From NCBI RefSeq assembly GCF_019457515.1, contig NZ_CP080421.1, positions 1,488,001 through 1,552,000 on the forward strand: a DNA stretch of 64,000 bases, given 5' to 3'. This DNA comes from Shewanella mesophila (GTDB lineage: Bacteria > Pseudomonadota > Gammaproteobacteria > Enterobacterales > Shewanellaceae). A program made the translations under genes and the position numbers. Position 1 is the stretch's first letter. Each line of letters starts with the position of its first letter. The notes under the pieces are model-generated. The model worked only from the letters and a program-made list of their open reading frames with translations, did no database searches and had not been told where the DNA came from. Positions 1 to 64,000 of this stretch are shown here, piece by piece.

Positions 1-2
1 AG

Positions 3-203
3 TCATTTAATATTGCTCGGACGCCCGTGCCATTTAAATTTACTTTTGGCGCAGAAACTATCGACAAGTCAGTTAATTATGGGGTCGTTGCCATGATTCA
101 ATATCAAGGGAAAGTGATTTTCCAGACTTATGATAAGTTTCCGGTTATTAATAACGGCAAATACACCACAGAGGTGTTAATGAGACGGGCTACATCGCGT
201 TAA
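3..203 (+). CDS. YbaY-family lipoprotein, C-terminal fragment (5' end outside window)
   Basis: An open frame runs in from the left edge and stops with TAA at 201-203, giving about 66 residues. The segments PVPFKFTF, VVAMIQYQGKVIFQTYDKFPV and a final VLMRRA follow the C-terminal half of the YbaY/YscW-like lipoprotein fold: an edge PxPFxF strand, then Y-A-x-x-A-x-I-x-x-x-G-x-L-x-F, then a terminal V-x-L strand. The family are small periplasm-facing lipoproteins of unknown function. A complete relative lies at 2547-2948. A terminator hairpin follows at 264-286. The lipobox and signal peptide are outside the window, so the family call rests on the tail only. Confidence 0.6.
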   Translation, partial: SFNIARTPVPFKFTFGAETIDKSVNYGVVAMIQYQGKVIFQTYDKFPVINNGKYTTEVLMRRATSR

Positions 204-263
204 CTAAGTCCTAGTGGGTCAATCCTAGTAGAGTAAGCAGTCGTTTAGTCGATCATTCACAAT

Positions 264-286
264 AAGGAGCTTAGGCTCCTTTTTTG
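264..286 (+). terminator. Rho-independent terminator
   Basis: Stem AAGGAGC/GCTCCTT with a 4-nt loop, followed by a T run. It ends the gene that stops at 203. Confidence 0.8.
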
Positions 287-672
287 TTGTCACTCTAAAA
301 CCACCGCCTATGGAGATGGGGAGCATCAATTAGGCTTTGGTGAAATAAAATCAATGAAAGTTATGCAGTAGGTTATGTTCAATGGCCTACATAACATGGC
401 TTTTTGCTAAAGCAGGGTAGGAAAGCTCCCTTCTAGGGATTGATATTCCAGCTACTAGTTTCAGAAGGTGGATGCTCTACAATGATACTTGGATTTTTAC
501 CATGATTTTTTGAATTCTTTGCCTTTTCTGTTTCCGTTTTTGCCATTTCCCGCTTTGACTCCAATTTTCTCTTTGATTTCACCATTACTTGAGCATTATT
601 TAGCGCTATTTGGCACCCGCTTTGTGATTGCCACCGATAACGGACGCGTGGGACGGCGTAGGTGAACTCGAG
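287..672. other. Intergenic stretch without a recognisable gene
   Basis: About 390 bases between the terminator and the ompW regulatory region. A short open stretch ends at a TGA near 664 (it would read ...LALFGTRFVIATDNGR...) but has no start with a ribosome binding site and no family I recognise. It may be a decayed coding remnant. Confidence 0.3.
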
Positions 673-686
673 GTGATCTTTATCAC
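673..686. promoter_or_regulatory. FNR/CRP-type inverted repeat upstream of ompW
   Basis: GTGATCTTTATCAC is a perfect GTGAT-N4-ATCAC inverted repeat. It differs from the FNR consensus TTGAT-N4-ATCAA only at the outer base of each arm, and it lies about 200 bp before ompW. Confidence 0.45.
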
Positions 687-724
687 TAAATTCAAAGGTG
701 CATTATCAATATTTGTTCGTTTTA

Positions 725-740
725 TGTGATCCGTGTCAGT
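725..740. promoter_or_regulatory. CRP-like site upstream of ompW
   Basis: TGTGATCCGTGTCAGT has a perfect left half (TGTGA), a 6-nt spacer and a right half TCAGT that matches TCACA at its first three bases. It is a plausible CRP site, weaker than the FNR box at 776. Confidence 0.4.
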
Positions 741-775
741 TATAGTTACGACTAATTAGGTAGAAGGCGTGGTTA

Positions 776-789
776 TTGATATGGATCAA
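776..789. promoter_or_regulatory. FNR (EtrA) box upstream of ompW
   Basis: TTGATATGGATCAA is an exact match to the FNR consensus TTGAT-N4-ATCAA, about 105 bp before the ompW start. OmpW genes are known to respond to oxygen through FNR in enterobacteria, so anaerobic control here is a reasonable inference. Confidence 0.65.
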
Positions 790-882
790 TATGTAGCTAA
801 TTTGCTTCTGGCAGGATACACGCAAATGTAAGGATTTTGATAATAAAAACGACATATGCTGTTGTATTAATGGAGTAGTATG

Positions 883-1542
883 ATGAAAAAAAATATCGTA
901 TCAGGTCTAATCGCTGTAACTCTTCTCTCTACTGGTTTCGCCACTTCTGTTTCTGCACATCAAGCCGGTGATTTTATCGTTCGTGCTGGTGCCGCTATGG
1001 TCGCACCGAATGAATCTAGCCAAGATGTGGCTGGACTTGGTGAGTTTAAAGTAGATGATAACACTCAGTTAGGCCTGAATTTGGGTTATATGTTGACCGA
1101 TAACTGGGGAATTGAATTATTAGCGGCGACACCATTTAGTCATGATGTTTCTTTAAATTTAGGTGACGGCAACGGATATACTAAGATTGCCGAAACTAAG
1201 CATCTTCCACCAACCTTAGTCGCGCAGTATTACTTCGGTTCGGCGGACTCTAAGTTACGTCCTTATATTGGTGCTGGCGTTAACTTCACTAACTTCTTTG
1301 ATAATGAGTTTACCAATGACCTTAATGGTGCATTGACAGATCTAAGTTTAAGTAACTCATGGGGTTTAGCGGCTCAAGTGGGTCTTGATTATCAGATCAA
1401 TAAAAACTGGCTCGTGAACGCGTCGGTTTGGTATGCGCAAATTAGCACAGATGTTAAATTCAATTTAGGCGATGCACCCGTGAAAATTGAAACCGATATC
1501 GATCCATGGGTATATATGGTGAGTGTTGGTTATACCTTCTAA
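883..1542 (+). CDS. ompW: OmpW-family outer membrane protein
   Basis: Small 8-stranded outer-membrane beta-barrel of the OmpW family, which forms a narrow hydrophobic channel. The N-terminus is a Sec signal peptide (MKKN, hydrophobic stretch, SVSAHQ cleavage region near residue 25). The mature part opens with GDFIVRAGAAMVAPNE, the family's hallmark first strand, and ends in VSVGYTF with the C-terminal aromatic residue expected for BAM-dependent insertion. Length (about 220 aa) is typical. ATG also occurs at 880; the GGAG at 872-875 is better spaced for 883. The gene stands alone, preceded by an exact FNR box and CRP/FNR-like sites, which suggests induction under oxygen limitation, and followed by a strong terminator. 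Confidence 0.9.
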   Translation: MKKNIVSGLIAVTLLSTGFATSVSAHQAGDFIVRAGAAMVAPNESSQDVAGLGEFKVDDNTQLGLNLGYMLTDNWGIELLAATPFSHDVSLNLGDGNGYTKIAETKHLPPTLVAQYYFGSADSKLRPYIGAGVNFTNFFDNEFTNDLNGALTDLSLSNSWGLAAQVGLDYQINKNWLVNASVWYAQISTDVKFNLGDAPVKIETDIDPWVYMVSVGYTF

Positions 1543-1587
1543 TAATGTCTAAATGTATTATTTAAGAAACGCGACAGTTTAACAGAT

Positions 1588-1615
1588 AAAAAAGGAGCCC
1601 TTAGGCTCCTTTTTT
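1588..1615 (+). terminator. Rho-independent terminator after ompW
   Basis: AAAAAGGAGCC / GGCTCCTTTTT with a CTTA loop and T run. With A-rich and T-rich flanks it can work in both directions and would also serve the convergent SDR gene. Confidence 0.85.
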
Positions 1616-1657
1616 GTTATTTGGGCTATTGTATTTATCCCCTTGCTTGCCTATTGC

Positions 1658-2428
1658 CTATTTCGACTTTTGCGCCGCTTTCTCTGCTAGGCGCTGCTCT
1701 TTAGTGCGCCAATGGCGGGTATTATAGATAAACTCTGGTAACAGTTTGGTTAGCCAGGCCACCAATCGCCAGCGTTTGGTGATATAAGCTTTGCGCTTAG
1801 CGGACTTCATTGCCTTAATCACTTGCTTTGCAACTTCATCTGGCGGGGATAACCATAGTCGACTCCCCTGCATTGCCGCTTTATCTAGTAGGCCCATCTG
1901 AAGATCTGTGATGGTGATGGGAAGCTTAAGACGCTGAGCATGCATGCTCAGCCCTTCCAAATAGTTAGTCGCGTAAGCTTTAGAAGCGTGATATGCCACG
2001 CTAGGTCCACCACGTAATCCCGCTATTGAATTAACAGCTGCTAGCTGTCCATAACCCTGTTCGGTAAATAGCCTAAACGCCGTATTGCATATGGCACTAA
2101 AGCCCTGCACATTGACGGTAATAATATCTTCTTCAGGCTGCCATGGTAGGCTGGCATCATAGCTATTTAGTCCTGTGTTCACTATGACTAAGTGGGCGCC
2201 ATTTAAGTCCTGCCAGAGGGATTCTAAGGTGGAAATAATGGCTTGTGGCTGCTCTACTTTTAATGCATGCACAGTCGCTTTGCTTGGCAGTGATTGAGCA
2301 AATTCCCTCAGTGAATCAGGGTCTTGGGCAAGGAGTGAAAGTTCTACACCTTGCGCTGAGAGTTGCTTAGCTATTTCGCGGCTTAACAGTGAGCTCGCGC
2401 CCACAATTATGGCAGTTGCTTGAGTCAT
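1658..2428 (-). CDS. Short-chain dehydrogenase/reductase (SDR)
   Basis: Classical SDR of about 256 residues. Visible motifs are a Rossmann dinucleotide segment IIVGASSLLSREIA near the N-terminus (a GASSxxSRE variant of TGxxxGxG), NTG in place of NNAG around residue 85, the catalytic serine in VNSIAG, and the active-site YHASK. The C-terminal 40 residues are basic (KRWRLVAWLTKLLP...TKEQRLAEKAAQKSK), a tail seen in DltE/YqjQ-like SDRs that sit near membranes. I start it at the ATG of MTQATAI because the upstream in-frame codons begin only with TTG; no clear Shine-Dalgarno is visible for either. Substrate unknown. It is divergent from the lipoprotein gene at 2547. Confidence 0.8.
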   Translation of the reverse strand: MTQATAIIVGASSLLSREIAKQLSAQGVELSLLAQDPDSLREFAQSLPSKATVHALKVEQPQAIISTLESLWQDLNGAHLVIVNTGLNSYDASLPWQPEEDIITVNVQGFSAICNTAFRLFTEQGYGQLAAVNSIAGLRGGPSVAYHASKAYATNYLEGLSMHAQRLKLPITITDLQMGLLDKAAMQGSRLWLSPPDEVAKQVIKAMKSAKRKAYITKRWRLVAWLTKLLPEFIYNTRHWRTKEQRLAEKAAQKSK

Positions 2429-2546
2429 GAGGGTATTCGACAACAAATGGTTGGCCTATGATATGAACTTAACGCGTTGAGAACAAGATTTATAACGTAG
2501 ACATATGGACATCTAGAAGTCTTTATGTATGATGAGGAGTAAGAGT

Positions 2547-2948
2547 ATGAATAATTGGTTAAAGTCGGTTTTATCTGTCGGGGCAATGGTTGCGACATTG
2601 AGTGGATGTGCGACTCCAAATGCGGGTGTCGAGATCCAGGGGGAAATTTGGTTTAAAGAGCGTATTGCCCTTCCAAGTGATGCGGTATTAACGGTTCAAG
2701 TTAAAGATGTCTCTTTGATGGACGCACCAGCGGTGGTTATTGCAGAGCTGGAGCGAAGCGATGTGACAACACCTGCACCGTTTCAATTTATGATCCCGGC
2801 AGATCAGTTTGAGCAAGGCCACACCTATGCAATCGGTGCCAAGATTAGTCTAGGTGATAAACTGATGTTTATTAATACTCAGTCATATCCCATCGACGTT
2901 GGCTCGCAAGCGCCTATGTCGATACTAGTGCAGAAAGTTGGCCGTTAG
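2547..2948 (+). CDS. YbaY-family lipoprotein
   Basis: A 133-residue lipoprotein: signal MNNWLKSVLSVGAMVATLSGC with the lipobox LSGC (Cys about 21), then one domain with the pattern GEIWFKERIALPSDAVLTVQ, VSLMDAPAVVIAE and FQFMIPADQFEQGHTYAIGAKI, which is the YbaY/YscW-like beta-sandwich. Family function is unknown; some relatives assist secretin or type III apparatus assembly. The start at 2547 is chosen because GAGGAG lies 7 nt upstream; two ATGs further up (2529, 2532) lack a binding site. A second family member ends at 203, so the locus has two such genes about 2.3 kb apart. Confidence 0.8.
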   Translation: MNNWLKSVLSVGAMVATLSGCATPNAGVEIQGEIWFKERIALPSDAVLTVQVKDVSLMDAPAVVIAELERSDVTTPAPFQFMIPADQFEQGHTYAIGAKISLGDKLMFINTQSYPIDVGSQAPMSILVQKVGR

Positions 2949-2993
2949 TGATAAGTTATGTTGTCCCTTATCGCGCCGACTTCATGGTCATAG

Positions 2994-3010
2994 CATACGC
3001 GTGGCGTATG
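2994..3010. promoter_or_regulatory. 17-bp inverted repeat just upstream of metA
   Basis: CATACGC-GTG-GCGTATG is a perfect 7-bp inverted repeat with a 3-nt centre, ending 26 nt before the metA start. It could be an operator or a leader hairpin. It does not resemble the MetJ box (AGACGTCT). Confidence 0.45.
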
Positions 3011-3036
3011 TTTAACAAGAGTATAAGAGGCGCGGT

Positions 3037-3990
3037 ATGCCGGTAAAAATTCCTGATAATCTGCCTGCGGCAGAGATCCTAGAGTCCGAGAATATTTTCG
3101 TCATGTCTGAAACTCGGGCGGCGAATCAAGATATCAGGCCGATGAAGGTGTTGATCCTCAATCTTATGCCCAATAAGATCGAGACGGAGACCCAGTTACT
3201 GCGATTACTGGGTAATACACCACTTCAAGTCGATGTCGATCTGTTGCGAATTCATGACAAAGAGTCGAAACATACTTCTATCGATCACATGAATAATTTT
3301 TATCGTGATTTCGAAGATGTACGACATAAAAATTATGATGGCTTAATTATTACAGGGGCTCCACTCGGGCAAGTGGAGTTTGAAGATGTGATCTACTGGG
3401 ACCACATTCGTGAGATCATCGATTGGTCTCAAGAGCATGTGACATCGGTACTGTTTCTTTGTTGGGCGGCGCACGCCGCCTTATACCACCTGTACGGTTT
3501 GCACAGAAAGCTACTGCAAAAAAAACGCTCAGGAGTGTTTAATCATCAACGTAGTAAACACTATTTTCCTTTGCTTCGTGGCTTCGATGAGGAGTTTTTT
3601 GCACCACACTCGCGTTTTGCTGAGATGGATGTCAGTGAGTTAAAAGCGCACCCAGAGCTGCAAGTATTAACTGAATCAGAAGAGGCCGGGGCTTACATGG
3701 TGCTGAGTCGCAGCAACCGAAACCTGTTTGTTATGGGCCATCCAGAATATCAAAAGTCGACCCTAAAAGATGAATATCAACGGGATCTCGGTGAGGGACT
3801 CAATCCTGACGTGCCACTTAACTATTTTCGTCATGATGACCCTAACCAAGAGCCTGTTGCCCGCTGGCACAGCCATGGGAGTTTATTGGTTAGTAATTGG
3901 CTCAACTATTATGTTTATCAGTTAACGCCTTATGACCTTGATGACATGAGCGCTATGACCCCTTGGGAAAGTGATGGGGTAGTTAAATGA
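3037..3990 (+). CDS. metA: Homoserine O-acyltransferase (succinyltransferase) MetA
   Basis: Transfers succinate (or acetate) from acyl-CoA to homoserine, the first committed step of methionine synthesis, in the cytoplasm. The protein begins [11 protein letters not shown] as in most MetA proteins and has 317 residues against about 309 in E. coli. The nucleophile Cys lies in [13 protein letters not shown] (about C142), and GHPEY supplies the His and Glu of the class I amidotransferase-like triad. Which acyl group is used cannot be read safely from sequence without an alignment of the residue near position 111. The next gene overlaps by 4 bases (ATGA), implying cotranscription with the GNAT gene. 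A perfect 17-bp inverted repeat sits just upstream. Confidence 0.95.
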
Positions 3991-4520
3991 GCGAATTGTC
4001 AAATACCACCTTGATAGATACACCAAGATTGCAGATGCGTGAATTTACCCTCGATGATGCTGACGCGGTACTGGCCTTTTCGATTCATCCTGAGGTGGTA
4101 CGATACACAGGTGATGCAGGCAAGGTTAACTCGCTTGAAGATGCCAAACGGGTTATCAAAGATTATTGGTTGGCCGGGTATCGCGAGCATGGTTTCGCGC
4201 GATATGCGCTGATCTGCAAGCAAGATAATCAATTGATCGGGTTTTGTGGCATAAAATATGAACCCTATCTCAATCGTGGCGCCGGGGGGATCGATATTGG
4301 TTATCGGATGTTACCCGACTATTGGGGGCAAGGATTGGCCACTGAAGCGGTAAAGGCTTGCTTGGACTATGCGCACAGCACCTTAGGGGTCGAGAAGGTT
4401 TACGCAGAAGTGATGGTTGAAAACAGCGCCTCAAGTAAGGTGTTGCTCAAGGCGGGTATGCGGCATATTGATAGCTACCAAGATGACGGTTATCAACTGC
4501 ATCTTTATGAGACCTGCTAG
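3987..4520 (+). CDS. GNAT acetyltransferase, RimJ/RimL type
   Basis: A 177-residue N-acetyltransferase of the Acetyltransf_3 (RimJ/RimL-like) group. It opens with [17 protein letters not shown], the signature first strand, and has the acetyl-CoA loop region [19 protein letters not shown] (Q/R-x-x-G-x-A/G type) and late [17 protein letters not shown]. Substrate unknown; relatives acetylate ribosomal proteins, amino acids or antibiotics. The start codon overlaps the metA stop (ATGA), so it is translationally coupled to metA; the link to methionine metabolism is only positional. Confidence 0.85.
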
Positions 4521-4698
4521 CCGCCACGTTTTAAGTAAATCGTATCTCGCTTGAGAAACCACCTCCAACAGGCTATTTTATCTAGACTTATCAGGTTCTA
4601 TAGGCCTTTTTTCTTCTCTAGAACCGTCGCGACGTTTCATACTTCTCCCATTAACCAATCATTTGACTAATGGTAGAAGTATTAGGTAAAGGACTGCT

Positions 4699-5319
4699 AT
4701 GTCTGAGATTAAAAAGCGTATTTTGTTATTGCTGGCTCACCCCTCTCAGCATCGCTCTGAAGTTAATATTCCGCTATTTGAAGCCGCAAAATCGATTGAA
4801 GGTGTCACCGCTGTCGATCTTTATGGTGAATATCCAAGGTTTGATATCAACATTGAGCGTGAACAGCAGCGATTGATCGATCACGACATTGTTATTTTTC
4901 AATTTCCTCTCTATTGGTATTCCACTCCAGCAATTTTAAAAGAGTGGCAAGATTTAGTGCTTGAGTATGGGTTTGCTTATGGTGCCGATGGTGTCGCGCT
5001 CAAAAATAAGTTGTTTCTATGTGCACTTAGTGCTGGTGGTAAAGAGGATGCTTATAAGAGTCAAGGATATAACCATTTTACGATTAGGCAGTTACTCGCG
5101 CCGCTAGAGCAGACTGCAAGTCTAACAGGGATGCGTTATCTACCGCCGTTAGCCTTATTTGGCGCAAGAACGGCGATAGAAGACAATCGAATGTCATTCT
5201 ATATCAATAACTGGCAACGATTGCTTAAAGCGTTAGTCGAAGATCGTCTCGATCTGCGTAAAGCCGCTAAACTCGATAAATTGAACGATCAGTTAGATAG
5301 CATCATCAGAGGAGAATAG
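4699..5319 (+). CDS. Kef ancillary NAD(P)H oxidoreductase (KefF/KefG-like)
   Basis: Flavodoxin-fold quinone-reductase-like subunit of 206 residues. In E. coli, KefF and KefG bind and activate the KefC and KefB K+ efflux systems during electrophile stress. The N-terminal RILLLLAHPSQHRSEVN is the flavin phosphate-binding strand-loop; FQFPLYWYSTPAILKEWQDLVL and the G-rich SAGGKEDAY are family signatures. The SD AAAGGA lies 6-10 nt before the start. The antiporter gene follows after 2 bases, so the pair forms a two-gene operon and the assignment is well supported by context. KefF versus KefG cannot be separated reliably here; the sequence is closer to the KefG style. Confidence 0.85.
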   Translation: MSEIKKRILLLLAHPSQHRSEVNIPLFEAAKSIEGVTAVDLYGEYPRFDINIEREQQRLIDHDIVIFQFPLYWYSTPAILKEWQDLVLEYGFAYGADGVALKNKLFLCALSAGGKEDAYKSQGYNHFTIRQLLAPLEQTASLTGMRYLPPLALFGARTAIEDNRMSFYINNWQRLLKALVEDRLDLRKAAKLDKLNDQLDSIIRGE

Positions 5320-5321
5320 CG

Positions 5322-7289
5322 ATGACAGGGTACTTTCTACAAGCCTTCATCTACTTGGTTGCTGCGGTTATCGCGGTCCCTCTGGCTAAGCGTTTTGGGC
5401 TCGGCTCGGTGCTAGGATATTTGATTGCTGGTGTCGTCATTGGGCCAGTTATTGGGTTGGTCGGCGAAGAGACCAGTGTTATTCAACACTTTGCCGAATT
5501 TGGTGTCGTGATGATGCTGTTTGTGGTGGGTTTAGAGCTAGAGCCTAAGATGTTATGGGGCATGCGTCATCGACTAATGGGCTTAGGTGGACTGCAAGTT
5601 GTGTTAACCGCAGTCGCTGTAATGGCTGTCGCTATCTGGCTTGAGTTTCAATGGAGTATCGCATTAACCGTCGGACTGGTTTTCGCGTTGTCATCGACGG
5701 CAATAGTATTACAAACCTTTAATGAGAAAGGGCTTGGTAAAACGGAAGGGGGACGCAATGCGTTCTCTGTGTTGCTGTTTCAGGACATCGCCGTGATCCC
5801 TATGCTTGCCTTTATTCCTTTACTCGCTTTACCTGATTTAGTCGATAAGGCGCAGCTTGTCGCGACCAGCGCAGCACAACAGCATGATGAAATAAGTTTA
5901 GTGGCGGGCTTACCCTCATGGGCATATGCCATGGTCATCACCGCTGCCATTACTGGATTGGTGGTGGGTGGACATTACCTTAGTCGTCCACTGTTTCGGT
6001 TTGTGGCGAGTTCTGGTCTTAGGGAAATTTTTACAGCTACCGCGTTAATGTTAGTCATAGGTATTGCCGCATTAATGAGTTTGGTGGGTTTATCGCCGGC
6101 ATTAGGCACTTTTCTAGCGGGAGTCATCCTAGCTAACAGCGAGTTTCGTCATGAGCTTGAATCGAATATCGATCCCTTTAAAGGTTTATTGTTAGGGCTG
6201 TTTTTTATCACCGTGGGAGCGGGTATTGATTTTGCGATTTTGTGGCAACAATTAGGGATTATTCTTCTGCTGACTCTAGGCTTAATGCTGCTTAAAGCCT
6301 TAGTGCTATTGATACTCAGTGTAGTGTTTAAGATCCGCAAAAGCGATCGCTGGCTATTTGCGCTCAGCCTCGCGCAAGCTGGAGAGTTTGGCTTTGTTCT
6401 ACTGAGTTTCTCGGTACAAAATCATGTGTTGCCGACAGAAATGGTGCAGACTTTATCATTGGTGGTGGCAATCAGTATGTTCTTAACTCCTGGTTTATTT
6501 ATTGCCTTTGAAAAGCTGATCGAGCCACGTTATCGAGTTGCCAAAAGTGAGCGCAAGGCCGATGATATCGATGAGCTGGGCACGGTTATCATTGCAGGTA
6601 TGGGACGTTTTGGTCAGGTGGTCAATCGTTTGTTAACCGCAAATGGCGTAAAAACGGTGGTGCTGGATCATGATATTAGCCAGATCGATGTATTACGTAA
6701 GATAAACATCAAGAGTTATTTTGGTGATGCTAGTCGTGCCGATCTGCTGCATACCGCAGGTATCGAAGAGGCGTCCTTGTTGGTGGTCTCTATGGATAAT
6801 CCTGACAGTGCCACCGAAGTGGTCAAGTACGTTAAGAAGACCTATCCACAGGTCAAAGTGTTAGCGCGGGCATTCGACCGCGGCCACGCTTATATGCTAC
6901 GTAGTGCCGGGGCGGATTATATTCAAAAAGAGACGTTATTATCGGCGTTAGAATTAGGTGCCGATGCGATGAGATGCTTAGGCTTTCATCCATTTCATGT
7001 TGAGCAGCAGAAAAATATATTCAGACGAGTAGAGAAGCGCAGCTCTGATGTTCTTTATCAGGCATGGTGTGATGACAGCTCTGGTGAGCGATTCGATAAT
7101 AATTACCGTAAATTATTTATTGAGCTCGAAGAGACAATTAAACAAGAGATGGTAAAAGATCGAAGCGATAAACATGCTACCAGTGAGCGTGGTTGGACGC
7201 CGCCACCGAAAGGCTATGATGAGATACTTGAGGGCGAGGAGCCTATCGATAGTATCCCAACGATTGCAGATGGCAGAATTACGCCCTAG
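5322..7289 (+). CDS. Glutathione-regulated potassium-efflux system KefB/KefC-type antiporter
   Basis: Inner-membrane K+/H+ antiporter of the CPA2 family, 655 residues. The first about 400 residues hold some 12 hydrophobic segments, beginning FLQAFIYLVAAVIAVPLAKRFGLGSVLGYLIAGV; GLVFALSSTAIVLQ is the CPA2 core. From about residue 420 comes a soluble RCK/TrkA-N domain with the Rossmann loop IIAGMGRFGQVVNRLL, ending in VLDHD. In Kef proteins this domain binds NADH and glutathione (adducts) and gates the channel. The family length is 600-620 aa; the acidic extra tail here is EILEGEEPIDSIP. It lies 2 nt behind its ancillary subunit, with GAGGAGAA as ribosome binding site. Protects against electrophiles by acidifying the cytoplasm. 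Confidence 0.9.
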   Translation: MTGYFLQAFIYLVAAVIAVPLAKRFGLGSVLGYLIAGVVIGPVIGLVGEETSVIQHFAEFGVVMMLFVVGLELEPKMLWGMRHRLMGLGGLQVVLTAVAVMAVAIWLEFQWSIALTVGLVFALSSTAIVLQTFNEKGLGKTEGGRNAFSVLLFQDIAVIPMLAFIPLLALPDLVDKAQLVATSAAQQHDEISLVAGLPSWAYAMVITAAITGLVVGGHYLSRPLFRFVASSGLREIFTATALMLVIGIAALMSLVGLSPALGTFLAGVILANSEFRHELESNIDPFKGLLLGLFFITVGAGIDFAILWQQLGIILLLTLGLMLLKALVLLILSVVFKIRKSDRWLFALSLAQAGEFGFVLLSFSVQNHVLPTEMVQTLSLVVAISMFLTPGLFIAFEKLIEPRYRVAKSERKADDIDELGTVIIAGMGRFGQVVNRLLTANGVKTVVLDHDISQIDVLRKINIKSYFGDASRADLLHTAGIEEASLLVVSMDNPDSATEVVKYVKKTYPQVKVLARAFDRGHAYMLRSAGADYIQKETLLSALELGADAMRCLGFHPFHVEQQKNIFRRVEKRSSDVLYQAWCDDSSGERFDNNYRKLFIELEETIKQEMVKDRSDKHATSERGWTPPPKGYDEILEGEEPIDSIPTIADGRITP

Positions 7290-7307
7290 TAAGTTCAAAC
7301 AGAAATT

Positions 7308-8153
7308 TTAGAGATCACTTAATTGAGGCTGCAGATGCTCTGGCAGGACAACATGCACTTTCTCTTGGCTCAAAGGGCAAGTGAAGTCTAAAAAACAGGC
7401 CGTCAGTTGCAGGTTTGGATCGCCTTCACCTGCACCACCATGTTGTCTGTCTCCGATAACAGGGTAGCCAATGCTAGCCATGTGAATTCGAATTTGGTGC
7501 TTACGACCCGTTTCTATTTTTACCTGTACTAATGAGCGATTGTTGTGGGCATCATATTCAATGAGGTGAGCATGAGAACATGCGCTTTTGCCATCGACAT
7601 CGGTTGTTATTGTTTGTGGTTCTAGTGGAAACTCCCCAGCAAGGATGACACGATATTGTTTATCAAGCTGACGATGTTCAAATTGTGCAGCAAGCGCCGC
7701 AGTGGTGGTTTTACTGTGTCCAATCATTACCAGTCCAGTGGCCGCTCTGTCGAGCCTATGGATGATAAATGCAGGGCGCTGCGGGGTGAGATGAGTTTCT
7801 ACAAAGCGATTGATCGTCGTGTGATCGCTCCACTTCGAGCCCTGACATAGCATGCCGTAGGGTTTATACCAGATGCTATAGTCGCCCTTATCTAGCAATA
7901 ATTGTGCGTCATCAACGGTTTGAGCAAGGACATCGGCATTGTAATAGAGGTGCAGTTGATCGCCAGCCTTTAAGGATTTTTTGGCACGCCTCAAGCGTTG
8001 AGTATATTTACCTCGGCTCAGCCATACCGCACCTTTTGCCATTGCTTGCTTGATTGTCTGTTTCGAATGCTGACTTTGGTTGGACAAAAGTGTGCAGGCA
8101 TCGCTATTGGGATCGGTAACGGTTATATGGCATTCATACTTGCTTTGACTCAT
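7308..8153 (-). CDS. RluA-family pseudouridine synthase
   Basis: RNA uridine isomerase of the RluA family, about 281 residues. The catalytic motif HRLDRAATGLVM (Asp near residue 133) and later GRKHQIRIHMASIGYPVIGD match RluA motifs II and III. The N-terminal 80 residues (IKQAMAKGAVWLSRG..., LKAGDQLHLYY) look like a degenerate S4-type RNA-binding domain. The target (rRNA or tRNA position) cannot be deduced. MSQSK at 8153 is preferred over the in-frame MFCTM at 8165, but neither has a clear Shine-Dalgarno, so the start is uncertain. Convergent with the Kef antiporter gene, 19 nt apart. Confidence 0.85.
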   Translation of the reverse strand: MSQSKYECHITVTDPNSDACTLLSNQSQHSKQTIKQAMAKGAVWLSRGKYTQRLRRAKKSLKAGDQLHLYYNADVLAQTVDDAQLLLDKGDYSIWYKPYGMLCQGSKWSDHTTINRFVETHLTPQRPAFIIHRLDRAATGLVMIGHSKTTTAALAAQFEHRQLDKQYRVILAGEFPLEPQTITTDVDGKSACSHAHLIEYDAHNNRSLVQVKIETGRKHQIRIHMASIGYPVIGDRQHGGAGEGDPNLQLTACFLDFTCPLSQEKVHVVLPEHLQPQLSDL

Positions 8154-8382
8154 GGTGCAGAACATCTATTTTGGCTGTTTGACGGCGCAAGTTTACACCA
8201 TTTTTATCCTATTGAGTGAACCGAATTCTCACTGAGTTTTATTTCAGGTATACGCTTACTAAGTGATTGATCACTGCTATACTCATTCTAGTTTCTGGGG
8301 GTGTGGTGCGTGTTTACAAAGGGTAACTAAGGAAAGTAACAGAGCCTGTAATCTCTGGGCCTGTCATCTCAGGGAGAGAAGT

Positions 8383-9264
8383 ATGTTTCATGTTATCGCT
8401 AGAGTATCTATTTCCTTATTGCTTTTGTTTAGCCCATTGCTATGGGCCAACCCTAGCCCGACTCCAAATCCAAATCATGTACGTTACAACCTGTCTGATA
8501 AGTATATTGACGCCAAGCAAAGCTACTTTATCGATCTGTTAAGACTCGCGATGGAAAAGAGCGAGCAACAATATGGTGATTTCGAGCTTCAAGCTGTAGC
8601 GATTGATATGACTCAGCGCCGCGCAATCAAGTTTGTCCAAGAGTTCGAGTTGGATGTTGTTTGGACAATGACCACGATGGAGAGAGAACTGCAATTAAAA
8701 CCTATCTATTTTCCTTTGTTGAAAGGGCTTTTAGGCTATCGCATCGCCGTTATCCGCAGTGAGGATGCAGATAAATTCAATGACATTCGTAGTTTAGAAG
8801 AACTGCAGAGGATCCCCGTAGGGCAAGGACTCGATTGGCCAGATAGTGATATTCTTCAAAAACAAGGTTTTACTTTAGTTCGAGGCGCCGACCATAATTT
8901 ACTCACTATGCTCAATAAAAAGCGTTTTGACTATTATCTTCGGGGACTACATGAACCTTGGAGCGAACTTATTGACCAACCGGGTCTAATGATTGAACCG
9001 AATTTTGTCATCATCTATCCGGCCCCGATCTATTTTTTTGTTAGACAAGATAATGAACTACTCGCTGAACGACTTGAATATGGTCTTCGAGCCGCGTTGG
9101 CCGATGGTAGCTTCGATAGTCTGTTTTATAGTCATGCTATAACTCATGGGGTACTTGAGCGGGTTAATCTACCAACGCGTCAAGAATTTAGAATCGATAA
9201 TCCTTTTTTATCAGATAGTTCCAAGAACTTGTTAAGCGAACGACAATTGTGGTTTGAAAAGTAA
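8383..9264 (+). CDS. Periplasmic solute-binding-like protein (SBP family 3-like)
   Basis: Secreted protein of about 294 residues: signal peptide MFHVIARVSISLLLLFSPLLWA then NPSP. The mature part resembles type II periplasmic binding proteins: YFIDLLRLAMEKSE, DVVWTMTTMERE, RIAVIRSED, and LAERLEYGLRAALADGSFDSLFY, which is the typical last helices. There are no transporter genes beside it, so it may be an orphan sensor or binding protein. The open frame extends upstream to 8263, but AGGGAGA at 8371-8377 and the signal peptide fix the start at 8383. Ligand unknown. Confidence 0.65.
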   Translation: MFHVIARVSISLLLLFSPLLWANPSPTPNPNHVRYNLSDKYIDAKQSYFIDLLRLAMEKSEQQYGDFELQAVAIDMTQRRAIKFVQEFELDVVWTMTTMERELQLKPIYFPLLKGLLGYRIAVIRSEDADKFNDIRSLEELQRIPVGQGLDWPDSDILQKQGFTLVRGADHNLLTMLNKKRFDYYLRGLHEPWSELIDQPGLMIEPNFVIIYPAPIYFFVRQDNELLAERLEYGLRAALADGSFDSLFYSHAITHGVLERVNLPTRQEFRIDNPFLSDSSKNLLSERQLWFEK

Positions 9265-9525
9265 ACTCTTTTCGAATCTTAGTTTCCACCCTTTGTGTTT
9301 TCCAAGGTTAACCAGTGCCTAACGAAGCAATCTGCCGAGCTAGATGCTGCTCAATTTATTATTCCTTTCAAAGTTGTCATTTAATCTTGTTGTGATACTA
9401 AAATCAGACTAAATTCATAGTAATAGAGTATGTTATTTCAGTTGTTTACGGATGTGCTGTGAAAATGAAATATCAATACGATTTGGATTGCTCGATTAAC
9501 GTTTCTCGGGATTAAGGTCGTCTTT

Positions 9526-10434
9526 ATGATTAACAATGAACAAATGGCGTTAGTGCTAGCGGCATTACCCGATCCTGCGTTCATATTATCAAAAAGCGGT
9601 AAATATGTTGCCGTGTTTGGCGGTAAAGATAGCCGTTATTACCATGATGGCAGCGGTTTAGTTGGATTGAATCTTGTGGATGTGTTGAGTCAGAATAAAG
9701 CTAACTGGTTTTTAGCGATCATTGGACGAGCGCTTAGCTGTAAAAAACTGCAGGTCGAAGAGTATGAGCTAAGCAACAAGGATGTAAAGGGTTTACCTGA
9801 TGAGGGGCCACAGCAGCCAATCTGGTTCGAGGGACGTATTCAAGCGCTGGATTTTCTTATCGATGGTGAAGAGGTGGTACTTTGGGTTGCGAGTAATATT
9901 TCTACAAGGCATGAGTTTGAAGCCCAACTGCGAGAACTCAGCGATACGGATCAATTAACAGGACTGTTTAATCGGCGTCGTTTAGAGCGCGATTTAACCT
10001 TTCAATTTGATAGTTTTCAACGTTATGGCATTCCGACCGCTATTTTGATGCTAGATGTAGATCACTTAAAGGCGGTTAATGACAAACTGGGTCATCATGT
10101 TGGTGATGAGATTATTGTTGCGGTGGCCGAGACGTGTAGAACGCATTTTAGAAAAACCGACAGTGCTTATCGTTATGGTGGTGATGAGTTTGTGATCGCA
10201 CTCCCTGGGATCAGTCTAGCGCAATCGATGGAGTTTGCTGAGCATCTCAGGCTTGCTTTTTACAACGAGTTACAGAAACTGGCACGAGATGGATTGTTTG
10301 CTACCGTCAGTATTGGTGTTGCGACGATTGAGCCACAAGACAACTCCTATGAAGATACCCTGAAACGAGCGGATGTCGGGCTTTATCAAGCCAAGCATGC
10401 GGGGAGAAACCAAGTCGTGCTAGCTCAGAGTTAG
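9526..10434 (+). CDS. PAS-GGDEF diguanylate cyclase
   Basis: A 302-residue soluble protein with an N-terminal PAS-like sensor (residues about 8-130; LPDPAFILSKSGKYVAVFGG..., then ISTRHEFEAQLRELSDTDQLTGLFNRRRLE as linker) and a C-terminal GGDEF domain. The active-site loop is an intact GGDEF (about residue 218), and an RKTD inhibitory (I) site lies five residues before it, so a product-inhibited cyclase making cyclic di-GMP from two GTP is expected. No transmembrane segment, so the signal is probably cytoplasmic. Single gene with a 260-bp upstream region. Confidence 0.9.
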   Translation: MINNEQMALVLAALPDPAFILSKSGKYVAVFGGKDSRYYHDGSGLVGLNLVDVLSQNKANWFLAIIGRALSCKKLQVEEYELSNKDVKGLPDEGPQQPIWFEGRIQALDFLIDGEEVVLWVASNISTRHEFEAQLRELSDTDQLTGLFNRRRLERDLTFQFDSFQRYGIPTAILMLDVDHLKAVNDKLGHHVGDEIIVAVAETCRTHFRKTDSAYRYGGDEFVIALPGISLAQSMEFAEHLRLAFYNELQKLARDGLFATVSIGVATIEPQDNSYEDTLKRADVGLYQAKHAGRNQVVLAQS

Positions 10435-10636
10435 CGAGATAGAAATGATTTGAATATTCTAGCTTAGTCTTGACTACTGTGGTTTATTTTACGCCTCTAT
10501 CGATCAAACCTATTTTTACCTATCTTTTAATGCAAATTCACTTGTTCTTAAGCGTTGACGAGCATACTGTTAATAGTAATTGTTCTCATTTTGAAATTGC
10601 ATATTCTGGTTTCCCTGTGCTATACGGAGTTGAGTT

Positions 10637-12388
10637 ATGAATGTACATTTACAGGCAAAGATTAAACATTGGCTGAGTCTCGATGGTGATGAAAACAGCC
10701 GTGAACAGATCCAAACCTTACTTGATAACGACGATATTGACGAGTTAGCGGCGCGCTTTAGTGGCCGTCTTATGTTTGGCACGGCTGGTATTCGTGGGGT
10801 GGTGGGAGCAGGCCCGATGAGAATGAATCCTTTAGTGGTTCAACAAACATCGAAAGGGGTGGCTGAATACCTGAAAGCTCAAATAAAGGATGCGTCGACT
10901 CGCGGGGTGATCATTGGTTATGATGGCCGTCATGATTCGAAGCGGTTTGCCCATGATACCGCCTCCGTTTTGACGAGTGCAGGTGTTAAGGTTTACCTCA
11001 CAGAGAGAGTCGCTCCTACACCCTTGGTTGCCTTTGGTGTGTTGCATCTTGATGCCGCCGCAGGCATTGTGGTGACCGCGAGTCATAATCCACCGCAATA
11101 TAATGGCTATAAGGTTTACTGGGAGAATGGCGCACAGATCATCCCTCCTCACGACAGCGGAATCGCAGCGCGAATAGAACATGCTGCAACTAACGCGATT
11201 TCACTAATGAGTCATAGCGAGGCCATCGCCAAGGGCAAGTTAATCATATTGGGAGACGATTTTTATCAGGCTTATCGACATGGCATACAGCAAGCTAGCA
11301 CCTTGCAAAATCATACCGCGCCAGAGCGAGTGAGTCTTGCTTACACCGCAATGCATGGGGTTGGAGCAGATATGGCTGAAACTGTGCTCAAGGATGCTGG
11401 CTTTACTCAGGTATATTCGGTGGCGGCCCAGCGAGAGCCCGATGGGGATTTCCCCACGGTGAACTTTCCCAATCCAGAAGAAGCTGGGGCAATGGATTTA
11501 GTCATGGCTGAAGCCCATAAACACTCGGCTATGCTAGCATGCGCAAACGACCCGGATGCAGACCGATTTGCGGTGGCGGTGCGCAGAACCGATGCCTCTG
11601 CGGACATGAGTCCTAGTGAGGCATATCAGATGCTCACAGGCGATCAAGTAGGAGTGTTATTGGGTCACTATCTACTATCTCACGCCCCAGATGATCAGCG
11701 CCTGACCTGTCGCACTATTGTTTCATCGAGTCTGCTGTCGCAAATTGCAGATTCACTGAATGCGGTATGCGAAACCACCTTAACAGGCTTTAAATGGCTG
11801 ACCAATGTCGGTATGAGCAAACAAACTAATACTAACCGCTTCCTATTTGCCTATGAAGAGGCGCTAGGCTACACCATTGGTAGCATGGTGTGGGATAAGG
11901 ATGGTTTATCGGCCCTGGTTGCATTTGCGCAGCTCACTGCTGAGTTGGCGTCCAAGGGACAAACGATTTGGGATCGCTTAGAAGCCATCTATCGTCAGTA
12001 TGGTTTCTATCTTAATCAACAGGTAAGTATCGCACTTAGCGCAGAAAGCGGCGCTCCAACTATTGGTGAGCAACTCAGGGCGCTAGCGCCAAATAAGATA
12101 GCCGATCGAGTTGTGGTATCGGTCGATGATATCAGTATCGGTATACGTCGCTTCGCAGACGGACGTGAAGAGCGTATCGATCTTCCCGCTAGTGATGTGC
12201 TTATCTATCAGCTTGATGATGGTGCAAGGGTGATCGTTCGTCCTTCCGGAACAGAACCCAAAGTGAAATGTTACTACGAAGTGGTCGAGCAGTTTGTTGA
12301 TACGGATAGTTTACAAACTGTGCAAGCGCGGGCAGCACAATCCATGGCTAACTTGATTAAGTGCCATCAACAAGAGTTGCCAGGTTAA
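10637..12388 (+). CDS. Alpha-D-phosphohexomutase (phosphoglucomutase/phosphomannomutase family)
   Basis: Four-domain phosphosugar mutase of 583 residues, the size of the PgcA/PGM2-like branch. Visible elements: RLMFGTAGIRGVVG near residue 45, phosphoserine loop TASHNPPQYNGYKVYW (Ser about 149), metal-binding DPDADR (about residue 305), sugar-binding loop FAYEEALGYTIG, and C-terminal phosphate-binding RPSGTEPKVKCY. It interconverts hexose 1- and 6-phosphates (glucose most likely; mannose or ribose phosphate cannot be excluded). Stands alone; a hairpin without T run follows at 12412-12435. Confidence 0.9.
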   Translation: MNVHLQAKIKHWLSLDGDENSREQIQTLLDNDDIDELAARFSGRLMFGTAGIRGVVGAGPMRMNPLVVQQTSKGVAEYLKAQIKDASTRGVIIGYDGRHDSKRFAHDTASVLTSAGVKVYLTERVAPTPLVAFGVLHLDAAAGIVVTASHNPPQYNGYKVYWENGAQIIPPHDSGIAARIEHAATNAISLMSHSEAIAKGKLIILGDDFYQAYRHGIQQASTLQNHTAPERVSLAYTAMHGVGADMAETVLKDAGFTQVYSVAAQREPDGDFPTVNFPNPEEAGAMDLVMAEAHKHSAMLACANDPDADRFAVAVRRTDASADMSPSEAYQMLTGDQVGVLLGHYLLSHAPDDQRLTCRTIVSSSLLSQIADSLNAVCETTLTGFKWLTNVGMSKQTNTNRFLFAYEEALGYTIGSMVWDKDGLSALVAFAQLTAELASKGQTIWDRLEAIYRQYGFYLNQQVSIALSAESGAPTIGEQLRALAPNKIADRVVVSVDDISIGIRRFADGREERIDLPASDVLIYQLDDGARVIVRPSGTEPKVKCYYEVVEQFVDTDSLQTVQARAAQSMANLIKCHQQELPG

Positions 12389-12411
12389 TCCACGTTAACT
12401 TTAATTTTCCT

Positions 12412-12435
12412 CTACTGACACTATGCTGTCAGTAG
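12412..12435. terminator. Hairpin downstream of the phosphohexomutase gene
   Basis: CTACTGACA-CTATGC-TGTCAGTAG, a perfect 9-bp stem. On the plus strand it is followed by GGGG rather than T residues, so it is a stabilising 3' hairpin or a weak terminator. Confidence 0.45.
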
Positions 12436-12520
12436 GGGGGCGTTAAGCTCTTTGTGTCACTTAAGTGTTTTACAAGATATCGAGCTCCGATATCGGCACT
12501 GAGATAACAAGGAGAATGTT

Positions 12521-12904
12521 ATGTTACAACAAGCACCGTTAGTTTGGGGTGAGATTGCCGTCGAAGATATGGATCGTGCCATTGCGTTTTATGGTCAGCA
12601 TTTTGATGTGAGTTTTCGCTGCGAAACCATGAATGACATGGAGATGGCAATACTGGAAACTCAAGATAAGCAAGTCGCCAGCATAGGGTTAGTGAAACAT
12701 GCCATGATGCGACCAAGCTTAGATGGCAGTGTTGTTTATTTGCACTTTGCTGATAAGCTTGAACCTCTCGTGACGCGTTTGGCGGCCAACGGCGTGACTA
12801 TTTTACTTCCTGTCATGGCGATAAAAGAGGGTGAGTGTGGCTTTAGCTGCTTGTTTGTCGATAGTGAAGGCAATAAAGTCGGTTTGTGGTCGCCTAACCG
12901 ATAA
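12521..12904 (+). CDS. VOC (glyoxalase/bleomycin-resistance) family protein
   Basis: A 127-residue vicinal-oxygen-chelate protein with paired beta-alpha-beta-beta-beta modules: WGEIAVEDMDRAIAFYGQHFDV, then VVYLHFADKLEPLVTRLAANGVTILLP and CGFSCLFVDSEGNKVGLWS, the end pattern of the PhnB/glyoxalase-like group. Perfect AAGGAGA binding site. Function unknown. Followed 29 nt later by a GyrI-like gene with its own strong binding site, probably one operon. Confidence 0.85.
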   Translation: MLQQAPLVWGEIAVEDMDRAIAFYGQHFDVSFRCETMNDMEMAILETQDKQVASIGLVKHAMMRPSLDGSVVYLHFADKLEPLVTRLAANGVTILLPVMAIKEGECGFSCLFVDSEGNKVGLWSPNR

Positions 12905-12933
12905 ACCATGGGTAATGGATAGGAGAGAAAGAT

Positions 12934-13401
12934 ATGGAACTGGTTACCCTTCATGAGATGGTGATTCATGGCATGACGACTCGCACCACCAATGCGGATG
13001 AAGCCGTCGCAACGAGCCAAAAAATCGCCCCGTTATGGCAGCGCTTTATGGGGCAGTATGGCGAACAGATCATCAATAAGCAGCCAGCTTATGGTGTTTA
13101 CTATGGTTATGAGTTCAACATGAATGGTGCGTACTCTGTCATGGCGGGGGTCATAACGGATGTCGAGAACGGAGGTCTCGTTGGCGATGGCCTTGAATCG
13201 ATAACCCTAGCGCCGGGTAACTACTTACATTTTCATGCCAAAGGTGAGATGCCTCAATCTGTGGTGAGGTTATGGCAAGAGATCTGGCAGTACTTTGAAC
13301 AGCCATCTTGCCCCTATACACGTCAATACCTTACCGACTTTGAATGTTATCCATCCGATGATAGTGTCGATATCTATATTGGTGTGCATACCGCGATTTA
13401 A
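12934..13401 (+). CDS. GyrI-like / AraC effector-binding domain protein
   Basis: A stand-alone 155-residue effector-binding (GyrI-like, SOUL/BmrR fold) protein without a DNA-binding domain. It starts HEMVIHGMTTRTTNADEA and contains GVYYGYEF, SVMAGVITD, LAPGNYLHFHAKGEM, VVRLWQEIWQYF and DFECYPSDDSVDIYIGVH; the closing YIGV and conserved Glu/Asp pocket residues are typical. Such domains bind small hydrophobic cations or inhibit enzymes. Cotranscribed with the VOC gene; a strong terminator separates it from the regulator that follows. Confidence 0.8.
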   Translation: MELVTLHEMVIHGMTTRTTNADEAVATSQKIAPLWQRFMGQYGEQIINKQPAYGVYYGYEFNMNGAYSVMAGVITDVENGGLVGDGLESITLAPGNYLHFHAKGEMPQSVVRLWQEIWQYFEQPSCPYTRQYLTDFECYPSDDSVDIYIGVHTAI

Positions 13402-13416
13402 CATGTCGTTATTGCT

Positions 13417-13443
13417 AGGACGTCACCAATGACGTCCTTTTTA
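13417..13443 (+). terminator. Rho-independent terminator
   Basis: AGGACGTCA-CCAA-TGACGTCCT followed by TTTTT. It ends the VOC/GyrI pair, leaving only about 10 bp before the next start codon. Confidence 0.85.
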
Positions 13444-13454
13444 TAGGGAGAACC

Positions 13455-14171
13455 ATGCGCCGCGCGGATCGTCTATTTCAAATTGTACAGCTATTGCGAG
13501 GGCGAAGATTGATGACGGCGCAGCAGTTGGCCGATCGACTCGAAGTGTCAACTCGTACTGTCTATCGTGATATTCAAGATCTCTGTTTATCTGGAATTCC
13601 CATAGAAGGAGAGGCGGGCGTAGGTTATTTGTTACGTCATGAGGTTAGTGTTCCGCCGCTGATGTTCAATGAGGAGGAGTTAGAGGCGATTCAAGTGGGC
13701 ATGCGAATGGTGCAAACTTGGGGCGGGAAGTCCCTCGGAAGTGCGGCCAAGCAAGCAATGATTAAAGTCGAAGCGGTATTACCTAAACGCTTGCAGGCAT
13801 ATCAATCGTTAATGTTTTCTCCCGATTTCTATCTCGATTCCGATGAGTTTCAATTTCTTGATCCCTTGAGGAATGCCGCCCAGCGTCGTGAGGTGGTTAA
13901 ACTCTTTTATACCGATGCGAAGCAATCACTTAGCGAACGTGATGTGAGACCCTTAGCTATCTATTTCTGGCGTGGTACTTGGACATTGCTGACATGGTGT
14001 GAGCTACGCGATGATTTTCGTAATTTCAGGGCCGATCGGATCACCGGGCTTGTGTGCCTAAAACGTTTTTTCGCGGTTACACCTGGACAGGAACTTGACG
14101 ATTTTATTGATTTGATGCAACAAAAGCAGGCCAACAAGGAGCCTATCAATCAAGGCCATGATGAAGTCTGA
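13455..14171 (+). CDS. YafY-type HTH-WYL transcriptional regulator
   Basis: A 238-residue DeoR-like regulator: N-terminal HTH_11 (MRRADRLFQIVQLLRGRRLMTAQQLAD, with recognition helix VSTRTVYRDIQDL at about residues 33-45) and C-terminal WYL domain (residues about 130-215; VVKLFYTDAKQ, RDVRPLAIYFWRGTWTLLTWCELRDDFRNFRADRI). In this protein the WYL signature reads YFW/WTL. WYL domains sense ligands or nucleic acids. The GGGAG binding site lies immediately behind a terminator, so the promoter must overlap the end of the upstream unit, or read-through is used. Overlaps the next gene by 14 bases. Confidence 0.88.
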   Translation: MRRADRLFQIVQLLRGRRLMTAQQLADRLEVSTRTVYRDIQDLCLSGIPIEGEAGVGYLLRHEVSVPPLMFNEEELEAIQVGMRMVQTWGGKSLGSAAKQAMIKVEAVLPKRLQAYQSLMFSPDFYLDSDEFQFLDPLRNAAQRREVVKLFYTDAKQSLSERDVRPLAIYFWRGTWTLLTWCELRDDFRNFRADRITGLVCLKRFFAVTPGQELDDFIDLMQQKQANKEPINQGHDEV

Positions 14172-14568
14172 TCTTTCACCACTAGTGATCTTTGATGCTA
14201 GGTGTAACTTATGCCATGGCGCGGTGAATTTTATTATCGCCCACGATCCTGACAAACAGTTTCGATTTTGTGCCCTGCAAAGCGCCACGGCACAGTCAGT
14301 ACTGGTACAGCATGATCCTCAATTGCTGCAGTATGACACTGTGTATCTATTTCAGGATGAGCAGGTGTATATCAAGAGTGATGCGGCGATCGAAATAGCA
14401 AAGTTATTATCGGGTCACTGGCCGTTGCTGCGTTACGGTAAGTGGTTGCCGAAAGGATTACGTGATGGACTCTATGATACGGTGGCGCGCTATCGTTACC
14501 GTTTATTTGGTCAGCGGCCGCTCTGTTTACTTCCTGATGATGAAACCAAAAGCCGCTTCGTTGAATGA
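14158..14568 (+). CDS. DCC-family thiol-disulfide oxidoreductase-like protein (DUF393)
   Basis: A 136-residue protein of the DCC family. The N-terminal motif is VIFDARCNLCHGAVNFI (family form DGxCxxC; here DARCNLC, both Cys kept), followed by FRFCALQSATAQ and VYLFQDEQVYIKSDAAIEI, which are hallmark strands. The biochemical role is unproven; a thioredoxin-like redox activity is assumed from the CxxC. ATG at 14158 or 14161 is equally possible. The start lies inside the end of the WYL regulator gene, so the two are translationally coupled. Confidence 0.85.
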   Translation: MMKSDLSPLVIFDARCNLCHGAVNFIIAHDPDKQFRFCALQSATAQSVLVQHDPQLLQYDTVYLFQDEQVYIKSDAAIEIAKLLSGHWPLLRYGKWLPKGLRDGLYDTVARYRYRLFGQRPLCLLPDDETKSRFVE

Positions 14569-14627
14569 GGCGGCTGTACGTTGGGTATGAGATAGGGCTT
14601 ATTTCAGTGCTATTTTAAAGCTCATCG

Positions 14628-16271
14628 TTAATCTAAGGCTAAAAGCTGCGGTAAGAATACAGAGTCTTGCTGGGCTATCTCCCTTTGCTCCTCAATCACT
14701 TGTTGCAAGATATCGTGCCCGGTTAGTGGATTAGCTAATACCACTCTAAACACCACAGAGGTTAAGCCTAAGTTGTTGTCTGGCGTGATCCGGGTACGGG
14801 ATACAAATGACTTACCTTGTTCCCGCTGACGTTTCTGGACAAACTTGGTCAGTCCATCGAGTAGCGAGTTTATCTGGCTAACTTTGCTGACGTTGTTATT
14901 GAGCACCGCCTGTTGGAGTAAGCTCTGCACCTTGGCTGGAACATAACGATAGGTTAGTAGGCAGAGCTCGGGCGCCGAGACTAACTGAAAATCATCTTGC
15001 TGTTGAATAAGCTCGGCAAAATAACGCGCCTTTTCCAAGCTGTTATTAATGAGGATCTCATAGCCATCGCGGCCAATCACCTGCAGGCAGGCATGCACTA
15101 ACATGGCCATGCCGGGGCGAGAGCCTTCAAGCGTTTGGCTGCCTAAATCTTTTGAGCCTTTGCGCAAAATATACTCGGCGTGATGTTTAATGGCATTGGC
15201 AAATTCAGGGTCTTTAAATAGCACCATGCCAGCGCCCATGGGCACATACATCTGTTTATGGGCATCTATGGTGACAGAGTCGGCACGCTCGACGCCAGCT
15301 AATAGATGACGATATTTGTTTGACAAAAGACTGGCGCCGCCCCATGCCGCATCGACGTGAAAGTGGCAATTTAGCTCTGAGGCTAATCTTGCTAGCTCAT
15401 CAAGCGGGTCAATATTGCCCGTTTCTGTAGTACCTGCTACGCCAACAATCGCCATCACCTTAATATTACGCGCCTCGAGTTCGGTGGCCATGTGGCGCAT
15501 CTTTGCCACATCGACCTTGTTGTCTTTAGCGCAAGGAATTTGAATGATGTTATCACGACCAATACCGAGCAGATCGGCGGCTTTGCCAAGGGAGTAATGT
15601 CCGCGCGTTGAGACTAAAATGGCTAAGTCATCATAGCCATAATGACGTAAGCCAGCCATGAGCCCTGATGCGGCAATCCCTTTAAAGTCACCATCGGCTG
15701 TGAGTATACGGTTACGAGCGATCCACAGTGCTGTGATATTGGCCACTGTGCCACCAGAGCAAAATGCCCCCAGTGAGTGGCTGGCGCTGTGCATCCAGTT
15801 ATTATAAAAATCATCGCCTTGGCCATATACCATATGGTGCATCATGCCTAAAACTTGGCGCTCTAACGGCGTGAAGGCTTTGGACGTTTCAATTTTGACT
15901 AGGTTTTGGTTCAGTCCCACCATCATTTTCGATAGTGGCAACACAAAGTAGGGTAGTGCTGAGGTCATATGACCGATAAAACTCGGCGCTGAAGTGTGTA
16001 CACTGTGGGCGATGAGAGTTTGCATCATCTGCTCAGCGTAATCGGAAACGAAGCTCGGCGACGCCGGGATTTGATGCGCCTGAAAGTCTTTCTCTATCTC
16101 AGTTAAAGGTTTCTCGAGTGCAACAATATTTTCCTTTAAGAATCCCATTAGGTTTTCAGATAGATTTTTTTCGATCTGACTCAAGGTTGAGGTAGGGGCT
16201 TCTGGCAAAGTGAATATGCGCAGTAAGGCTTCTTCAGAGGCTGTTGCTTGTCGTGTCTGCTTAGATGTCAT
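14628..16271 (-). CDS. panP: PLP-dependent aspartate 1-decarboxylase, PanP-like
   Basis: Group II pyridoxal-phosphate decarboxylase of 547 residues. The lysine that binds the cofactor is in TIDAHKQMYVPMGAGM (about K338); HVDAAWGG holds the cofactor-pairing Asp, and SGGTVANITALWIARN is the phosphate-binding segment. Length and N-terminal region (TEIEKDFQAHQIPASP, FIGHMTSALPYFVLPLS) fit PanP, the Vibrio/Shewanella enzyme that makes beta-alanine from aspartate for pantothenate synthesis in place of PanD. A glutamate-decarboxylase label is common for this family but less likely. Transcribed alone, with 226 bp between it and the glycerate kinase gene. Confidence 0.85.
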   Translation of the reverse strand: MTSKQTRQATASEEALLRIFTLPEAPTSTLSQIEKNLSENLMGFLKENIVALEKPLTEIEKDFQAHQIPASPSFVSDYAEQMMQTLIAHSVHTSAPSFIGHMTSALPYFVLPLSKMMVGLNQNLVKIETSKAFTPLERQVLGMMHHMVYGQGDDFYNNWMHSASHSLGAFCSGGTVANITALWIARNRILTADGDFKGIAASGLMAGLRHYGYDDLAILVSTRGHYSLGKAADLLGIGRDNIIQIPCAKDNKVDVAKMRHMATELEARNIKVMAIVGVAGTTETGNIDPLDELARLASELNCHFHVDAAWGGASLLSNKYRHLLAGVERADSVTIDAHKQMYVPMGAGMVLFKDPEFANAIKHHAEYILRKGSKDLGSQTLEGSRPGMAMLVHACLQVIGRDGYEILINNSLEKARYFAELIQQQDDFQLVSAPELCLLTYRYVPAKVQSLLQQAVLNNNVSKVSQINSLLDGLTKFVQKRQREQGKSFVSRTRITPDNNLGLTSVVFRVVLANPLTGHDILQQVIEEQREIAQQDSVFLPQLLALD

Positions 16272-16497
16272 CGAGGTGCATCACTTAACTCTTGACTCAC
16301 CTTGTTATTGCTAGGCGGAGTCGGTCGAAAAAGGGAGCTAACTTTACTGTAAGCTTTATACCGCATCAAGGGGGAAAGTGAAATGAATTGAGACGAAATC
16401 GTAAACTTATACCATAGCTAAGATAGTCAAATAGCGAGCTGAGCCCGCCAAATTTGGGCTCAGATTAATGACAAATAGATAATGAGCTAACGAAGCA

Positions 16498-17664
16498 TCA
16501 TCTGTGGCGATTGGTGTTATACAAGGCGGCAATATTGATTGAGGTGGTGTAGAGGTTGTGTTTGGCATTGGAGAGCACTTTTTCCAATTCCATTGCTCTG
16601 GGGGTTATCGAGAATATTGCATCGATACCATGATCGAGTAATACATTGGCATCATCACTCACGCAGCCTGCGATAGCGATAACAGGAACGCCTTGTTTAT
16701 TGGCTTCGCGGGTCACTCCCATCGGCGTTTTGCCATGTAATGTTTGGCTGTCGAGTCGCCCCTCTCCTGTGATCACTAAGTCTGCGCCATTAAGTGCGCC
16801 GGCTAGATCGACCGTTTTCATGACAATATCGATACCAGGTTTTAACTCGGCGTTGAGATAGGCAAGCACGGCAAAGCCCATGCCTCCTGCGGCGCCAGAA
16901 CCGGGCGTATGACGATGCTCTGTTAATGTGGTTTGGGAGGTGATATTGGCAAAGTGAGATAGTGCGTCATCGAGACGTTCGACCATAGAGGCTGTCGCCC
17001 CTTTTTGGGGGCCAAAAATAGCCGATGCCCCCTTATCGCCACAAAGTGGGTTGTTAACATCGCAGGCGACCTCGATGTGACAGCTTTGCAGCAGTGGATG
17101 CAATTGACTGACATCGATCCTGTGCAGCGTTTCAAGCCCTGCGCCGCCAACATCAATCGGTTGACCATTTTTGTCGAGTAGATGCACGCCAAGGGCTTGT
17201 AGCATACCGGCTCCGGCATCGTTGGTAGCACTGCCACCTAAGCCGATAATAATATGTTTTATGCCTGCATTTAGGGCATGACATATTAGTTCTCCAGTAC
17301 CATAGCTGGTGGTGATCTGCGGGTCACGCTGAGCTGCCGGAACATGATGTAATCCCGATGCCGACGCCATCTCGATCACGGCGGTTTTGCAGTTGTTGAC
17401 ACTCGTGCCTAAATTTTTAGCGCCCAAAATACCATAATGCGCCGTGACGGGCTCGCCGAGTGGCCCGATAACCGTGAGCTCAATGATTTTGCCGTTTGTT
17501 GCATCAACCATCGACTGCACTGTCCCTTCGCCTCCATCGGCAACGGGAACTTTTATATAGTCAGCATTCGGGAGCACTTGACTAAATCCACGTTCAATTT
17601 CGTTGGCAACTTCCATAGCGCTCAGGCTTTCTTTGTATGAATCGGGCGCAATGACTATTTTCAT
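16498..17664 (-). CDS. garK: Glycerate kinase (GarK/GlxK type)
   Basis: Phosphorylates D-glycerate with ATP, probably to 2-phosphoglycerate, feeding lower glycolysis. It starts MKIVIAPDSYKESLSA and has ADGGEGTVQSMVDA, the long G-rich segment IIGLGGSATNDAGAGML and DLVITGEGRLDSQT, all glycerate kinase family signatures; 388 residues against about 381 in E. coli. The last about 10 residues (ALYNTNRHR) extend slightly. It lies 83 bp behind the GntP permease gene on the same strand, forming a glycerate uptake-and-phosphorylation unit. A CdaR-type regulator at 23978-25132 is the likely controller. Confidence 0.93.
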   Translation of the reverse strand: MKIVIAPDSYKESLSAMEVANEIERGFSQVLPNADYIKVPVADGGEGTVQSMVDATNGKIIELTVIGPLGEPVTAHYGILGAKNLGTSVNNCKTAVIEMASASGLHHVPAAQRDPQITTSYGTGELICHALNAGIKHIIIGLGGSATNDAGAGMLQALGVHLLDKNGQPIDVGGAGLETLHRIDVSQLHPLLQSCHIEVACDVNNPLCGDKGASAIFGPQKGATASMVERLDDALSHFANITSQTTLTEHRHTPGSGAAGGMGFAVLAYLNAELKPGIDIVMKTVDLAGALNGADLVITGEGRLDSQTLHGKTPMGVTREANKQGVPVIAIAGCVSDDANVLLDHGIDAIFSITPRAMELEKVLSNAKHNLYTTSINIAALYNTNRHR

Positions 17665-17747
17665 TGATATTTCCTATAAGTCAGGGATAGAACCAGAGTT
17701 AATGGCTGCCATGATACTAAAGGGTACCATGGCAGATATGGTCGCTT

Positions 17748-19106
17748 TTAGAGTAAAACGAGGCTAAGTAGGTAGACTAAAATCATGGCGGTAACGCCTT
17801 GAACTAAAGTTGCCATGGTTTGTGCCTTATAGGCTTGCTTTACGCTCATACGGCTAAATTGAGTCACCACCCAAAAGAAGCTGTCATTAGCGTGAGAGAC
17901 CGTCATGGCGCCAGCACCAATGGCCATTACCGTGAGCACGCGTCCCATATCACTCGCCAGACCAATGTCACCCAACATGGGAGCAACTAGCGCAGATGTA
18001 GCCACCAAGGCCACGGTAGAGGAGCCTTGGGCCGATTTAAGCGCCGCAGCGACAATAAATGGCATAAAGATACCAATCCCCAATGCCGACAGTGAGCTAC
18101 CCAAGAAATTACCAATTTCGGTGGCTTTTAACACCGCGCCAAATGCACCGCCTGCACCTGTGATCAATAAGATTGGCGCCGCAACGACTAGGCCGTGGCT
18201 GATGCGCTCACTGAACTCCTTAATTTTGTCATCACTTTTCAGTAGCGATAGCGATAACATCAGACCTATCATTAAGGCGTTCACCGGTTGGCCTAGGAAG
18301 GCGAATATTTCAAATAGCGAGCCTTCACCTATCGGATGAGAGGGGAACTTGGCAATTGACCCCAAGCAGATCAGCAAGATAGGAACGAAGATAGGGGCAA
18401 ATGCTTTGGTTGGACTAGGTAATGTGCCATAAGCGGCCTTTAAACTGTCAAAATCTTCTACGCTGTTTTTAAGCTCCTCCGCACCTTCACCATCGGGCTC
18501 AACATGGGCAAAACGGTTGGCCCACAACATGCCAGCGAACGCGGCAACCGCGGCGACAAATATACCCACGCCAATAACGAGTCCTAAGTTTGACTCTAAG
18601 CCTAAATTACCGGCCGCAGCGATAGGCCCTGGCGTAGGTGGCACAAAAGTGTGGGTCGCGTAGAGCCCAGTGGCTAAGGCGACGCTCATCGAGACGCTTG
18701 ATACCTTCATCCGATTGGCCATTGATTGCTTGAGTGAGTTCAAAATCACAAAGCCCGAGTCACAAAACACCGGAATCGACACTAAATATCCGATAACTGA
18801 CATGGTGAGCGTCGGGAAACGCTTCCCCAGGACTCTGATCACCACGTCTGCCATGGTTATCGCGGCACCACTTTTTTCAAGTATGGTGCCAATAATCGTC
18901 CCTAAAACGATCACTAAGCCTATGTACCCAAGGATCCCACCAAAACCAGATGTGATGGTTTTAGCAATATCGGCACTTGGCAGACCATAGGCGAAGGCGG
19001 CGATAAACGACGCAATAATGAGGGTTAAAAACGGATGTAACTTAAATTTGGATGTTGCAATGACGATAAACGCAATCACGGCTAGCAGAATCAGTACTAG
19101 GCTCAT
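17748..19106 (-). CDS. GntP-family permease (probable glycerate transporter)
   Basis: Inner-membrane H+ symporter of the GntP family, 452 residues and about 12 hydrophobic segments. MSLVLILLAVIAFIVIATSKFKLHPFLTLI, TFVPPTPGPIAAAGNLG (family signature) and VSHANDSFFWVVTQFS near the end are diagnostic. Substrates of the family are gluconate, idonate and related sugar acids; the next gene is glycerate kinase, so glycerate is the probable substrate here. The 253-bp upstream region carries a perfect inverted repeat at 19281-19294 that may be its operator. Confidence 0.9.
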   Translation of the reverse strand: MSLVLILLAVIAFIVIATSKFKLHPFLTLIIASFIAAFAYGLPSADIAKTITSGFGGILGYIGLVIVLGTIIGTILEKSGAAITMADVVIRVLGKRFPTLTMSVIGYLVSIPVFCDSGFVILNSLKQSMANRMKVSSVSMSVALATGLYATHTFVPPTPGPIAAAGNLGLESNLGLVIGVGIFVAAVAAFAGMLWANRFAHVEPDGEGAEELKNSVEDFDSLKAAYGTLPSPTKAFAPIFVPILLICLGSIAKFPSHPIGEGSLFEIFAFLGQPVNALMIGLMLSLSLLKSDDKIKEFSERISHGLVVAAPILLITGAGGAFGAVLKATEIGNFLGSSLSALGIGIFMPFIVAAALKSAQGSSTVALVATSALVAPMLGDIGLASDMGRVLTVMAIGAGAMTVSHANDSFFWVVTQFSRMSVKQAYKAQTMATLVQGVTAMILVYLLSLVLL

Positions 19107-19280
19107 AGGGTGTCCCTGTATTTGGGTTATATTTATTTGATGGATAGAACAATGGCCCGCATAGTCAGCGCCATCTAAAGTGAGGGCTAAGGTATTTCAG
19201 GCTTTGGCTATTATCCGCACAAAAGGACAATCAGGCTTCGTCAAAGTTGCTGGATTTTACCGGGTTTTATCAGATTATTT

Positions 19281-19294
19281 TGTGCGATTGCACA
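19281..19294. promoter_or_regulatory. Inverted repeat, candidate CdaR/SdaR operator for the glycerate genes
   Basis: TGTGC-GATT-GCACA is a perfect 5-4-5 inverted repeat about 180 bp before the gntP start, in the intergenic region of the glycerate operon. Nearby CCGCACAAAAGG (about 19216) may be a further half site. Assignment to the CdaR-type regulator is inferred from gene function only. Confidence 0.5.
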
Positions 19295-19359
19295 TATATG
19301 GGGCGGGTGAGCCTAGATGACAGCTAAAAGCACAATATGCTGCCACCCAAGCTGTTGTG

Positions 19360-20154
19360 TTACGCGGTCAATTGGTGATTGGTTTGCTGTAAGCTGAACT
19401 CTTTGCGACAGGCATCACCGAAGGCTTTAAATAATTTGATCGAATCTGGATTGTCATTTGCTTGCCATTCAGGATGCCACTGGACACCAAGAATAAACTG
19501 TCCGTAAGCTGGGCCATGGATCGCTTCGATTAAGCCATCTTCGGCACGGGCGAGCGGTTCGAGTCCTTTCCCTAAGGTGCATATCCCTTGGCCGTGGAGT
19601 GAATTAATGGTGATGCTGTCTCCAAGTAGAGCATGCAACCAAGTGTTAGGTTCGATATTGATGCTATGGCGTGGACCATACTGTTCATCTACCGAGGTAT
19701 TGGGATCTTCACGATGATCATCTAAGTGATCTTCAGCATAAACCTTTTGATGGAGATCGCCGCCCAAAGCCACGTTTAGCTCTTGCATGCCACGACAGAT
19801 CCCAAGGATCGGCAGTTTTCGTGCTATTGCCCCACGTATAATGGCTAAGTCGAACAGATCGCGATTCACATCTTGTGCTTTCTCTGGTGTGAGATTTTCT
19901 TGTCCATACAGGCTAGGGTCGATATTTGAACCCGCACCAGAGAGATAGACACCATCGACCATATCCAAATATTGGTCGATATCCTCAACACCAAAACAGG
20001 TGGGAACCAGTAACGGAATGCAATCGGCGATATCGACGATGGGCTGCATATATTTGTGGGTCATGACTTGATAAGGGTGACCGTTACGGTCTTGTTGACC
20101 CATAGTCATTAAAATCGTGGGTTTCTTAGCGGTTTTTTTTTGTGTTATTGGCAT
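19360..20154 (-). CDS. Class I glutamine amidotransferase, gamma-glutamyl-GABA hydrolase (PuuD)-like
   Basis: Peptidase C26-type hydrolase of 264 residues. The nucleophile Cys is in LGICRGMQELNVALGG (about C119); VQWHPEW provides the His and Glu of the triad. Family members cleave gamma-glutamyl bonds, as PuuD does to release GABA in putrescine breakdown. The N-terminal MPITQKKTAKKPTILMTMGQQDRNGHPYQVMTH fits this group. No puuA, puuB or puuC genes are adjacent, so the substrate stays open. Stands alone between the glycerate operon and an AT-rich region; the 550-bp upstream region has a perfect 14-bp palindrome at 20322-20335. Confidence 0.85.
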   Translation of the reverse strand: MPITQKKTAKKPTILMTMGQQDRNGHPYQVMTHKYMQPIVDIADCIPLLVPTCFGVEDIDQYLDMVDGVYLSGAGSNIDPSLYGQENLTPEKAQDVNRDLFDLAIIRGAIARKLPILGICRGMQELNVALGGDLHQKVYAEDHLDDHREDPNTSVDEQYGPRHSINIEPNTWLHALLGDSITINSLHGQGICTLGKGLEPLARAEDGLIEAIHGPAYGQFILGVQWHPEWQANDNPDSIKLFKAFGDACRKEFSLQQTNHQLTA

Positions 20155-20707
20155 AGATCACCTGATGAATAAATAGAGTCATGAGTTCATATTAGTGCCG
20201 ATTGTCTTTGCTGTGTCGGTAGCGGTGACAATCGTTATAAGCGCGGTTTAATGGCACGCGTTAAACAGATTAGATGAACTTCAGTCTGCCTATTGGTGTT
20301 CATTATGTCAAACATTTTGATTGTAATTAATTACATTTAGTGTGGCAAATTTAGATCTAAGTGAGGATTTTTGACTTGGTTGGATTTCCAATGAAAGTCA
20401 TGAGACTCTGGATTTTAGTTTAATGGATATTGGACTGGCTATAAAACGTTCTAAGACATTGTAGAGTTAGATTTTTAGTTCTAATTCATGACTATCGGAT
20501 TACCGATTTTTATCGGCTAACGCTATGATAAACTGTTTTTTTGCCCTCTATATTTAACTTTTCAAAAGAGATAACTTTTGGTTTTATGATTGAAATTTGA
20601 TTGAGAAAATGGCGGGTAAAATCAGGTTCATCAACTTCTTATGCGATTATTTTTATTGCAAAACACACTTTCCACAACTCAAGCTGATGAGTACCAAAAC
20701 AATCGAC
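20155..20707. other. AT-rich intergenic region without a gene
   Basis: About 550 bases upstream of the amidotransferase gene and downstream of the solute-binding gene. It holds no open frame I can support; the palindrome TGTAATTAATTACA at 20322-20335 is the only ordered element I see. Confidence 0.5.
20322..20335. promoter_or_regulatory. Perfect 14-bp palindrome upstream of the amidotransferase gene
   Basis: TGTAATTAATTACA is self-complementary and lies about 170 bp before the amidotransferase start. It could be an operator; it does not match the ArgR, TyrR or FNR consensus well. Confidence 0.35.
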
Positions 20708-21445
20708 TTAGAATTCATGTTTTGCCAAAATTTTATCCATTTCCCCTGACTCAGAAAGTATTTTTAAACCTGAGTTAAATGCCTCCACCTTTTTTTGAAA
20801 ATTCTTTGTCTGCTTTGAAATCATCAGATATTGCTTCACTACTTCAACAGGTGGGTCAATCCATTCCAAGTTGTTCGCATGTTCTGGTATCTCTGTACGA
20901 ATGATATATTGTCCCAACGCCTTATCCGTCAGGGCTAAATCAATACGATTTCTCGCTAATATAACAAGATTTTGTTTGTCTGTTGTAACTTCCAGGGTTC
21001 TCAAGTTGGCCTCTTTAAATCCAGGAGGATTAAGGTATCCACGGACAACTCCTACTGTGTAAGGTTTTAAATCTTCAAACGAATTAAATTTGATGTTGTC
21101 CTCTTTTCGTTTGTAGAAAACAATTTCGTTCGGAGGCAAAGGTTCAGAAAAGACAAACCATCGTTCTCTATCCTTTCTGTACCAGGCAGTGAATATCCCA
21201 TCAACGGTTCCTTCTTTTGCTTCCTTCAACCCTCTTGCCCACGGAACAATTCTTAACTTCACCTCATAGCCAACCTTCTTATAAGCTTGGACAATAATTT
21301 CCGTGAACGGTCCTCCATTCTCTAAGCTTTTCCCATAGTAAGGGGGATAATCCACACAAGCCAAGACCACCTTGTTTTCATTGGCTACTGCTTGCAACGA
21401 GTAAATCAAGAATACTAAGATCGCCACTAGGTGTTTGTACTTCAT
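20708..21445 (-). CDS. Periplasmic amino-acid-type solute-binding protein (SBP_bac_3)
   Basis: A 245-residue secreted binding protein: signal peptide MKYKHLVAILVFLIYSLQAVA then NENKVVLACVDYPPYYGKSLENGGPFTEIIVQAYKK. The sequence VDYPPYYG with GPFTEII is the start of the family 3 domain, and VDGIFTAWYRKDRERWFVFSEPL is its second hallmark. Such lone proteins are common in Shewanella and Vibrio and are not always transport components. No permease or ATPase gene is nearby. Good SD GAGGTCAGG. It lies in a locally AT-rich stretch with long gene-free flanks, unlike its neighbours, so it may be an accessory gene inserted between conserved blocks. Ligand unknown. Confidence 0.8.
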   Translation of the reverse strand: MKYKHLVAILVFLIYSLQAVANENKVVLACVDYPPYYGKSLENGGPFTEIIVQAYKKVGYEVKLRIVPWARGLKEAKEGTVDGIFTAWYRKDRERWFVFSEPLPPNEIVFYKRKEDNIKFNSFEDLKPYTVGVVRGYLNPPGFKEANLRTLEVTTDKQNLVILARNRIDLALTDKALGQYIIRTEIPEHANNLEWIDPPVEVVKQYLMISKQTKNFQKKVEAFNSGLKILSESGEMDKILAKHEF

Positions 21446-22217
21446 CCTGACCTCATAAAAAATGTATTGAATATCAGCCGTAAAAAAAGAAGTGAATGCT
21501 TGATTGCTAATGACACACCGAGCACTGAACGCCCCAACCTTGGGAACCCCCTGAGAATTCCTTTTACAATCAATTAGTAGACACCCATGGTACTGTTTGA
21601 TCTAATTAATTTCGCCAAAAACCTACCAGAACCAACACCATGCGCGATATAACAATACTACACGACTCACTCACCAAGCAATGCTCTTCCATCTACAAAA
21701 AACGTCTTAATTCTCTTTTTTTTTGCCACAAAATTATTACTCGACGGTGATAAAAAAGTTAGCCACCCATGGTTAATCAATTATATAGCATCATTATTCT
21801 CTGGTGCTTTTCATGCCTACACCAAAGAAGCATGACAAATGAGAAACCCCTTCGAAATGGCAGACAGCAGAGCATTAGTTAGATTTGAATAAGTGAAAAG
21901 AAGATGAAAGAGCAGTATCTAAGGCATCACAAATTGACCTGAATAACAGGCCTAGTACACTCCCCGGGGAGCAGAAGTAGTTGCACATAAGCCTGCTGCA
22001 AGCAATTAACTCCCATTGAAGGTTCGACCTTCAAACACATTTAACAAATAAGATTCAGCCAAACGCTACTCAAGTAACCCAAAAATACTAACCCTTCATT
22101 TGAAGAGGAATTCATCTGATCGCTAAATAATGACTTCACTGCCATGACAGCGTAAAATCCTCGGCTTCGTTAGCGAGTATTAGTTTAGTCTCACTCAGTA
22201 TCAGCACAAGATGTTAA
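21446..22217. other. Gene-free region, about 770 bp
   Basis: No open frame with a credible start is visible. The stretch is AT-rich with two palindromes: CTCCCCGGGGAG at 21960-21971 and a perfect 8-3-8 inverted repeat at 22016-22034. It separates the lone solute-binding gene from the large RluA-family gene. Confidence 0.5.
22016..22034. repeat. Perfect inverted repeat
   Basis: TTGAAGGT-TCG-ACCTTCAA, 8-bp arms around 3 nt. About 185 bp before the RluA-family gene at 22218. Hairpin or operator; no T run. Confidence 0.45.
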
Positions 22218-23906
22218 ATGCCCATGTATTCTGCTCAGCACTGCTTTACCGCGTTTAAATCGCCAATCGATAGTTATCAACTACCTGAGCGTTTTACCTT
22301 TCCGTTTTATTATGAGCCACACCCTTTGTGTGTATTGGCGGCAGAGGAGTTACAAGCTTATCTGAGTAACCAAACCGATTGGCAACACAACTTTGGCTTA
22401 GGTAAGGACACCAACAAGGTTATCGGCAAGATGTTTGGTGTGCTGCTCGTTCGCAATAACAGTGGCGAGATCGGTTACTTAGCGGCCTTTTCTGGCAAGC
22501 TGGCTGAGCAAAATCTCATCGATGGTTTTGTGCCGCCGGTATTCGATATGTTGACTAAAGAGAGCTTTTTTCACGCAGAGCAACAAGCGATTAATCAGCT
22601 AACCTATGAGTTGACCCAGCTTGAGGCTTCGACCGAGCTGTTGGAGTTGAGAGAGCAGTTAGCGACATTAGGGCAAGAGGCTGATGATGAGCTCGAAGCC
22701 ATGCGCGCGGCTATTATCGAGGGGCGTAAAGCGCGTAAATTAAAACGCGCTCAGGCTGAAGCTGAATTGTCGAAAGAGTCGTTGGTAGGGCTAAATGTGC
22801 AGCTGGGCAAAGAGAGTGTGGCGGAAAAGAATCGGCTAAAAGCGATAAAGTTGCATTGGGACGGCGTCATTGCAGAGGTGAGCGACTCACTACAATTGTT
22901 AGAGGCTGAGATTGAATCACTCAAAGCACAGCGGGCAAAGCAGTCTAACGCCTTGCAGCAAAAGTTGTTTGCACAGTATCGGTTCTTAAATCAAGCGGAT
23001 GAGCTGCAAGATCTTAATCAGATCTTTAAAGATGCACCAAATCAGCAACCGCCAGCGGGAGCCGGTGAGTGCGCGGCGCCCAAGTTATTGCAATACGCCT
23101 TTTCTCATGGGTTGACTCCGCTAGCGATAGCCGAGTTTTGGTGGGGCGCCTCACCAAAGTCAGAGGTGAAGCAGCATAAGCAGTTTTATGGGGCTTGTCA
23201 TGGTAAATGCCAACCTATCTTAAGCCATATGCTTAAAGGCATAGAGATGGATGACAATCCATTATTGAGTAATCCCGCCGAAGGTAAAGTTATCGATATT
23301 CTGTATCAAGATGAGGCGATGGCGGTGATCAACAAGCCGGCTGAGTTTCTGTCGGTGCCGGGGAAAAATATCTGTGATTCGGTTTATGCGCGCATGAAGC
23401 AGCAGTTTCCTACTGCGACCGGGCCTTTGATCGTGCATCGATTGGATATGTCGACCTCGGGGCTGATGGTGATCGCATTAAGCAAAGAGGCGAATAGAGC
23501 GCTGGTACAACAGTTTATTGGCCGTACGGTAGAGAAACGTTATGTGGCTAAACTGGCGGGCATAGTCGCAGGCGAGCAGGGCGAGATTAGCTTGCCATTG
23601 CGAGTCGATCTTGACGATAGGCCGCGCCAACTGGTCTGTTTTGAACATGGAAAACATGCTCATACCCTGTGGCAGGTTAAGGCGCGAGACGATGAGAACA
23701 CTTGGCTGTACCTCTATCCTCAAACTGGCCGAACTCATCAACTGCGGGTGCATTGTGCCCATGTTGATGGGCTTAATCTGCCGATCATTGGTGACGATCT
23801 CTATGGCGCGCGCGCTAACCGTTTGCATTTGCACGCCGAGCGTTTAGTGCTCAATCATCCAACTACAGGAGAGCGACTGACCTTCGAAGTTGACGCTGAA
23901 TTTTAA
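22218..23906 (+). CDS. Large RluA-family pseudouridine synthase with N-terminal coiled-coil extension
   Basis: A 562-residue protein. The catalytic domain fills the C-terminal 215 residues: DILYQDEAMAVINKPAEFLSVPG, HRLDMSTSGLMVIAL (Asp about 410), GRTHQLRVHCAHVDGLNLPIIGDDLYG. The N-terminal half (residues 1-340) is unlike ordinary RluA members: an opening segment, then about 120 residues rich in E, L, A, K and R (about 130-250; ELTQLEASTELLELREQL..., KRAQAEAELSKE...) predicted to be coiled coil, then YAFSHGLTPLAIAEFWWG. This architecture is known in Vibrio and Shewanella annotations, but its RNA target is undefined. Stands alone; convergent with cdaR. Confidence 0.88.
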   Translation: MPMYSAQHCFTAFKSPIDSYQLPERFTFPFYYEPHPLCVLAAEELQAYLSNQTDWQHNFGLGKDTNKVIGKMFGVLLVRNNSGEIGYLAAFSGKLAEQNLIDGFVPPVFDMLTKESFFHAEQQAINQLTYELTQLEASTELLELREQLATLGQEADDELEAMRAAIIEGRKARKLKRAQAEAELSKESLVGLNVQLGKESVAEKNRLKAIKLHWDGVIAEVSDSLQLLEAEIESLKAQRAKQSNALQQKLFAQYRFLNQADELQDLNQIFKDAPNQQPPAGAGECAAPKLLQYAFSHGLTPLAIAEFWWGASPKSEVKQHKQFYGACHGKCQPILSHMLKGIEMDDNPLLSNPAEGKVIDILYQDEAMAVINKPAEFLSVPGKNICDSVYARMKQQFPTATGPLIVHRLDMSTSGLMVIALSKEANRALVQQFIGRTVEKRYVAKLAGIVAGEQGEISLPLRVDLDDRPRQLVCFEHGKHAHTLWQVKARDDENTWLYLYPQTGRTHQLRVHCAHVDGLNLPIIGDDLYGARANRLHLHAERLVLNHPTTGERLTFEVDAEF

Positions 23907-23977
23907 TAGCGTATTTTTAGTGAGGCGTTTTTAACGCATTGTTTTAAAAGCAGGGTCTTTGCGCACGAATTCAATGC

Positions 23978-25132
23978 CTAATTTGGATCGCTCAATAGAA
24001 TTTGCCCAAGATAGAGTTGCAGCAAGCCATCGATCTTGTTGAGTTCAACCCCTGTTATTTGGCTGATCTTATCGAGCCGATACCGAAGGGTATTGCGGTG
24101 GATATAAAGCTGTTTTGCACAAGCGCCCTGATCGCCTAAATGAGTCAGATACGCCGCCAGAGTTTTTCGTAGCTGCTGGTTATTGTCTTGCTCAATTAAC
24201 TTGCTAAACGGCGTGAGCAGTTGCTGACCGCGCCAATCTTGTTTGAGTCCCGATAACATCACCAGCAAAGAGAAATCTTCAAACAGGTATTTGCTTCGTT
24301 TGGGTTGCATCTGCATGCCAAATCTAAGGGTTTCTTTTGCAGTTTGGTAAGAGTGATGAATATCGGTCGCGGCAGGAAAGTAGTGTCCCAAGGCGATTTT
24401 TAACTGAGCGTTCATTTCCGCGGGGATCCGTTTAAGCAGCTGGTCGATACGCTCACTTTCGAGACTCGCATTCCACTGTTTGCCATCCAGAAACGCAGGT
24501 TTGAGGATCACCAGCTCTGTCATCGATGTCATGGCGACTAGGTTACCCCTAGATGGATTTTCAAGCAGGTTAAGGACTTGTTTTAGTAGTGAGTTTGCCG
24601 TGGTATGGGGGTTATCCTCCTGTACTTGGATCACCGCCGCGACGCGGGGCATATAAAGGTCGATGTTGAGTTTCTTTGCCCACGCTTTGAGCTGATCAAT
24701 ATCGTTATATTCGCCCTTAATGAGTTGCAGAATAAACTCCTCTTGCTGACGGTTCTGCCATTGCGTTAGCTCAATTGAATTGGCCTGTTCAACAATCATC
24801 TCGGCGCTCATCTTCAGTAGCTCGCCATAGGCCATCAGATGTTCAGGATCTCCAGTAATACCCACAACACCGATAACCTCCCCTTGATAGTGCAAGGGCA
24901 GATTAATCCCTGGCTTGACGCCCTGAAGACTCGAGGTACTGGCTTGATTTATGGTAACGGTGCGATTTTGGCTGATGGCAAGTAGGGCACCCTCATGGGT
25001 CGAGCCGATACGATGGGGATCGCCTGAGCCCAAAATAACCCCGAGGTTATTCATCACATTAATATTGTGTTTGATGATCGCCATGGTGCGGTCGACAATC
25101 TGCTGCGCGATTTGTGAGTCTAAAAAGTACAC
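23978..25132 (-). CDS. cdaR: CdaR-family transcriptional regulator (sugar diacid recognition)
   Basis: A 384-residue regulator with the N-terminal sugar diacid recognition domain (QIAQQIVDRTMAIIKHNINVMNNLGVILGSGDPHRIGSTHEGAL, residues about 5-135) and a C-terminal PucR-type HTH (GACAKQLYIHRNTLRYRLDKISQITG, about residues 330-365). In E. coli CdaR activates glucarate, galactarate and glycerate genes. The glycerate kinase and GntP permease genes 5-7 kb away are the obvious targets. Only the terminator at 25228-25255 separates it from the end of mtrB. Confidence 0.9.
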   Translation of the reverse strand: MYFLDSQIAQQIVDRTMAIIKHNINVMNNLGVILGSGDPHRIGSTHEGALLAISQNRTVTINQASTSSLQGVKPGINLPLHYQGEVIGVVGITGDPEHLMAYGELLKMSAEMIVEQANSIELTQWQNRQQEEFILQLIKGEYNDIDQLKAWAKKLNIDLYMPRVAAVIQVQEDNPHTTANSLLKQVLNLLENPSRGNLVAMTSMTELVILKPAFLDGKQWNASLESERIDQLLKRIPAEMNAQLKIALGHYFPAATDIHHSYQTAKETLRFGMQMQPKRSKYLFEDFSLLVMLSGLKQDWRGQQLLTPFSKLIEQDNNQQLRKTLAAYLTHLGDQGACAKQLYIHRNTLRYRLDKISQITGVELNKIDGLLQLYLGQILLSDPN

Positions 25133-25227
25133 TGGCTTGCTATGGTGTCGGAGTTGATATTTGAGCTTACGACAAATAGAGTGATGGAACTAGTGACTGG
25201 TACACGTTTTGATATCTAATGCCTCAT

Positions 25228-25255
25228 AAAAAACCCGCGACTTGCGCGGGTTTTT
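25228..25255. terminator. Rho-independent terminator ending the mtrCAB unit
   Basis: AAAAAA-CCCGCG-ACTTG-CGCGGG-TTTTT. A and T runs on both sides allow action in both directions; on the minus strand it lies 19 nt after the mtrB stop. Confidence 0.9.
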
Positions 25256-25273
25256 AGTGACTATCGGCAAAAT

Positions 25274-27373
25274 TTACAACTTGTAGCTCATGCTCAACAT
25301 GATGAGATGGGCTGTGTAGTCGTGGCTGTTAGCGCCAAAACTCACGACGTTCCAGATCCCATCCGGGGCTATGCTGTTGCCTGGATCGTTGTCTTTGTAG
25401 TTTTCCATCTTGTAATCAAGACGAAGCGCCATTTTTTCAGTTGCCTGATATTGACCATAGACATTGATATTATGCACTTTAGCTGAGTAGTCGCCGTAAT
25501 CGCCGCTGATCCCTTGGGTCACTTGGGTATTACTGCTTGAATCTGAGTAAGTGTAGTCTACGCCTAGGCGCATCTTGTTCTCTAACAGATTGTTATAGCT
25601 AAAGCCGGCACCAATGACATCGACTTGATCTTCTACAACGCCAAACCAGTTAGGTGCACTAAAGTTAGTGCTGCCAGCTTGCTCTGAATCAATATTCTGA
25701 CGATTGTAGAAGGCGTTAACCATCATGTCGTCATTGATTAAGTAGCTAATATTGGCGTCATAACTAAGATCTTTCGATTCAGTTAGACCAATTTGAGTTT
25801 CGTTGTAGTCATCGAGTGCATAGCGCGCACCAAAGTCGATAGTTAACGCATCGATTGGTGTGTGGCTAACGCGAGCCTCAACCATAGTGCGCTTGCGATC
25901 GGCTAAGTTGTACTTGCGTAGCAGGTCATTTGACTCGCTTGAAGTCCATTCAGATGCCTGATACTCAGAACCATCACGCTCACCATAGCTGCCCTTGATC
26001 CACATATCCCAGTTGTTAAATGCACTGATACGGAACTTGGTCCAAAGTGTATTTTCATCTGTAGTTTCACGGTCTTGGTAGCTGCGCTCATCACGACGAT
26101 AGTCGTAACCTGCTTCTAGGTTCATACCACGGCTAAGACGGAAATCAGCGCCCAATTTACCGCGTTGGGTGGTGATATCGTAAGGCGTGTTGTAAGCCAC
26201 TTTTCCGGTTGTTGAGTTAATGCTGATCTGCGTCCATTGTTCAACATTGGTCTTGTTATCACGATCGCTATAGTCGTAGCTGGCGTTTAGGCGCACAGTG
26301 CTATTGATACGCGAGACCACTTTAAGGTTGACGCCATTCATATCGACCTTGCCATCTAATGCTTCGGCAGGGGTTTGATAACCATAACCTGAGGTGACAA
26401 AAGCTTGGTCCTGAGTCATTTGGCCGTAATGCACGCGACCACTCATGATGGTTTTGCCTGCAACATATTGGCCCATCAATGAAACAACATGGGCTTCATT
26501 GTCAGGGTCGAGTGCCATTACGCCTTGAGTTTGCGCGCCAAAGGTTGGATTAAACACATTGTCAAAGGTCAGTTGACTATATTGGTTTTTAAAGCTGGAA
26601 CCTGAATAGTTCAGTGCAGTAAACCAGTTATCGCCTTTTAACTTAACACCCGCTTCAATCGTATCTGTGGTGTAATCAACAGGTTCAGCAAGCATCATCG
26701 ATTGGTTAAAGAAGCTACCAGAGGCTTGTTTAAGGCCCTCTTTGTCTTCACGCTGATAGTTGATGTAAGTGCTCCACAGCTCTTCGGCTTGATATTCAAA
26801 CCCAAGGCCTGCACGTTTGCGTTTAAGCGACAGTTCAGTTGGATTTAAGCTGCTATAAAGCTGGCTCATATCTTGGCTAGAACCTGCAGTTTGCCAGTTG
26901 TTAGGCAGGGTTAAATGATCGCCACTAACGCCTAGATATGGCGTCATGGCACTGTCTGTGTCATAGGTTGCGATTTGACGGTAATTTAGGTTGATCTTGT
27001 ATTGACCTACCTTACCGGTATTCACGTCTAAACGACCATTTTCCATGCCCAGATCTTGGGCTTCTACTGTCGCGCGATAGCCTGATTTGTTGGTGTATCT
27101 GACATCGGCATCGACTTTGCCTGCAAACTCATTTTCGGCGGCAAAAGCATTAGCAGAGTGGATGTCGTTACTGTCATTGTAACCAACACCCACGCCTACT
27201 GTGCCTGATACGCCTGTATCAATAGCGCAGCGCTTACATGCCCACTTATCAAATTTTACTTTGTCAGTATTAGCGTTTTGTACGCCATAGCCATCGGCTA
27301 GAACCATGTTTGGTACAAAAACACTGGCATTAGCGATCAGGGCGAGCGTGACTAAATTTAAGTTGAATTTCAT
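25274..27373 (-). CDS. mtrB: Outer membrane beta-barrel MtrB (MtrB/PioB family)
   Basis: Sheath protein of the MtrCAB porin-cytochrome complex: a 26-strand barrel that holds MtrA and presents MtrC outside. 699 residues, close to the 697 of S. oneidensis MtrB. Signal peptide of about 26 residues (VFVPNMVLADGYG), then the MtrB-typical N-terminal CxxC in FDKWACKRCAID (C46, C49). The rest is a run of alternating polar/hydrophobic strands with aromatic girdles, ending in MLSMSYKL. Third gene of the mtrC-mtrA-mtrB unit, 12 nt after mtrA; a terminator follows. Confidence 0.95.
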   Translation of the reverse strand: MKFNLNLVTLALIANASVFVPNMVLADGYGVQNANTDKVKFDKWACKRCAIDTGVSGTVGVGVGYNDSNDIHSANAFAAENEFAGKVDADVRYTNKSGYRATVEAQDLGMENGRLDVNTGKVGQYKINLNYRQIATYDTDSAMTPYLGVSGDHLTLPNNWQTAGSSQDMSQLYSSLNPTELSLKRKRAGLGFEYQAEELWSTYINYQREDKEGLKQASGSFFNQSMMLAEPVDYTTDTIEAGVKLKGDNWFTALNYSGSSFKNQYSQLTFDNVFNPTFGAQTQGVMALDPDNEAHVVSLMGQYVAGKTIMSGRVHYGQMTQDQAFVTSGYGYQTPAEALDGKVDMNGVNLKVVSRINSTVRLNASYDYSDRDNKTNVEQWTQISINSTTGKVAYNTPYDITTQRGKLGADFRLSRGMNLEAGYDYRRDERSYQDRETTDENTLWTKFRISAFNNWDMWIKGSYGERDGSEYQASEWTSSESNDLLRKYNLADRKRTMVEARVSHTPIDALTIDFGARYALDDYNETQIGLTESKDLSYDANISYLINDDMMVNAFYNRQNIDSEQAGSTNFSAPNWFGVVEDQVDVIGAGFSYNNLLENKMRLGVDYTYSDSSSNTQVTQGISGDYGDYSAKVHNINVYGQYQATEKMALRLDYKMENYKDNDPGNSIAPDGIWNVVSFGANSHDYTAHLIMLSMSYKL

Positions 27374-27385
27374 CTTCTCGTCTCC

Positions 27386-28375
27386 TTAGCGCTGGAATAG
27401 TTTGCCAGATGGATGGTTAGAACCATGGACCTGACTATGACAGTTCAAGCAGCTGCGGCCACCTGTAAAGGCATTACCGCCAACAGTTGAGCCTTGTTCT
27501 GTATTACCCATGTAGGCATTGCTGGCATGGCCATCGCTGGCATGGCATTGCTGGCATAGCTGAGGAGCACGAGTATTTAGCATACCTTCGTTTACGCTGC
27601 CGTGTGGGTTATGACAGGTCACACAGTTTTCAGTGACGGGGGCATGTTCCCATAGCTTTGGGCCGCGTTTTTCAGCATGACATGAGTAGCAAGTTTCATT
27701 TACGCTTGGCTTTACCAAGTCTGAATCTGCCATAGTGCCGTGTGGATTATGACAATCGCTACAGGTCATTTGGTTCCATTTCATTGGATGACTAGAGCGC
27801 TTGTTCATGTCCGCTTTTTGCTTAGTGTGACAGCTAGTACAGACTTCCATCTCAGTGTTTTTTGACAGCACTGGATCTTTTTCCGTATGTACCGAGTGAC
27901 ATGATGCACAGGCAACATCGGCATTGTCGTGATGACCGCCATTCCAAGACATACGCTTATCATCTTGGTGACAACTCATACAGACGCTGTTTTGCTTTTC
28001 TGCTGATAGAGTGGAATCAGGGCCAAAGGTGATCATTGGCTCATTACCACCCTTATTGTGTTTACCCATTGGGCCGTGGCATGACTCACATTGCAGACCC
28101 GCCATTGGGCTATTGCTGGAGTGTGTCGCGCCGTGGACACCTTTAAATAGGTCCATCACTTTTTCTGATTTACCGTGGCACATCAAACAGGTGTCGGCAC
28201 CTTTTGGTGAGTATTGGCCTTCTGCGAACTTTTTGTCCAGGGTGGCTTCTACTTCATCGGGCGTCATTTTTGCGTCCCACTTCGATGCGATAGCACTGTG
28301 GCTTATACCCAAACTAAGCACCGCAGCAGCCATAACGGCTGGGATGAGGCTTTTGAATTTGTTTACGATTTTCAT
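27386..28375 (-). CDS. mtrA: Periplasmic decahaem c-type cytochrome MtrA
   Basis: Electron carrier threaded through MtrB, passing electrons from periplasmic donors (CymA, STC/FccA) to MtrC. Exactly ten CxxCH motifs occur: CLMCH, CESCH, CMSCH, CASCH, CTSCH, CSDCH, CYSCH, CVTCH, CQQCH, CLNCH. No CX3-4CK variant, so ten bis-His haems are expected. Signal peptide with SHSAIAS. About 330 residues, family length. Start set at MKIVNKF (28375), since AGGAAG lies 8 nt before it; the frame extends 16 codons further up. Same DmsE/MtrA family as mtrD at 42803. Confidence 0.95.
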
Positions 28376-28454
28376 AATAGACTTCCTAATTTGCACAAAT
28401 TTTCGAAAAGTAGGGGAGAGCACTCCCCTCGTTTTTCATTTCAAGATGAGCAAA

Positions 28455-30452
28455 TTACATCTTAACCGCAGTGTGATCTTCGATAACAGGAGCATGACAG
28501 TAGAAACAGGTTTCTAACTGAGCAGCATCGTTAGCGACATCTTTTGCACCATTAATGATCGCACCTTGGCTTTCTGCATGGGCTTTAACGCTATCGCTGG
28601 TGTGACATGAAGTACATGTCGCAGTGATAGGTGTAGTGTATAGGCTCTCTTGGCTTGGTGTGTAAGGGTTTATTACTTTAGTTGCTAATGCGCCTTTCAC
28701 TTTGAATGCGTCAAGGTTAAAGTCGTTATGACACTGAGCACAATCTTTGATGATGCCTTGCTCGCCGTGAACCACGTGGAGTTTCATCTCTAACGCACCT
28801 TTATTGGTGCCGCCTGCATAAGTACCGTCTGGTGTATGACAAGCCACACATGCATCAACACCTATGATTGGCATATCGTTAGCATCTTTTGCGTGTGAAA
28901 GCTGCTCAGACATCACGAAACCAGCATGGTGGCTACCTTTGTGGATTTCGAACTCAGGTGTATGACAAGAAGCACAAGCGGTAAAGTTAACAGAGTCAAC
29001 GTGACGCATGCTTGGGGTTTGACCTGATAATGAAGCGAAAGCTAAATCCGCTTTCATCGCGGTGTACTTATCAGCGTCGCCACCGTCAAATGCAGGGTCT
29101 TCGCATTTTACGAATTTGCCAGCTTCTGAACACATAGCCCAACCAACAAAGGTAAAGGCGGTTTCGTTATCAGCACCGGCTTCAGTATTTAGCATAAGCT
29201 CTTTAGTGGTTGTGTAAACTAGCTTACCGTCTTGGATAGTCGCTTTTGCATCCACTACACCGTTCTTAATGGCGTTGATTGAGTCTTTACCGCCGTAGCC
29301 TAAGGTCACATTATTTGGACCCACGTTGGTGACGATTTCAACGCGCTGGATCATTGGCAGAACGTCATTGATATCAACATTTTCGCCAGCAGTATTAACG
29401 ATTTGAATGCTAATGGTCGCTGCTTTAGTTGTTGAATCGATAGTAGACTCAGTTTGGATACCATATTGATCGATCAGTGCTTTTTTCTGAATTGCATTTT
29501 CGCTGTGGATCTCTTCAGTCCAGCTCGCGTTATGACAGGCGACGCAGTTGCTGTTGTCACTTTGCTGTGAGTGGCCTTTACCGGCTTGGAAGTCGATATT
29601 TACGTGACAGCTAGTACAGGTTTCCATGGTTGGAACTCGTGACCAGTTGCCCCACTCTGCAAGATCATCAGATTGTACGTGACAGGCTTGACAGTTGTCT
29701 TGAACGATAGCATGTGCTGTCTCAGCACTCAGTTCCATGTTTGGGCCGTACATTTTTGCATCGTTATGGACGTTATGAACAAGGTGGCTAAAGGCAACTT
29801 GTGGCTTACCTCTGCTATCAGCTAATTCCTGAGTATGACAAGAGATACAAGTTTCGACATTATAGCCGTGATAAATTTCCTGTCCTTCGCCGTGACAGGT
29901 ATTACAGCTGGCGGTGGCGACAATATTCTTTGTATAAAGCGGTGCATAACCTTCGCCAGAGAAATCTTGGGATATCTCGGTACGTGGCACAGTAGTCACA
30001 CCGTCTTGCAGCGTCGCCGCGCTGGCAATTACGTTAAAACGTTGTGTTAGTTCAGGGTTGTAGCCTTCTACCTCGACAGTAAGGCTGTAGTTGCCGTTCT
30101 TGTGGTCAGTAAACGCTTTCTGAGAGCCGATAAATTGCCATTGTGCACTATCGCCTGCACCAGTTGAACCTTGTGGAAGTAACTGAACAGCTTTCTTAAC
30201 TTCAAGCTTTGTTAGGCCAACCACGGGTAGGTCTTCTTCGTTGGTGGCAAATACATTAATGGTTGGTACACCATTGTCATAAGAGACTTTGGTAATATCC
30301 AAGTTTAATGTATCGATATGATCAGCGGCAGAACCACCTGGGTTACCTGGGTTACCGTCATTACCATCGCTGCCGCCACAACCACTAAGAGCCATAGAGA
30401 CTGCACTTGCTGCGAGAAGCAGCGCAAATTTATTATTTCTTATGTTCATCAT
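28455..30452 (-). CDS. mtrC: Surface decahaem lipoprotein MtrC
   Basis: Terminal reductase of the MtrCAB conduit, exposed on the cell surface, transferring electrons to minerals and flavins. Lipobox MALSGC, followed by four collagen-like triplets (GSD GND GNP GNP). Ten CxxCH motifs in two groups of five (about residues 182-306 and 490-655), separated by a beta-rich domain with the CX8C pair CSEAGKFVKC typical of MtrC and MtrF. About 666 residues against 671 in S. oneidensis. Start at MMNIRNN, as GCAGGGAAAAA precedes it; the longer frame to 30476 lacks a binding site. First gene of mtrC-A-B, with a CRP-like site about 165 bp upstream. Confidence 0.93.
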   Translation of the reverse strand: MMNIRNNKFALLLAASAVSMALSGCGGSDGNDGNPGNPGGSAADHIDTLNLDITKVSYDNGVPTINVFATNEEDLPVVGLTKLEVKKAVQLLPQGSTGAGDSAQWQFIGSQKAFTDHKNGNYSLTVEVEGYNPELTQRFNVIASAATLQDGVTTVPRTEISQDFSGEGYAPLYTKNIVATASCNTCHGEGQEIYHGYNVETCISCHTQELADSRGKPQVAFSHLVHNVHNDAKMYGPNMELSAETAHAIVQDNCQACHVQSDDLAEWGNWSRVPTMETCTSCHVNIDFQAGKGHSQQSDNSNCVACHNASWTEEIHSENAIQKKALIDQYGIQTESTIDSTTKAATISIQIVNTAGENVDINDVLPMIQRVEIVTNVGPNNVTLGYGGKDSINAIKNGVVDAKATIQDGKLVYTTTKELMLNTEAGADNETAFTFVGWAMCSEAGKFVKCEDPAFDGGDADKYTAMKADLAFASLSGQTPSMRHVDSVNFTACASCHTPEFEIHKGSHHAGFVMSEQLSHAKDANDMPIIGVDACVACHTPDGTYAGGTNKGALEMKLHVVHGEQGIIKDCAQCHNDFNLDAFKVKGALATKVINPYTPSQESLYTTPITATCTSCHTSDSVKAHAESQGAIINGAKDVANDAAQLETCFYCHAPVIEDHTAVKM

Positions 30453-30613
30453 TTTTTCCCTGCATAGGTTTGGCATCGTCTTAAGTGCATGGACAGTTTT
30501 CTGTTCCGATTCTCATTTATAAGTAGTGCAACCTAAGTCAATGCTGGAAATAGAAATCCCCAAGGAAATGCTAACGTAACAGGCGCCTAAAATCTGCCAA
30601 ACTGGCTCTAATG

Positions 30614-30629
30614 TGTGACCGAGATCTTT
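30614..30629. promoter_or_regulatory. CRP-like site upstream of mtrC
   Basis: TGTGA-CCGAGA-TCTTT: perfect left half, spacer resembling the consensus TCTAGA, weak right half. It lies about 165 bp before the mtrC start, the same distance as the sites before omcA copy 1, the divergent cytochrome and mtrD. Confidence 0.55.
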
Positions 30630-30744
30630 CTATTTCTAAAGGGGTAGTTTATCGAGGTAGGAAAGGCTAATTTAGAATGAAAATCGGCCTATAAATTAAC
30701 CAATTATTTACAATTTGTTTATAAAAATACATTTACTGTTTCTA

Positions 30745-30775
30745 AATAAAAACAAAGGGAGGCAAAGCCTCCCTT
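30745..30775 (-). terminator. Rho-independent terminator after omcA copy 1
   Basis: On the minus strand AAGGGAGGC-TTT-GCCTCCCTT is followed by TGTTTTTATTT. It ends the gene whose stop is at 30829 and isolates it from mtrC. Confidence 0.85.
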
Positions 30776-30828
30776 CGGGAATTAAATTTCAAATAAAGTG
30801 AGTAATACTCACTTTAGGTGATCTTCAA

Positions 30829-33051
30829 TTAATGGCCGTGAAGTGCCATGACTTTCTCTGGCGTATGACAGGTTTGGCAAGTTTCTGCTGCACGAGTACG
30901 TACATCGTCTGCACTTGTACCATCTAAAATACCGCCGTTAGTTTCGATGTGAGATTGACCCGCATCGCTTAAGTGAGCTTGGTGACAACTTAAACATGCA
31001 CCCGCATCTGACGATACCCATATACCTGCACTGTCTTTAGTTTCAAGATTAGGATAGTTCCATACACGATCAGGCGAGCGGCCTAAGGTGATACCATTAT
31101 CGATCCCGTTTCTAGAGTCTTCGGCCGTGTGACAAGTCAAGCAATCTGTCTTCATTACCGTTCCAGATTTAAGCCCGCTGCCCCATTTGGCATTCATATC
31201 ATGCCCTGCTGCATGGTGCGCTTTATAGGCATAGCTGGTAGGGCTATCAAACAGACCTGAACTACGAACAGATTCTTTAACTGACTTATCTGAAGTGTGA
31301 CAAGTTTGGCAGTTGTAGTCGTTATTGTAGTGGTGGTTCTCTTGGTTATGACAACCTTGACACTTAGTTGGGTCAATGATGTCACGGCGAGAAGCCGCTT
31401 TAGCAGTATCGTCTACAGCACCGTCTTTCCAGACGAAATGTAGCGGAGCATCTTTGGCTTCAATTTTACGCACACCGTCGGTAGCACAAGCCGTTAGTTC
31501 AATGTCCGCAACGCCGTATCCACCATTGTTGAAACACACTTTTAGTGCTGACCACAACTCAAATGTTTTACCATTAGCATCGGCTGGTACATCAAATTTA
31601 GTGCCCGTTAATGTGTAGGTTTTGGTTGCCGCATCATAGACACCCTCTTTTAGGGCAATACGACGATTGCTATAAGAGGCTTCGCTGTATGCAGGGAAAT
31701 CTTTATCGACATCCCATGCTACGACAACACGTGAGCTTGGGTCTAAGAACTCGCCGTCAATGGCTGCGCCATTTTGGTCAAGTACTTGTACGTTGAACAC
31801 GAATTTACCGTTTGCATCAACGCCGATGTCGCTGAATTTCACGCTCATCTCACGAGCTTCGTTGTAAGCTTTCAGTACATCGCCGTGACGTTTGAATGCA
31901 CTACCTGTTCCGCCGTAAGGTTCAGTACTGTTGTGACATGCGACACAATCAGTGCTGCCATGATGCGCTGATGGTTTTTCGCTATGACAACCGATACAAG
32001 CCGTGTTGCTTAGATCTGCTTTGAACAAATCAGCATTGGCAGGTGCGTTAGCCCCTTCAACGTGACATGAACTACAGTCAGCAGCAGGCTTTTGTGGGAA
32101 CATCACCTTGCCATAGTCGTGAACGCCGCCGCCATAGCCGATAACTTTGTAAGGTGCTGGCACTTCGACGCCATCGGCATCATAAGTGTGGCGCTCATTT
32201 CCTCTATGGATCGCATGGATCATGTAGGTAAAGTCGACACTGTTACCCGTCTCAGGGTCGCCAGATGTTGCCGTATGGCATGAGGCGCAATTTTCGATAT
32301 TAATGCGTCGACCGCCATGTAAAGCAAGGCTTTCTGGTTGGTGACAGGTGTAACAGGCTTCGATTGAAACCACATCACGAGTCTGAATATCTTCAGTTTT
32401 ACCCGTTGAAGGTTGGAAATCGTAATTGGCGTTCGCGGTTACGTTAGGTTGCTCAAGCTCTAAGGTAATACGCTGAGTGGCATCGGCATCATAGGTGATG
32501 GTCAGTGGTGTCGTCACTTGGGCAATATTAGTCTGGAATGTGTAGCTGTAGCTACCATCTTGATTATCGACCAAACAGTCATCACATTTTGAAGCTTGCT
32601 CAACGTTGGCTTGATATTGAGTCGATGGGGTAATATCGGTTTCACCCTCAGGAACCCAACTTGGGTTTGGTGCTTTTTCAGCATTAATATAGGCTTGCCA
32701 TTGGAAACCGCGATCAGCTTCAACGGCTGCCTCACCTTCGCCTGTGGTTTCAACTACGTGAGTTAATTGTGCAATGCCAAATCTTAAGTCGTGATCTTTG
32801 GTGAGACCGAGAACGGCGACGCCGTTAGCATCTTGAAGCGTAAAATCGACTTTTACCGTGCCAGCATCAATGCTTGCATTGGTAAATGTTGCTTTTAGGC
32901 TGGCGGTTGAGTCAATATTGACACCAATAACACCATCTTTTCCATCTTCACCATTTTTTCCGTCGCTGCCGCAACCTGATATGGCTAAAGAGAGAAGCCC
33001 TGCACCTAATACGGCTTTTGTCGCCGCATTAAAATTGAACTTTTTCATCAT
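30829..33051 (-). CDS. omcA: Surface decahaem lipoprotein OmcA (copy 1)
   Basis: Outer-membrane lipoprotein that works with MtrC in reduction of Fe(III)/Mn(IV) oxides and flavins. Lipobox SLAISGC, then Gly-X-Y triplets (GSD GKN GED GKD GVI). Ten CxxCH motifs, five around residues 234-370 (CYTCH, CASCH, CSSCH, CIGCH, CVACH) and five around 563-727 (CQGCH, CQTCH, CLTCH, CLSCH, CQTCH). A CX15C pair lies in the middle domain (CFNNGGYGVADIELTAC), and CDDC in the first domain. About 741 residues (OmcA of S. oneidensis 735). The C-terminal segment reads CHTPEK, so the hydroxyl-rich T-P-S mineral-binding motif reported for OmcA is not kept. MMKKFN start, with CAGGGAA upstream. Own promoter and terminator. 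Confidence 0.9.
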   Translation of the reverse strand: MMKKFNFNAATKAVLGAGLLSLAISGCGSDGKNGEDGKDGVIGVNIDSTASLKATFTNASIDAGTVKVDFTLQDANGVAVLGLTKDHDLRFGIAQLTHVVETTGEGEAAVEADRGFQWQAYINAEKAPNPSWVPEGETDITPSTQYQANVEQASKCDDCLVDNQDGSYSYTFQTNIAQVTTPLTITYDADATQRITLELEQPNVTANANYDFQPSTGKTEDIQTRDVVSIEACYTCHQPESLALHGGRRINIENCASCHTATSGDPETGNSVDFTYMIHAIHRGNERHTYDADGVEVPAPYKVIGYGGGVHDYGKVMFPQKPAADCSSCHVEGANAPANADLFKADLSNTACIGCHSEKPSAHHGSTDCVACHNSTEPYGGTGSAFKRHGDVLKAYNEAREMSVKFSDIGVDANGKFVFNVQVLDQNGAAIDGEFLDPSSRVVVAWDVDKDFPAYSEASYSNRRIALKEGVYDAATKTYTLTGTKFDVPADANGKTFELWSALKVCFNNGGYGVADIELTACATDGVRKIEAKDAPLHFVWKDGAVDDTAKAASRRDIIDPTKCQGCHNQENHHYNNDYNCQTCHTSDKSVKESVRSSGLFDSPTSYAYKAHHAAGHDMNAKWGSGLKSGTVMKTDCLTCHTAEDSRNGIDNGITLGRSPDRVWNYPNLETKDSAGIWVSSDAGACLSCHQAHLSDAGQSHIETNGGILDGTSADDVRTRAAETCQTCHTPEKVMALHGH

Positions 33052-33232
33052 GATTATTCCCTGCAATAGTTTTAATCATCACTTGTCGGTTATTTAAGTT
33101 ATTTAACACGTTCTCAAATGAGAACAGTTGTCGTTTGTAGTCTTTAAAAACAACCATTTAGTGTGTGGAATTTATTTCCACTTACAAGGCTATCGAAACA
33201 ACCGCTTTTTGGCAGTTGTTTCAGTGTGCTTA

Positions 33233-33248
33233 TGTGATTGAGATCTGA
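33233..33248. promoter_or_regulatory. CRP-like site upstream of omcA copy 1
   Basis: TGTGA-TTGAGA-TCTGA: perfect left half and T, C and A kept in the right half. About 180 bp before the start codon. Shares GTGA-N4-GATC with the mtrC and divergent-cytochrome sites. Confidence 0.55.
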
Positions 33249-33410
33249 CTATTTCTTTAGAGGTAGTGAAAAAGGCGCTTTTTTTGTGCAATTTTAATTT
33301 TTACTTAAGGAAACTCACTCTTAAGCCCTGTTAGATGTTGCTTTTTTGTATACATTTTTCGGCATATGATAATGGAGTTGAAATAGTTAAGTGGGTTTGT
33401 ACAAAGCCGC

Positions 33411-33446
33411 AAATAAAAAGAGTGGAAAGGGTTGCTTTCCACTCTT
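33411..33446 (-). terminator. Rho-independent terminator after the divergent decahaem gene
   Basis: Minus strand AAGAGTGGAAA-GCAACCC-TTTCCACTCTT then TTTATTT; a perfect 11-bp stem 29 nt after the stop codon. Confidence 0.88.
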
Positions 33447-33475
33447 GAGGGTAGGGTAGATGTATTTGCTATCGC

Positions 33476-35749
33476 TTAGTTTTGCTTATGCAGCTCAGCG
33501 ACTTTTTCACTGTTGTGGCAAGTGAGGCATGATTCGCTATTGAGCATAGCTTGTTCATAAGTGCCTGCAACTACTCCCCCCATGCTTTCGATGTGTGATT
33601 TAGCTGCATCTTTACCACCACCGATATCGTAGCTGCTAGAGACGTGGCACGATGCACATACACCCGCCTGTGGGCTAGAAAAGGTTTCATCTTTTCTATT
33701 CCAACGCATTGGGGTTGAACGCGCATTTTCTAACCCAAAGTCATTGTCGCTATGGCATGCGCTACAGTTTGCACTGCTGACGAGTGATTGAACATCTTCG
33801 CGGCCGTGGGCTTTACCGAAAGTACCATGAACACGAACAATCATGCTGTTGTAATCACCGGCCTCATGACATTGAGCACAAGTATGTATATCGGCGTTAC
33901 GATAGTGCGCGGCACCTTTGCGTGCGACCATGTCATTGTTATGACAGCTTGCACAGTTTTCATAATCGACCGCGCTTGCGCGTTCACTACCTTGGGTGCC
34001 ATCAAGTTTAACAAACTCAGTTTTGGCAGCATTAGGGCTAAGTACACCTGTACAATTGCCTTCAGCATCAAGTGGAAGCAGGGTTGATGTCTTGTTATTA
34101 AAGCAAGTGTTAAAGCTAGAAGTAATAGCTAGGTCTGCACCGTTATTCAAGGCTTGTGCTAATGATGGTAGAACATAGCTAGCTTTTGAACCGTCGACGG
34201 TTACACTATAGCTACTATCTTGATTCGCAACTGCGGTGCCACTTGTACGGCTTGCTAAAAACGCATCAGGGCTTACTGAGTCTATGGCGTTGACATAAAT
34301 CGACACGCGAGGCACGAATTCACCAGTCACCGCTTGTTCACCTTTCATTAGGTTCATGGTGAAAGTTAGCGTTGAGGTGGCTTCATCCCAGTTGATTTCG
34401 CTGTAGCTCGCATCAACTAAGATACCCGCTTGAGAAGCGGCTTCACGGCTGTCTTTTTCATGTCCAGCAAAGTGACGGAATGCGCCGCCGCGAGTATTGC
34501 CATCATTTGAGTTATGGCAACTGACACAACCAACTAGCACAGTATCTTCGCCAATGACTTCTGTACGGCTACCATAGTGGTAGTCACCGTGACAGGTTTG
34601 GCATCCAACCGTGTCTTTATCTGCAAACCAAGCTAATGCATGAGTTGTAAGGTCTTCTGGCAGTGTTTCTTCAGTCTCTGTGTAGCTAACGTGACAGCTT
34701 TGGCAGTCTGCCGTTGAAGTAGGGAAGTTAAGCTCAGCTTGTGGATTGCCCTCACTATCAAGCGCTGCACCATCAAATTCATAGGCAAATGCAGGGTTTT
34801 TAGCCGGATTTGCAATCACTGAGCTGAATTTCCCAAGCTCGCGACGCTCGCCTTCGGTAATACCAGTATGAATACCGTGTACTAAACCTTTGATGGAACC
34901 ATCGAAGTTAAACTCAACTGTATTACCTTCACTGTCGACACCCGAGCCGCTATAAACTGTGTAGTCGGTATGGCAGAAACCACAACCATCGGCGGTGTTC
35001 CCATAGTTGCCATGACGAATATGGTCTTGACCAACGTGACAGTTAGTACAGGTTTCCATCTCCAGTACTTTCTTCGGTGACCCGACTGACTGTTGCGTTA
35101 GCGGATCCCAATAGTAAGCTTCGACATTTTTCAGCTTGTTTTGACCGACACCATAGGTCATCACGTAGATGCCTTGGATCTGGTTGACGTCGTAGTCGTA
35201 GTCTAAACCGTTAGTGTCTATGATATTGGGCGCGGTGATCTTGTATTTACCTTGGCCTAAATACGCAAGACAGGTTTCACCCTCAGGGCAGTCACGAGTA
35301 GGGCGCCAGTTGTTGGTGCCTGTCATAGGTACGCCATCTTTAGTGGTGTTTCGATAGGATAACCAAATTTGCTCATCTCCATCGGCTCTTGCCGTAACTT
35401 GGGTTCCATCTTCTAGTGCAAAAGGCGTAAAGGCCTCACTGCGAGTCCCCATGCGCCCGAAGGCAATTCTTAGAGGATCTTTTAGATTTTCTAATCCCGT
35501 TACGGCGACGCCATTAGGATTGGTTAGACTAAATTCAAAACTTAGGGTTTTTGAAGCCTCATCATAGTTTGCTAGTTCGACTTTAGTTTGAACTGCAGTT
35601 GCGCTGTTGATATCAATTGCGATTTCGCCAGGCTTGCCGTCTTCACCATCTTTACCATCGCTGCCACCACAACCGACCAGTGCTAAGGACAATACCCCAA
35701 CACTAAAAGCTGCTTTGACTGCGGTACCGATTGAATACCGTTTCATCAT
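33476..35749 (-). CDS. Divergent OmcA/MtrC-family surface decahaem lipoprotein
   Basis: A 757-residue outer-membrane-type cytochrome. Lipobox LALVGC, then GSD GKD GED GKP triplets. Ten CxxCH motifs: CTNCH, CGFCH, CQSCH, CQTCH, CVSCH (about residues 233-406) and CASCH, CAQCH, CSACH, CASCH, CLTCH (about 596-741). The 5+5 domain plan matches OmcA/MtrC, but the spacing between haems is wider and the middle-domain cysteine pair is CX16C (CFNNKTS...GNC); an extra CX5C pair (CPEGETC) lies in the first domain. It differs from OmcA along most of its length, and UndA has 11 haems, so I leave it unnamed (an MtrG/MtrH-like type is possible). Single-gene unit with its own CRP-like site and terminator, set between the two omcA copies. 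Confidence 0.88.
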   Translation of the reverse strand: MMKRYSIGTAVKAAFSVGVLSLALVGCGGSDGKDGEDGKPGEIAIDINSATAVQTKVELANYDEASKTLSFEFSLTNPNGVAVTGLENLKDPLRIAFGRMGTRSEAFTPFALEDGTQVTARADGDEQIWLSYRNTTKDGVPMTGTNNWRPTRDCPEGETCLAYLGQGKYKITAPNIIDTNGLDYDYDVNQIQGIYVMTYGVGQNKLKNVEAYYWDPLTQQSVGSPKKVLEMETCTNCHVGQDHIRHGNYGNTADGCGFCHTDYTVYSGSGVDSEGNTVEFNFDGSIKGLVHGIHTGITEGERRELGKFSSVIANPAKNPAFAYEFDGAALDSEGNPQAELNFPTSTADCQSCHVSYTETEETLPEDLTTHALAWFADKDTVGCQTCHGDYHYGSRTEVIGEDTVLVGCVSCHNSNDGNTRGGAFRHFAGHEKDSREAASQAGILVDASYSEINWDEATSTLTFTMNLMKGEQAVTGEFVPRVSIYVNAIDSVSPDAFLASRTSGTAVANQDSSYSVTVDGSKASYVLPSLAQALNNGADLAITSSFNTCFNNKTSTLLPLDAEGNCTGVLSPNAAKTEFVKLDGTQGSERASAVDYENCASCHNNDMVARKGAAHYRNADIHTCAQCHEAGDYNSMIVRVHGTFGKAHGREDVQSLVSSANCSACHSDNDFGLENARSTPMRWNRKDETFSSPQAGVCASCHVSSSYDIGGGKDAAKSHIESMGGVVAGTYEQAMLNSESCLTCHNSEKVAELHKQN

Positions 35750-36310
35750 TTTTCCCCTGCATGAGAGTGAGATCTATCTTTTTAGTATGGTTAAGGCAGA
35801 TCTAAGTAACTGCTATTGCTTCAATTGCTTAGTTTTACCTTACTGGGATATTACCCAAAAGAGGTAGTAGGTTGAGAGTTAGTCTGTTCAAACGTGAACC
35901 AGATCGAGTGAGCCAGTAACGAGTGTGTACTTAGTGTTAAATTGCTTTTAAAACAATTGATTATATTGGCGTTATCAATGCATTATCATCAGGTTGAATA
36001 GGTAAAAGTGATGTATCTGAATTAGAGCTTAATAATTGAAAGGGATTTTTAATGGATACTTGATCTCAAACAAGGTTTGTTGCGTATTTTGAGATGCACA
36101 AACTACAGGGATCCTTGTGTATGTTTCTGGTTGGTTATCGATAAAGGTTTTTTTGTTTACCGTTGTGTTGTGATTTGGTTTTCTGATTGCTCCTTAAACT
36201 GTATTTGATGATGTCGTGGTACCTACGGATAGCACTAACACATAATCGCAATGACATTAGGCACGCTTAATGCTGTATTTTTAGTCTTAAATTAATCACA
36301 GCTAAATTGA
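35750..36310. other. Long upstream region of the divergent cytochrome
   Basis: Together with the repeat and terminator that follow, this is the longest gene-free gap in the cytochrome locus (35750-36486). It holds the CRP-like site at 35893-35908; the rest is AT-rich and shows no open frame I can support. Confidence 0.45.
35893..35908. promoter_or_regulatory. CRP-like site upstream of the divergent decahaem gene
   Basis: CGTGA-ACCAGA-TCGAG, about 150 bp before the start. Weaker than its relatives but keeps GTGA-N4-GATC at the same position. Confidence 0.4.
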
Positions 36311-36412
36311 GGCCAGTCAGTATAAAAAGTGAGCTGATTGGCGTGTTTTTTGGACATTAATTCAAGGTGAATGGTTACTCCTTTGCGAGGGCTATTCACC
36401 GTAGGAATAAGG
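36311..36412. repeat. Intergenic repeat, partial copy
   Basis: The segment CAGTATAAAAAGTGA, then GCGTGTTTTTTGG, TTAATTCAAGG, GAATGGTTACTC and TTGCGAGGG, aligns in the same order with the left part of the repeat at 63575-63976, allowing a 13-base gap. It lies downstream of omcA copy 2, beside the terminator at 36418. Confidence 0.55.
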
Positions 36413-36417
36413 CGTTA

Positions 36418-36455
36418 GATGTAAAGAGAGAAGTTATCGCTTCCCTCTTTACATC
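36418..36455 (-). terminator. Long inverted repeat after omcA copy 2
   Basis: GATGTAAAGAG..GAAG / CTTC..CTCTTTACATC: 15 paired bases with one mismatch around TTATCG, 31 nt after the omcA copy 2 stop. No clean T run follows on the minus strand, but its position fits a terminator. Confidence 0.65.
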
Positions 36456-36486
36456 TCGATCAGAAATGCCGCATAAATAATGGCAT

Positions 36487-38646
36487 TTAGTTGCCGTGTA
36501 TACTCATTAGCTGTGCAGGAGTATGGCAAGTAGAGCAGGTTTCGGCCGCGCGTGTCCTGACATCATCAGCATCCATTCCATCGACAATTCCACCATTGGC
36601 AGCGATATGACTTGCGCCCGCCTCACTGAGGTATTTCTGGTGACAACTTAAGCAGGCTCCAGCATCTGAAGATACCCAAATATCGCTACCTGTAGTGGTA
36701 TCGCCATATCGCCAAACGCGATCACTTGCTCTACCTAATTGAATACCATTTTTAACGCCGTCGTCGGTGTGGCATGTGGTGCAGTCGGTTTTCAACACTG
36801 TGCCCGATTGAACCCCTGCATACTTAAGATAATGACCTTGTGCTTCATGAGCCTTGAAAGCAAAGCTGGTGGGTTTGCGGCCTCCTGGGTAATCGCTATC
36901 ACGGCTCGTGGTTTTATCTGGGGTATGGCAAGTTTGGCAGTTATAACCATTGTTGTAGTGATGGTTTTCCTGATTGTGGCAGCTCTGACATTTTGCGCTA
37001 TCGATGATGGGACGTCGCTGCGCTATTGACGCTTCTGGATCTACGCCAGTGCCAGACCACACGAAGCGATAGGGGGCATCTTTGACCTCAATAGAACGTG
37101 TGGTGTCAGAGCACTCTGTCATAACAACGTCTGCAACACCATAACCACCATTATTGAAGCAGACTTCAACGGCTGACCATAGCTCAAAGGTTTTACCCGT
37201 TGCATTGGCTGGCATATTGAATGTACCTGCTACAATCGTAAAGGTCTTAGTGGCTGCATCATAAGCCCCATCAGAAAGTCTGAATCGACGTTGGTTGTAT
37301 GACGCGTCGCTATAGGCCGGATAATCTTTATCGATATCCCAGGCCACGACGATTCGAGTGCCTTGCTCTATGAACTCGGCGCCGATGGCTGTACCAGTCG
37401 CATCTGTAAATTGCACATCGAACATGAGTTTATCATTCGCATCTAGCCCAATGTTGCTAAATGTCACGCTCATCGACTCTGCGAGCTTGTAAGCTTTTAG
37501 TACTTCGCCGTGGCGCTTTTCTGCACTACCCGTACCAGGATAGGTATCGGTTGAGTTGTGGCACGACATACAGTTTGTGCTACTGTGATTTTGCGATGGT
37601 TTTTCGCTGTGGCATGCGATACAGGCGTTATTACTTAAATCGGCTTTAAACAGATCGGCATTACTGGGTGCTCCACTTCCTTCGACATGGCATGAAGCGC
37701 AATCGGCAGCAGGCTTTTGTGGGAACATCACCTTGCCGTAATCGTGTAGACTACCTCCATACCCCACTATCTTATAAGGCGCAGGAACATAACCATCTGC
37801 GGTACTGGTTTGTCTATCTTGGCCTTTATGGATGGCGTGGATCATGTAGCTAAATTCGATGCTATTGCCACTTTCTGGATCGCCAGATGTTGCGGTATGA
37901 CAACTGGCGCAGTTTTCCAACGCTATCCTTCTGCCACCATGGAGTGCAAGGCTTTCTGGCTGGTGACAGGTATAACATGCATCAATGCTCACCACATTGC
38001 GAGTTTGAATGTCCTCCGTTGCACCTGAAGAGGGTTGCCAGTCACGATGAGCGTTGGCGGTCGCTTGGGGTAATTTTAGCTCTAAAGTGACCCGCTGGGT
38101 GTTGTCAGCACTGTAGTTGATAGTAAGAGGTTCGGTGACATTGGCTATATTTCGTTGGAAGGAATAAGTGTAACTGCCATCTAGGTTATCCGTTAGGCAG
38201 TCATCACAAGCGCTGGCCGCTTCGACATTGGCTTGGTATTGCGCTGATGGATTGAGACCTGTTTTATCATCGGGGAGCGAACCGGGTTGTTTCAGTGTAT
38301 TAATATAGGCTTGCCACTGGAAACCCCGATTAAACTCTTGGTTATCTATGGTTTCCGTGACGGGAGTGAGTTGAGCGATACCAAAGCGAAGATCATAATC
38401 TTTGGTTAGCCCTAAAACAGCAACGCCATTGGCATTTTCTAATTTGAAGGTGACAGAAACGGTGCCGTTATCTACCGATGCTGCTGTAAATTCGGCCATG
38501 ATGCTTGATGTGGTGTCAATATTGACGCCGATAGGGCCATCGGGACCATCTTCGCCATCTTTACCATCGCTTCCGCAGCCGAAAAGGAGCGCGCTGCATG
38601 TCAGTGCTACTATGCTCCAAGCGGTACCTTTTGTTCTTATATCCAT
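36487..38646 (-). CDS. omcA: Surface decahaem lipoprotein OmcA (copy 2)
   Basis: A second OmcA, 719 residues, close in sequence to copy 1 through all haem segments (CYTCHQPESLALHGGRRI, FPQKPAADCASCHVEG, CQSCHNQENHHYNN, SDAGACLSCHQ). Lipobox ALLFGC and triplets GSD GKD GED GPD GPI. Ten CxxCH motifs in two fives (about residues 224-358 and 553-703). Middle pair CFNNGGYGVADVVMTEC (CX15C); CDDC in the first domain. The C-terminus ends CHTPAQLMSIHGN: again no T-P-S triad. Only 75 bp behind mtrF with a T-less hairpin between, so it is probably read through from mtrDEF, unlike copy 1, which has its own regulatory region. Confidence 0.9.
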   Translation of the reverse strand: MDIRTKGTAWSIVALTCSALLFGCGSDGKDGEDGPDGPIGVNIDTTSSIMAEFTAASVDNGTVSVTFKLENANGVAVLGLTKDYDLRFGIAQLTPVTETIDNQEFNRGFQWQAYINTLKQPGSLPDDKTGLNPSAQYQANVEAASACDDCLTDNLDGSYTYSFQRNIANVTEPLTINYSADNTQRVTLELKLPQATANAHRDWQPSSGATEDIQTRNVVSIDACYTCHQPESLALHGGRRIALENCASCHTATSGDPESGNSIEFSYMIHAIHKGQDRQTSTADGYVPAPYKIVGYGGSLHDYGKVMFPQKPAADCASCHVEGSGAPSNADLFKADLSNNACIACHSEKPSQNHSSTNCMSCHNSTDTYPGTGSAEKRHGEVLKAYKLAESMSVTFSNIGLDANDKLMFDVQFTDATGTAIGAEFIEQGTRIVVAWDIDKDYPAYSDASYNQRRFRLSDGAYDAATKTFTIVAGTFNMPANATGKTFELWSAVEVCFNNGGYGVADVVMTECSDTTRSIEVKDAPYRFVWSGTGVDPEASIAQRRPIIDSAKCQSCHNQENHHYNNGYNCQTCHTPDKTTSRDSDYPGGRKPTSFAFKAHEAQGHYLKYAGVQSGTVLKTDCTTCHTDDGVKNGIQLGRASDRVWRYGDTTTGSDIWVSSDAGACLSCHQKYLSEAGASHIAANGGIVDGMDADDVRTRAAETCSTCHTPAQLMSIHGN

Positions 38647-38691
38647 AATAGTGATTTCCCTATTAATGCATTTGATAACCGTGTGAGGCTC

Positions 38692-38713
38692 GCGCTAGAG
38701 TTGAATCTAGCGC
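38692..38713. other. Hairpin in the mtrF-omcA gap
   Basis: GCGCTAGA-GTTGAA-TCTAGCGC, a perfect 8-bp stem 8 nt after the mtrF stop. There is no T run on the minus strand, so an RNA-processing or partial-termination element is more likely than a full terminator. Confidence 0.55.
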
Positions 38714-38721
38714 AATGGTCA

Positions 38722-40644
38722 CTATTCTATTGGGTGAACTTTTAATACATCTGTCGGAGCGCCCTGACCATGGCAGGTAGTACAGCTTTCAGTACCCGAT
38801 GTGGCATCAGAGAGTGTACCCATAAACACGGCTCCTTGTTGGATCATGTGGTTCTTAGTCGTATCGCCGTCGTGACAATCACTACAGATGGCAGCCGTTG
38901 GACTCGTGTATAACTCGCCAGAAATAGCCAGTGGTTTCACGCCCGCAGAAAGCGGCAGTGCCACAGTGGCAATCCCATTATCTTGAGCATGACACTGAGA
39001 GCAGTTACCAATCTCACCAGGGTAATTGGTTGATTCATAACCTTCTCGATTGCCACTATGAATGCTATGGATTAAATGCTTAAAGTCGGCAGTGGCCGTT
39101 GATGGATTGTCGGTTGCATCGGCGACCATATTCGGGTTGTGACAAATCTGACACTGTCCCGCTAAGTCATTACGTGAACCATGGAAGTTGAGTTGTTGAT
39201 CGCCATGACAGCTGCCACAGGTTTCGTTAGTGACAACGACTCGGCGTCCGCTGTCAGAAAGCGATTGGGAACTGAAAAATTGATGGCTCGACTTGATAGG
39301 GACTTCGCTATTACCTTCGTTGCTGCAGTCTCCCAATAGGCCTTCTGAAGCGCAAATCTTGCCTTGGATCGCTAAGGTGCCTTTATCCATCTCGCTTCCC
39401 ATAGGTACGGTAACGCCTGCAATTTGGTAGCTATAACTTCCCGCACTGCCAGAGAGGGGAGTGACTTCTTGGAGTTTTATTGATTTAGGCGAGCGGGTGG
39501 CATAGTCGAAACTGGTGCCCCAATTGGCGTAGACTCGCAGATCAGAGATGAAACTCAATTTATCGGCACTGTTGGTGTAGATTTCACCTGAACTTGGATT
39601 TTGCAAGGTGACAGTAAATGAGACTGTGTCACCCGATAAGGATGCGGCGCTGATCTGTGGTTGGAACTGGGCTAATGCTTTGTCATTGCCTCCATCATTG
39701 TGGACGCTGGCTGTCCAGTCGGCGTTATGACAGGCAACACAATTAGCGTTATTTGCCTGGGTTGGATGACCTTCACCCGCTTTGAAATCGATACGAGTAT
39801 GGCATGAGCCACAGGTTTCCATGGTTGGTACTCTAGCCCAATTTAGCTGCTCTGATAATGTTTCATCTTCGGTGTGGCAGGTTTGACAATTTGCCAAGGA
39901 ACCTGGAAATCCAGTTAAATGTTTACCATGGATCATCTGCGGGAAAATATTATCAGGGTTACTCACGTGATCGGCGTTGTGGCAGGTGACGCAGGTCTCA
40001 ACCTGATTATATCTACTGCGGTGGAAAGCCAAGTTGTTATGACAGGTGTTACAGCTTGCTACCTTGATAATATTGCGGGTGTAGACAGGAGCTGTGCTTT
40101 GGCCATTCTCAGGTGCTTGCCAATCAAAATGCTGATTAGTGACGGGTAACTGGGTACCATCAGGCAGGCTATCTCCACCGACTTTGACGACGATGCGTTG
40201 GGTGGCTCCGGCCTCATAGCTGACCTCATTCATGCCGTTAAATGCCGCGCTAAAAGTATAGCTATAGTTGCCGTTCTTGTGGTCTAGGTACTCTCCTGGG
40301 CAACTAGTCGCACAGGTTTCCGAGGTGAAATATTGCCATTGTGAGCTGTCACCAGCGTTGGTATAGCCTTGAGGGAGTAACTGGGCTGCGATAAATGTAC
40401 TCGTTGCCACGCCAACCACGGGCTCATCATCTTGATTGGTTATCCGGTAATTCACCTTTGCTATACCATCTTGCATAGCGACCTCATCAAATGAGATCTG
40501 CAGTGTGCTAATATCCATCGCTGGTGGGCCACCTGGCTCGCCTGGATTTCCAGGGGTGCCATCATCGCCCCCACAGCCACTGAGCAAGATAGCAAGTCCT
40601 ATAGCGGCCCCGTAATATGTTTTGTTTGTCATCTTTTTCATCAT
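38722..40644 (-). CDS. mtrF: Surface decahaem lipoprotein MtrF
   Basis: Paralogue of MtrC that forms the MtrDEF conduit. 640 residues against 639 in S. oneidensis. Lipobox ILLSGC, then GDD GTP GNP GEP collagen-like triplets. Ten CxxCH motifs in two fives (about residues 198-303 and 473-623): CNTCH, CVTCH, CQTCH, CGSCH, CVACH, CGSCH, CQICH, CSQCH, CSDCH, CTTCH. Middle-domain CX8C pair CASEGLLGDC as in MtrC; a CX3C pair (CATSC) lies in the first domain. GGAAGAG binding site. 32 nt behind mtrE. Confidence 0.93.
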   Translation of the reverse strand: MMKKMTNKTYYGAAIGLAILLSGCGGDDGTPGNPGEPGGPPAMDISTLQISFDEVAMQDGIAKVNYRITNQDDEPVVGVATSTFIAAQLLPQGYTNAGDSSQWQYFTSETCATSCPGEYLDHKNGNYSYTFSAAFNGMNEVSYEAGATQRIVVKVGGDSLPDGTQLPVTNQHFDWQAPENGQSTAPVYTRNIIKVASCNTCHNNLAFHRSRYNQVETCVTCHNADHVSNPDNIFPQMIHGKHLTGFPGSLANCQTCHTEDETLSEQLNWARVPTMETCGSCHTRIDFKAGEGHPTQANNANCVACHNADWTASVHNDGGNDKALAQFQPQISAASLSGDTVSFTVTLQNPSSGEIYTNSADKLSFISDLRVYANWGTSFDYATRSPKSIKLQEVTPLSGSAGSYSYQIAGVTVPMGSEMDKGTLAIQGKICASEGLLGDCSNEGNSEVPIKSSHQFFSSQSLSDSGRRVVVTNETCGSCHGDQQLNFHGSRNDLAGQCQICHNPNMVADATDNPSTATADFKHLIHSIHSGNREGYESTNYPGEIGNCSQCHAQDNGIATVALPLSAGVKPLAISGELYTSPTAAICSDCHDGDTTKNHMIQQGAVFMGTLSDATSGTESCTTCHGQGAPTDVLKVHPIE

Positions 40645-40676
40645 CTCTTCCTTGGCATTTTGGTGATTGGCATCAG

Positions 40677-42788
40677 TTAGAGTTGATAACTCAATGTCAG
40701 TCCAAAGTAGTGGGCACCGTAGTCGTGGCTTAAGTCTCCAAAACTCAGCACGTTGGGCAAGGTATCAAGGGTTAATCCTTGATTTGCCCAATCGGCGTCT
40801 TGGTATTGCTCATATATCCAATCGAATCGCAGGCCTACGCGCTCACTGACTCGATAATCAGCAAAGGCGTTAATGTTATGTTTGGTTGAGAAGTCGCTGC
40901 CGTAAGGAGAGCGCAATCCTTGGACGACTTGGGTATCACTTTGGCCATCGGCATAGGTATAATCTAGGCCGAGATTGAGTTTTTTATCCATTAAGTTGGC
41001 GTAATTGATACCGGCACCAATGAGTGTGGATTGCTCTTCTGAGCTTGAATACCAATTGGGCGTTGCATAATTACTACTGCCAGCTTGATCGCTATCTCGC
41101 CAATCTTGGTTCAAAAAGGCATTGAGATTGAGATTATCGTTAATAGTGTATTGCGCTGACAGGTCATAGCCTTGGGTTTCTACATTTGTAAGCCCAATGA
41201 GAGTGTCTGTGTAATCGTCTTGCATCCAATGTGCATTTGCACTGATGTTGTAGCTGTCGCCTGAATAACTCGTGTACAAGGCATAGCGTTGGCGTTCTCT
41301 ATCGGCCAAATAGCTTTTTCTAAGTAGTGGGTTACTCGGACTCGATGTGGTATTTACCGCTTGATAGCTGCTGCCTGAACGGTCACTGGCTTGGGCTTTT
41401 AGCCACAGTTGCCATTGTGATGAAACCCGATAGTTAAATTTACCAAATAGGGTTAACTCTTGAAGGCTCTGTCGGTCTAAATCGCTGTAGTTATTATGAT
41501 CATATTCATAACCTACATCGATATAGGCGGCAGGTGCGATGCGATATTTTGCTGCTATATTTACCTGCTGCTTGGTTCTGTCGTATTCGGGGTTGGCTGC
41601 ATTTCCTGCGTAGTAGCTGTCGGTAACAATTTGTGGATAGCTATTGATCTCAGTTTTGTTATCGCGGTCGCGATAGTCATAGCTTGCTCTAAGCGATAAT
41701 TCTCGAGTGATTCGCCCAGAGTAGTTCAGTTTCATCTCAATAATATCGACTTGGCCATCTAAGTTAGCACTGGGCAACATTGGTGAAGGGCCATTGATGG
41801 TCGCTGGCAGATAAGCCTGATCTTGGGTCATGCGAGTAAACCCAATATGCATTAACACTTGCTGGCCAGCGTCTGAAAATTGCGTACTGCCTGCAATTCG
41901 ATAGGCTTTGTTGTCTGGCGCTACCGAACTTTGTCCAAAATAGGCTGCACCAAAGGTTGGGGTGAAAGCGGACTGCCAGTGGAGTGATTGTTCATCGTTA
42001 CTGTAATGACTCAATCCGGCATCTATGCCCGCTAACCAATTGTCACCGCTAAGATATAACTTAGCGTTGAGCTCATCGGTCGAATCATCGATGCGCTGGG
42101 CAAGCATGGTACTGTTTGTCAGCAGATTAGCACTGGCGGTACGTTGGCCTTGGCGCTGTTCATGCTGGTAATCAATCTCAGCCTTATAGAAGTCACCGCG
42201 ATAAGCACCATTTAGTCGATAGCGATCTCTGGCTATCTTTAATTCTGTCGCTACGCTGCTGGCGTTAAGTTCGCTCATTTGCGCTGTTGTCGCCCCCGCT
42301 TGCCATTGCTGGGGTAATTGCCAACGACCATTTTGGGTTGTATAGGGAGTTAATGCCTGATTGGTATCATAGTGCGTAATGCCGCGATAAGCGGCTGTAA
42401 TAGCATATTGTCCAGGTTTGCCAGTGGTGAGAGCGGCAGAGCCGTTTTCATAACCTAATTTATCAGCTTTGAATCTTGTTCTATAACCTGTTTCATTTTG
42501 GTGCGTAACATTGGCTTCAAGACTGGCGACGACGCCATCCTTGTCTGTTCCTGTGGTATTGCCAAAACGACTATCTTCGCCATCATTATGGGCTGCACCT
42601 ATGCCTATCTGACCATGAGTGCCAGTGGTGACAGCGCAGCGCTGGCATTTCCAACCGTCTAGCTTTAATGAGTCTCGGTTTGCCGACGAGATACCATATC
42701 CTTCGCTGTAAGCCATGGTGCTAATAATGGCGAATGCTAGGGTGCTAAGGCGAAGCGGTAGCCTATTGTGTCGATTGTGATTATTCAT
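40677..42788 (-). CDS. mtrE: Outer membrane beta-barrel MtrE (MtrB/PioB family)
   Basis: Barrel partner of MtrD and MtrF, 703 residues. Signal peptide of about 28 residues ending TMAYSEGYG, then GWKCQRCAVT with the CxxC (C48, C51) at the same place as in MtrB. The body follows MtrB in strand pattern (SYDYRDRDNKTEI, LLRKSYLADRERQRY, GLDYTYADGQSDTQVVQG have direct counterparts in MtrB) and ends GLTLSYQL. 14 nt behind mtrD; AGGGAG binding site. Confidence 0.93.
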   Translation of the reverse strand: MNNHNRHNRLPLRLSTLAFAIISTMAYSEGYGISSANRDSLKLDGWKCQRCAVTTGTHGQIGIGAAHNDGEDSRFGNTTGTDKDGVVASLEANVTHQNETGYRTRFKADKLGYENGSAALTTGKPGQYAITAAYRGITHYDTNQALTPYTTQNGRWQLPQQWQAGATTAQMSELNASSVATELKIARDRYRLNGAYRGDFYKAEIDYQHEQRQGQRTASANLLTNSTMLAQRIDDSTDELNAKLYLSGDNWLAGIDAGLSHYSNDEQSLHWQSAFTPTFGAAYFGQSSVAPDNKAYRIAGSTQFSDAGQQVLMHIGFTRMTQDQAYLPATINGPSPMLPSANLDGQVDIIEMKLNYSGRITRELSLRASYDYRDRDNKTEINSYPQIVTDSYYAGNAANPEYDRTKQQVNIAAKYRIAPAAYIDVGYEYDHNNYSDLDRQSLQELTLFGKFNYRVSSQWQLWLKAQASDRSGSSYQAVNTTSSPSNPLLRKSYLADRERQRYALYTSYSGDSYNISANAHWMQDDYTDTLIGLTNVETQGYDLSAQYTINDNLNLNAFLNQDWRDSDQAGSSNYATPNWYSSSEEQSTLIGAGINYANLMDKKLNLGLDYTYADGQSDTQVVQGLRSPYGSDFSTKHNINAFADYRVSERVGLRFDWIYEQYQDADWANQGLTLDTLPNVLSFGDLSHDYGAHYFGLTLSYQL

Positions 42789-42802
42789 GCTAATGCTCCC
42801 TA

Positions 42803-43771
42803 TTAACGCTGTAATAATTTGCCGGATGGATGGTTAGAACCGTGAACTTGGTTGTGGCAGTTCATGCAACTCTGACCGGCATTAAATGCGTTTGGAGTAT
42901 TGCCAAAGACGGCATTGGAGGTGTGTCCATCTGAGGCGTGGCATTGCTGGCATAATTGTGGTGGCTTAGCGATCAACATAGCTTCGTTGACGCTACCGTG
43001 GGGATTGTGGCAATTGGCACAGTTATCTGTGACTGGAGCATGTTCCCACAGTTTAGGGCCGCGTTTTTCTGCGTGGCAGGCGTAGCAGTTTTCGTTGACG
43101 CTCATCTGCTTAAGGCTTGAGTCATTTAGGCTGCCGTGGGGATTGTGGCAGTCGCTACAGGTCATCTGTTGCCATTGCATAGGATGCGCGCTGCGTTTAT
43201 GCAGATCGGCTTTTTGTTGAGTATGACAAGTGGTACACACGTTGACCTCTTGGGTCTTGTCTAAAATGGGATCGTGTCCTGTGTGCACTTGATGGCAGTC
43301 ACTACAGGCAACATCGGCAGTATCGTGATGATTTCCATCCCATGCCATCCGCTTATCATCGTTGTGACAGCTCATACATACACTGTTTTGTTTGAAGGCT
43401 GGAACGGGGGAGTTGGCCCCAAAGGTGATCATAGGTTCCTTGCCCCCTTTGTTATGCTTGCCCATGGGACCGTGGCAAGCTTCACACTGCAGATCTGCCA
43501 TTGGTGAGCCTTTGATCTGAGCATTGCCATGAACACCATCAAATAGTGCCATAACGGTTTGGCTTTTCTTGTGACACATTAGGCAGGTGTCTGCGCCTTT
43601 TGGGGAGTATTGCCCTTGTGCGAATTTTTCATCGAGGATCTGTTCAACCTCTTTTGCTGGGGTTTTATCCCATGGAGTTGCTATTACTGTGATGCTAAAT
43701 AGCAGTGATGTAGTTAATAAACCAACTGTTTTAATTTGGTTTATTAAGAAAGTAGAATCCATTTTCATCAT
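42803..43771 (-). CDS. mtrD: Periplasmic decahaem c-type cytochrome MtrD
   Basis: MtrA paralogue, about 322 residues. Ten CxxCH motifs: CLMCH, CEACH, CMSCH, CSDCH, CTTCH, CSDCH, CYACH, CANCH, CQQCH, CMNCH. Signal peptide with [10 protein letters not shown]. Much of the haem core is identical to MtrA ([42 protein letters not shown]-like end). First gene of mtrD-E-F; a strong CRP-like site lies about 165 bp upstream in the region shared with divergent feoA. Start at MMKMDST (43771), since GGACGGAA precedes it. Confidence 0.93.
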
Positions 43772-43930
43772 TTTCCGTCCCAAGCACGTTACGCTAGTTT
43801 TTAATTGTTGTTATTAATTAATGACTAATTTACCAAACTTAGATAATAGGCTGAAAATGTGATCTATGTGTGAAAATAATGTTGTCGATTTGCTTTGGTT
43901 ACTTAAGTTTTTTAAGGAATTAGCACAAAA

Positions 43931-43946
43931 TGTGACCTGGCTCACG
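43931..43946. promoter_or_regulatory. CRP site in the mtrD-feoA intergenic region
   Basis: TGTGA-CCTGGC-TCACG matches the CRP consensus TGTGA-N6-TCACA except for the last base. It lies about 165 bp before mtrD and about 230 bp before feoA. CRP is the known activator of anaerobic respiration genes, including mtr, in S. oneidensis. Confidence 0.7.
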
Positions 43947-43985
43947 TTAAGGCGTGGTTGGATGCTTATGAATTGTCATTCGCAA

Positions 43986-44000
43986 TGAAAATCATTATCA
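43986..44000. promoter_or_regulatory. Fur box upstream of feoA
   Basis: TGAAAATCATTATCA matches the 7-1-7 Fur consensus TGATAAT-N-ATTATCA at 13 of 14 defined bases. It lies about 175 bp before feoA and about 40 bp from the CRP site. Confidence 0.75.
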
Positions 44001-44054
44001 TTTAATAAATGGTTTTACTCATTGAGATATCTGTCACATAATATAAAATACAAT

Positions 44055-44069
44055 TGAAAACTATTATCG
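44055..44069. promoter_or_regulatory. Second, weaker Fur-like box
   Basis: TGAAAACTATTATCG matches the 7-1-7 Fur consensus at 11 of 14 bases, 105 bp before feoA. Confidence 0.45.
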
Positions 44070-44174
44070 TTTCCAATCCCAAATATTGATCTAGATAAAG
44101 TTATTTTAGCGGATGCTCCGTTAGAATCGGTGTTAGTTAAGATTATTCGAGGCCTGAAAAGGTAGTAATACGAT

Positions 44175-44414
44175 ATGAAATTAAGCGAATTGAAGCCTGG
44201 CGATAGCGCCGTTATCTCAGCCGTTGGTCAAATTGACCTGCCAGCTGTCGTTAAACGTAAACTCCTATCGATGGGCATAACACCGAATACCTCTTTTACC
44301 TTATTGAGAAGAGCTCCTATGGGGTCTGGGCTCGAGTTGGCAATTCGTGGCAGCAAATTATGTATGCGTAAAGATTTAGCGGATGTAATCGAGGTGGATG
44401 CTGCTCATGGTTAA
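44175..44414 (+). CDS. feoA: Ferrous iron transport protein A
   Basis: Small SH3-like cytoplasmic partner of FeoB, 79 residues. The sequence MKLSELKPGDSAVISAV, then LPAVVKRKLLSMGITPNTSFTLLRRAPMGSGLELAIRGSKLCMRKDLA, shows the FeoA pattern: R/K-K-L-x-x-M-G and G-x-x-L-x-I-R-G. The stop overlaps the feoB start by 8 bases. Preceded by one strong and one weak Fur box, so repressed by iron. Confidence 0.93.
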   Translation: MKLSELKPGDSAVISAVGQIDLPAVVKRKLLSMGITPNTSFTLLRRAPMGSGLELAIRGSKLCMRKDLADVIEVDAAHG

Positions 44415-46701
44415 ACAATTTCATTGTGTCACTGTAGGTAATCCAAACGCGGGTAAATCGACTCTTTTTAATGCGCTTACTGGTGCTAATCAACAGGTTG
44501 GTAACTGGTCTGGTGTAACGGTTGAGAAAAAGACGGGTCAGTTCACGCTTAATGGCGCCGATGTATTATTAACCGATCTTCCAGGTATCTATGATCTCTT
44601 GCCTGCTGGCAGTAGCTGTGACTGCTCGCTTGACGAGCAGATCGCGCAACAATATCTTGCTGATGCCACCATGGATGGCATTATTAACCTTGTTGATGCG
44701 ACGAATATCGAACGACATCTTTATCTCACCGTGCAGTTGAGGGAACTCGGTATTCCTATGGTTGTGGTGATCAATAAGATCGACGCAGCTAAGGCTCATG
44801 GGATTGAAATTGATACTGTAGCAATGAGTGAGCAGTTAGGTTGCCCTGTTATTGCGGTATGTTCTAGAGATGAAGCAGATATTGAGCAGGTAAAAGCACA
44901 AGTTGTCGACCTGCTCGATGGTAAAGTCTCCGAAGCACCTTTAGTTCTTAATTACGATGAGCAAATCGAAGCAGGCATTGCGGCACTATTGATCCGTGAT
45001 GAGACGCTTAGCCGTGGCCGTGCATTAGCCATGTTAGGTAATGGTTTAGGTTGTGGCCAGTGTAAAAATGGCCAAATGCTTACCGAGGTTGCACAGTGCT
45101 CAGAAGGATTGGCCGCCAAAGGACAAGATATTGAGATCATGGTAGCCACCACTCGTTTTGATTTTGTTCAACAGGTGTTTACTCAATCTGTAAGTAACGG
45201 TGATGTGCAGACGATGAGCGATCGTCTCGACAAAATCGTATTGCATCCTATTGCTGGCATTCCCATTTTCTTGTTGGTTATGTATTTAATGTTCATGTTC
45301 AGCATTAATGTCGGCAGCGCATTTATCGATTTCTTTGACATTGCGGCGGGCGCTTTGTTCGTCGACCACCTCGGTTCTTGGATGAGCAATGTCGGTGCTC
45401 CAGCGTGGCTAGTGACTCTTGTTGCTGGTGGGGTTGGTCAGGGGATTCAAACCGTTGCTACCTTTATTCCTGTCATCGCCGCTTTGTTCTTGGCGCTTTC
45501 TATATTAGAAGGTTCAGGTTACATGGCGAGAGCGGCATTTGTGGTTGATGGCCTGATGCGGCGTATCGGTCTGCCAGGGAAAGCTTTCGTACCTATGATT
45601 GTCGGTTTCGGATGTTCCGTGCCCGCGATTATGGCCACGCGTACCTTAGGTAGTGAGCGTGAGCGTATTGTTACCGGTATGATGGCACCATTTATGTCTT
45701 GTGGTGCACGTCTTCCTGTATATGCGTTATTTGCCGCCGCCTTTTTCCCTGAATCGGGTCAAAATTTGGTGTTTCTATTGTATATCATCGGTATTTTTGC
45801 GGCGATTGGCACCGGGTTATTATTGCGCTCAACGATATTACCTGGCACCAGCAGCGCCGTGGTGATGGAACTTCCTAATTACGAGAAGCCTAAATTTAAG
45901 GCCGTCATGGCGCGCACGGGTAAGCGTACTAAGAGTTTCATAAAAGGGGCGGGTAAAACCATTGTTATCGTTGTAACCTTACTGAACTTTATCAATGCTA
46001 TTGGCATCGATGGATCATTTGGTCATGAGAATAGCTCTGAATCTGTATTAAGTGTGGCTAGCCAAAAAGTGACGCCGCTATTTTCTCCCATGGGCATTGA
46101 GCCTGATAACTGGCCAGCGACAGTGGGGATCATTACAGGTATTTTTGCCAAAGAGGCGGTAGTTGGCACGCTAAACAGTTTGTATTCGACGGCATCCGGT
46201 GATGAGGAAGCGCTTAAGCCGTTAAGTGAGAGCTTTTCTGAGGCACTTGCGACTATCCCTGAAAACTTATTTGGAATTGCACCTGATGACCCTCTGTCAC
46301 TCTCTGTTGGTGATCTCTCAACGGTCGAATCAGCATCGGCAGAGTTAGAAGTAGAGACGACAACTTTTAGTGCGCTGCAAGCCGGATTCTCCGGTGTGGT
46401 TGCTGCATTTGCGTATCTACTGTTTATTCTGCTGTATACTCCTTGTGTTGCGGCAATGGGGGCTTTAGTCGGCGAGTTTGGTTCACGTTGGGCGACATTC
46501 GCAGCAACATGGACATTTGGCTTAGCCTATGGCACAGCGACAGTGTTCTATCAGGCGGCTACGTTTGCGGTTCATCCGGTGCAGTCGAGTTTGTGGATTG
46601 GCGTCTTCGTTGTCGCACTGATCAGCTTCTATTTATGGTTAAAGCGCAAGGCACCTAAGCCGCAGACGATGATCCCCGTTATCAATGTTGTGACCGAGTA
46701 G
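44407..46701 (+). CDS. feoB: Ferrous iron transport protein B
   Basis: Inner-membrane Fe(II) transporter with an N-terminal GTPase domain, about 764 residues. G1 GNPNAGKST (residues 11-19), G3 DLPGIYDL, G4 NKID are intact; the helical GDI-like segment follows (about 170-270), then about eight transmembrane helices with the gate motifs FGCSVPAIMATRT and SCGARLPVYALFAAAFF. I start it at 44407 (MVKQFHC); an ATG 9 bases earlier is possible. Overlaps feoA. Its position next to the metal-reduction genes is conserved in Shewanella and suits uptake of the Fe(II) they produce. Confidence 0.95.
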   Translation: MVKQFHCVTVGNPNAGKSTLFNALTGANQQVGNWSGVTVEKKTGQFTLNGADVLLTDLPGIYDLLPAGSSCDCSLDEQIAQQYLADATMDGIINLVDATNIERHLYLTVQLRELGIPMVVVINKIDAAKAHGIEIDTVAMSEQLGCPVIAVCSRDEADIEQVKAQVVDLLDGKVSEAPLVLNYDEQIEAGIAALLIRDETLSRGRALAMLGNGLGCGQCKNGQMLTEVAQCSEGLAAKGQDIEIMVATTRFDFVQQVFTQSVSNGDVQTMSDRLDKIVLHPIAGIPIFLLVMYLMFMFSINVGSAFIDFFDIAAGALFVDHLGSWMSNVGAPAWLVTLVAGGVGQGIQTVATFIPVIAALFLALSILEGSGYMARAAFVVDGLMRRIGLPGKAFVPMIVGFGCSVPAIMATRTLGSERERIVTGMMAPFMSCGARLPVYALFAAAFFPESGQNLVFLLYIIGIFAAIGTGLLLRSTILPGTSSAVVMELPNYEKPKFKAVMARTGKRTKSFIKGAGKTIVIVVTLLNFINAIGIDGSFGHENSSESVLSVASQKVTPLFSPMGIEPDNWPATVGIITGIFAKEAVVGTLNSLYSTASGDEEALKPLSESFSEALATIPENLFGIAPDDPLSLSVGDLSTVESASAELEVETTTFSALQAGFSGVVAAFAYLLFILLYTPCVAAMGALVGEFGSRWATFAATWTFGLAYGTATVFYQAATFAVHPVQSSLWIGVFVVALISFYLWLKRKAPKPQTMIPVINVVTE

Positions 46702-46717
46702 ACCTTCTCATCATAGG

Positions 46718-46747
46718 AAAAGCAGCGATTCGTCGCTGCTTTTTTAT
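46718..46747 (+). terminator. Rho-independent terminator after feoB
   Basis: AAAAGCAGCGA-TTCG-TCGCTGCTTTT with UUCG tetraloop and T run. Confidence 0.92.
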
Positions 46748-46888
46748 TTTTGTCGCAAATGATGACGGTTTTTATGCGTCACCCGTTGTAACTCAACCAG
46801 ATCTGTAGGAATATGCTGGTTTTCCCTAATTGATACTGATCGGCTAAAATGCGGATTGGTGATAGCACTGTTGGTAAAGAGGATTTCC

Positions 46889-48559
46889 ATGAGTCATATG
46901 GACACTGAAGTTCGTCCAAGTAACTTCATTCGTAATATCATAGATGAAGATTTAGAAAGCGGTAAGCATAGCAAAGTACATACACGTTTTCCGCCAGAAC
47001 CCAATGGTTATCTTCACATTGGTCACGCCAAGTCGATCTGTTTGAATTTTGGCTTAGCTCAAGACTACAAGGGTCTATGTAACTTACGTTTTGATGATAC
47101 TAATCCTGAGAAAGAGGATATCGATTACGTTAACTCTATACAGGCTGACGTGCAGTGGTTAGGGTTTCAATGGGATGGCGATATTCGCTACTCGTCGAAC
47201 TACTTCGATAAGCTTCATCAGTATGCCGTTGAATTGATCAATAAAGGGCTAGCCTATGTCTGTTTTCTTAATGGAGAACAGACCCGTGAGTACCGTGGCA
47301 CTTTAAAAGAGCCAGGAAAAAACAGTCCTTACCGCGATACCTCCGTTGAAGAGAATTTAGCGTTATTTGAAAAAATGCGTAAAGGCGAGTTCAAGGAAGG
47401 CGAATGTTCACTGCGCGCGAAAGTGGATATGGCATCGCCGTTTATGTGTATGCGCGATCCTATTATTTACCGCATCCGTTTTGCTCACCATCATCAAACG
47501 GGTGATAAGTGGTGCATCTACCCAATGTATGACTTTACTCATTGTATCTCTGATGCGATCGAGAATATTACCCATTCATTGTGTACCTTGGAATTCCAAG
47601 ACAATCGTCGTCTGTATGACTGGGTCTTGGATAACCTTGATGATTTCCAAGCGCCTAATCGTACTCGTCAGTATGAGTTCTCGCGTTTAAATCTTGAATA
47701 CACCCTGATGTCTAAGCGTAAGCTTAATGATCTTGTTGTTCGTCATCTTGTTTCTGGTTGGGATGACCCTCGTATGCCAACGATTGCGGGTCTTCGTCGC
47801 CGTGGTTATACACCAGCATCAATCAGAGAGTTTTGCCGCCGTATCGGTGTGACTAAGCAAGACAATATGGTTGAAGTGGGCATGCTTGATGCGTGTATTC
47901 GTGAAGAGCTCAATGAGCATGCACCACGCGCTATGGCTGTGATTAATCCAGTTAAGCTTATTATTGAAAATTATCCAGAAGGGCAAATCGAGCATTTGAC
48001 TGCGCCTGCCCATCCAACGATTGAGTCTATGGGTCATCGTGACTTGGCCTTTGGGCGTGAGATCTATATCGATGCAGATGATTTCCGTGAAGAGGCTAAT
48101 AAAAAGTATAAGCGCCTAGTCCAAGGTAAAGAAGTACGTCTACGTAATGCTTATGTGATTAAAGCCGAGCGTTGCGAAAAAGATGCCGATGGCAATGTCA
48201 CTGCAATTTATTGTACTTATGATGAGCAAACATTGGGTAAAAACCCCGCTGATGGCCGTAAAGTGAAAGGGGTGATCCATTGGGTCGAGGCAACAACTGC
48301 AGTTAAGGCAGAATTCCGTCTTTACGATAAGCTGTTTAATCAAGCAAACCCTGCGGCAGCCGAAACCGTTGATGAAGTGTTAAATCCTAATTCGTTGGTG
48401 GTTAAACACGGTTTGGTAGAGGCTGGTCTGGTTAATGCTGAAGCTGAAAAAGCCTATCAGTTTGAACGTGAAGGTTATTTCTGCGCCGATAGTAAAGACT
48501 CTTCGCCTGAGCAATTAGTATTTAACTTAACCGTTGCACTGCGAGATTCTTCAAACTAA
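46889..48559 (+). CDS. glnS: Glutamine--tRNA ligase
   Basis: Class I aminoacyl-tRNA synthetase charging tRNA-Gln. 556 residues (E. coli 554). HIGH at residues 43-46 in [15 protein letters not shown]; the KMSKS equivalent is LMSKRKLN; the C-terminal anticodon-binding beta-barrels include [20 protein letters not shown] and [10 protein letters not shown]. The frame extends 11 codons further up, but GAGGATT before MSHMDTE sets the start. Confidence 0.97.
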
Positions 48560-48583
48560 TAATTTAGTTAGTCAAAATTGATT

Positions 48584-48617
48584 AAAAGGCTTTAGGGTTT
48601 CCCCTAAAGCCTTTTTT
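48584..48617 (+). terminator. Rho-independent terminator after glnS
   Basis: AAAAGGCTTTAGGG / CCCTAAAGCCTTTT, a perfect 14-bp stem with a 4-nt loop and T run; also faces the convergent Yip1 gene. Confidence 0.92.
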
Positions 48618-48644
48618 ATTATAAATATTGAGCTATCAATTTGG

Positions 48645-49241
48645 CTATTGATACATAGGGCCTAAACCCATACTCCATAAAATAATGCTCGATGCCATTA
48701 AGGCGACCAATAAAACAAGACCCGCTGTAACAACCGAACTGGCGTAGATAAAACCTTTCTCCTCAGGAATATTCATAATAATGGGAACGCCGGTGTACAG
48801 CAGATATACCGAGTAGGAAAGCCCTGCTAAGCCGACAACCATCATAAACCATAAAGAAGGATAGAGCGCTGCAAGTCCAACCATAAACAGTGGTGTTGCA
48901 GTATATGCCGCCAATTCTAATGCCTGGGTGTAGCTTGGCTCTGCATCGAATGTTTTAGCCATCCAAAAAGCAAGATAAGCCAGCGCAAATACGCCCGCGA
49001 TTAGGCCAAAGTACATACTGATAGACATCATTAATGCGCTTTGGGACGTCAGAAACAGCGGATCGGATACGCCTAAGTTCCATCCGATTGTGGTTGAGGC
49101 AAAATAGGTGCAAATAGCGGGAATTAATGCGATCAATAAGACATGGCTTAAACTGCTTTTTACTGCTTCGTGGTTTTTCTCAATTGTGTGCCACTCTTCT
49201 TTTGGATGAGTGTATAACCCCATTAAGTGATTCAATATCAT
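48645..49241 (-). CDS. Yip1-family inner membrane protein
   Basis: A 198-residue integral membrane protein with about five hydrophobic helices (HVLLIALIPAICTYFAST, SIMYFGLIAGVFALAYLAFWMA, ATPLFMVGLAALYPSLWFM, VVTAGLVLLVALMASSIILW). The N-terminal MGLYTHPKEEWHTIEKN and the YTATPLF segment are typical of the bacterial Yip1 domain (YohC-like). Function unknown. Stands alone. Confidence 0.85.
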   Translation of the reverse strand: MILNHLMGLYTHPKEEWHTIEKNHEAVKSSLSHVLLIALIPAICTYFASTTIGWNLGVSDPLFLTSQSALMMSISMYFGLIAGVFALAYLAFWMAKTFDAEPSYTQALELAAYTATPLFMVGLAALYPSLWFMMVVGLAGLSYSVYLLYTGVPIIMNIPEEKGFIYASSVVTAGLVLLVALMASSIILWSMGLGPMYQ

Positions 49242-49492
49242 TATAGTTATCCTTGTTTAGCTTTAATCTGCGCTCGCCAAACTTCAGACGAACCCTGATG
49301 CCTTTTGGTCTGCTACCAAATAGACCTTAGGCTCCCAAACAGTCATATTATTGTGACTGACTTAGTTTATTTATTGAACATAAACTACTACTAGTCAAGC
49401 TAACTTTGAAATGTTAGGGGGGATCTATATGCCTAAGTTACGGTTTTTTGTTAAAATACTGGGTCTGTTTTACCACAATTATAGAGTGTTCA

Positions 49493-50257
49493 ATGCAAGC
49501 GTTATTAGCGCCAATAAAGCAGTTTTTGCAATGCGAAACCCCCGATGAGTGGATAGCTGAGGCGATAAGACCAGAGCAGTTATCGGCGTTATTGATCGAT
49601 CATTGTAATTGCGAACTAAAGGCGGCGCAGACAGCAATGTTTTTAATTCGCAAGTATGCGATTGACAAAGCCAGCGGTGAACTACTGCTTAACTGGGCCA
49701 AGCCCTATGAGGAGTTTGTTTATAATAAGCAACGTTCAGTTAAGGACTTTTTAGCTAGAGAAGCTAAAAAGAATGAGTTGATAGGAGAGTTGAAGCCTAA
49801 AGTGGGTGTGGATTATGGTCCCGACTTGATTGCAAAAATGGTTCGCTTAATAAAAGAAGAGTTTCATCATTTTGAACAAGTGTTAGCGATCATGCTGGCT
49901 CGCGATATTCCCTACCAAAACTTAACTGCTGGACGTTACGCTAAGGGGATGATGAAGCACGTTCGTACCCATGAACCAGCCACACTAATAGACAAGTTGA
50001 TTGTTGGTGCTTTTATCGAAGCGCGCTCTTGTGAGCGATTTGCTAAGTTAGCCCCTCATTTGGATGAAGGGTTACGGAAGTTTTATGTGTCGCTGTTGCG
50101 CTCGGAGGCGCGCCACTATCAAGATTACTTAACACTGGCCCAAGAAATATCTGCCGACGATATCGCAGTGCGAGTCGATCACTTTGCTAAGGTTGAAGCT
50201 GAGTTAATTTGCGAGCCAGACAGAGAGTTTAAATTTCACTCAGGGCGTCCTGCTTAA
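49493..50257 (+). CDS. miaE: tRNA-(ms2io6A)-hydroxylase MiaE
   Basis: Non-haem diiron monooxygenase that hydroxylates the isopentenyl group of ms2i6A37 in tRNA. About 254 residues. Ligand motifs of the ferritin-like bundle are visible: EEFHHFEQV and EARSCERF plus RSEARHYQDYL, giving the two E-x-x-H sets; CNCELKAAQTAMFLI provides the first Glu. Start at MQALLAP (49493); the upstream ATG at 49448 has no binding site and would add a nonconserved stretch. Single gene. Confidence 0.93.
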   Translation: MQALLAPIKQFLQCETPDEWIAEAIRPEQLSALLIDHCNCELKAAQTAMFLIRKYAIDKASGELLLNWAKPYEEFVYNKQRSVKDFLAREAKKNELIGELKPKVGVDYGPDLIAKMVRLIKEEFHHFEQVLAIMLARDIPYQNLTAGRYAKGMMKHVRTHEPATLIDKLIVGAFIEARSCERFAKLAPHLDEGLRKFYVSLLRSEARHYQDYLTLAQEISADDIAVRVDHFAKVEAELICEPDREFKFHSGRPA

Positions 50258-50311
50258 CCATTAAGTAGGTTGTGCTAGTTGCCAGTGAAAAGTTTATCAC
50301 GGCAATGTAAC

Positions 50312-51031
50312 TTAGCTGAACGGCAACGCCGTAAGACTTATCTCATCAGGAGTAATAGTTAGCACGCTGCCTTGATCATACCAGTCGCCGACTACAATGC
50401 GTTGGCGCTCATTTTCTAGGTGATGGATAAAAGGTCTGTGAGTGTGGCCATGGATCATCAAATCGACATCGGCTTTATCCATCAAGGCGTTTACCGCCGT
50501 TTGTTCGACATCCATGATGGTATAGCTTTTTTGCTGATTACTCTGCTGACTTTTACTGCGCAGTTTTGTGGCAATCCCTATCCTCTGCTTTTTGGGCAGA
50601 TGATTGTAGATAAACTTGGCCCAGACTTGGTTTCTAAACCAGCGAAAGCGTTGGTAGGCTTTATCTAAAGTACACAAGCTGTCGCCGTGGAGCAGGACTG
50701 CTGATTTTCCATATAGGTTAAGTCGATGAACTTCTGGTAATAACGTCATGCCAGCTAAAGTGGCATAGCGTTTACCTATTAGAAAATCACGATTACCATG
50801 AATGAAATAGAGTGGAGTATGGGTTGAAAACTGCTTTAACCTTGCGGCTAATTCAGTGGCAAAAGGCTCTGCTATATCGTCGCCGACCCAGACTTCAAAT
50901 AGATCGCCAAGAATATATAAAGCATCACATTCGGGGCTTATTTGATCGAGAAATTGATAAAAGGCATTGAGAATATCGGGGCGCTCGGCACTTAAGTGCA
51001 GGTCGCCCACGAACAGAGTATGATTTAGCAA
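50312..51031 (-). CDS. lpxH: UDP-2,3-diacylglucosamine diphosphatase
   Basis: Mn-dependent peripheral membrane hydrolase of lipid A synthesis, making lipid X and UMP. 239 residues (E. coli 240). Calcineurin-like motifs in order: GDLHLS (DxH), [11 protein letters not shown] (GD), HGNRD, LLHGDSL, HGHTHRP. It lies 4 nt behind ppiB, as a two-gene operon also seen in E. coli. Confidence 0.95.
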
Positions 51032-51035
51032 TGGA

Positions 51036-51530
51036 TTATTCTGCTATTGTCACTTTTTCGATGATCACGGCTTCTAGTGGAACATCTTGGTGCATGCCAC
51101 GATTACCTGTAGCAACGGCTTTGATTTGGTTGACAACGTCCATACCTTCAACAACTTGACCAAATACACAATAACCCCAGCCTTGTGAAGACTCGGATTT
51201 AAAATCTAAGAAGGTGTTGTCGTTGATGTTGATAAAGAACTGGGCTGTTGCTGAATGCGGATCTGAAGTTCTCGCCATTGCAATTGTGCCAACCTTATTC
51301 GACAGACCATTGTTAGCCTCATTCTCGATAGATTCGTTAACGCGCTTTTGCGCCATATCTTCGGTGAATCCACCACCTTGGACCATGAAACCGTCAATCA
51401 CGCGGTGAAAGATAGTACCATCGTAAAAACCCTCTTCTACGTACTTAACGAAGTTGGCAGCCGTAATAGGCGCTTTTTCGGCATCTAATTCAATTTTGAT
51501 TTCGCCGTGATTGGTTTGCATTATGATCAT
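51036..51530 (-). CDS. ppiB: Peptidyl-prolyl cis-trans isomerase B (cyclophilin)
   Basis: Cytoplasmic cyclophilin of 164 residues, the E. coli length. Active-site [15 protein letters not shown] (Arg, Phe, Gln), then [19 protein letters not shown] and [17 protein letters not shown]. The start is placed at MIIMQTN (51530), with GAGAAG just upstream; the open frame extends to 51569 without support. Divergent from cysS. Confidence 0.95.
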
Positions 51531-51781
51531 TTGATTCTTCTCATCGCTTGTAACAGATAGATAGCGCACGATTCTAGCCTATTACCTTTAACGCATAAAG
51601 CAATTCTCCTGACTTTTATCCTCGAAGCGCGCTAATTTGATGTGCTTTTGCTCAGCAAATTGTCGGGAACGTGTTCGAGGACAAAAAACGTTTTAGATTC
51701 ACGCTATCATGCTGGAAGCGTTGGTTTTCAGGTGGTAGACTGACTCTCCTATTTGTTGTCAATTATTTATAGAGAATCTCA

Positions 51782-53161
51782 ATGTTGAAGCTATACAACA
51801 GTCTTACCCGCCAAAAAGAGGAATTTAAGCCATTACAGCCAGGTAAAGTCGGCATGTATGTCTGCGGGGTTACCATTTATGATTTGTGTCATATTGGTCA
51901 TGGACGTACGTTTGTTAGTTTTGACATGATCGTTCGGTATCTACGCTATAGCGGTTATGACGTTAACTTTCAGCGTAATATTACCGATGTCGATGACAAA
52001 ATTATTAAGCGTGCAGCCGAAAACAACGAAAGCTGTGAATCATTAACAGAGCGTTTAATTGGTGAGATGCACCGTGATTTTGATGCGCTTAATATGAAGC
52101 GCCCAGATTTTGAGCCGCGTGCAACCTTGCATATACCAGAAATCATCGAGATGGTTGAGCGCCTTATTGAGCGTGAACACGCTTATATCGCAGATGATGG
52201 CGATGTACTCTTTAGTGTGTCATCTTTTCCTGAATATGGGCGTTTATCTGGTCAGAATTTAGATCAGCTGCAAGCGGGTGCTCGTGTTGAAGTAGATGAA
52301 AATAAGCGCGATCCTATGGATTTCGTATTATGGAAGATGTCAAAACCAGGCGAACCCACTTGGGACTCACCATGGGGACCTGGTCGCCCTGGTTGGCATA
52401 TTGAATGTTCAGCAATGAACAGCAAGCATTTAGGTGAGCATTTTGATATTCACGGTGGTGGTTCAGATCTGCAGTTCCCACACCATGAAAATGAGATTGC
52501 CCAGTCTTGCTGTGCTCACGACACGCCTTATGTGAATTACTGGATGCACACAGGGATGGTGATGGTCGACAAAGAGAAGATGTCTAAGTCATTAAACAAC
52601 TTCTTTACCATTCGTGACGTACTTGAACATTATGAACCGTCGACGGTTCGCTATTTTCTATTGTCGGGTCATTATCGTAGTCAGCTGAATTATTCTGAAG
52701 ATAATCTCAAGCAGGCTAAAGCGGCATTAGAGCGTCTTTATACCGCACTAAAAGGTCTAGATTTAACGCTTGATGCGGCCCCTGCAGAAGAATTTGTCGC
52801 TAAATTTAAGGCGGCAATGGATGACGATTTCAATACACCAGAAGCCTATTCAGTATTATTTGATATGGTGCGTGAGATCAATCGCCTTAAGGTTGATGAT
52901 ATGGCGGCGGCTTCGGCGCTGGGTGTCAGTATGAAGCAGCTTGCCGATGTGTTGGGTATTTTGGACCAAGATGTCGATGCGTTTTTCAAGGGCGAGGGCA
53001 GTGACGATGAAGTTGCTCAAATTGAAGCATTGATTGCTGAGCGTAACCGCGCTCGTGCAGAGAAAGATTGGCCAGCAGCGGATGTGGCGCGCGATGGCTT
53101 AAATGCCCTAGGTGTTATCTTAGAAGATGGTCCAGAAGGCACGACTTGGCGCAAAAAGTAG
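51782..53161 (+). CDS. cysS: Cysteine--tRNA ligase
   Basis: Class I synthetase, 459 residues (E. coli 461). Zinc ligand C28 and HIGH (37-40) in [19 protein letters not shown]; further zinc ligands in WHIECSAMN and the HHENE segment; KMSKS at about residues 265-269 ([11 protein letters not shown]). Divergent from the ppiB-lpxH operon as in other gammaproteobacteria. Confidence 0.97.
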
Positions 53162-53186
53162 TTAGCTCTGCTTGTTGAGTATAAAT

Positions 53187-53219
53187 AAAAATGCCTGCGT
53201 GAGAGTGCAGGCATTTTTT
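53187..53219. terminator. Rho-independent terminator between cysS and folD
   Basis: AAAAATGCCTGC-N8-GCAGGCATTTTTT, usable in both directions for these convergent genes. Confidence 0.92.
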
Positions 53220-53244
53220 ATGCTGGTCGAAATTCGAAACTTAT

Positions 53245-54099
53245 CTAGTCGTGATAGTTTTCGGCAGCATACAGGGTATTTTCAAGTAGGCTTGCAATCG
53301 TCATTGGCCCAACGCCGCCAGGGACTGGGGTAATGTGGCTAGCGTGCTCTGCTGCGATGTCATATTGCACATCACCAACGAGCTTTCCGTCGTCTAAACG
53401 ATTAATGCCCACGTCGATAACAATAGCGCCGGGTTTAATCCAATCACCAGGAATGAAGTTGGGTTTGCCTACGGCAACGATAACTAAATCAGCGCGGCGG
53501 ATCTTATCTTCAAGGTCGCGAGTAAATCGGTGACAGGTGGTTGTGGTGCAGCCCGCCAGCAGGAGTTCTAAGGTCATAGGACGGCCAACGATATTTGACG
53601 CGCCGACCACGACCGCATCTAGACCATAGGTATCGATACCCGTTGACTTAATTAATGTCATTATTCCCATTGGGGTGCAAGAGCGCAGTACTGGGATACG
53701 TTGTGCTAGACGGCCAACATTGTAGGGATGAAAACCATCGACATCTTTATCTGGGCGGATCCGTTCGATCACCTTTGATTCTTCAATATGCTTTGGCAGC
53801 GGTAGCTGAACTAAGATGCCATCGATTGCCGGATCGTTATTACACCGATCGATAAGCTCAAGCAGCGCAGCTTCACTCGTATCAGATGGTAGATCAAATG
53901 ATTGGGATAAGAAGCCAACTTCTTCGCATGCACGTCGTTTACTACCAACATAAACTTGAGAGGCAGGATCTGCACCTACAAGTATTACGGCTAAACCGGG
54001 TACGCGTTGTCCAGCCTCTTTACGGGCGGCTATTTTCGCGGCTAACTGAGTTCGAATGGATTGGGCGATCGCTTTGCCATCGATTATTTGGGCTGTCAT
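53245..54099 (-). CDS. folD: Bifunctional methylenetetrahydrofolate dehydrogenase/cyclohydrolase
   Basis: Interconverts 5,10-methylene-, methenyl- and 10-formyl-tetrahydrofolate with NADP+. 284 residues (E. coli 288). Signatures: [13 protein letters not shown] with the catalytic Lys, [40 protein letters not shown] and [18 protein letters not shown]. Convergent with cysS; 330 bp of non-coding DNA separate its start from the tRNA cluster. Confidence 0.97.
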
Positions 54100-54369
54100 G
54101 GGGGTAGGAGTTCCTTTATATGGCGCGATAATAAAATCGGCGACATTTTAACAGGGGTGGTAGCCAGTGTCATTGATTTAGCTTTATAACAGACCGTTTT
54201 ATAATAAGAATAATAATAGCGGCAGAGATTGCCTGTATTGAGGTGACCATTAAGCTCGTCATAGGTGAGGTATTAAAGATGAAACTTGCGCGCTAACGGG
54301 GCGGTTTGTATGATTTATTATCTGATAGATGTTAAATTAAGCATCTGAATGGCCTTTTCAAAAAAATCG

Positions 54370-54398
54370 TTGACGACTATTAAGTGAGGGGATAAGAT
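54370..54398 (+). promoter_or_regulatory. Sigma-70 promoter of the tRNA operon with stringent-type discriminator
   Basis: TTGACG, 17-nt spacer, TAAGAT, followed by GCGCTCC. The GC-rich discriminator is typical of stable-RNA promoters under stringent control. It lies 34 nt before the first tRNA. The rest of 54100-54431 shows no gene. Confidence 0.75.
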
Positions 54399-54431
54399 GC
54401 GCTCCGTTCTCAACGAGACATGTAAGACCTT

Positions 54432-54508
<77 letters not shown>

Positions 54509-54572
54509 AATTTTTAGAGAGTGTGAAAACATTGTCTAGCCCAGTTAGGATATGAACCAAGTTCATAACGAG

Positions 54573-54649
54573 GCGCCCGTAGCTCAGTTGGATAGAGCAT
54601 CCGCCTTCTAAGCGGATGGCCGCAGGTTCGAATCCTGCCGGGCGTACCA
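54573..54649 (+). tRNA. tRNA-Arg (TCT)
   Basis: A 77-nt cloverleaf with acceptor GCGCCCG/CGGGCGT, anticodon arm CCGCC-TTCTAAG-CGGAT (anticodon TCT), T-arm GGTTCGAATCC and encoded CCA. 64 nt after tRNA-Pro. Confidence 0.97.
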
Positions 54650-54655
54650 AACAGT

Positions 54656-54732
54656 GGTGATTGTAGCTCAGTTGGTAGAGCCCCGGATTGTGATTCCGGT
54701 TGTCGTGGGTTCAAGTCCCATCAGTCACCCCA
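54656..54732 (+). tRNA. tRNA-His (GTG)
   Basis: Acceptor GTGATTG/CAGTCAC with the extra G-1 paired to C73, the identity element of tRNA-His. Anticodon arm CCGGA-TTGTGAT-TCCGG (anticodon GTG), T-arm GGTTCAAGTCC and encoded CCA. Third gene of the tRNA operon, 6 nt after tRNA-Arg. Confidence 0.96.
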
Positions 54733-54756
54733 CTTCTTTTTAAGAAGAAAATAAAG

Positions 54757-54781
54757 AAAGCGACCTTGAGTCGCTTTTTTT
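54757..54781 (+). terminator. Rho-independent terminator of the tRNA operon
   Basis: AAAGCGAC-CTTGA-GTCGCTTT with a long T run, 24 nt after tRNA-His. Confidence 0.9.
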
Positions 54782-54829
54782 ACGTCTGTAATTCGAGCTT
54801 TGAGGCTCGACTATGCAGAAAACCGTGGC

Positions 54830-54835
54830 TATAAT
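54830..54835 (+). promoter_or_regulatory. Candidate -10 element of the tig promoter
   Basis: A perfect TATAAT about 155 bp before tig. The sequence 17 nt further up (TCGACT) is a poor -35, so the call is tentative. Confidence 0.35.
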
Positions 54836-54988
54836 GTCGCGTCTTGATAAATTTCAACTATGTGCGACGACTGCCAAACCCAGTTACCAAGCCATTTTAG
54901 TCGTTTTTTTAGATCAAGAAACGAATACCTTAATAGTTGAATATTCGGCTATTACAAAAAGACGTTTGACATATTTCGAGGTAAAACA

Positions 54989-56293
54989 ATGCAAGTTTCT
55001 GTAGAAACAACACAAGGTTTAGAACGCCGTCTAACTATTTCTGTTCCAGCTGAGCAGATCGAGAAAGCCGTTTCAGATAGTTTAAAAAATGAAGCTAAGC
55101 GCGCACGTATTCCTGGTTTTCGTCCAGGTAAAGTACCTGTAAGCGTGATCAATAAGCGTTACGGCACGGCTATTCGTCAAGAGATCACTGGTGAAGTGAT
55201 GCAACGTAACTTTATCGAAGCCATTATCGCTGAGAAGTTAAACCCTGCTGGTGCACCTACTTTCGTTCCAGGCGAAACTGATGCTGAAAACTTCCAGTTT
55301 GTGGCTACATTCGAGATCTACCCAGAAGTAGAACTAAAAGGTCTAGATGCGATTGAAGTTGAACAGCCTAAAGCTGAAGTAACTGATGCCGATGTAGACG
55401 CGATGATTGAGACACTACGCAAGCAACATGCTACTTTCGAAGCTGTTGAGCGTGAAGCGGCTGATGGCGACAAGGCGAAAATAGATTTCGTTGGTTCTAT
55501 CGACGGTGAAGAGTTCGAAGGCGGAAAAGCTGAAGATTTTGAACTTCAACTTGGTAGCGGCCGCATGATCCCAGGTTTCGAATCTGGTGTTGTAGGTCAT
55601 AAAGCGGGTGAAGAGTTCGAAATCGACGTCACTTTCCCTGAAGATTACCACGCTGAAAACCTAAAAGGTAAAGTTGCGAAATTCGCAATCACCCTTAAAG
55701 AAGTTCAAGCGGCTAACCTTCCAGAAGTTAACGATGAGTTTGCTAAGTTATTTGGTGTTGTTGAAGGTGGCCTAGAGGCACTTAAAGCTGAAATCACTAA
55801 GAACATGAGCCGTGAACTTGAGCAAGCGCTTAAAGCTAACGTTAAAGATCAAGTGTTGAATGGTTTGCTTGAGCAAAATGAACTCGACCTACCAAAAGCT
55901 TTGATTGACGGTGAAGTGAATGTACTTCGTCAACAAGCTATGCAACGTTTTGGTCAGCAATCAGCTAACATGCCTGAACTACCAGCGGATCTATTTACCG
56001 AACAAGCAGAACGTCGCGTAAAAGTCGGTCTGCTTCTTGGTGAAGTGATTAAGACTAACGAGCTAAAAGCTGAAGACGATCGTGTACAAACATTGATCGC
56101 ATCTATGGCTTCTGCATATGAAGATCCAAGTGAAGTTGTTGAGTATTACAACAGCAACCAAGAGATGATGCAGAATATGCGTAACGTTGCGTTAGAAGAA
56201 CAAGCGGTAGAAGCCCTGCTAAAATCTGCGAAAGTGACCGAGAAAGATGTCAATTTCGAAGAATTTATGAACAAGGCTACCGGTCGCGCGTAA
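54989..56293 (+). CDS. tig: Trigger factor
   Basis: Ribosome-bound chaperone with prolyl isomerase activity, 434 residues (E. coli 432). N-terminal ribosome-binding signature [19 protein letters not shown] (contains the FRxGK motif) at about residues 42-60; FKBP-type domain about 150-245 ([34 protein letters not shown]); helical C-terminal arms. Head of the tig-clpP-clpX-lon block, the standard gammaproteobacterial order. Confidence 0.97.
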
Positions 56294-56328
56294 CCTAAGC
56301 TTGACTTAAATGGCTATTAGCCATTTAT

Positions 56329-56365
56329 AATGGCTCGTATGAGGCTCCTCATGCGAGCCATTTTT
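56329..56365 (+). terminator. Rho-independent terminator between tig and clpP
   Basis: A 16-bp stem (AATGGCTCGTATGAGG with CCTCATGCGAGCCATT, one G-U pair), then TTTTTATTT. A smaller hairpin AAATGGCTATTAGCCATTT precedes it at about 56308. It ends only 18 nt before clpP. Confidence 0.88.
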
Positions 56366-56382
56366 ATTTAGGGAAGTTAACA

Positions 56383-56994
56383 ATGCTAAATGCGCCAGAA
56401 TCTGTACTGAATGCACTTGTCCCAATGGTTGTTGAACAAACAGCTAAAGGCGAACGCTCATATGATATTTATTCTCGTCTCTTAAAAGAGCGTGTCATCT
56501 TCTTAGTTGGCCAAGTTGAAGAACATATGGCGAATCTTATTGTGGCTCAGTTGTTATTTTTAGAGTCAGAAAGCCCAGATAAAGATATCTATTTATATAT
56601 CAACTCTCCAGGTGGTTCCGTTACTGCTGGTATGGCGATTTATGATACAATGCAATTCATTAAGCCTAATGTTAGTACCGTTTGTATCGGTCAGGCTGCA
56701 AGCATGGGCGCATTCCTGCTAGCCGGTGGCGCTGAAGGTAAACGCCATTGTTTGCCTAACTCGCGAGTAATGATCCATCAGCCATTAGGTGGTTTTCAAG
56801 GACAGGCGTCTGATATCGCGATTCATGCGCAAGAGATCCTTGGCATTAAGAATAAATTAAATCAAATGTTAGCCGACCATACAGGGCAACCCTTAGAAGT
56901 TATCGAGCGTGATACCGATCGTGATAATTTCATGAGTGCTCAAGAGGCCGCAGCTTATGGTTTAGTTGACTCTGTGTTAGACAAACGAGGCTGA
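56383..56994 (+). CDS. clpP: ATP-dependent Clp protease proteolytic subunit
   Basis: Serine protease chamber of ClpXP/ClpAP, 203 residues. Catalytic S107 ([11 protein letters not shown]), H132 (VMIHQPLGG) and Asp about 181 (ERDTDRD). Located 83 nt before clpX. The terminator directly upstream means that read-through or a promoter overlapping the hairpin must drive it. Confidence 0.97.
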
Positions 56995-57077
56995 TAATTG
57001 TCTATTGCTGAGCTATGATCAGTAAAAGGCCATAAGATGAATCATGCAGTGAGTGAAACTGCAAAAGAGGTAAAGTA

Positions 57078-58355
57078 ATGGGCGATAACAAAAGCAACGG
57101 TGATAGCGGGAAACTGCTGTACTGCTCTTTTTGTGGAAAGAGTCAGCATGAGGTTCGTAAGCTTATTGCTGGTCCTTCAGTTTATGTATGTGATGAGTGT
57201 GTAGAGCTCTGCAACGATATTATCCGTGAAGAGATCAGAGAGATATCACCAAAGCAAGATCAAGATAGGTTGCCTACGCCACATGAGCTTAGAGCGCATC
57301 TTGATGATTATGTTATTGGGCAAGAGAAGGCTAAGAAAGTCTTATCTGTAGCGGTATACAATCACTATAAACGTTTGAAAAATGCGACACCTAAAGATGG
57401 TGTTGAACTCGGCAAGAGTAATATCTTGCTGATTGGTCCAACTGGTAGTGGTAAAACATTACTTGCCGAGACCCTTGCACGCTTTTTGAACGTCCCATTC
57501 ACAATGGCTGATGCAACGACCTTAACCGAGGCTGGTTATGTCGGTGAAGATGTGGAAAACATCATTCAGAAGTTATTGCAAAAATGCGATTACGACGTAG
57601 AGAAGGCACAGCGTGGTATCGTTTACATCGATGAAATTGATAAGATCAGTCGTAAGTCGGACAACCCATCCATTACTCGTGATGTTTCTGGTGAGGGGGT
57701 TCAACAAGCACTGCTAAAGCTTATCGAAGGAACAGTCGCCGCTGTTCCTCCACAAGGTGGCCGTAAGCATCCTCAACAGGAGTTTTTACAGGTTGATACC
57801 TCTAAGATCCTTTTTATCTGTGGTGGTGCATTCGCAGGCCTAGAGAAAGTGGTTGAGCAACGCTCGCACGTGGGCTCTGGTATTGGTTTTGGCGCCGAAG
57901 TCAAAGGTGAAGCTGACAAAGCGACTATCTCAGATATGCTGATGCAAGTTGAACCCGAAGATTTGGTTAAGTACGGTTTGATACCAGAGTTTATTGGTCG
58001 TCTTCCTGTGCTTGCTACCTTATCTGAACTCGATGAAGCCGCACTTATTGAGATTTTATCTGCGCCAAAGAATGCACTGACTAAACAGTTTGCGGCACTT
58101 TTCGAAATGGAAGGTGTTGATCTTGAGTTTAGAGAAGATGCGTTGAAAGCGATTGCCATAAAGGCGATGACGCGTAAAACTGGTGCTCGAGGACTACGTT
58201 CCATCGTAGAAGGTATTTTACTTGATATCATGTATGACTTACCTTCATCGGAAAACGTCGCCAAAGTCGTTATTGATGAGTCAGTGGTTAACGGTGAATC
58301 AGAACCCATTTTGATTTTTGAGAACACCGAATCGCAAGCAGCGGTAGCCGAATAA
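57078..58355 (+). CDS. clpX: ATP-dependent Clp protease ATP-binding subunit ClpX
   Basis: AAA+ unfoldase, 425 residues (E. coli 424). N-terminal zinc-binding domain with four cysteines ([18 protein letters not shown]); Walker A GPTGSGKT near residue 120; Walker [11 protein letters not shown]; the pore loop GYVGEDV; ClpP-binding IGF loop ([10 protein letters not shown]). Confidence 0.97.
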
Positions 58356-58386
58356 TAATTAGGCTAACGAAAGCGAAACTATGATT

Positions 58387-58412
58387 AAGGAGCCTAAAGG
58401 GCTCCTTTTTTT
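58387..58412 (+). terminator. Rho-independent terminator after clpX
   Basis: AAGGAGCC-TAAAG-GGCTCCTT followed by T residues. Confidence 0.88.
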
Positions 58413-58420
58413 ATTTTTGC

Positions 58421-58449
58421 CATTGAAACAGATCAATCTACCCCAATAT
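58421..58449 (+). promoter_or_regulatory. Sigma-32 heat-shock promoter of lon
   Basis: CATTGAAA, 12-nt gap, CCCCAATAT fits the RpoH consensus CTTGAAA-N11-16-CCCCATNT, 35 bp before the lon start and just behind the clpX terminator. Confidence 0.7.
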
Positions 58450-58483
58450 ACTCATTAATATTGTTAGCAAACGGAATCGAGCT

Positions 58484-60841
58484 ATGACCTCAGAGCGTGA
58501 AGCGCGAATCGAACTCCCCGTACTGCCACTGCGAGACGTGGTGGTGTATCCCCATATGGTTATTCCCCTATTTGTTGGACGGGAAAAATCTATTCGTTGT
58601 TTAGAAGCAGCGATGGAGCAAGACAAGCAGATAATTTTAGTGGCCCAGCGCGATGCTGAATTAGATGAACCGACTAGTGACGACATCTTTGAAGTTGGTA
58701 CCGTTGCCTCTATTTTACAGCTGCTTAAGTTACCTGACGGCACAGTTAAAGTGTTAGTCGAAGGCGGCCAACGTGCTCGTATTCACAAGTACACCCAAGA
58801 AACTGAGTATTTTGTTGCTACAGCAGAGTACCTAGATTCAGAACAGCTCGTTGACAAAGAAGAGGAAGTGCTTGTTCGTTCGGCAATTGGCCAATTCGAA
58901 GGTTATATCAAGCTGAACAAGAAGATCCCGCCAGAGGTATTAACTTCATTATCGGGTATCGATGAAGCTGCGCGTCTTGCTGATACCATGGCTGCACATA
59001 TGCCGCTTAAGCTTGAAGACAAGCAAACCGTTCTCGAGATGATTAATGTTTCAGAGCGTCTTGAATACTTAATGGCCATGATGGAGTCTGAAATCGATTT
59101 GCTACAAGTCGAGAAGCGTATTCGCTCTCGGGTTAAGAAGCAGATGGAAAAGAGCCAGCGTGAGTATTACCTTAATGAGCAGATGAAGGCGATTCAAAAA
59201 GAGTTGGGGGATATCGATGAGTCCCATGACGAATTTGAAACCTTAGCTAAGAAGATTGACGAAGCTGGCATGCCAAACGAGGCGAAGGATAAGGCAACAG
59301 CTGAGCTCAATAAGCTTAAGATGATGTCGCCAATGTCTGCTGAAGCGACTGTGGTGCGCAGCTACGTTGATTGGATGATTTCTGTGCCTTGGAAGCAACG
59401 CTCTAAAATTAAGCGTGATTTAGCCAAGGCGCAAGACGTGCTCGATACCGATCATTTTGGCCTTGAGAAGGTCAAGGAACGCATTTTAGAGTATCTAGCG
59501 GTACAAAGCCGAGTTAAGCAGCTTAAAGGGCCTATCCTTTGTTTAGTTGGACCACCAGGTGTGGGTAAAACGTCTCTTGGTCAGTCTATCGCTAAGGCGA
59601 CAGGACGTAAGTATGTGCGAGTTGCGTTAGGCGGCGTGAGAGATGAGGCGGAGATCCGTGGTCATCGTCGTACTTATATCGGCTCAATGCCCGGTAAAGT
59701 GATCCAGAAGATGTCAAAAGTCGGCGTTAAGAATCCACTATTCTTACTCGATGAAATAGATAAAATGAGCTCAGATATGCGTGGCGACCCAGCATCGGCA
59801 CTACTTGAGGTGTTAGATCCTGAGCAAAATGCAACCTTTAGCGACCACTATTTAGAGGTTGACTACGATCTGTCGGACGTCATGTTTGTCGCTACATCCA
59901 ACTCGATGAATATCCCAGGGCCTTTATTAGACCGTATGGAAGTGATTCGTCTATCGGGTTACACGGAAGATGAAAAGCTGAATATTGCTAAGCAGCACTT
60001 GCTACCTAAGCAGATTGAGCGCAACGGCCTCAAAGCCAGCGAAGTGACTGTCGATGATAGTGCCATTATCGGTATTATTCGTTACTACACTCGTGAAGCT
60101 GGCGTGCGTTCACTTGAGCGTGAATTGTCGAAAATTTGCCGTAAAGTGGTGAAGAAGATCTTACTCGACAAGTCGGTTAAACATGTCGATGTAAACCAAG
60201 AGAACTTGAAGTCCTTCCTTGGCGTACAGCGCTGCGATTACGGAAAAGCAGAGTCGAATAACCAAATTGGGCAAGTGACGGGCCTAGCATGGACTGAAGT
60301 CGGTGGCGATCTACTCACCATTGAAGCGACCTCGGTTCCAGGTAAGGGCAAGCTGACTTATACAGGGTCACTTGGCGATGTGATGCAAGAGTCGATTCAG
60401 GCTGCAATGACAGTCGTTAGGGCACGAGCCGAGCAGCTGGGGATTAACCCTGATTTTTATGAGAAGCGTGATATTCATGTGCACGTTCCTGAAGGTGCGA
60501 CCCCTAAAGATGGTCCTTCAGCTGGCGCAGCCATGTGTACTGCACTCGTTTCTAGCCTTACGGGTAATCCGGTGCGGGCCGATGTAGCCATGACCGGTGA
60601 AATTACCTTGCGCGGTGAAGTATTACCGATCGGTGGACTAAAAGAGAAGCTACTCGCAGCCCATAGAGGTGGGACTAAACTAGTGCTTATTCCAAAAGAG
60701 AATGAGCGAGATTTAGAGGAGATCCCTGCAAATGTGGTGGCCGATCTCGAGATAAGACCCGTGCGTTGGGTGGAAGAAGTACTTGAATTGGCTTTAGAAC
60801 GACCAATTGAAGGCTTCGAAGTTGTTAAAAATTTGGTCTAA
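58484..60841 (+). CDS. lon: ATP-dependent protease Lon
   Basis: Homohexameric AAA+ serine protease of the cytoplasm, 785 residues (E. coli 784). N-terminal substrate domain ([19 protein letters not shown]), Walker A GPPGVGKT about residue 356, Walker [10 protein letters not shown], catalytic S679 in [10 protein letters not shown] and the Lys in [14 protein letters not shown] (about 722). Own heat-shock-type promoter, separate from clpX. Confidence 0.97.
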
Positions 60842-61099
60842 CGCAAGAAAATGCCCATTTGCATTAAAAAAAGTGCAAAAAGGGGCTTTTTAAAATCGTA
60901 ACCTGTGGTAGCCTAGGTCGGTGGATAGCTTTTTAGCTACAGGCCTTGGCGCTACTGGTTTTGAGCTTATTCCAATTTTATTTCTTAGGTTTTCCTATTT
61001 GGCTTGAACTTTAGTATCAAGCTTGTTATAAAAAGCCTCCGCAGACCGCTCTAGAGAAGGATTTGGTTGCGGCGCAAAAATTAAATTCAAGGGGATGAC

Positions 61100-61372
61100 A
61101 TGAACAAATCTGAACTAATCGAGAAAATCGCTTCTGGTGCTGACATTTCTAAAGCGGCTGCTGGCCGTGCTCTAGATTCTTTTATTTCTGCTGTGACTGA
61201 TGGTCTAAAAGAAGGCGATAAAATTTCTCTAGTTGGTTTTGGTACTTTTGAAGTTCGTCAACGTGCAGAGCGTACTGGTCGCAACCCACAGACGGGTAAA
61301 GAGATCAAGATTGCAGCGGCAAATATTCCTGCATTCAAAGCAGGTAAAGCACTTAAAGACGCTGTAAACTAA
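61100..61372 (+). CDS. hupB: DNA-binding protein HU-beta
   Basis: Nucleoid protein of 90 residues. It starts [28 protein letters not shown] and has the beta-arm with the [12 protein letters not shown] signature (Pro at its tip) and VPAFKAGK-type ending [21 protein letters not shown] binding site. It keeps the lon-hupB-ppiD order of other gammaproteobacteria. Confidence 0.97.
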
Positions 61373-61420
61373 GACATACTTAGTCAAGGTGGCCTTTGTA
61401 AACCTTATAAGTAGAATGAT

Positions 61421-61446
61421 AAGCACTGTTTAGACAGTGCTTTTTA
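61421..61446 (+). terminator. Rho-independent terminator after hupB
   Basis: AAGCACTGT-TTAG-ACAGTGCTT and T run. Confidence 0.9.
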
Positions 61447-61537
61447 CGAGTGAGTGTTTTGGTAATGATGCTTTCATTATCATGCCGTTGGCCTAACTTA
61501 CCCAAAGAGTAAACTAGGTCTGACAATTTACAAGAAT

Positions 61538-61567
61538 GGCGCATCCTACATAGTGATGCGCCTTTTT
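61538..61567 (+). terminator. Second terminator, directly before ppiD
   Basis: GGCGCATC-N9-GATGCGCC followed by TTTTTATTTTT, 29 nt upstream of the ppiD start. It is separate from the hupB terminator 95 bp earlier, so it must end some other transcript or attenuate ppiD. Confidence 0.8.
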
Positions 61568-61595
61568 ATTTTTAATGCAACGAGCGAGAAGTCTG

Positions 61596-63467
61596 ATGTT
61601 AGAAAAGATTCGCGAAGGCTCACAAGGCGTGATTGCAAAAAGCATTCTCGTTATTGTAATACTGTCCTTTGCTTTTACTGGTGTGAGTAGCTATTTAGGT
61701 TCATCGACAGAGCCTAGTGCTGCAACAGTAAACGGCGAAGAGATCAGCAAATCGGCGTTAGAGCAAGCCTATCAAAGCGAGCGTGCGAGATTAGAGCAAC
61801 AATTAGGTGAAATGTACGCTGCACTAGCCAGTAACGAGAGTTATTTAGCGAGTGTTAAGCAAAGCGTTTTAGAGCGTTTGGTTGGTGATAAACTGGTAGA
61901 CCAAACGGCTGCAGATCTTGGCTTGACTGTTTCTGATGAGCAGATCAAAAATGCCATCATGAATGAGCCAGCGTTTCAAGTTGATGGCATATTTAATAAT
62001 GACAGATATCTGGCGCTAATTCGTCAACTGGGTTATCAAGCTAATAGCTTCCGCGATATGATGCGTGCCGATATGACTCGTCGTCAGCTTGTTGTATCAC
62101 TTGTTGGTTCTGAATTTGTACTACCTGGTGAAGCTAACTATCTAGCCCAGATCCAAGGTCAAACTCGTGATATCCGTTATCATGTTGTCGATGCGACTCC
62201 GTTTCTTGAGCAAGTTACCGTATCTGATGAAGAAACGAATACCTATTATCAAGCGAATCAAAATCAATTTGTTCGCCCAGAAACAGTATCACTCGATTAC
62301 CTTGAGCTGAATTCCTCTGACATAGCGAGTGCAATAGCGGTGTCTGATGAAGAAGCGCAGACCTATTATGATGAAAACAAAGCTCAGTACGTCAAAGCTG
62401 AGAAGCGTCTTGCTGGTCATATTCTGGTTAATCTAGGTGACGATGAGGCTGCTGCTAAAGCCAAAGCTGAGGCTATCTACGCCAAGCTGCAAGCGGGTGA
62501 AGACTTTGCTGCATTAGCTAAAACCGATTCTGATGACACCTTTAGCGGCGAGCAGGGTGGTCAACTCGATTGGTTTGAGCAAGGTGTTATGGAGCCTGCT
62601 TTCGATACCGCCCTATTTGGTTTAGCACAAGGAGAGTATTCACCAGTCATTAAGACGAGTTTTGGTTATCACATCGTTAAATTACTCGATGTACAACCAA
62701 GTTCTACTGCGCCATTTAGCGATGTCAAAGATAAGATCATCACACAGTTGATGAATAAAAAGTCTGTTGATCAGTTTTATGGCTTACAGCAACGCCTTGC
62801 TGATGTCAGTTATGAAGTGCCTGATACTTTAGCTGAAGCGTCTAAGGAAGTCGGCGTTCCAGTGAAGACCAGTCCTGTATTTTCTCGAGATAATGCGCCA
62901 GAGCTATTCAGTTCACCTGAAGTGCTTAAAGCCGCTTTCTCTAATACTGTGTTACTCGATGGTATGAATAGCGATGTTATCGAGCTTGGTCCTAATCATG
63001 TGATTGTGGTTCGAGTTAATACTCATACCGCAGCGGGTACCTTAAGCTTAGATGAAGTTAAAGCCTCTATTGTAGAGCGTCTAAAACAGGATAAGGCGAA
63101 TGAGCTTGCTCGTGAGAGTGCGCAAGCTATGATGACTGCGATTAAGGGTGGAGATACTTCTGCTGAACTTACCCTTCATACTAAGTTAACTCGTTTCGAT
63201 CAGTCTGTTGATACTGGCATTGTGAATAAAACCTTTGAGATGGCCCAACCTGCAGGTGATGACTTAGTGGTTGATACTGCTTCTCTGGCTAATGGTTATG
63301 CGGTTATCGTGTTAGACAAAGTGAATGCCGCTGAAGGTGTTGATGAGAATCTTGTTAATGCCTTAAAGCAACGTCTTAATTCTCAGTACAGTGAAAATGA
63401 TTACCGTGCTTTGATAAGCTTACTAAAGGCTAAAGGTGAAGTGGTTTATACTCCAGCCGAAGAGTAA
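61596..63467 (+). CDS. ppiD: Periplasmic folding chaperone PpiD
   Basis: Membrane-anchored periplasmic chaperone at the SecYEG exit, about 623 residues (E. coli 623). One N-terminal transmembrane helix (SILVIVILSFAFTGVSSYL), SurA_N-like chaperone region, then a parvulin domain at about residues 260-360 (EKRLAGHILV, DFAALAKTDSDD, GQLDWFEQGVMEPAFD, SFGYHIVKLLD). MLEKIREGSQG at 61596 is chosen: GAGAAG lies 7 nt upstream, and the family begins this way; seven more codons are open upstream. Confidence 0.95.
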   Translation: MLEKIREGSQGVIAKSILVIVILSFAFTGVSSYLGSSTEPSAATVNGEEISKSALEQAYQSERARLEQQLGEMYAALASNESYLASVKQSVLERLVGDKLVDQTAADLGLTVSDEQIKNAIMNEPAFQVDGIFNNDRYLALIRQLGYQANSFRDMMRADMTRRQLVVSLVGSEFVLPGEANYLAQIQGQTRDIRYHVVDATPFLEQVTVSDEETNTYYQANQNQFVRPETVSLDYLELNSSDIASAIAVSDEEAQTYYDENKAQYVKAEKRLAGHILVNLGDDEAAAKAKAEAIYAKLQAGEDFAALAKTDSDDTFSGEQGGQLDWFEQGVMEPAFDTALFGLAQGEYSPVIKTSFGYHIVKLLDVQPSSTAPFSDVKDKIITQLMNKKSVDQFYGLQQRLADVSYEVPDTLAEASKEVGVPVKTSPVFSRDNAPELFSSPEVLKAAFSNTVLLDGMNSDVIELGPNHVIVVRVNTHTAAGTLSLDEVKASIVERLKQDKANELARESAQAMMTAIKGGDTSAELTLHTKLTRFDQSVDTGIVNKTFEMAQPAGDDLVVDTASLANGYAVIVLDKVNAAEGVDENLVNALKQRLNSQYSENDYRALISLLKAKGEVVYTPAEE

Positions 63468-63496
63468 TCGCTAAGCAACGACAGTTTAGAGTTAAG

Positions 63497-63525
63497 AAAG
63501 CCAGCGTTAATCCGCTGGCTTTTTT
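63497..63525 (+). terminator. Rho-independent terminator after ppiD
   Basis: AAAGCCAGCG-TTAATC-CGCTGGCTTT then TTTT. Confidence 0.92.
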
Positions 63526-63574
63526 ATGGCTGCAATGGGTATTAAAAAAGTGTTTGTGTAGTCGCAGGGTTAAT

Positions 63575-63976
63575 ACCAATTAGTATAAGAAAGTGATCTC
63601 CCCTGCGTGTTTTTTTGGCAACTAATTCAAGGCGAATGGTCGATGGAATGGTTGCTCTCTTGTGAGGCCGTTCAACGCAGAAGTAGGAAGTCAAAAACAC
63701 GCCTAACAGGCGAATTTGTGTTAACGAGTTTGACCCTAGTTCAACTATGCTCTTCACTCGTTGCAATCAACAGGATCTAGCATGTTCCAGACATACTTAA
63801 GGCATTCCTTCCATCGCTGGCGGTCAGATGTTGTGAATGCCCTTAATGCACGACTAAAGGGATTTTTAGGAGGTAGGGTAACGCATGGAGCCGTTACCGA
63901 GGATGCTAGAGCCGAGGAGCATTGCTTCATAAGCGCTAAATTCTCGTTGAGCGTCAAATCTTTATACTGATAGGCA
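63575..63976. repeat. MITE-like intergenic repeat
   Basis: About 400 bp of non-coding DNA bounded by imperfect inverted ends: ACCAATTAGTATAAGAAA on the left and TTTATACTGATAGG on the right, sharing the core (C/A)AGTATAA when one is reversed. Inside are GCGTGTTTTTTT paired with AAAAACACGC (63605-63705) and a perfect hairpin GGTAACG-CATGGAGC-CGTTACC at 63877-63898. The left 140 bp align with a segment at 36311-36412. No transposase. A 69-codon open frame (63761-63970) lies wholly within it. Confidence 0.55.
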
Positions 63977-64000
63977 TAAAAAAGCCACGATAATTATCGT

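Follow-up and report, generated by a model that had tools for sequence, protein, structure and literature searches.

The mtr island in the 64,000-nucleotide stretch of Shewanella mesophila DNA analysed here (the window) represents an architecture in which, as judged from sequence, accessory cytochrome genes sit in three positional slots with fixed flanking parts. The full three-slot island very probably combines fixed conduits with mature cytochromes exchangeable by recombination, the slots keeping what flanks them: the 72-bp leader and the 200 bp upstream track the slot, while the mature cytochrome tracks the class. Slot positions with fixed leaders and terminators appear to be new relative to the portion of the main text of PMC8805035 consulted, which describes no position-specific slots, fixed leaders or terminators; the supplementary figures of that paper may show positions.

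Transcription on the minus strand follows the order mtrD, mtrE, mtrF, omcA, mtrG, omcA, mtrC, mtrA and mtrB, with a divergent feoB upstream of mtrD (Table 1). All ORFs are present in the window without interruption, and ORFs, motif counts and profiles bear out the nine minus-strand genes with two MtrB-type barrels described by a previous sequence-only reading, as seven proteins possess exactly ten CXXCH motifs each and both barrels none. Both barrels match TIGR03509 and PF11854, both MtrA-type proteins TIGR03508 and five cytochromes TIGR03507 and PF22113, including a TIGR03507 score below the cut-off for the middle accessory protein. Ten haem motifs in each of seven adjoining genes, together with full-length family matches, exclude chance. 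An MtrB/PioB barrel with an adjacent MtrA-type decahaem protein and an OmcA/MtrC-type surface cytochrome, which define a porin-cytochrome conduit, occurs twice. The five surface decahaem lipoproteins proposed in that reading are equally confirmed by family matches and a lipobox cysteine in all five OmcA/MtrC-family cytochromes, and its gene identities, including a second omcA and a divergent decahaem protein, were correct. The slot-1 and slot-3 proteins both show PF22112, a match to 4lmh, membership in the OmcA clade of 100, ten haems and a lipobox. The called slot-3 omcA ORF begins with TTG, but initiation at an ATG 15 bases further in is more likely.

Table 1. Features of the mtr island, in window positions.
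Feature	Position	Strand	Evidence or remark
mtrB, outer-membrane barrel of the MtrCAB conduit, 699 aa	25274..27373	-	TIGR03509 709.9 bits, PF11854 793.5 bits
mtrA, periplasmic decahaem cytochrome, 345 aa, 10 CXXCH	27386..28423	-	TIGR03508 337.6 bits
mtrC, conduit surface decahaem lipoprotein, 673 aa, lipobox Cys codon 30378-30380	28455..30476	-	TIGR03507 342.1 bits, MtrC clade of 112
Slot-3 terminator-like hairpin (intrinsic type) and T-run	30753..30777	-	G074 homology resumes at ~30775
Slot 3 omcA (slot-3 lineage), decahaem lipoprotein	30829..33066	-	PF22112 7.7e-87, PDB OmcA 4lmh, OmcA tree
Slot-3 upstream region and export leader, Cys codon 32971-32973	32939..33320	-	common to the sister species' MtrH gene
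Slot-2 terminator-like hairpin (intrinsic type)	33418..33446	-	12-pair stem and T-run
Slot 2 mtrG, divergent decahaem lipoprotein, 757 aa, 10 CXXCH	33476..35749	-	clade of 19, support 1.0
Slot 1-slot 2 gap, 737 bp	35750..36486	-	near the mtrG end, ~207 bases match the pre-mtrG gap of G057/G074 at 62-64%
Slot 1 omcA (slot-1 lineage), decahaem lipoprotein, 719 aa	36487..38646	-	PF22112 5e-76, OmcA tree
mtrF, second-conduit surface decahaem lipoprotein, 640 aa	38722..40644	-	PF22118, PF22111, MtrF clade of 64
mtrE, second outer-membrane barrel, 703 aa	40677..42788	-	TIGR03509 626.1 bits
mtrD, second periplasmic decahaem cytochrome, 326 aa, 10 CXXCH	42803..43783	-	TIGR03508 325.1 bits

Between slots 1 and 2, a hidden gene or remnant was ruled out by the absence of protein matches at E 1e-2 for the three forward frames of the gap against ORFs of relatives' mtr regions; DNA matches (E 1e-4) are restricted to a few relatives and the gap's own hairpin. 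Rfam gave no match at the gathering threshold in positions 22000-48000, and a sigma-70 scan performed at chance level (28 found versus 33.1 in shuffles). CRP consensus matches with up to two mismatches number 52 versus 31.9 expected, with 28 of the 52 within the seven cytochrome genes, in which we think opposite-strand haem-motif codons imitate half-sites; the excess is given no weight here. Two one-mismatch CRP matches lie between mtrD and feoB.

For comparison, a Shewanella set with one genome per species was used, wherein G064, G052, G019 and G086 are taken to be S. oneidensis MR-1, S. loihica PV-4, S. colwelliana and S. sp. UCD-KL21, respectively. With the window counted, 33 of the 129 genomes display mtrDEF, three accessory cytochromes and mtrCAB. 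The layout of the window is ordinary for the genus and not exceptional; the genus-wide comparison suggested by the sequence-only reading does not sustain the rarity which that reading had implied for a locus with five surface cytochromes, commonness being one half of the condition under which the reading would count as refuted. G111, G097 and G022, with only partial or distant MtrB matches, are outside the locus reading, as are eight of the nine genomes without an MtrB match at E 1e-100, the ninth, G078, being included for its cytochrome. G091 stops at a contig end, and G026, split across the record start, was read in two parts; the cluster of G034 lies on two contigs, and its three-slot status was scored from the side of mtrDEF.

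MR-1 resembles the window in both conduits, the gene order, the feoB neighbour and an OmcA adjoining mtrC with a slot-3-type leader. The contrast previously drawn with S. oneidensis nevertheless holds, as MR-1 possesses one accessory cytochrome (mtrDEF-omcA-mtrCAB), whereas the window has three, MtrG and an OmcA close behind mtrF among them. Two other genomes, G052 and G040, share content and order with the window (mtrDEF-OmcA-MtrG-OmcA-mtrCAB); their accessory proteins are 78-81% identical to those of the window, but their gap between slots 1 and 2 measures 482 bp. The cytochrome clades found here fall within the set of PMC8805035. According to the part consulted, a cluster contains 0-5 family members, MtrF invariably follows mtrDE, MtrC invariably precedes mtrAB and some restrictions apply to the classes that can occur singly; the paper states that combinations otherwise obey no rules. 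An exchange of subunits between the two conduits, as previously suggested, was not encountered: MtrF follows mtrE throughout the parsed loci and MtrC precedes mtrA where readable, the exceptions in this count being G066 without a called mtrA and G026 and G034, broken by record or contig ends. Contrary to the statement in the consulted part of PMC8805035 that MtrG never adjoins mtrCAB without mtrDEF, MtrG precedes mtrC in G086 with no mtrDEF seen in the 19.9 kb read.

The divergent decahaem protein can by inference be assigned to MtrG. While its TIGR03507 score (185 bits) is below the cut-off of 209.3, it matches PF22113 (2.5e-38) and PDB OmcA (1.2e-32), possesses an LVGC lipobox and is 64-90% identical to ten named Shewanella homologues and 31-35% identical to the two OmcA products of the window. 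In its 19-member clade (support 1.0), which includes the slot-2 gene of G052, a CX5C pair precedes the first haem and haems 5 and 6 flank a CX15-22C pair in 19/19 members. The AlphaFold2 model is poor (mean pLDDT 47.6), and its best PDB matches, OmcA, UndA and MtrC, reach E values of 2.4e-16 to 7.6e-11 with a TM score of only about 0.2. G052 is taken to belong to the species that typifies the clade. The clade name is from PMC8805035 (consulted in part), with S. loihica WP_011866320.1 as the type.

Slot 1, located 75 bp behind mtrF in the window, is probably a fourth cistron of mtrDEF, while slots 2 and 3 look like separate units, each preceded by a longer upstream region, equipped with a lipoprotein leader typical of the slot and followed by a terminator-like hairpin. 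Slot 1 is occupied by OmcA or a ten-haem sister of UndA, slot 2 by MtrG or the eleven-haem UndA and slot 3 by MtrH or OmcA, and all eight slot-class combinations are found among the 33 three-slot clusters. This rule is kept by 32 of the 33, compared with a mean of 6.5 and a maximum of 16 in 20,000 rounds of within-cluster permutation; the exception is G103, where UndA occupies both slot 1 and slot 3. Nor is slot 3 confined to two classes: where no mtrDEF is seen, the lone slot also accepts UndA, the ten-haem UndA sister and once MtrG. Terminator-like hairpins are located 3' of the slot 1, 2 and 3 genes in 31, 30 and 31 of 33 cases versus 5/64 for mtrF, and eight slot-3 hairpins inspected, four after OmcA and four after MtrH, have the same stem.

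The leader is nearer to that of the same slot in all 51 genes with both comparisons available. Its DNA identity is 0.652 for the same slot but another class (797 pairs) versus 0.489 for another slot but the same class (296 pairs), with corresponding values of 0.636 and 0.486 for the 200 bp upstream, whereas the mature protein shows the reverse (0.324 versus 0.614; 150 sampled pairs each). The 72-bp leader identifies the slot in 97 of 98 genes and, after removal of all same-class references, in 87; eight of these 11 failures are in slot 1. The slot-1 OmcA of the two-slot clusters G005, G017, G018 and G043 is called slot 2 with a margin of 0.02. Three lone genes are likewise called slot 2. The leader tests exclude the slot-2 UndA of G068, for which no lipobox was found and the called ORF starts late; the leader table leaves out MtrC of G025 and MtrF of G082.

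Breakpoints were derived from blastn blocks between hand-picked close relatives of differing class (seven slot-3, three slot-2 and two slot-1 pairs), fixed-bin identity profiles having been set aside as erratic owing to free end gaps. In all seven slot-3 pairs, homology covers the upstream region and leader, with a minimum of 338 bp before the Cys codon, stops within the gene 13-176 bp beyond that codon and, with no block of at least 100 bp between, resumes 16-54 bp past the stop codon, at or just before the terminator. Three of four same-class controls are homologous throughout and the fourth is gapped near the 3' end. G052/G057, not among these hand-picked pairs but one of eight in a separate block comparison, has a single 68-bp match (75%) in a stretch that is unmatched elsewhere. 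In neither slot-1 pair did the 400 bp after the stop codon contain a 3' arm. The slot-3 upstream-leader block of the window is 80% identical to that of G074 despite mature genes for OmcA versus MtrH, and 71 of the 72 leader bases agree with the MtrH leader of G019. Most likely, OmcA replaced MtrH in slot 3 of the window once its lineage had separated from the sister species. Evolutionary exchange of accessory subunits, whereby the mature cytochrome would be replaced with retention of upstream region, leader and terminator, is strongly supported.

Could such mosaics arise without horizontal exchange? A tandem ancestor with several accessory genes per slot, of which deletions between repeats left one, is improbable, although a deletion between two similar leaders would likewise leave the old upstream region before a different mature gene. 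On the tree of rpoB, a single gene, with 60 of 128 rpoB-matched genomes and all three-slot and two-slot clusters among them, at least 5, 5 and 11 changes are required at slots 1, 2 and 3 (6, 6 and 11 with G073 retained, which was left out of slot counts and tree as its slot-1 gene is in two pieces). None of 1,000 shuffles fits the species tree as well as the states of slots 1 and 2 do; the changes at these two slots are thus fewer and older, and the fewer events needed favour the tandem ancestor. The changes at slot 3, however, are no fewer than with shuffled labels (mean 11.3), and more than three accessory genes occur in none of 118 read loci (stretches no longer than 20 kb, some truncated at contig ends). 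G101 and G048 are 98.9% identical in rpoB and 99% in MtrB, yet carry OmcA versus MtrH. For G101 and G001, the closest slot-3 OmcA occurs in distant species, whereas the MtrB of these two genomes shares 98-99% identity with that of sisters carrying MtrH.

Selection for regulation or export, rather than descent, as the source of the within-slot likeness of leaders and upstream regions is very unlikely. Promoters and signal peptides are under constraint, and CRP binding upstream of omcA and mtrC in MR-1, given in the consulted part of PMC4417206, counts in favour. Against this, upstream-plus-leader blocks of differing-class genes (342 bases in G048/G101 and 354 bases in G001/G098, both 98%) equal or exceed the surrounding backbone (92-95%), with an abrupt drop inside the coding region and the same abrupt change on the terminator side.

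In the OmcA tree, a 27-gene clade (support 1.0; 21 genes first in three-slot clusters, five first in two-slot clusters and the G091 gene at a contig end) holds the slot-1 gene of the window and no slot-3 gene, the slot-3 omcA groups with those of G040 and G052 (support 1.0), and slot-1 OmcA forms two lineages rather than one. Simple expansion by recent omcA duplication, the least credible alternative, might be suggested by the wording of the sequence-only reading, the two OmcA-clade genes (67% identical) in one locus and the omcA expansion in four species of a pan-genome paper (PMC6048853), but is ruled out by this tree, which places the two genes in separate lineages, and the leaders and upstream regions differ between the slots. 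Plasmid carriage was ruled out by a tblastn search with slot-3 OmcA, without a match in 72,556 plasmid records, from which records near the genome of the window are possibly absent.

With recombination between fixed slots as the preferred reading, DNA from the same slot of another Shewanella would enter by homologous recombination, the conserved upstream/leader stretch and the terminator/next-upstream stretch serving as arms, and the incoming cytochrome would immediately be expressed and exported in the manner of the slot. Neither a donor nor ongoing exchange was observed among these genomes, one per species. In the window, two complete conduits (MtrCAB and MtrDEF) would feed three accessory surface cytochromes, to which MtrC and MtrF would hand electrons at the cell surface; a swap would alter the minerals, shuttles or surfaces met and leave the conduits unchanged. 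The specialisation of the extra cytochromes for acceptors or redox ranges suggested in the sequence-only reading is plausible.

While the locus content by itself is ordinary within the genus, we lean towards the view that the mtr island is an exchange platform with three sockets of fixed expression, export and termination, into which cytochromes have been recombined repeatedly between Shewanella species. If so, the acceptor range would evolve via plug-in replacement under pre-set regulation with the conduits constant, in a way that can be likened to bacterial surface-antigen swapping, and the slot boundaries would provide natural junctions for exchanging surface cytochromes in laboratory strains.

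The nine consecutive minus-strand genes of the mtr island proved to be as the sequence-only reading had described them, with ten CXXCH motifs in each of seven proteins and none in the two barrels; family searches of the window identified two MtrB/PioB barrels, two MtrA-type decahaem proteins and five OmcA/MtrC-type proteins. In the order mtrD, mtrE, mtrF, omcA, mtrG, omcA, mtrC, mtrA, mtrB, three accessory cytochrome positions lie between mtrF and mtrC, here called slot 1 (behind mtrF), slot 2 and slot 3 (next to mtrC). The two OmcA proteins are 67% identical, MtrC and MtrF 37%, MtrA and MtrD 69%, MtrB and MtrE 40%, and MtrG is 29-35% identical to the other four surface cytochromes. ORFs farther out that, from their first residues, look glycerate kinase- and permease-like probably form with the CdaR-type regulator beyond mtrB a unit unrelated to mtr. 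The genome, a single contig of 4,323,583 bases, encodes a sixth OmcA/MtrC-family decahaem protein remote from the mtr locus, which may be the SO_1659-like gene named mtrF-2 in PMC5357785.

Coordinates of features discussed in the text (window positions unless stated otherwise)
Feature	Coordinates	Location	Remarks
Glycerate kinase- and permease-like ORFs	16498-19106		
CdaR-type regulator	23978-25132	beyond mtrB	PF05651, PF13556
Hairpin in which homology to G074 returns	30753-30777		return at ~30775
Homology to G074	32939-33320		
Sixth OmcA/MtrC-family protein	G000:C1:3283827	locus L145, 7810-10128, minus strand	own genome

A TIGR03507 match was found in 120 of the 129 Shewanella genomes, and an MtrB match at E 1e-100 likewise in 120. 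The mtr regions of 117 relatives were taken with MtrB as anchor (except in G091 and G078), and in the 118 genomes parsed, including the window, 374 large multihaem proteins were aligned and treed. All but two fall into seven clades, MtrC (112), MtrF (64), OmcA (100), MtrH (37), MtrG (19), eleven-haem UndA (24) and a ten-haem sister of UndA (16), outside of which branch the remote sixth protein of the window genome and a protein of G078. The latter, with 609 bits the top TIGR03507 score of the genus search, belongs to a divergent porin-cytochrome cluster (L143; MtrB ~23%, MtrA ~42% identical) in a genome without an MtrB match at E 1e-100.

The five surface cytochromes of the locus, read from sequence as an expansion, stood up to the comparison of locus content across the genus; their distinctiveness did not, since 33 of the 129 genomes have five. 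Exactly OmcA, MtrG, OmcA is found in three of these 33, the window, G040 and G052, probably S. loihica PV-4. Clusters with up to five family members (PMC8805035) and omcA expansion in four species (PMC6048853) have been reported, so that the content of this locus is a further example of an already known type, and S. algae has mtrDEF-omcA-mtrH-mtrCAB (PMC5357785). The names MtrG and MtrH were assigned by comparison with PMC8805035, where S. loihica MtrG and S. piezotolerans MtrH are the references; as G067, probably S. piezotolerans WP3, has both an MtrH-clade gene, in slot 3, and an MtrG-clade gene, telling the names apart rests also on G052, which possesses the MtrG-clade gene without an MtrH-clade gene.

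With respect to function, MtrC domains III-IV hand electrons to OmcA (PMC12304082), and a domain III cysteine pair has been described for a redox-linked flavin switch (PMC4486940). In a survey of the commonest patterns per clade, this pair is kept in all seven clades (CX8C to CX22C; absent in one of 64 MtrF), and a cysteine pair ahead of the first haem is the norm outside MtrC, whose members lack it in 81 of 112 cases. The kept cysteines make it plausible that MtrG acts as a flavin-regulated surface reductase.

The gene order between mtrF and mtrC is not free. Among the 33 three-slot clusters, slot 1 holds OmcA (21), the ten-haem UndA sister (11) or UndA (1), slot 2 MtrG (17) or UndA (16), and slot 3 MtrH (19), OmcA (13) or UndA (1). 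The rule 'OmcA or UndA sister, then MtrG or UndA, then MtrH or OmcA' holds in 32 of them, the exception being G103; shuffling genes within clusters (20,000 rounds) gave a mean of 6.5 and a maximum of 16 obedient clusters, a comparison that overstates independence because the clusters share kinship, which was addressed with an rpoB tree. All eight class combinations occur. Beyond limits such as which classes can stand alone, PMC8805035 states that combination followed no rules, which agrees with independent slots; its available text does not discuss positions within three-gene clusters. Neither the slot rule nor the leader-to-terminator exchange was found in the open-access abstracts and main-text passages searched.

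The leader, the 72 bp ahead of the lipobox cysteine codon, tracks the slot, and the mature protein tracks the class. With leaders aligned on the lipobox cysteine in 98 of the 99 genes of the 33 clusters, identity averages 0.652 for same slot and other class (797 pairs) versus 0.489 for same class and other slot (296 pairs), and 0.636 versus 0.486 in the 200 bp further upstream; the mature proteins show the reverse, 0.324 versus 0.614 (150 sampled pairs each). The leader is closer to the same slot in all 51 genes allowing both comparisons. With the own genome excluded, the leader alone predicts the slot in 97 of 98 cases; with all same-class references removed, it does so for 32 of 33 slot-3, 30 of 32 slot-2 and 25 of 33 slot-1 genes. 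Of 14 first genes in two-slot clusters, 10 are called slot 1; the OmcA genes of G005, G017, G018 and G043 are called slot 2 by 0.02, yet their distance from mtrF is 17-68 bp. A slot-3-type leader is present in 49 of the 52 lone accessory genes (OmcA, MtrH, UndA, UndA sister, MtrG) of loci in which mtrDEF was not seen; the other three are called slot 2, each by a margin of 0.01, and the slot-3 call of at least one gene (G092) is equally close. In G086 (locus L104), probably Shewanella sp. UCD-KL21, MtrG with a slot-3-like leader (0.69 vs 0.64) immediately precedes mtrCAB and no mtrDEF is present in the 19.9 kb read, which contradicts the statement in PMC8805035 that such an arrangement does not occur.

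From spacing and hairpins we infer that the slots would be transcription units. With ORF starts set mechanically, slot 1 of the three-slot clusters begins 3-133 bp past mtrF, and the stretch ahead of slots 2 and 3 measures 228-926 bp, the 926 bp stemming from a late-starting ORF in G068. Terminator-like hairpins lie within 110 bp of the stop in 31, 30 and 31 of 33 genes of slots 1, 2 and 3, in 5 of 64 mtrF and in 35 of 111 mtrC (mononucleotide shuffles: 0 or 1 per gene group); the slot-1 gene of the window is among the two without a hairpin above the score used. A spacing of 230-233 bp (288 in G047) separates the lone omcA from mtrF in clusters like that of S. oneidensis MR-1. Among 16 OmcA genes parsed as the sole intact gene between mtrF and mtrC, G073 and contig-end G091 included, the leader is of slot-3 type in 15 and of slot-1 type in G091. 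The separate CRP-dependent promoters of MR-1 omcA and mtrC (PMC4417206) fit slot units. In G073 (L039) the accessory cytochrome gene of slot 1 is broken into two pieces that overlap, which suggests that slot 1 can be lost.

Near relatives of differing class were compared with a permissive scoring that may stretch block ends: in seven slot-3 pairs homology spans the upstream region, stops 13 to 176 bp past the cysteine codon and, with no intervening block of at least 100 bp, returns 16 to 54 bp beyond the stop codon; in three slot-2 pairs both edges are visible, the 3' one lying 51 to 198 bp past the stop, and in two slot-1 pairs only the 5' edge within the 400 bp examined. Three of four same-class controls are homologous throughout, G065/G102 lacking ~350 bp near the 3' end. 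A stricter comparison gave leader blocks of 98% over 342 (G048/G101) and 354 bases (G001/G098) and flanking blocks of 92-95%, and in the slot-1 pair G088/G098 it places the return of homology ~430 bp past the stop. Between the window and G074, homology likewise breaks off and returns within a hairpin (table); a GGGAGGC/GCCTCCC stem is common to the eight slot-3 hairpins examined, behind OmcA and MtrH alike.

In the OmcA tree, a clade of 27 genes (support 1.0) contains the window slot-1 OmcA and no slot-3 member, and the window slot-3 OmcA clusters with its G040 and G052 counterparts (support 1.0). Six first-position OmcA (G005, G008, G017, G018, G043, G128) branch apart, which implies two or more origins for OmcA in slot 1.

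On the rpoB tree (60 genomes), the 33 clusters require at minimum 5, 5 and 11 changes in slots 1, 2 and 3, no fewer after collapsing nodes below 0.8 support. Slots 1 and 2 fit the tree better than all 1,000 shuffles, while slot 3 fits no better than shuffles (share at or below observed 0.547). In the nearest relatives of the window, its sister G074, then G007 and then G019, MtrH adjoins mtrC, and the window OmcA is thus most easily explained as a replacement; 71 of its 72 leader bases agree with the leader of the G019 MtrH. The nearest relative of the G101 OmcA is just 80% identical and stems from a species with an rpoB identity of 0.876, while its sister G048 (rpoB 0.989, MtrB 99%) carries MtrH; the G001 case is similar, and even within the MtrH class, G034 and G088 differ by 12% in MtrH and 1% in MtrB. 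These contrasts of class and identity point to replacement by recombination.
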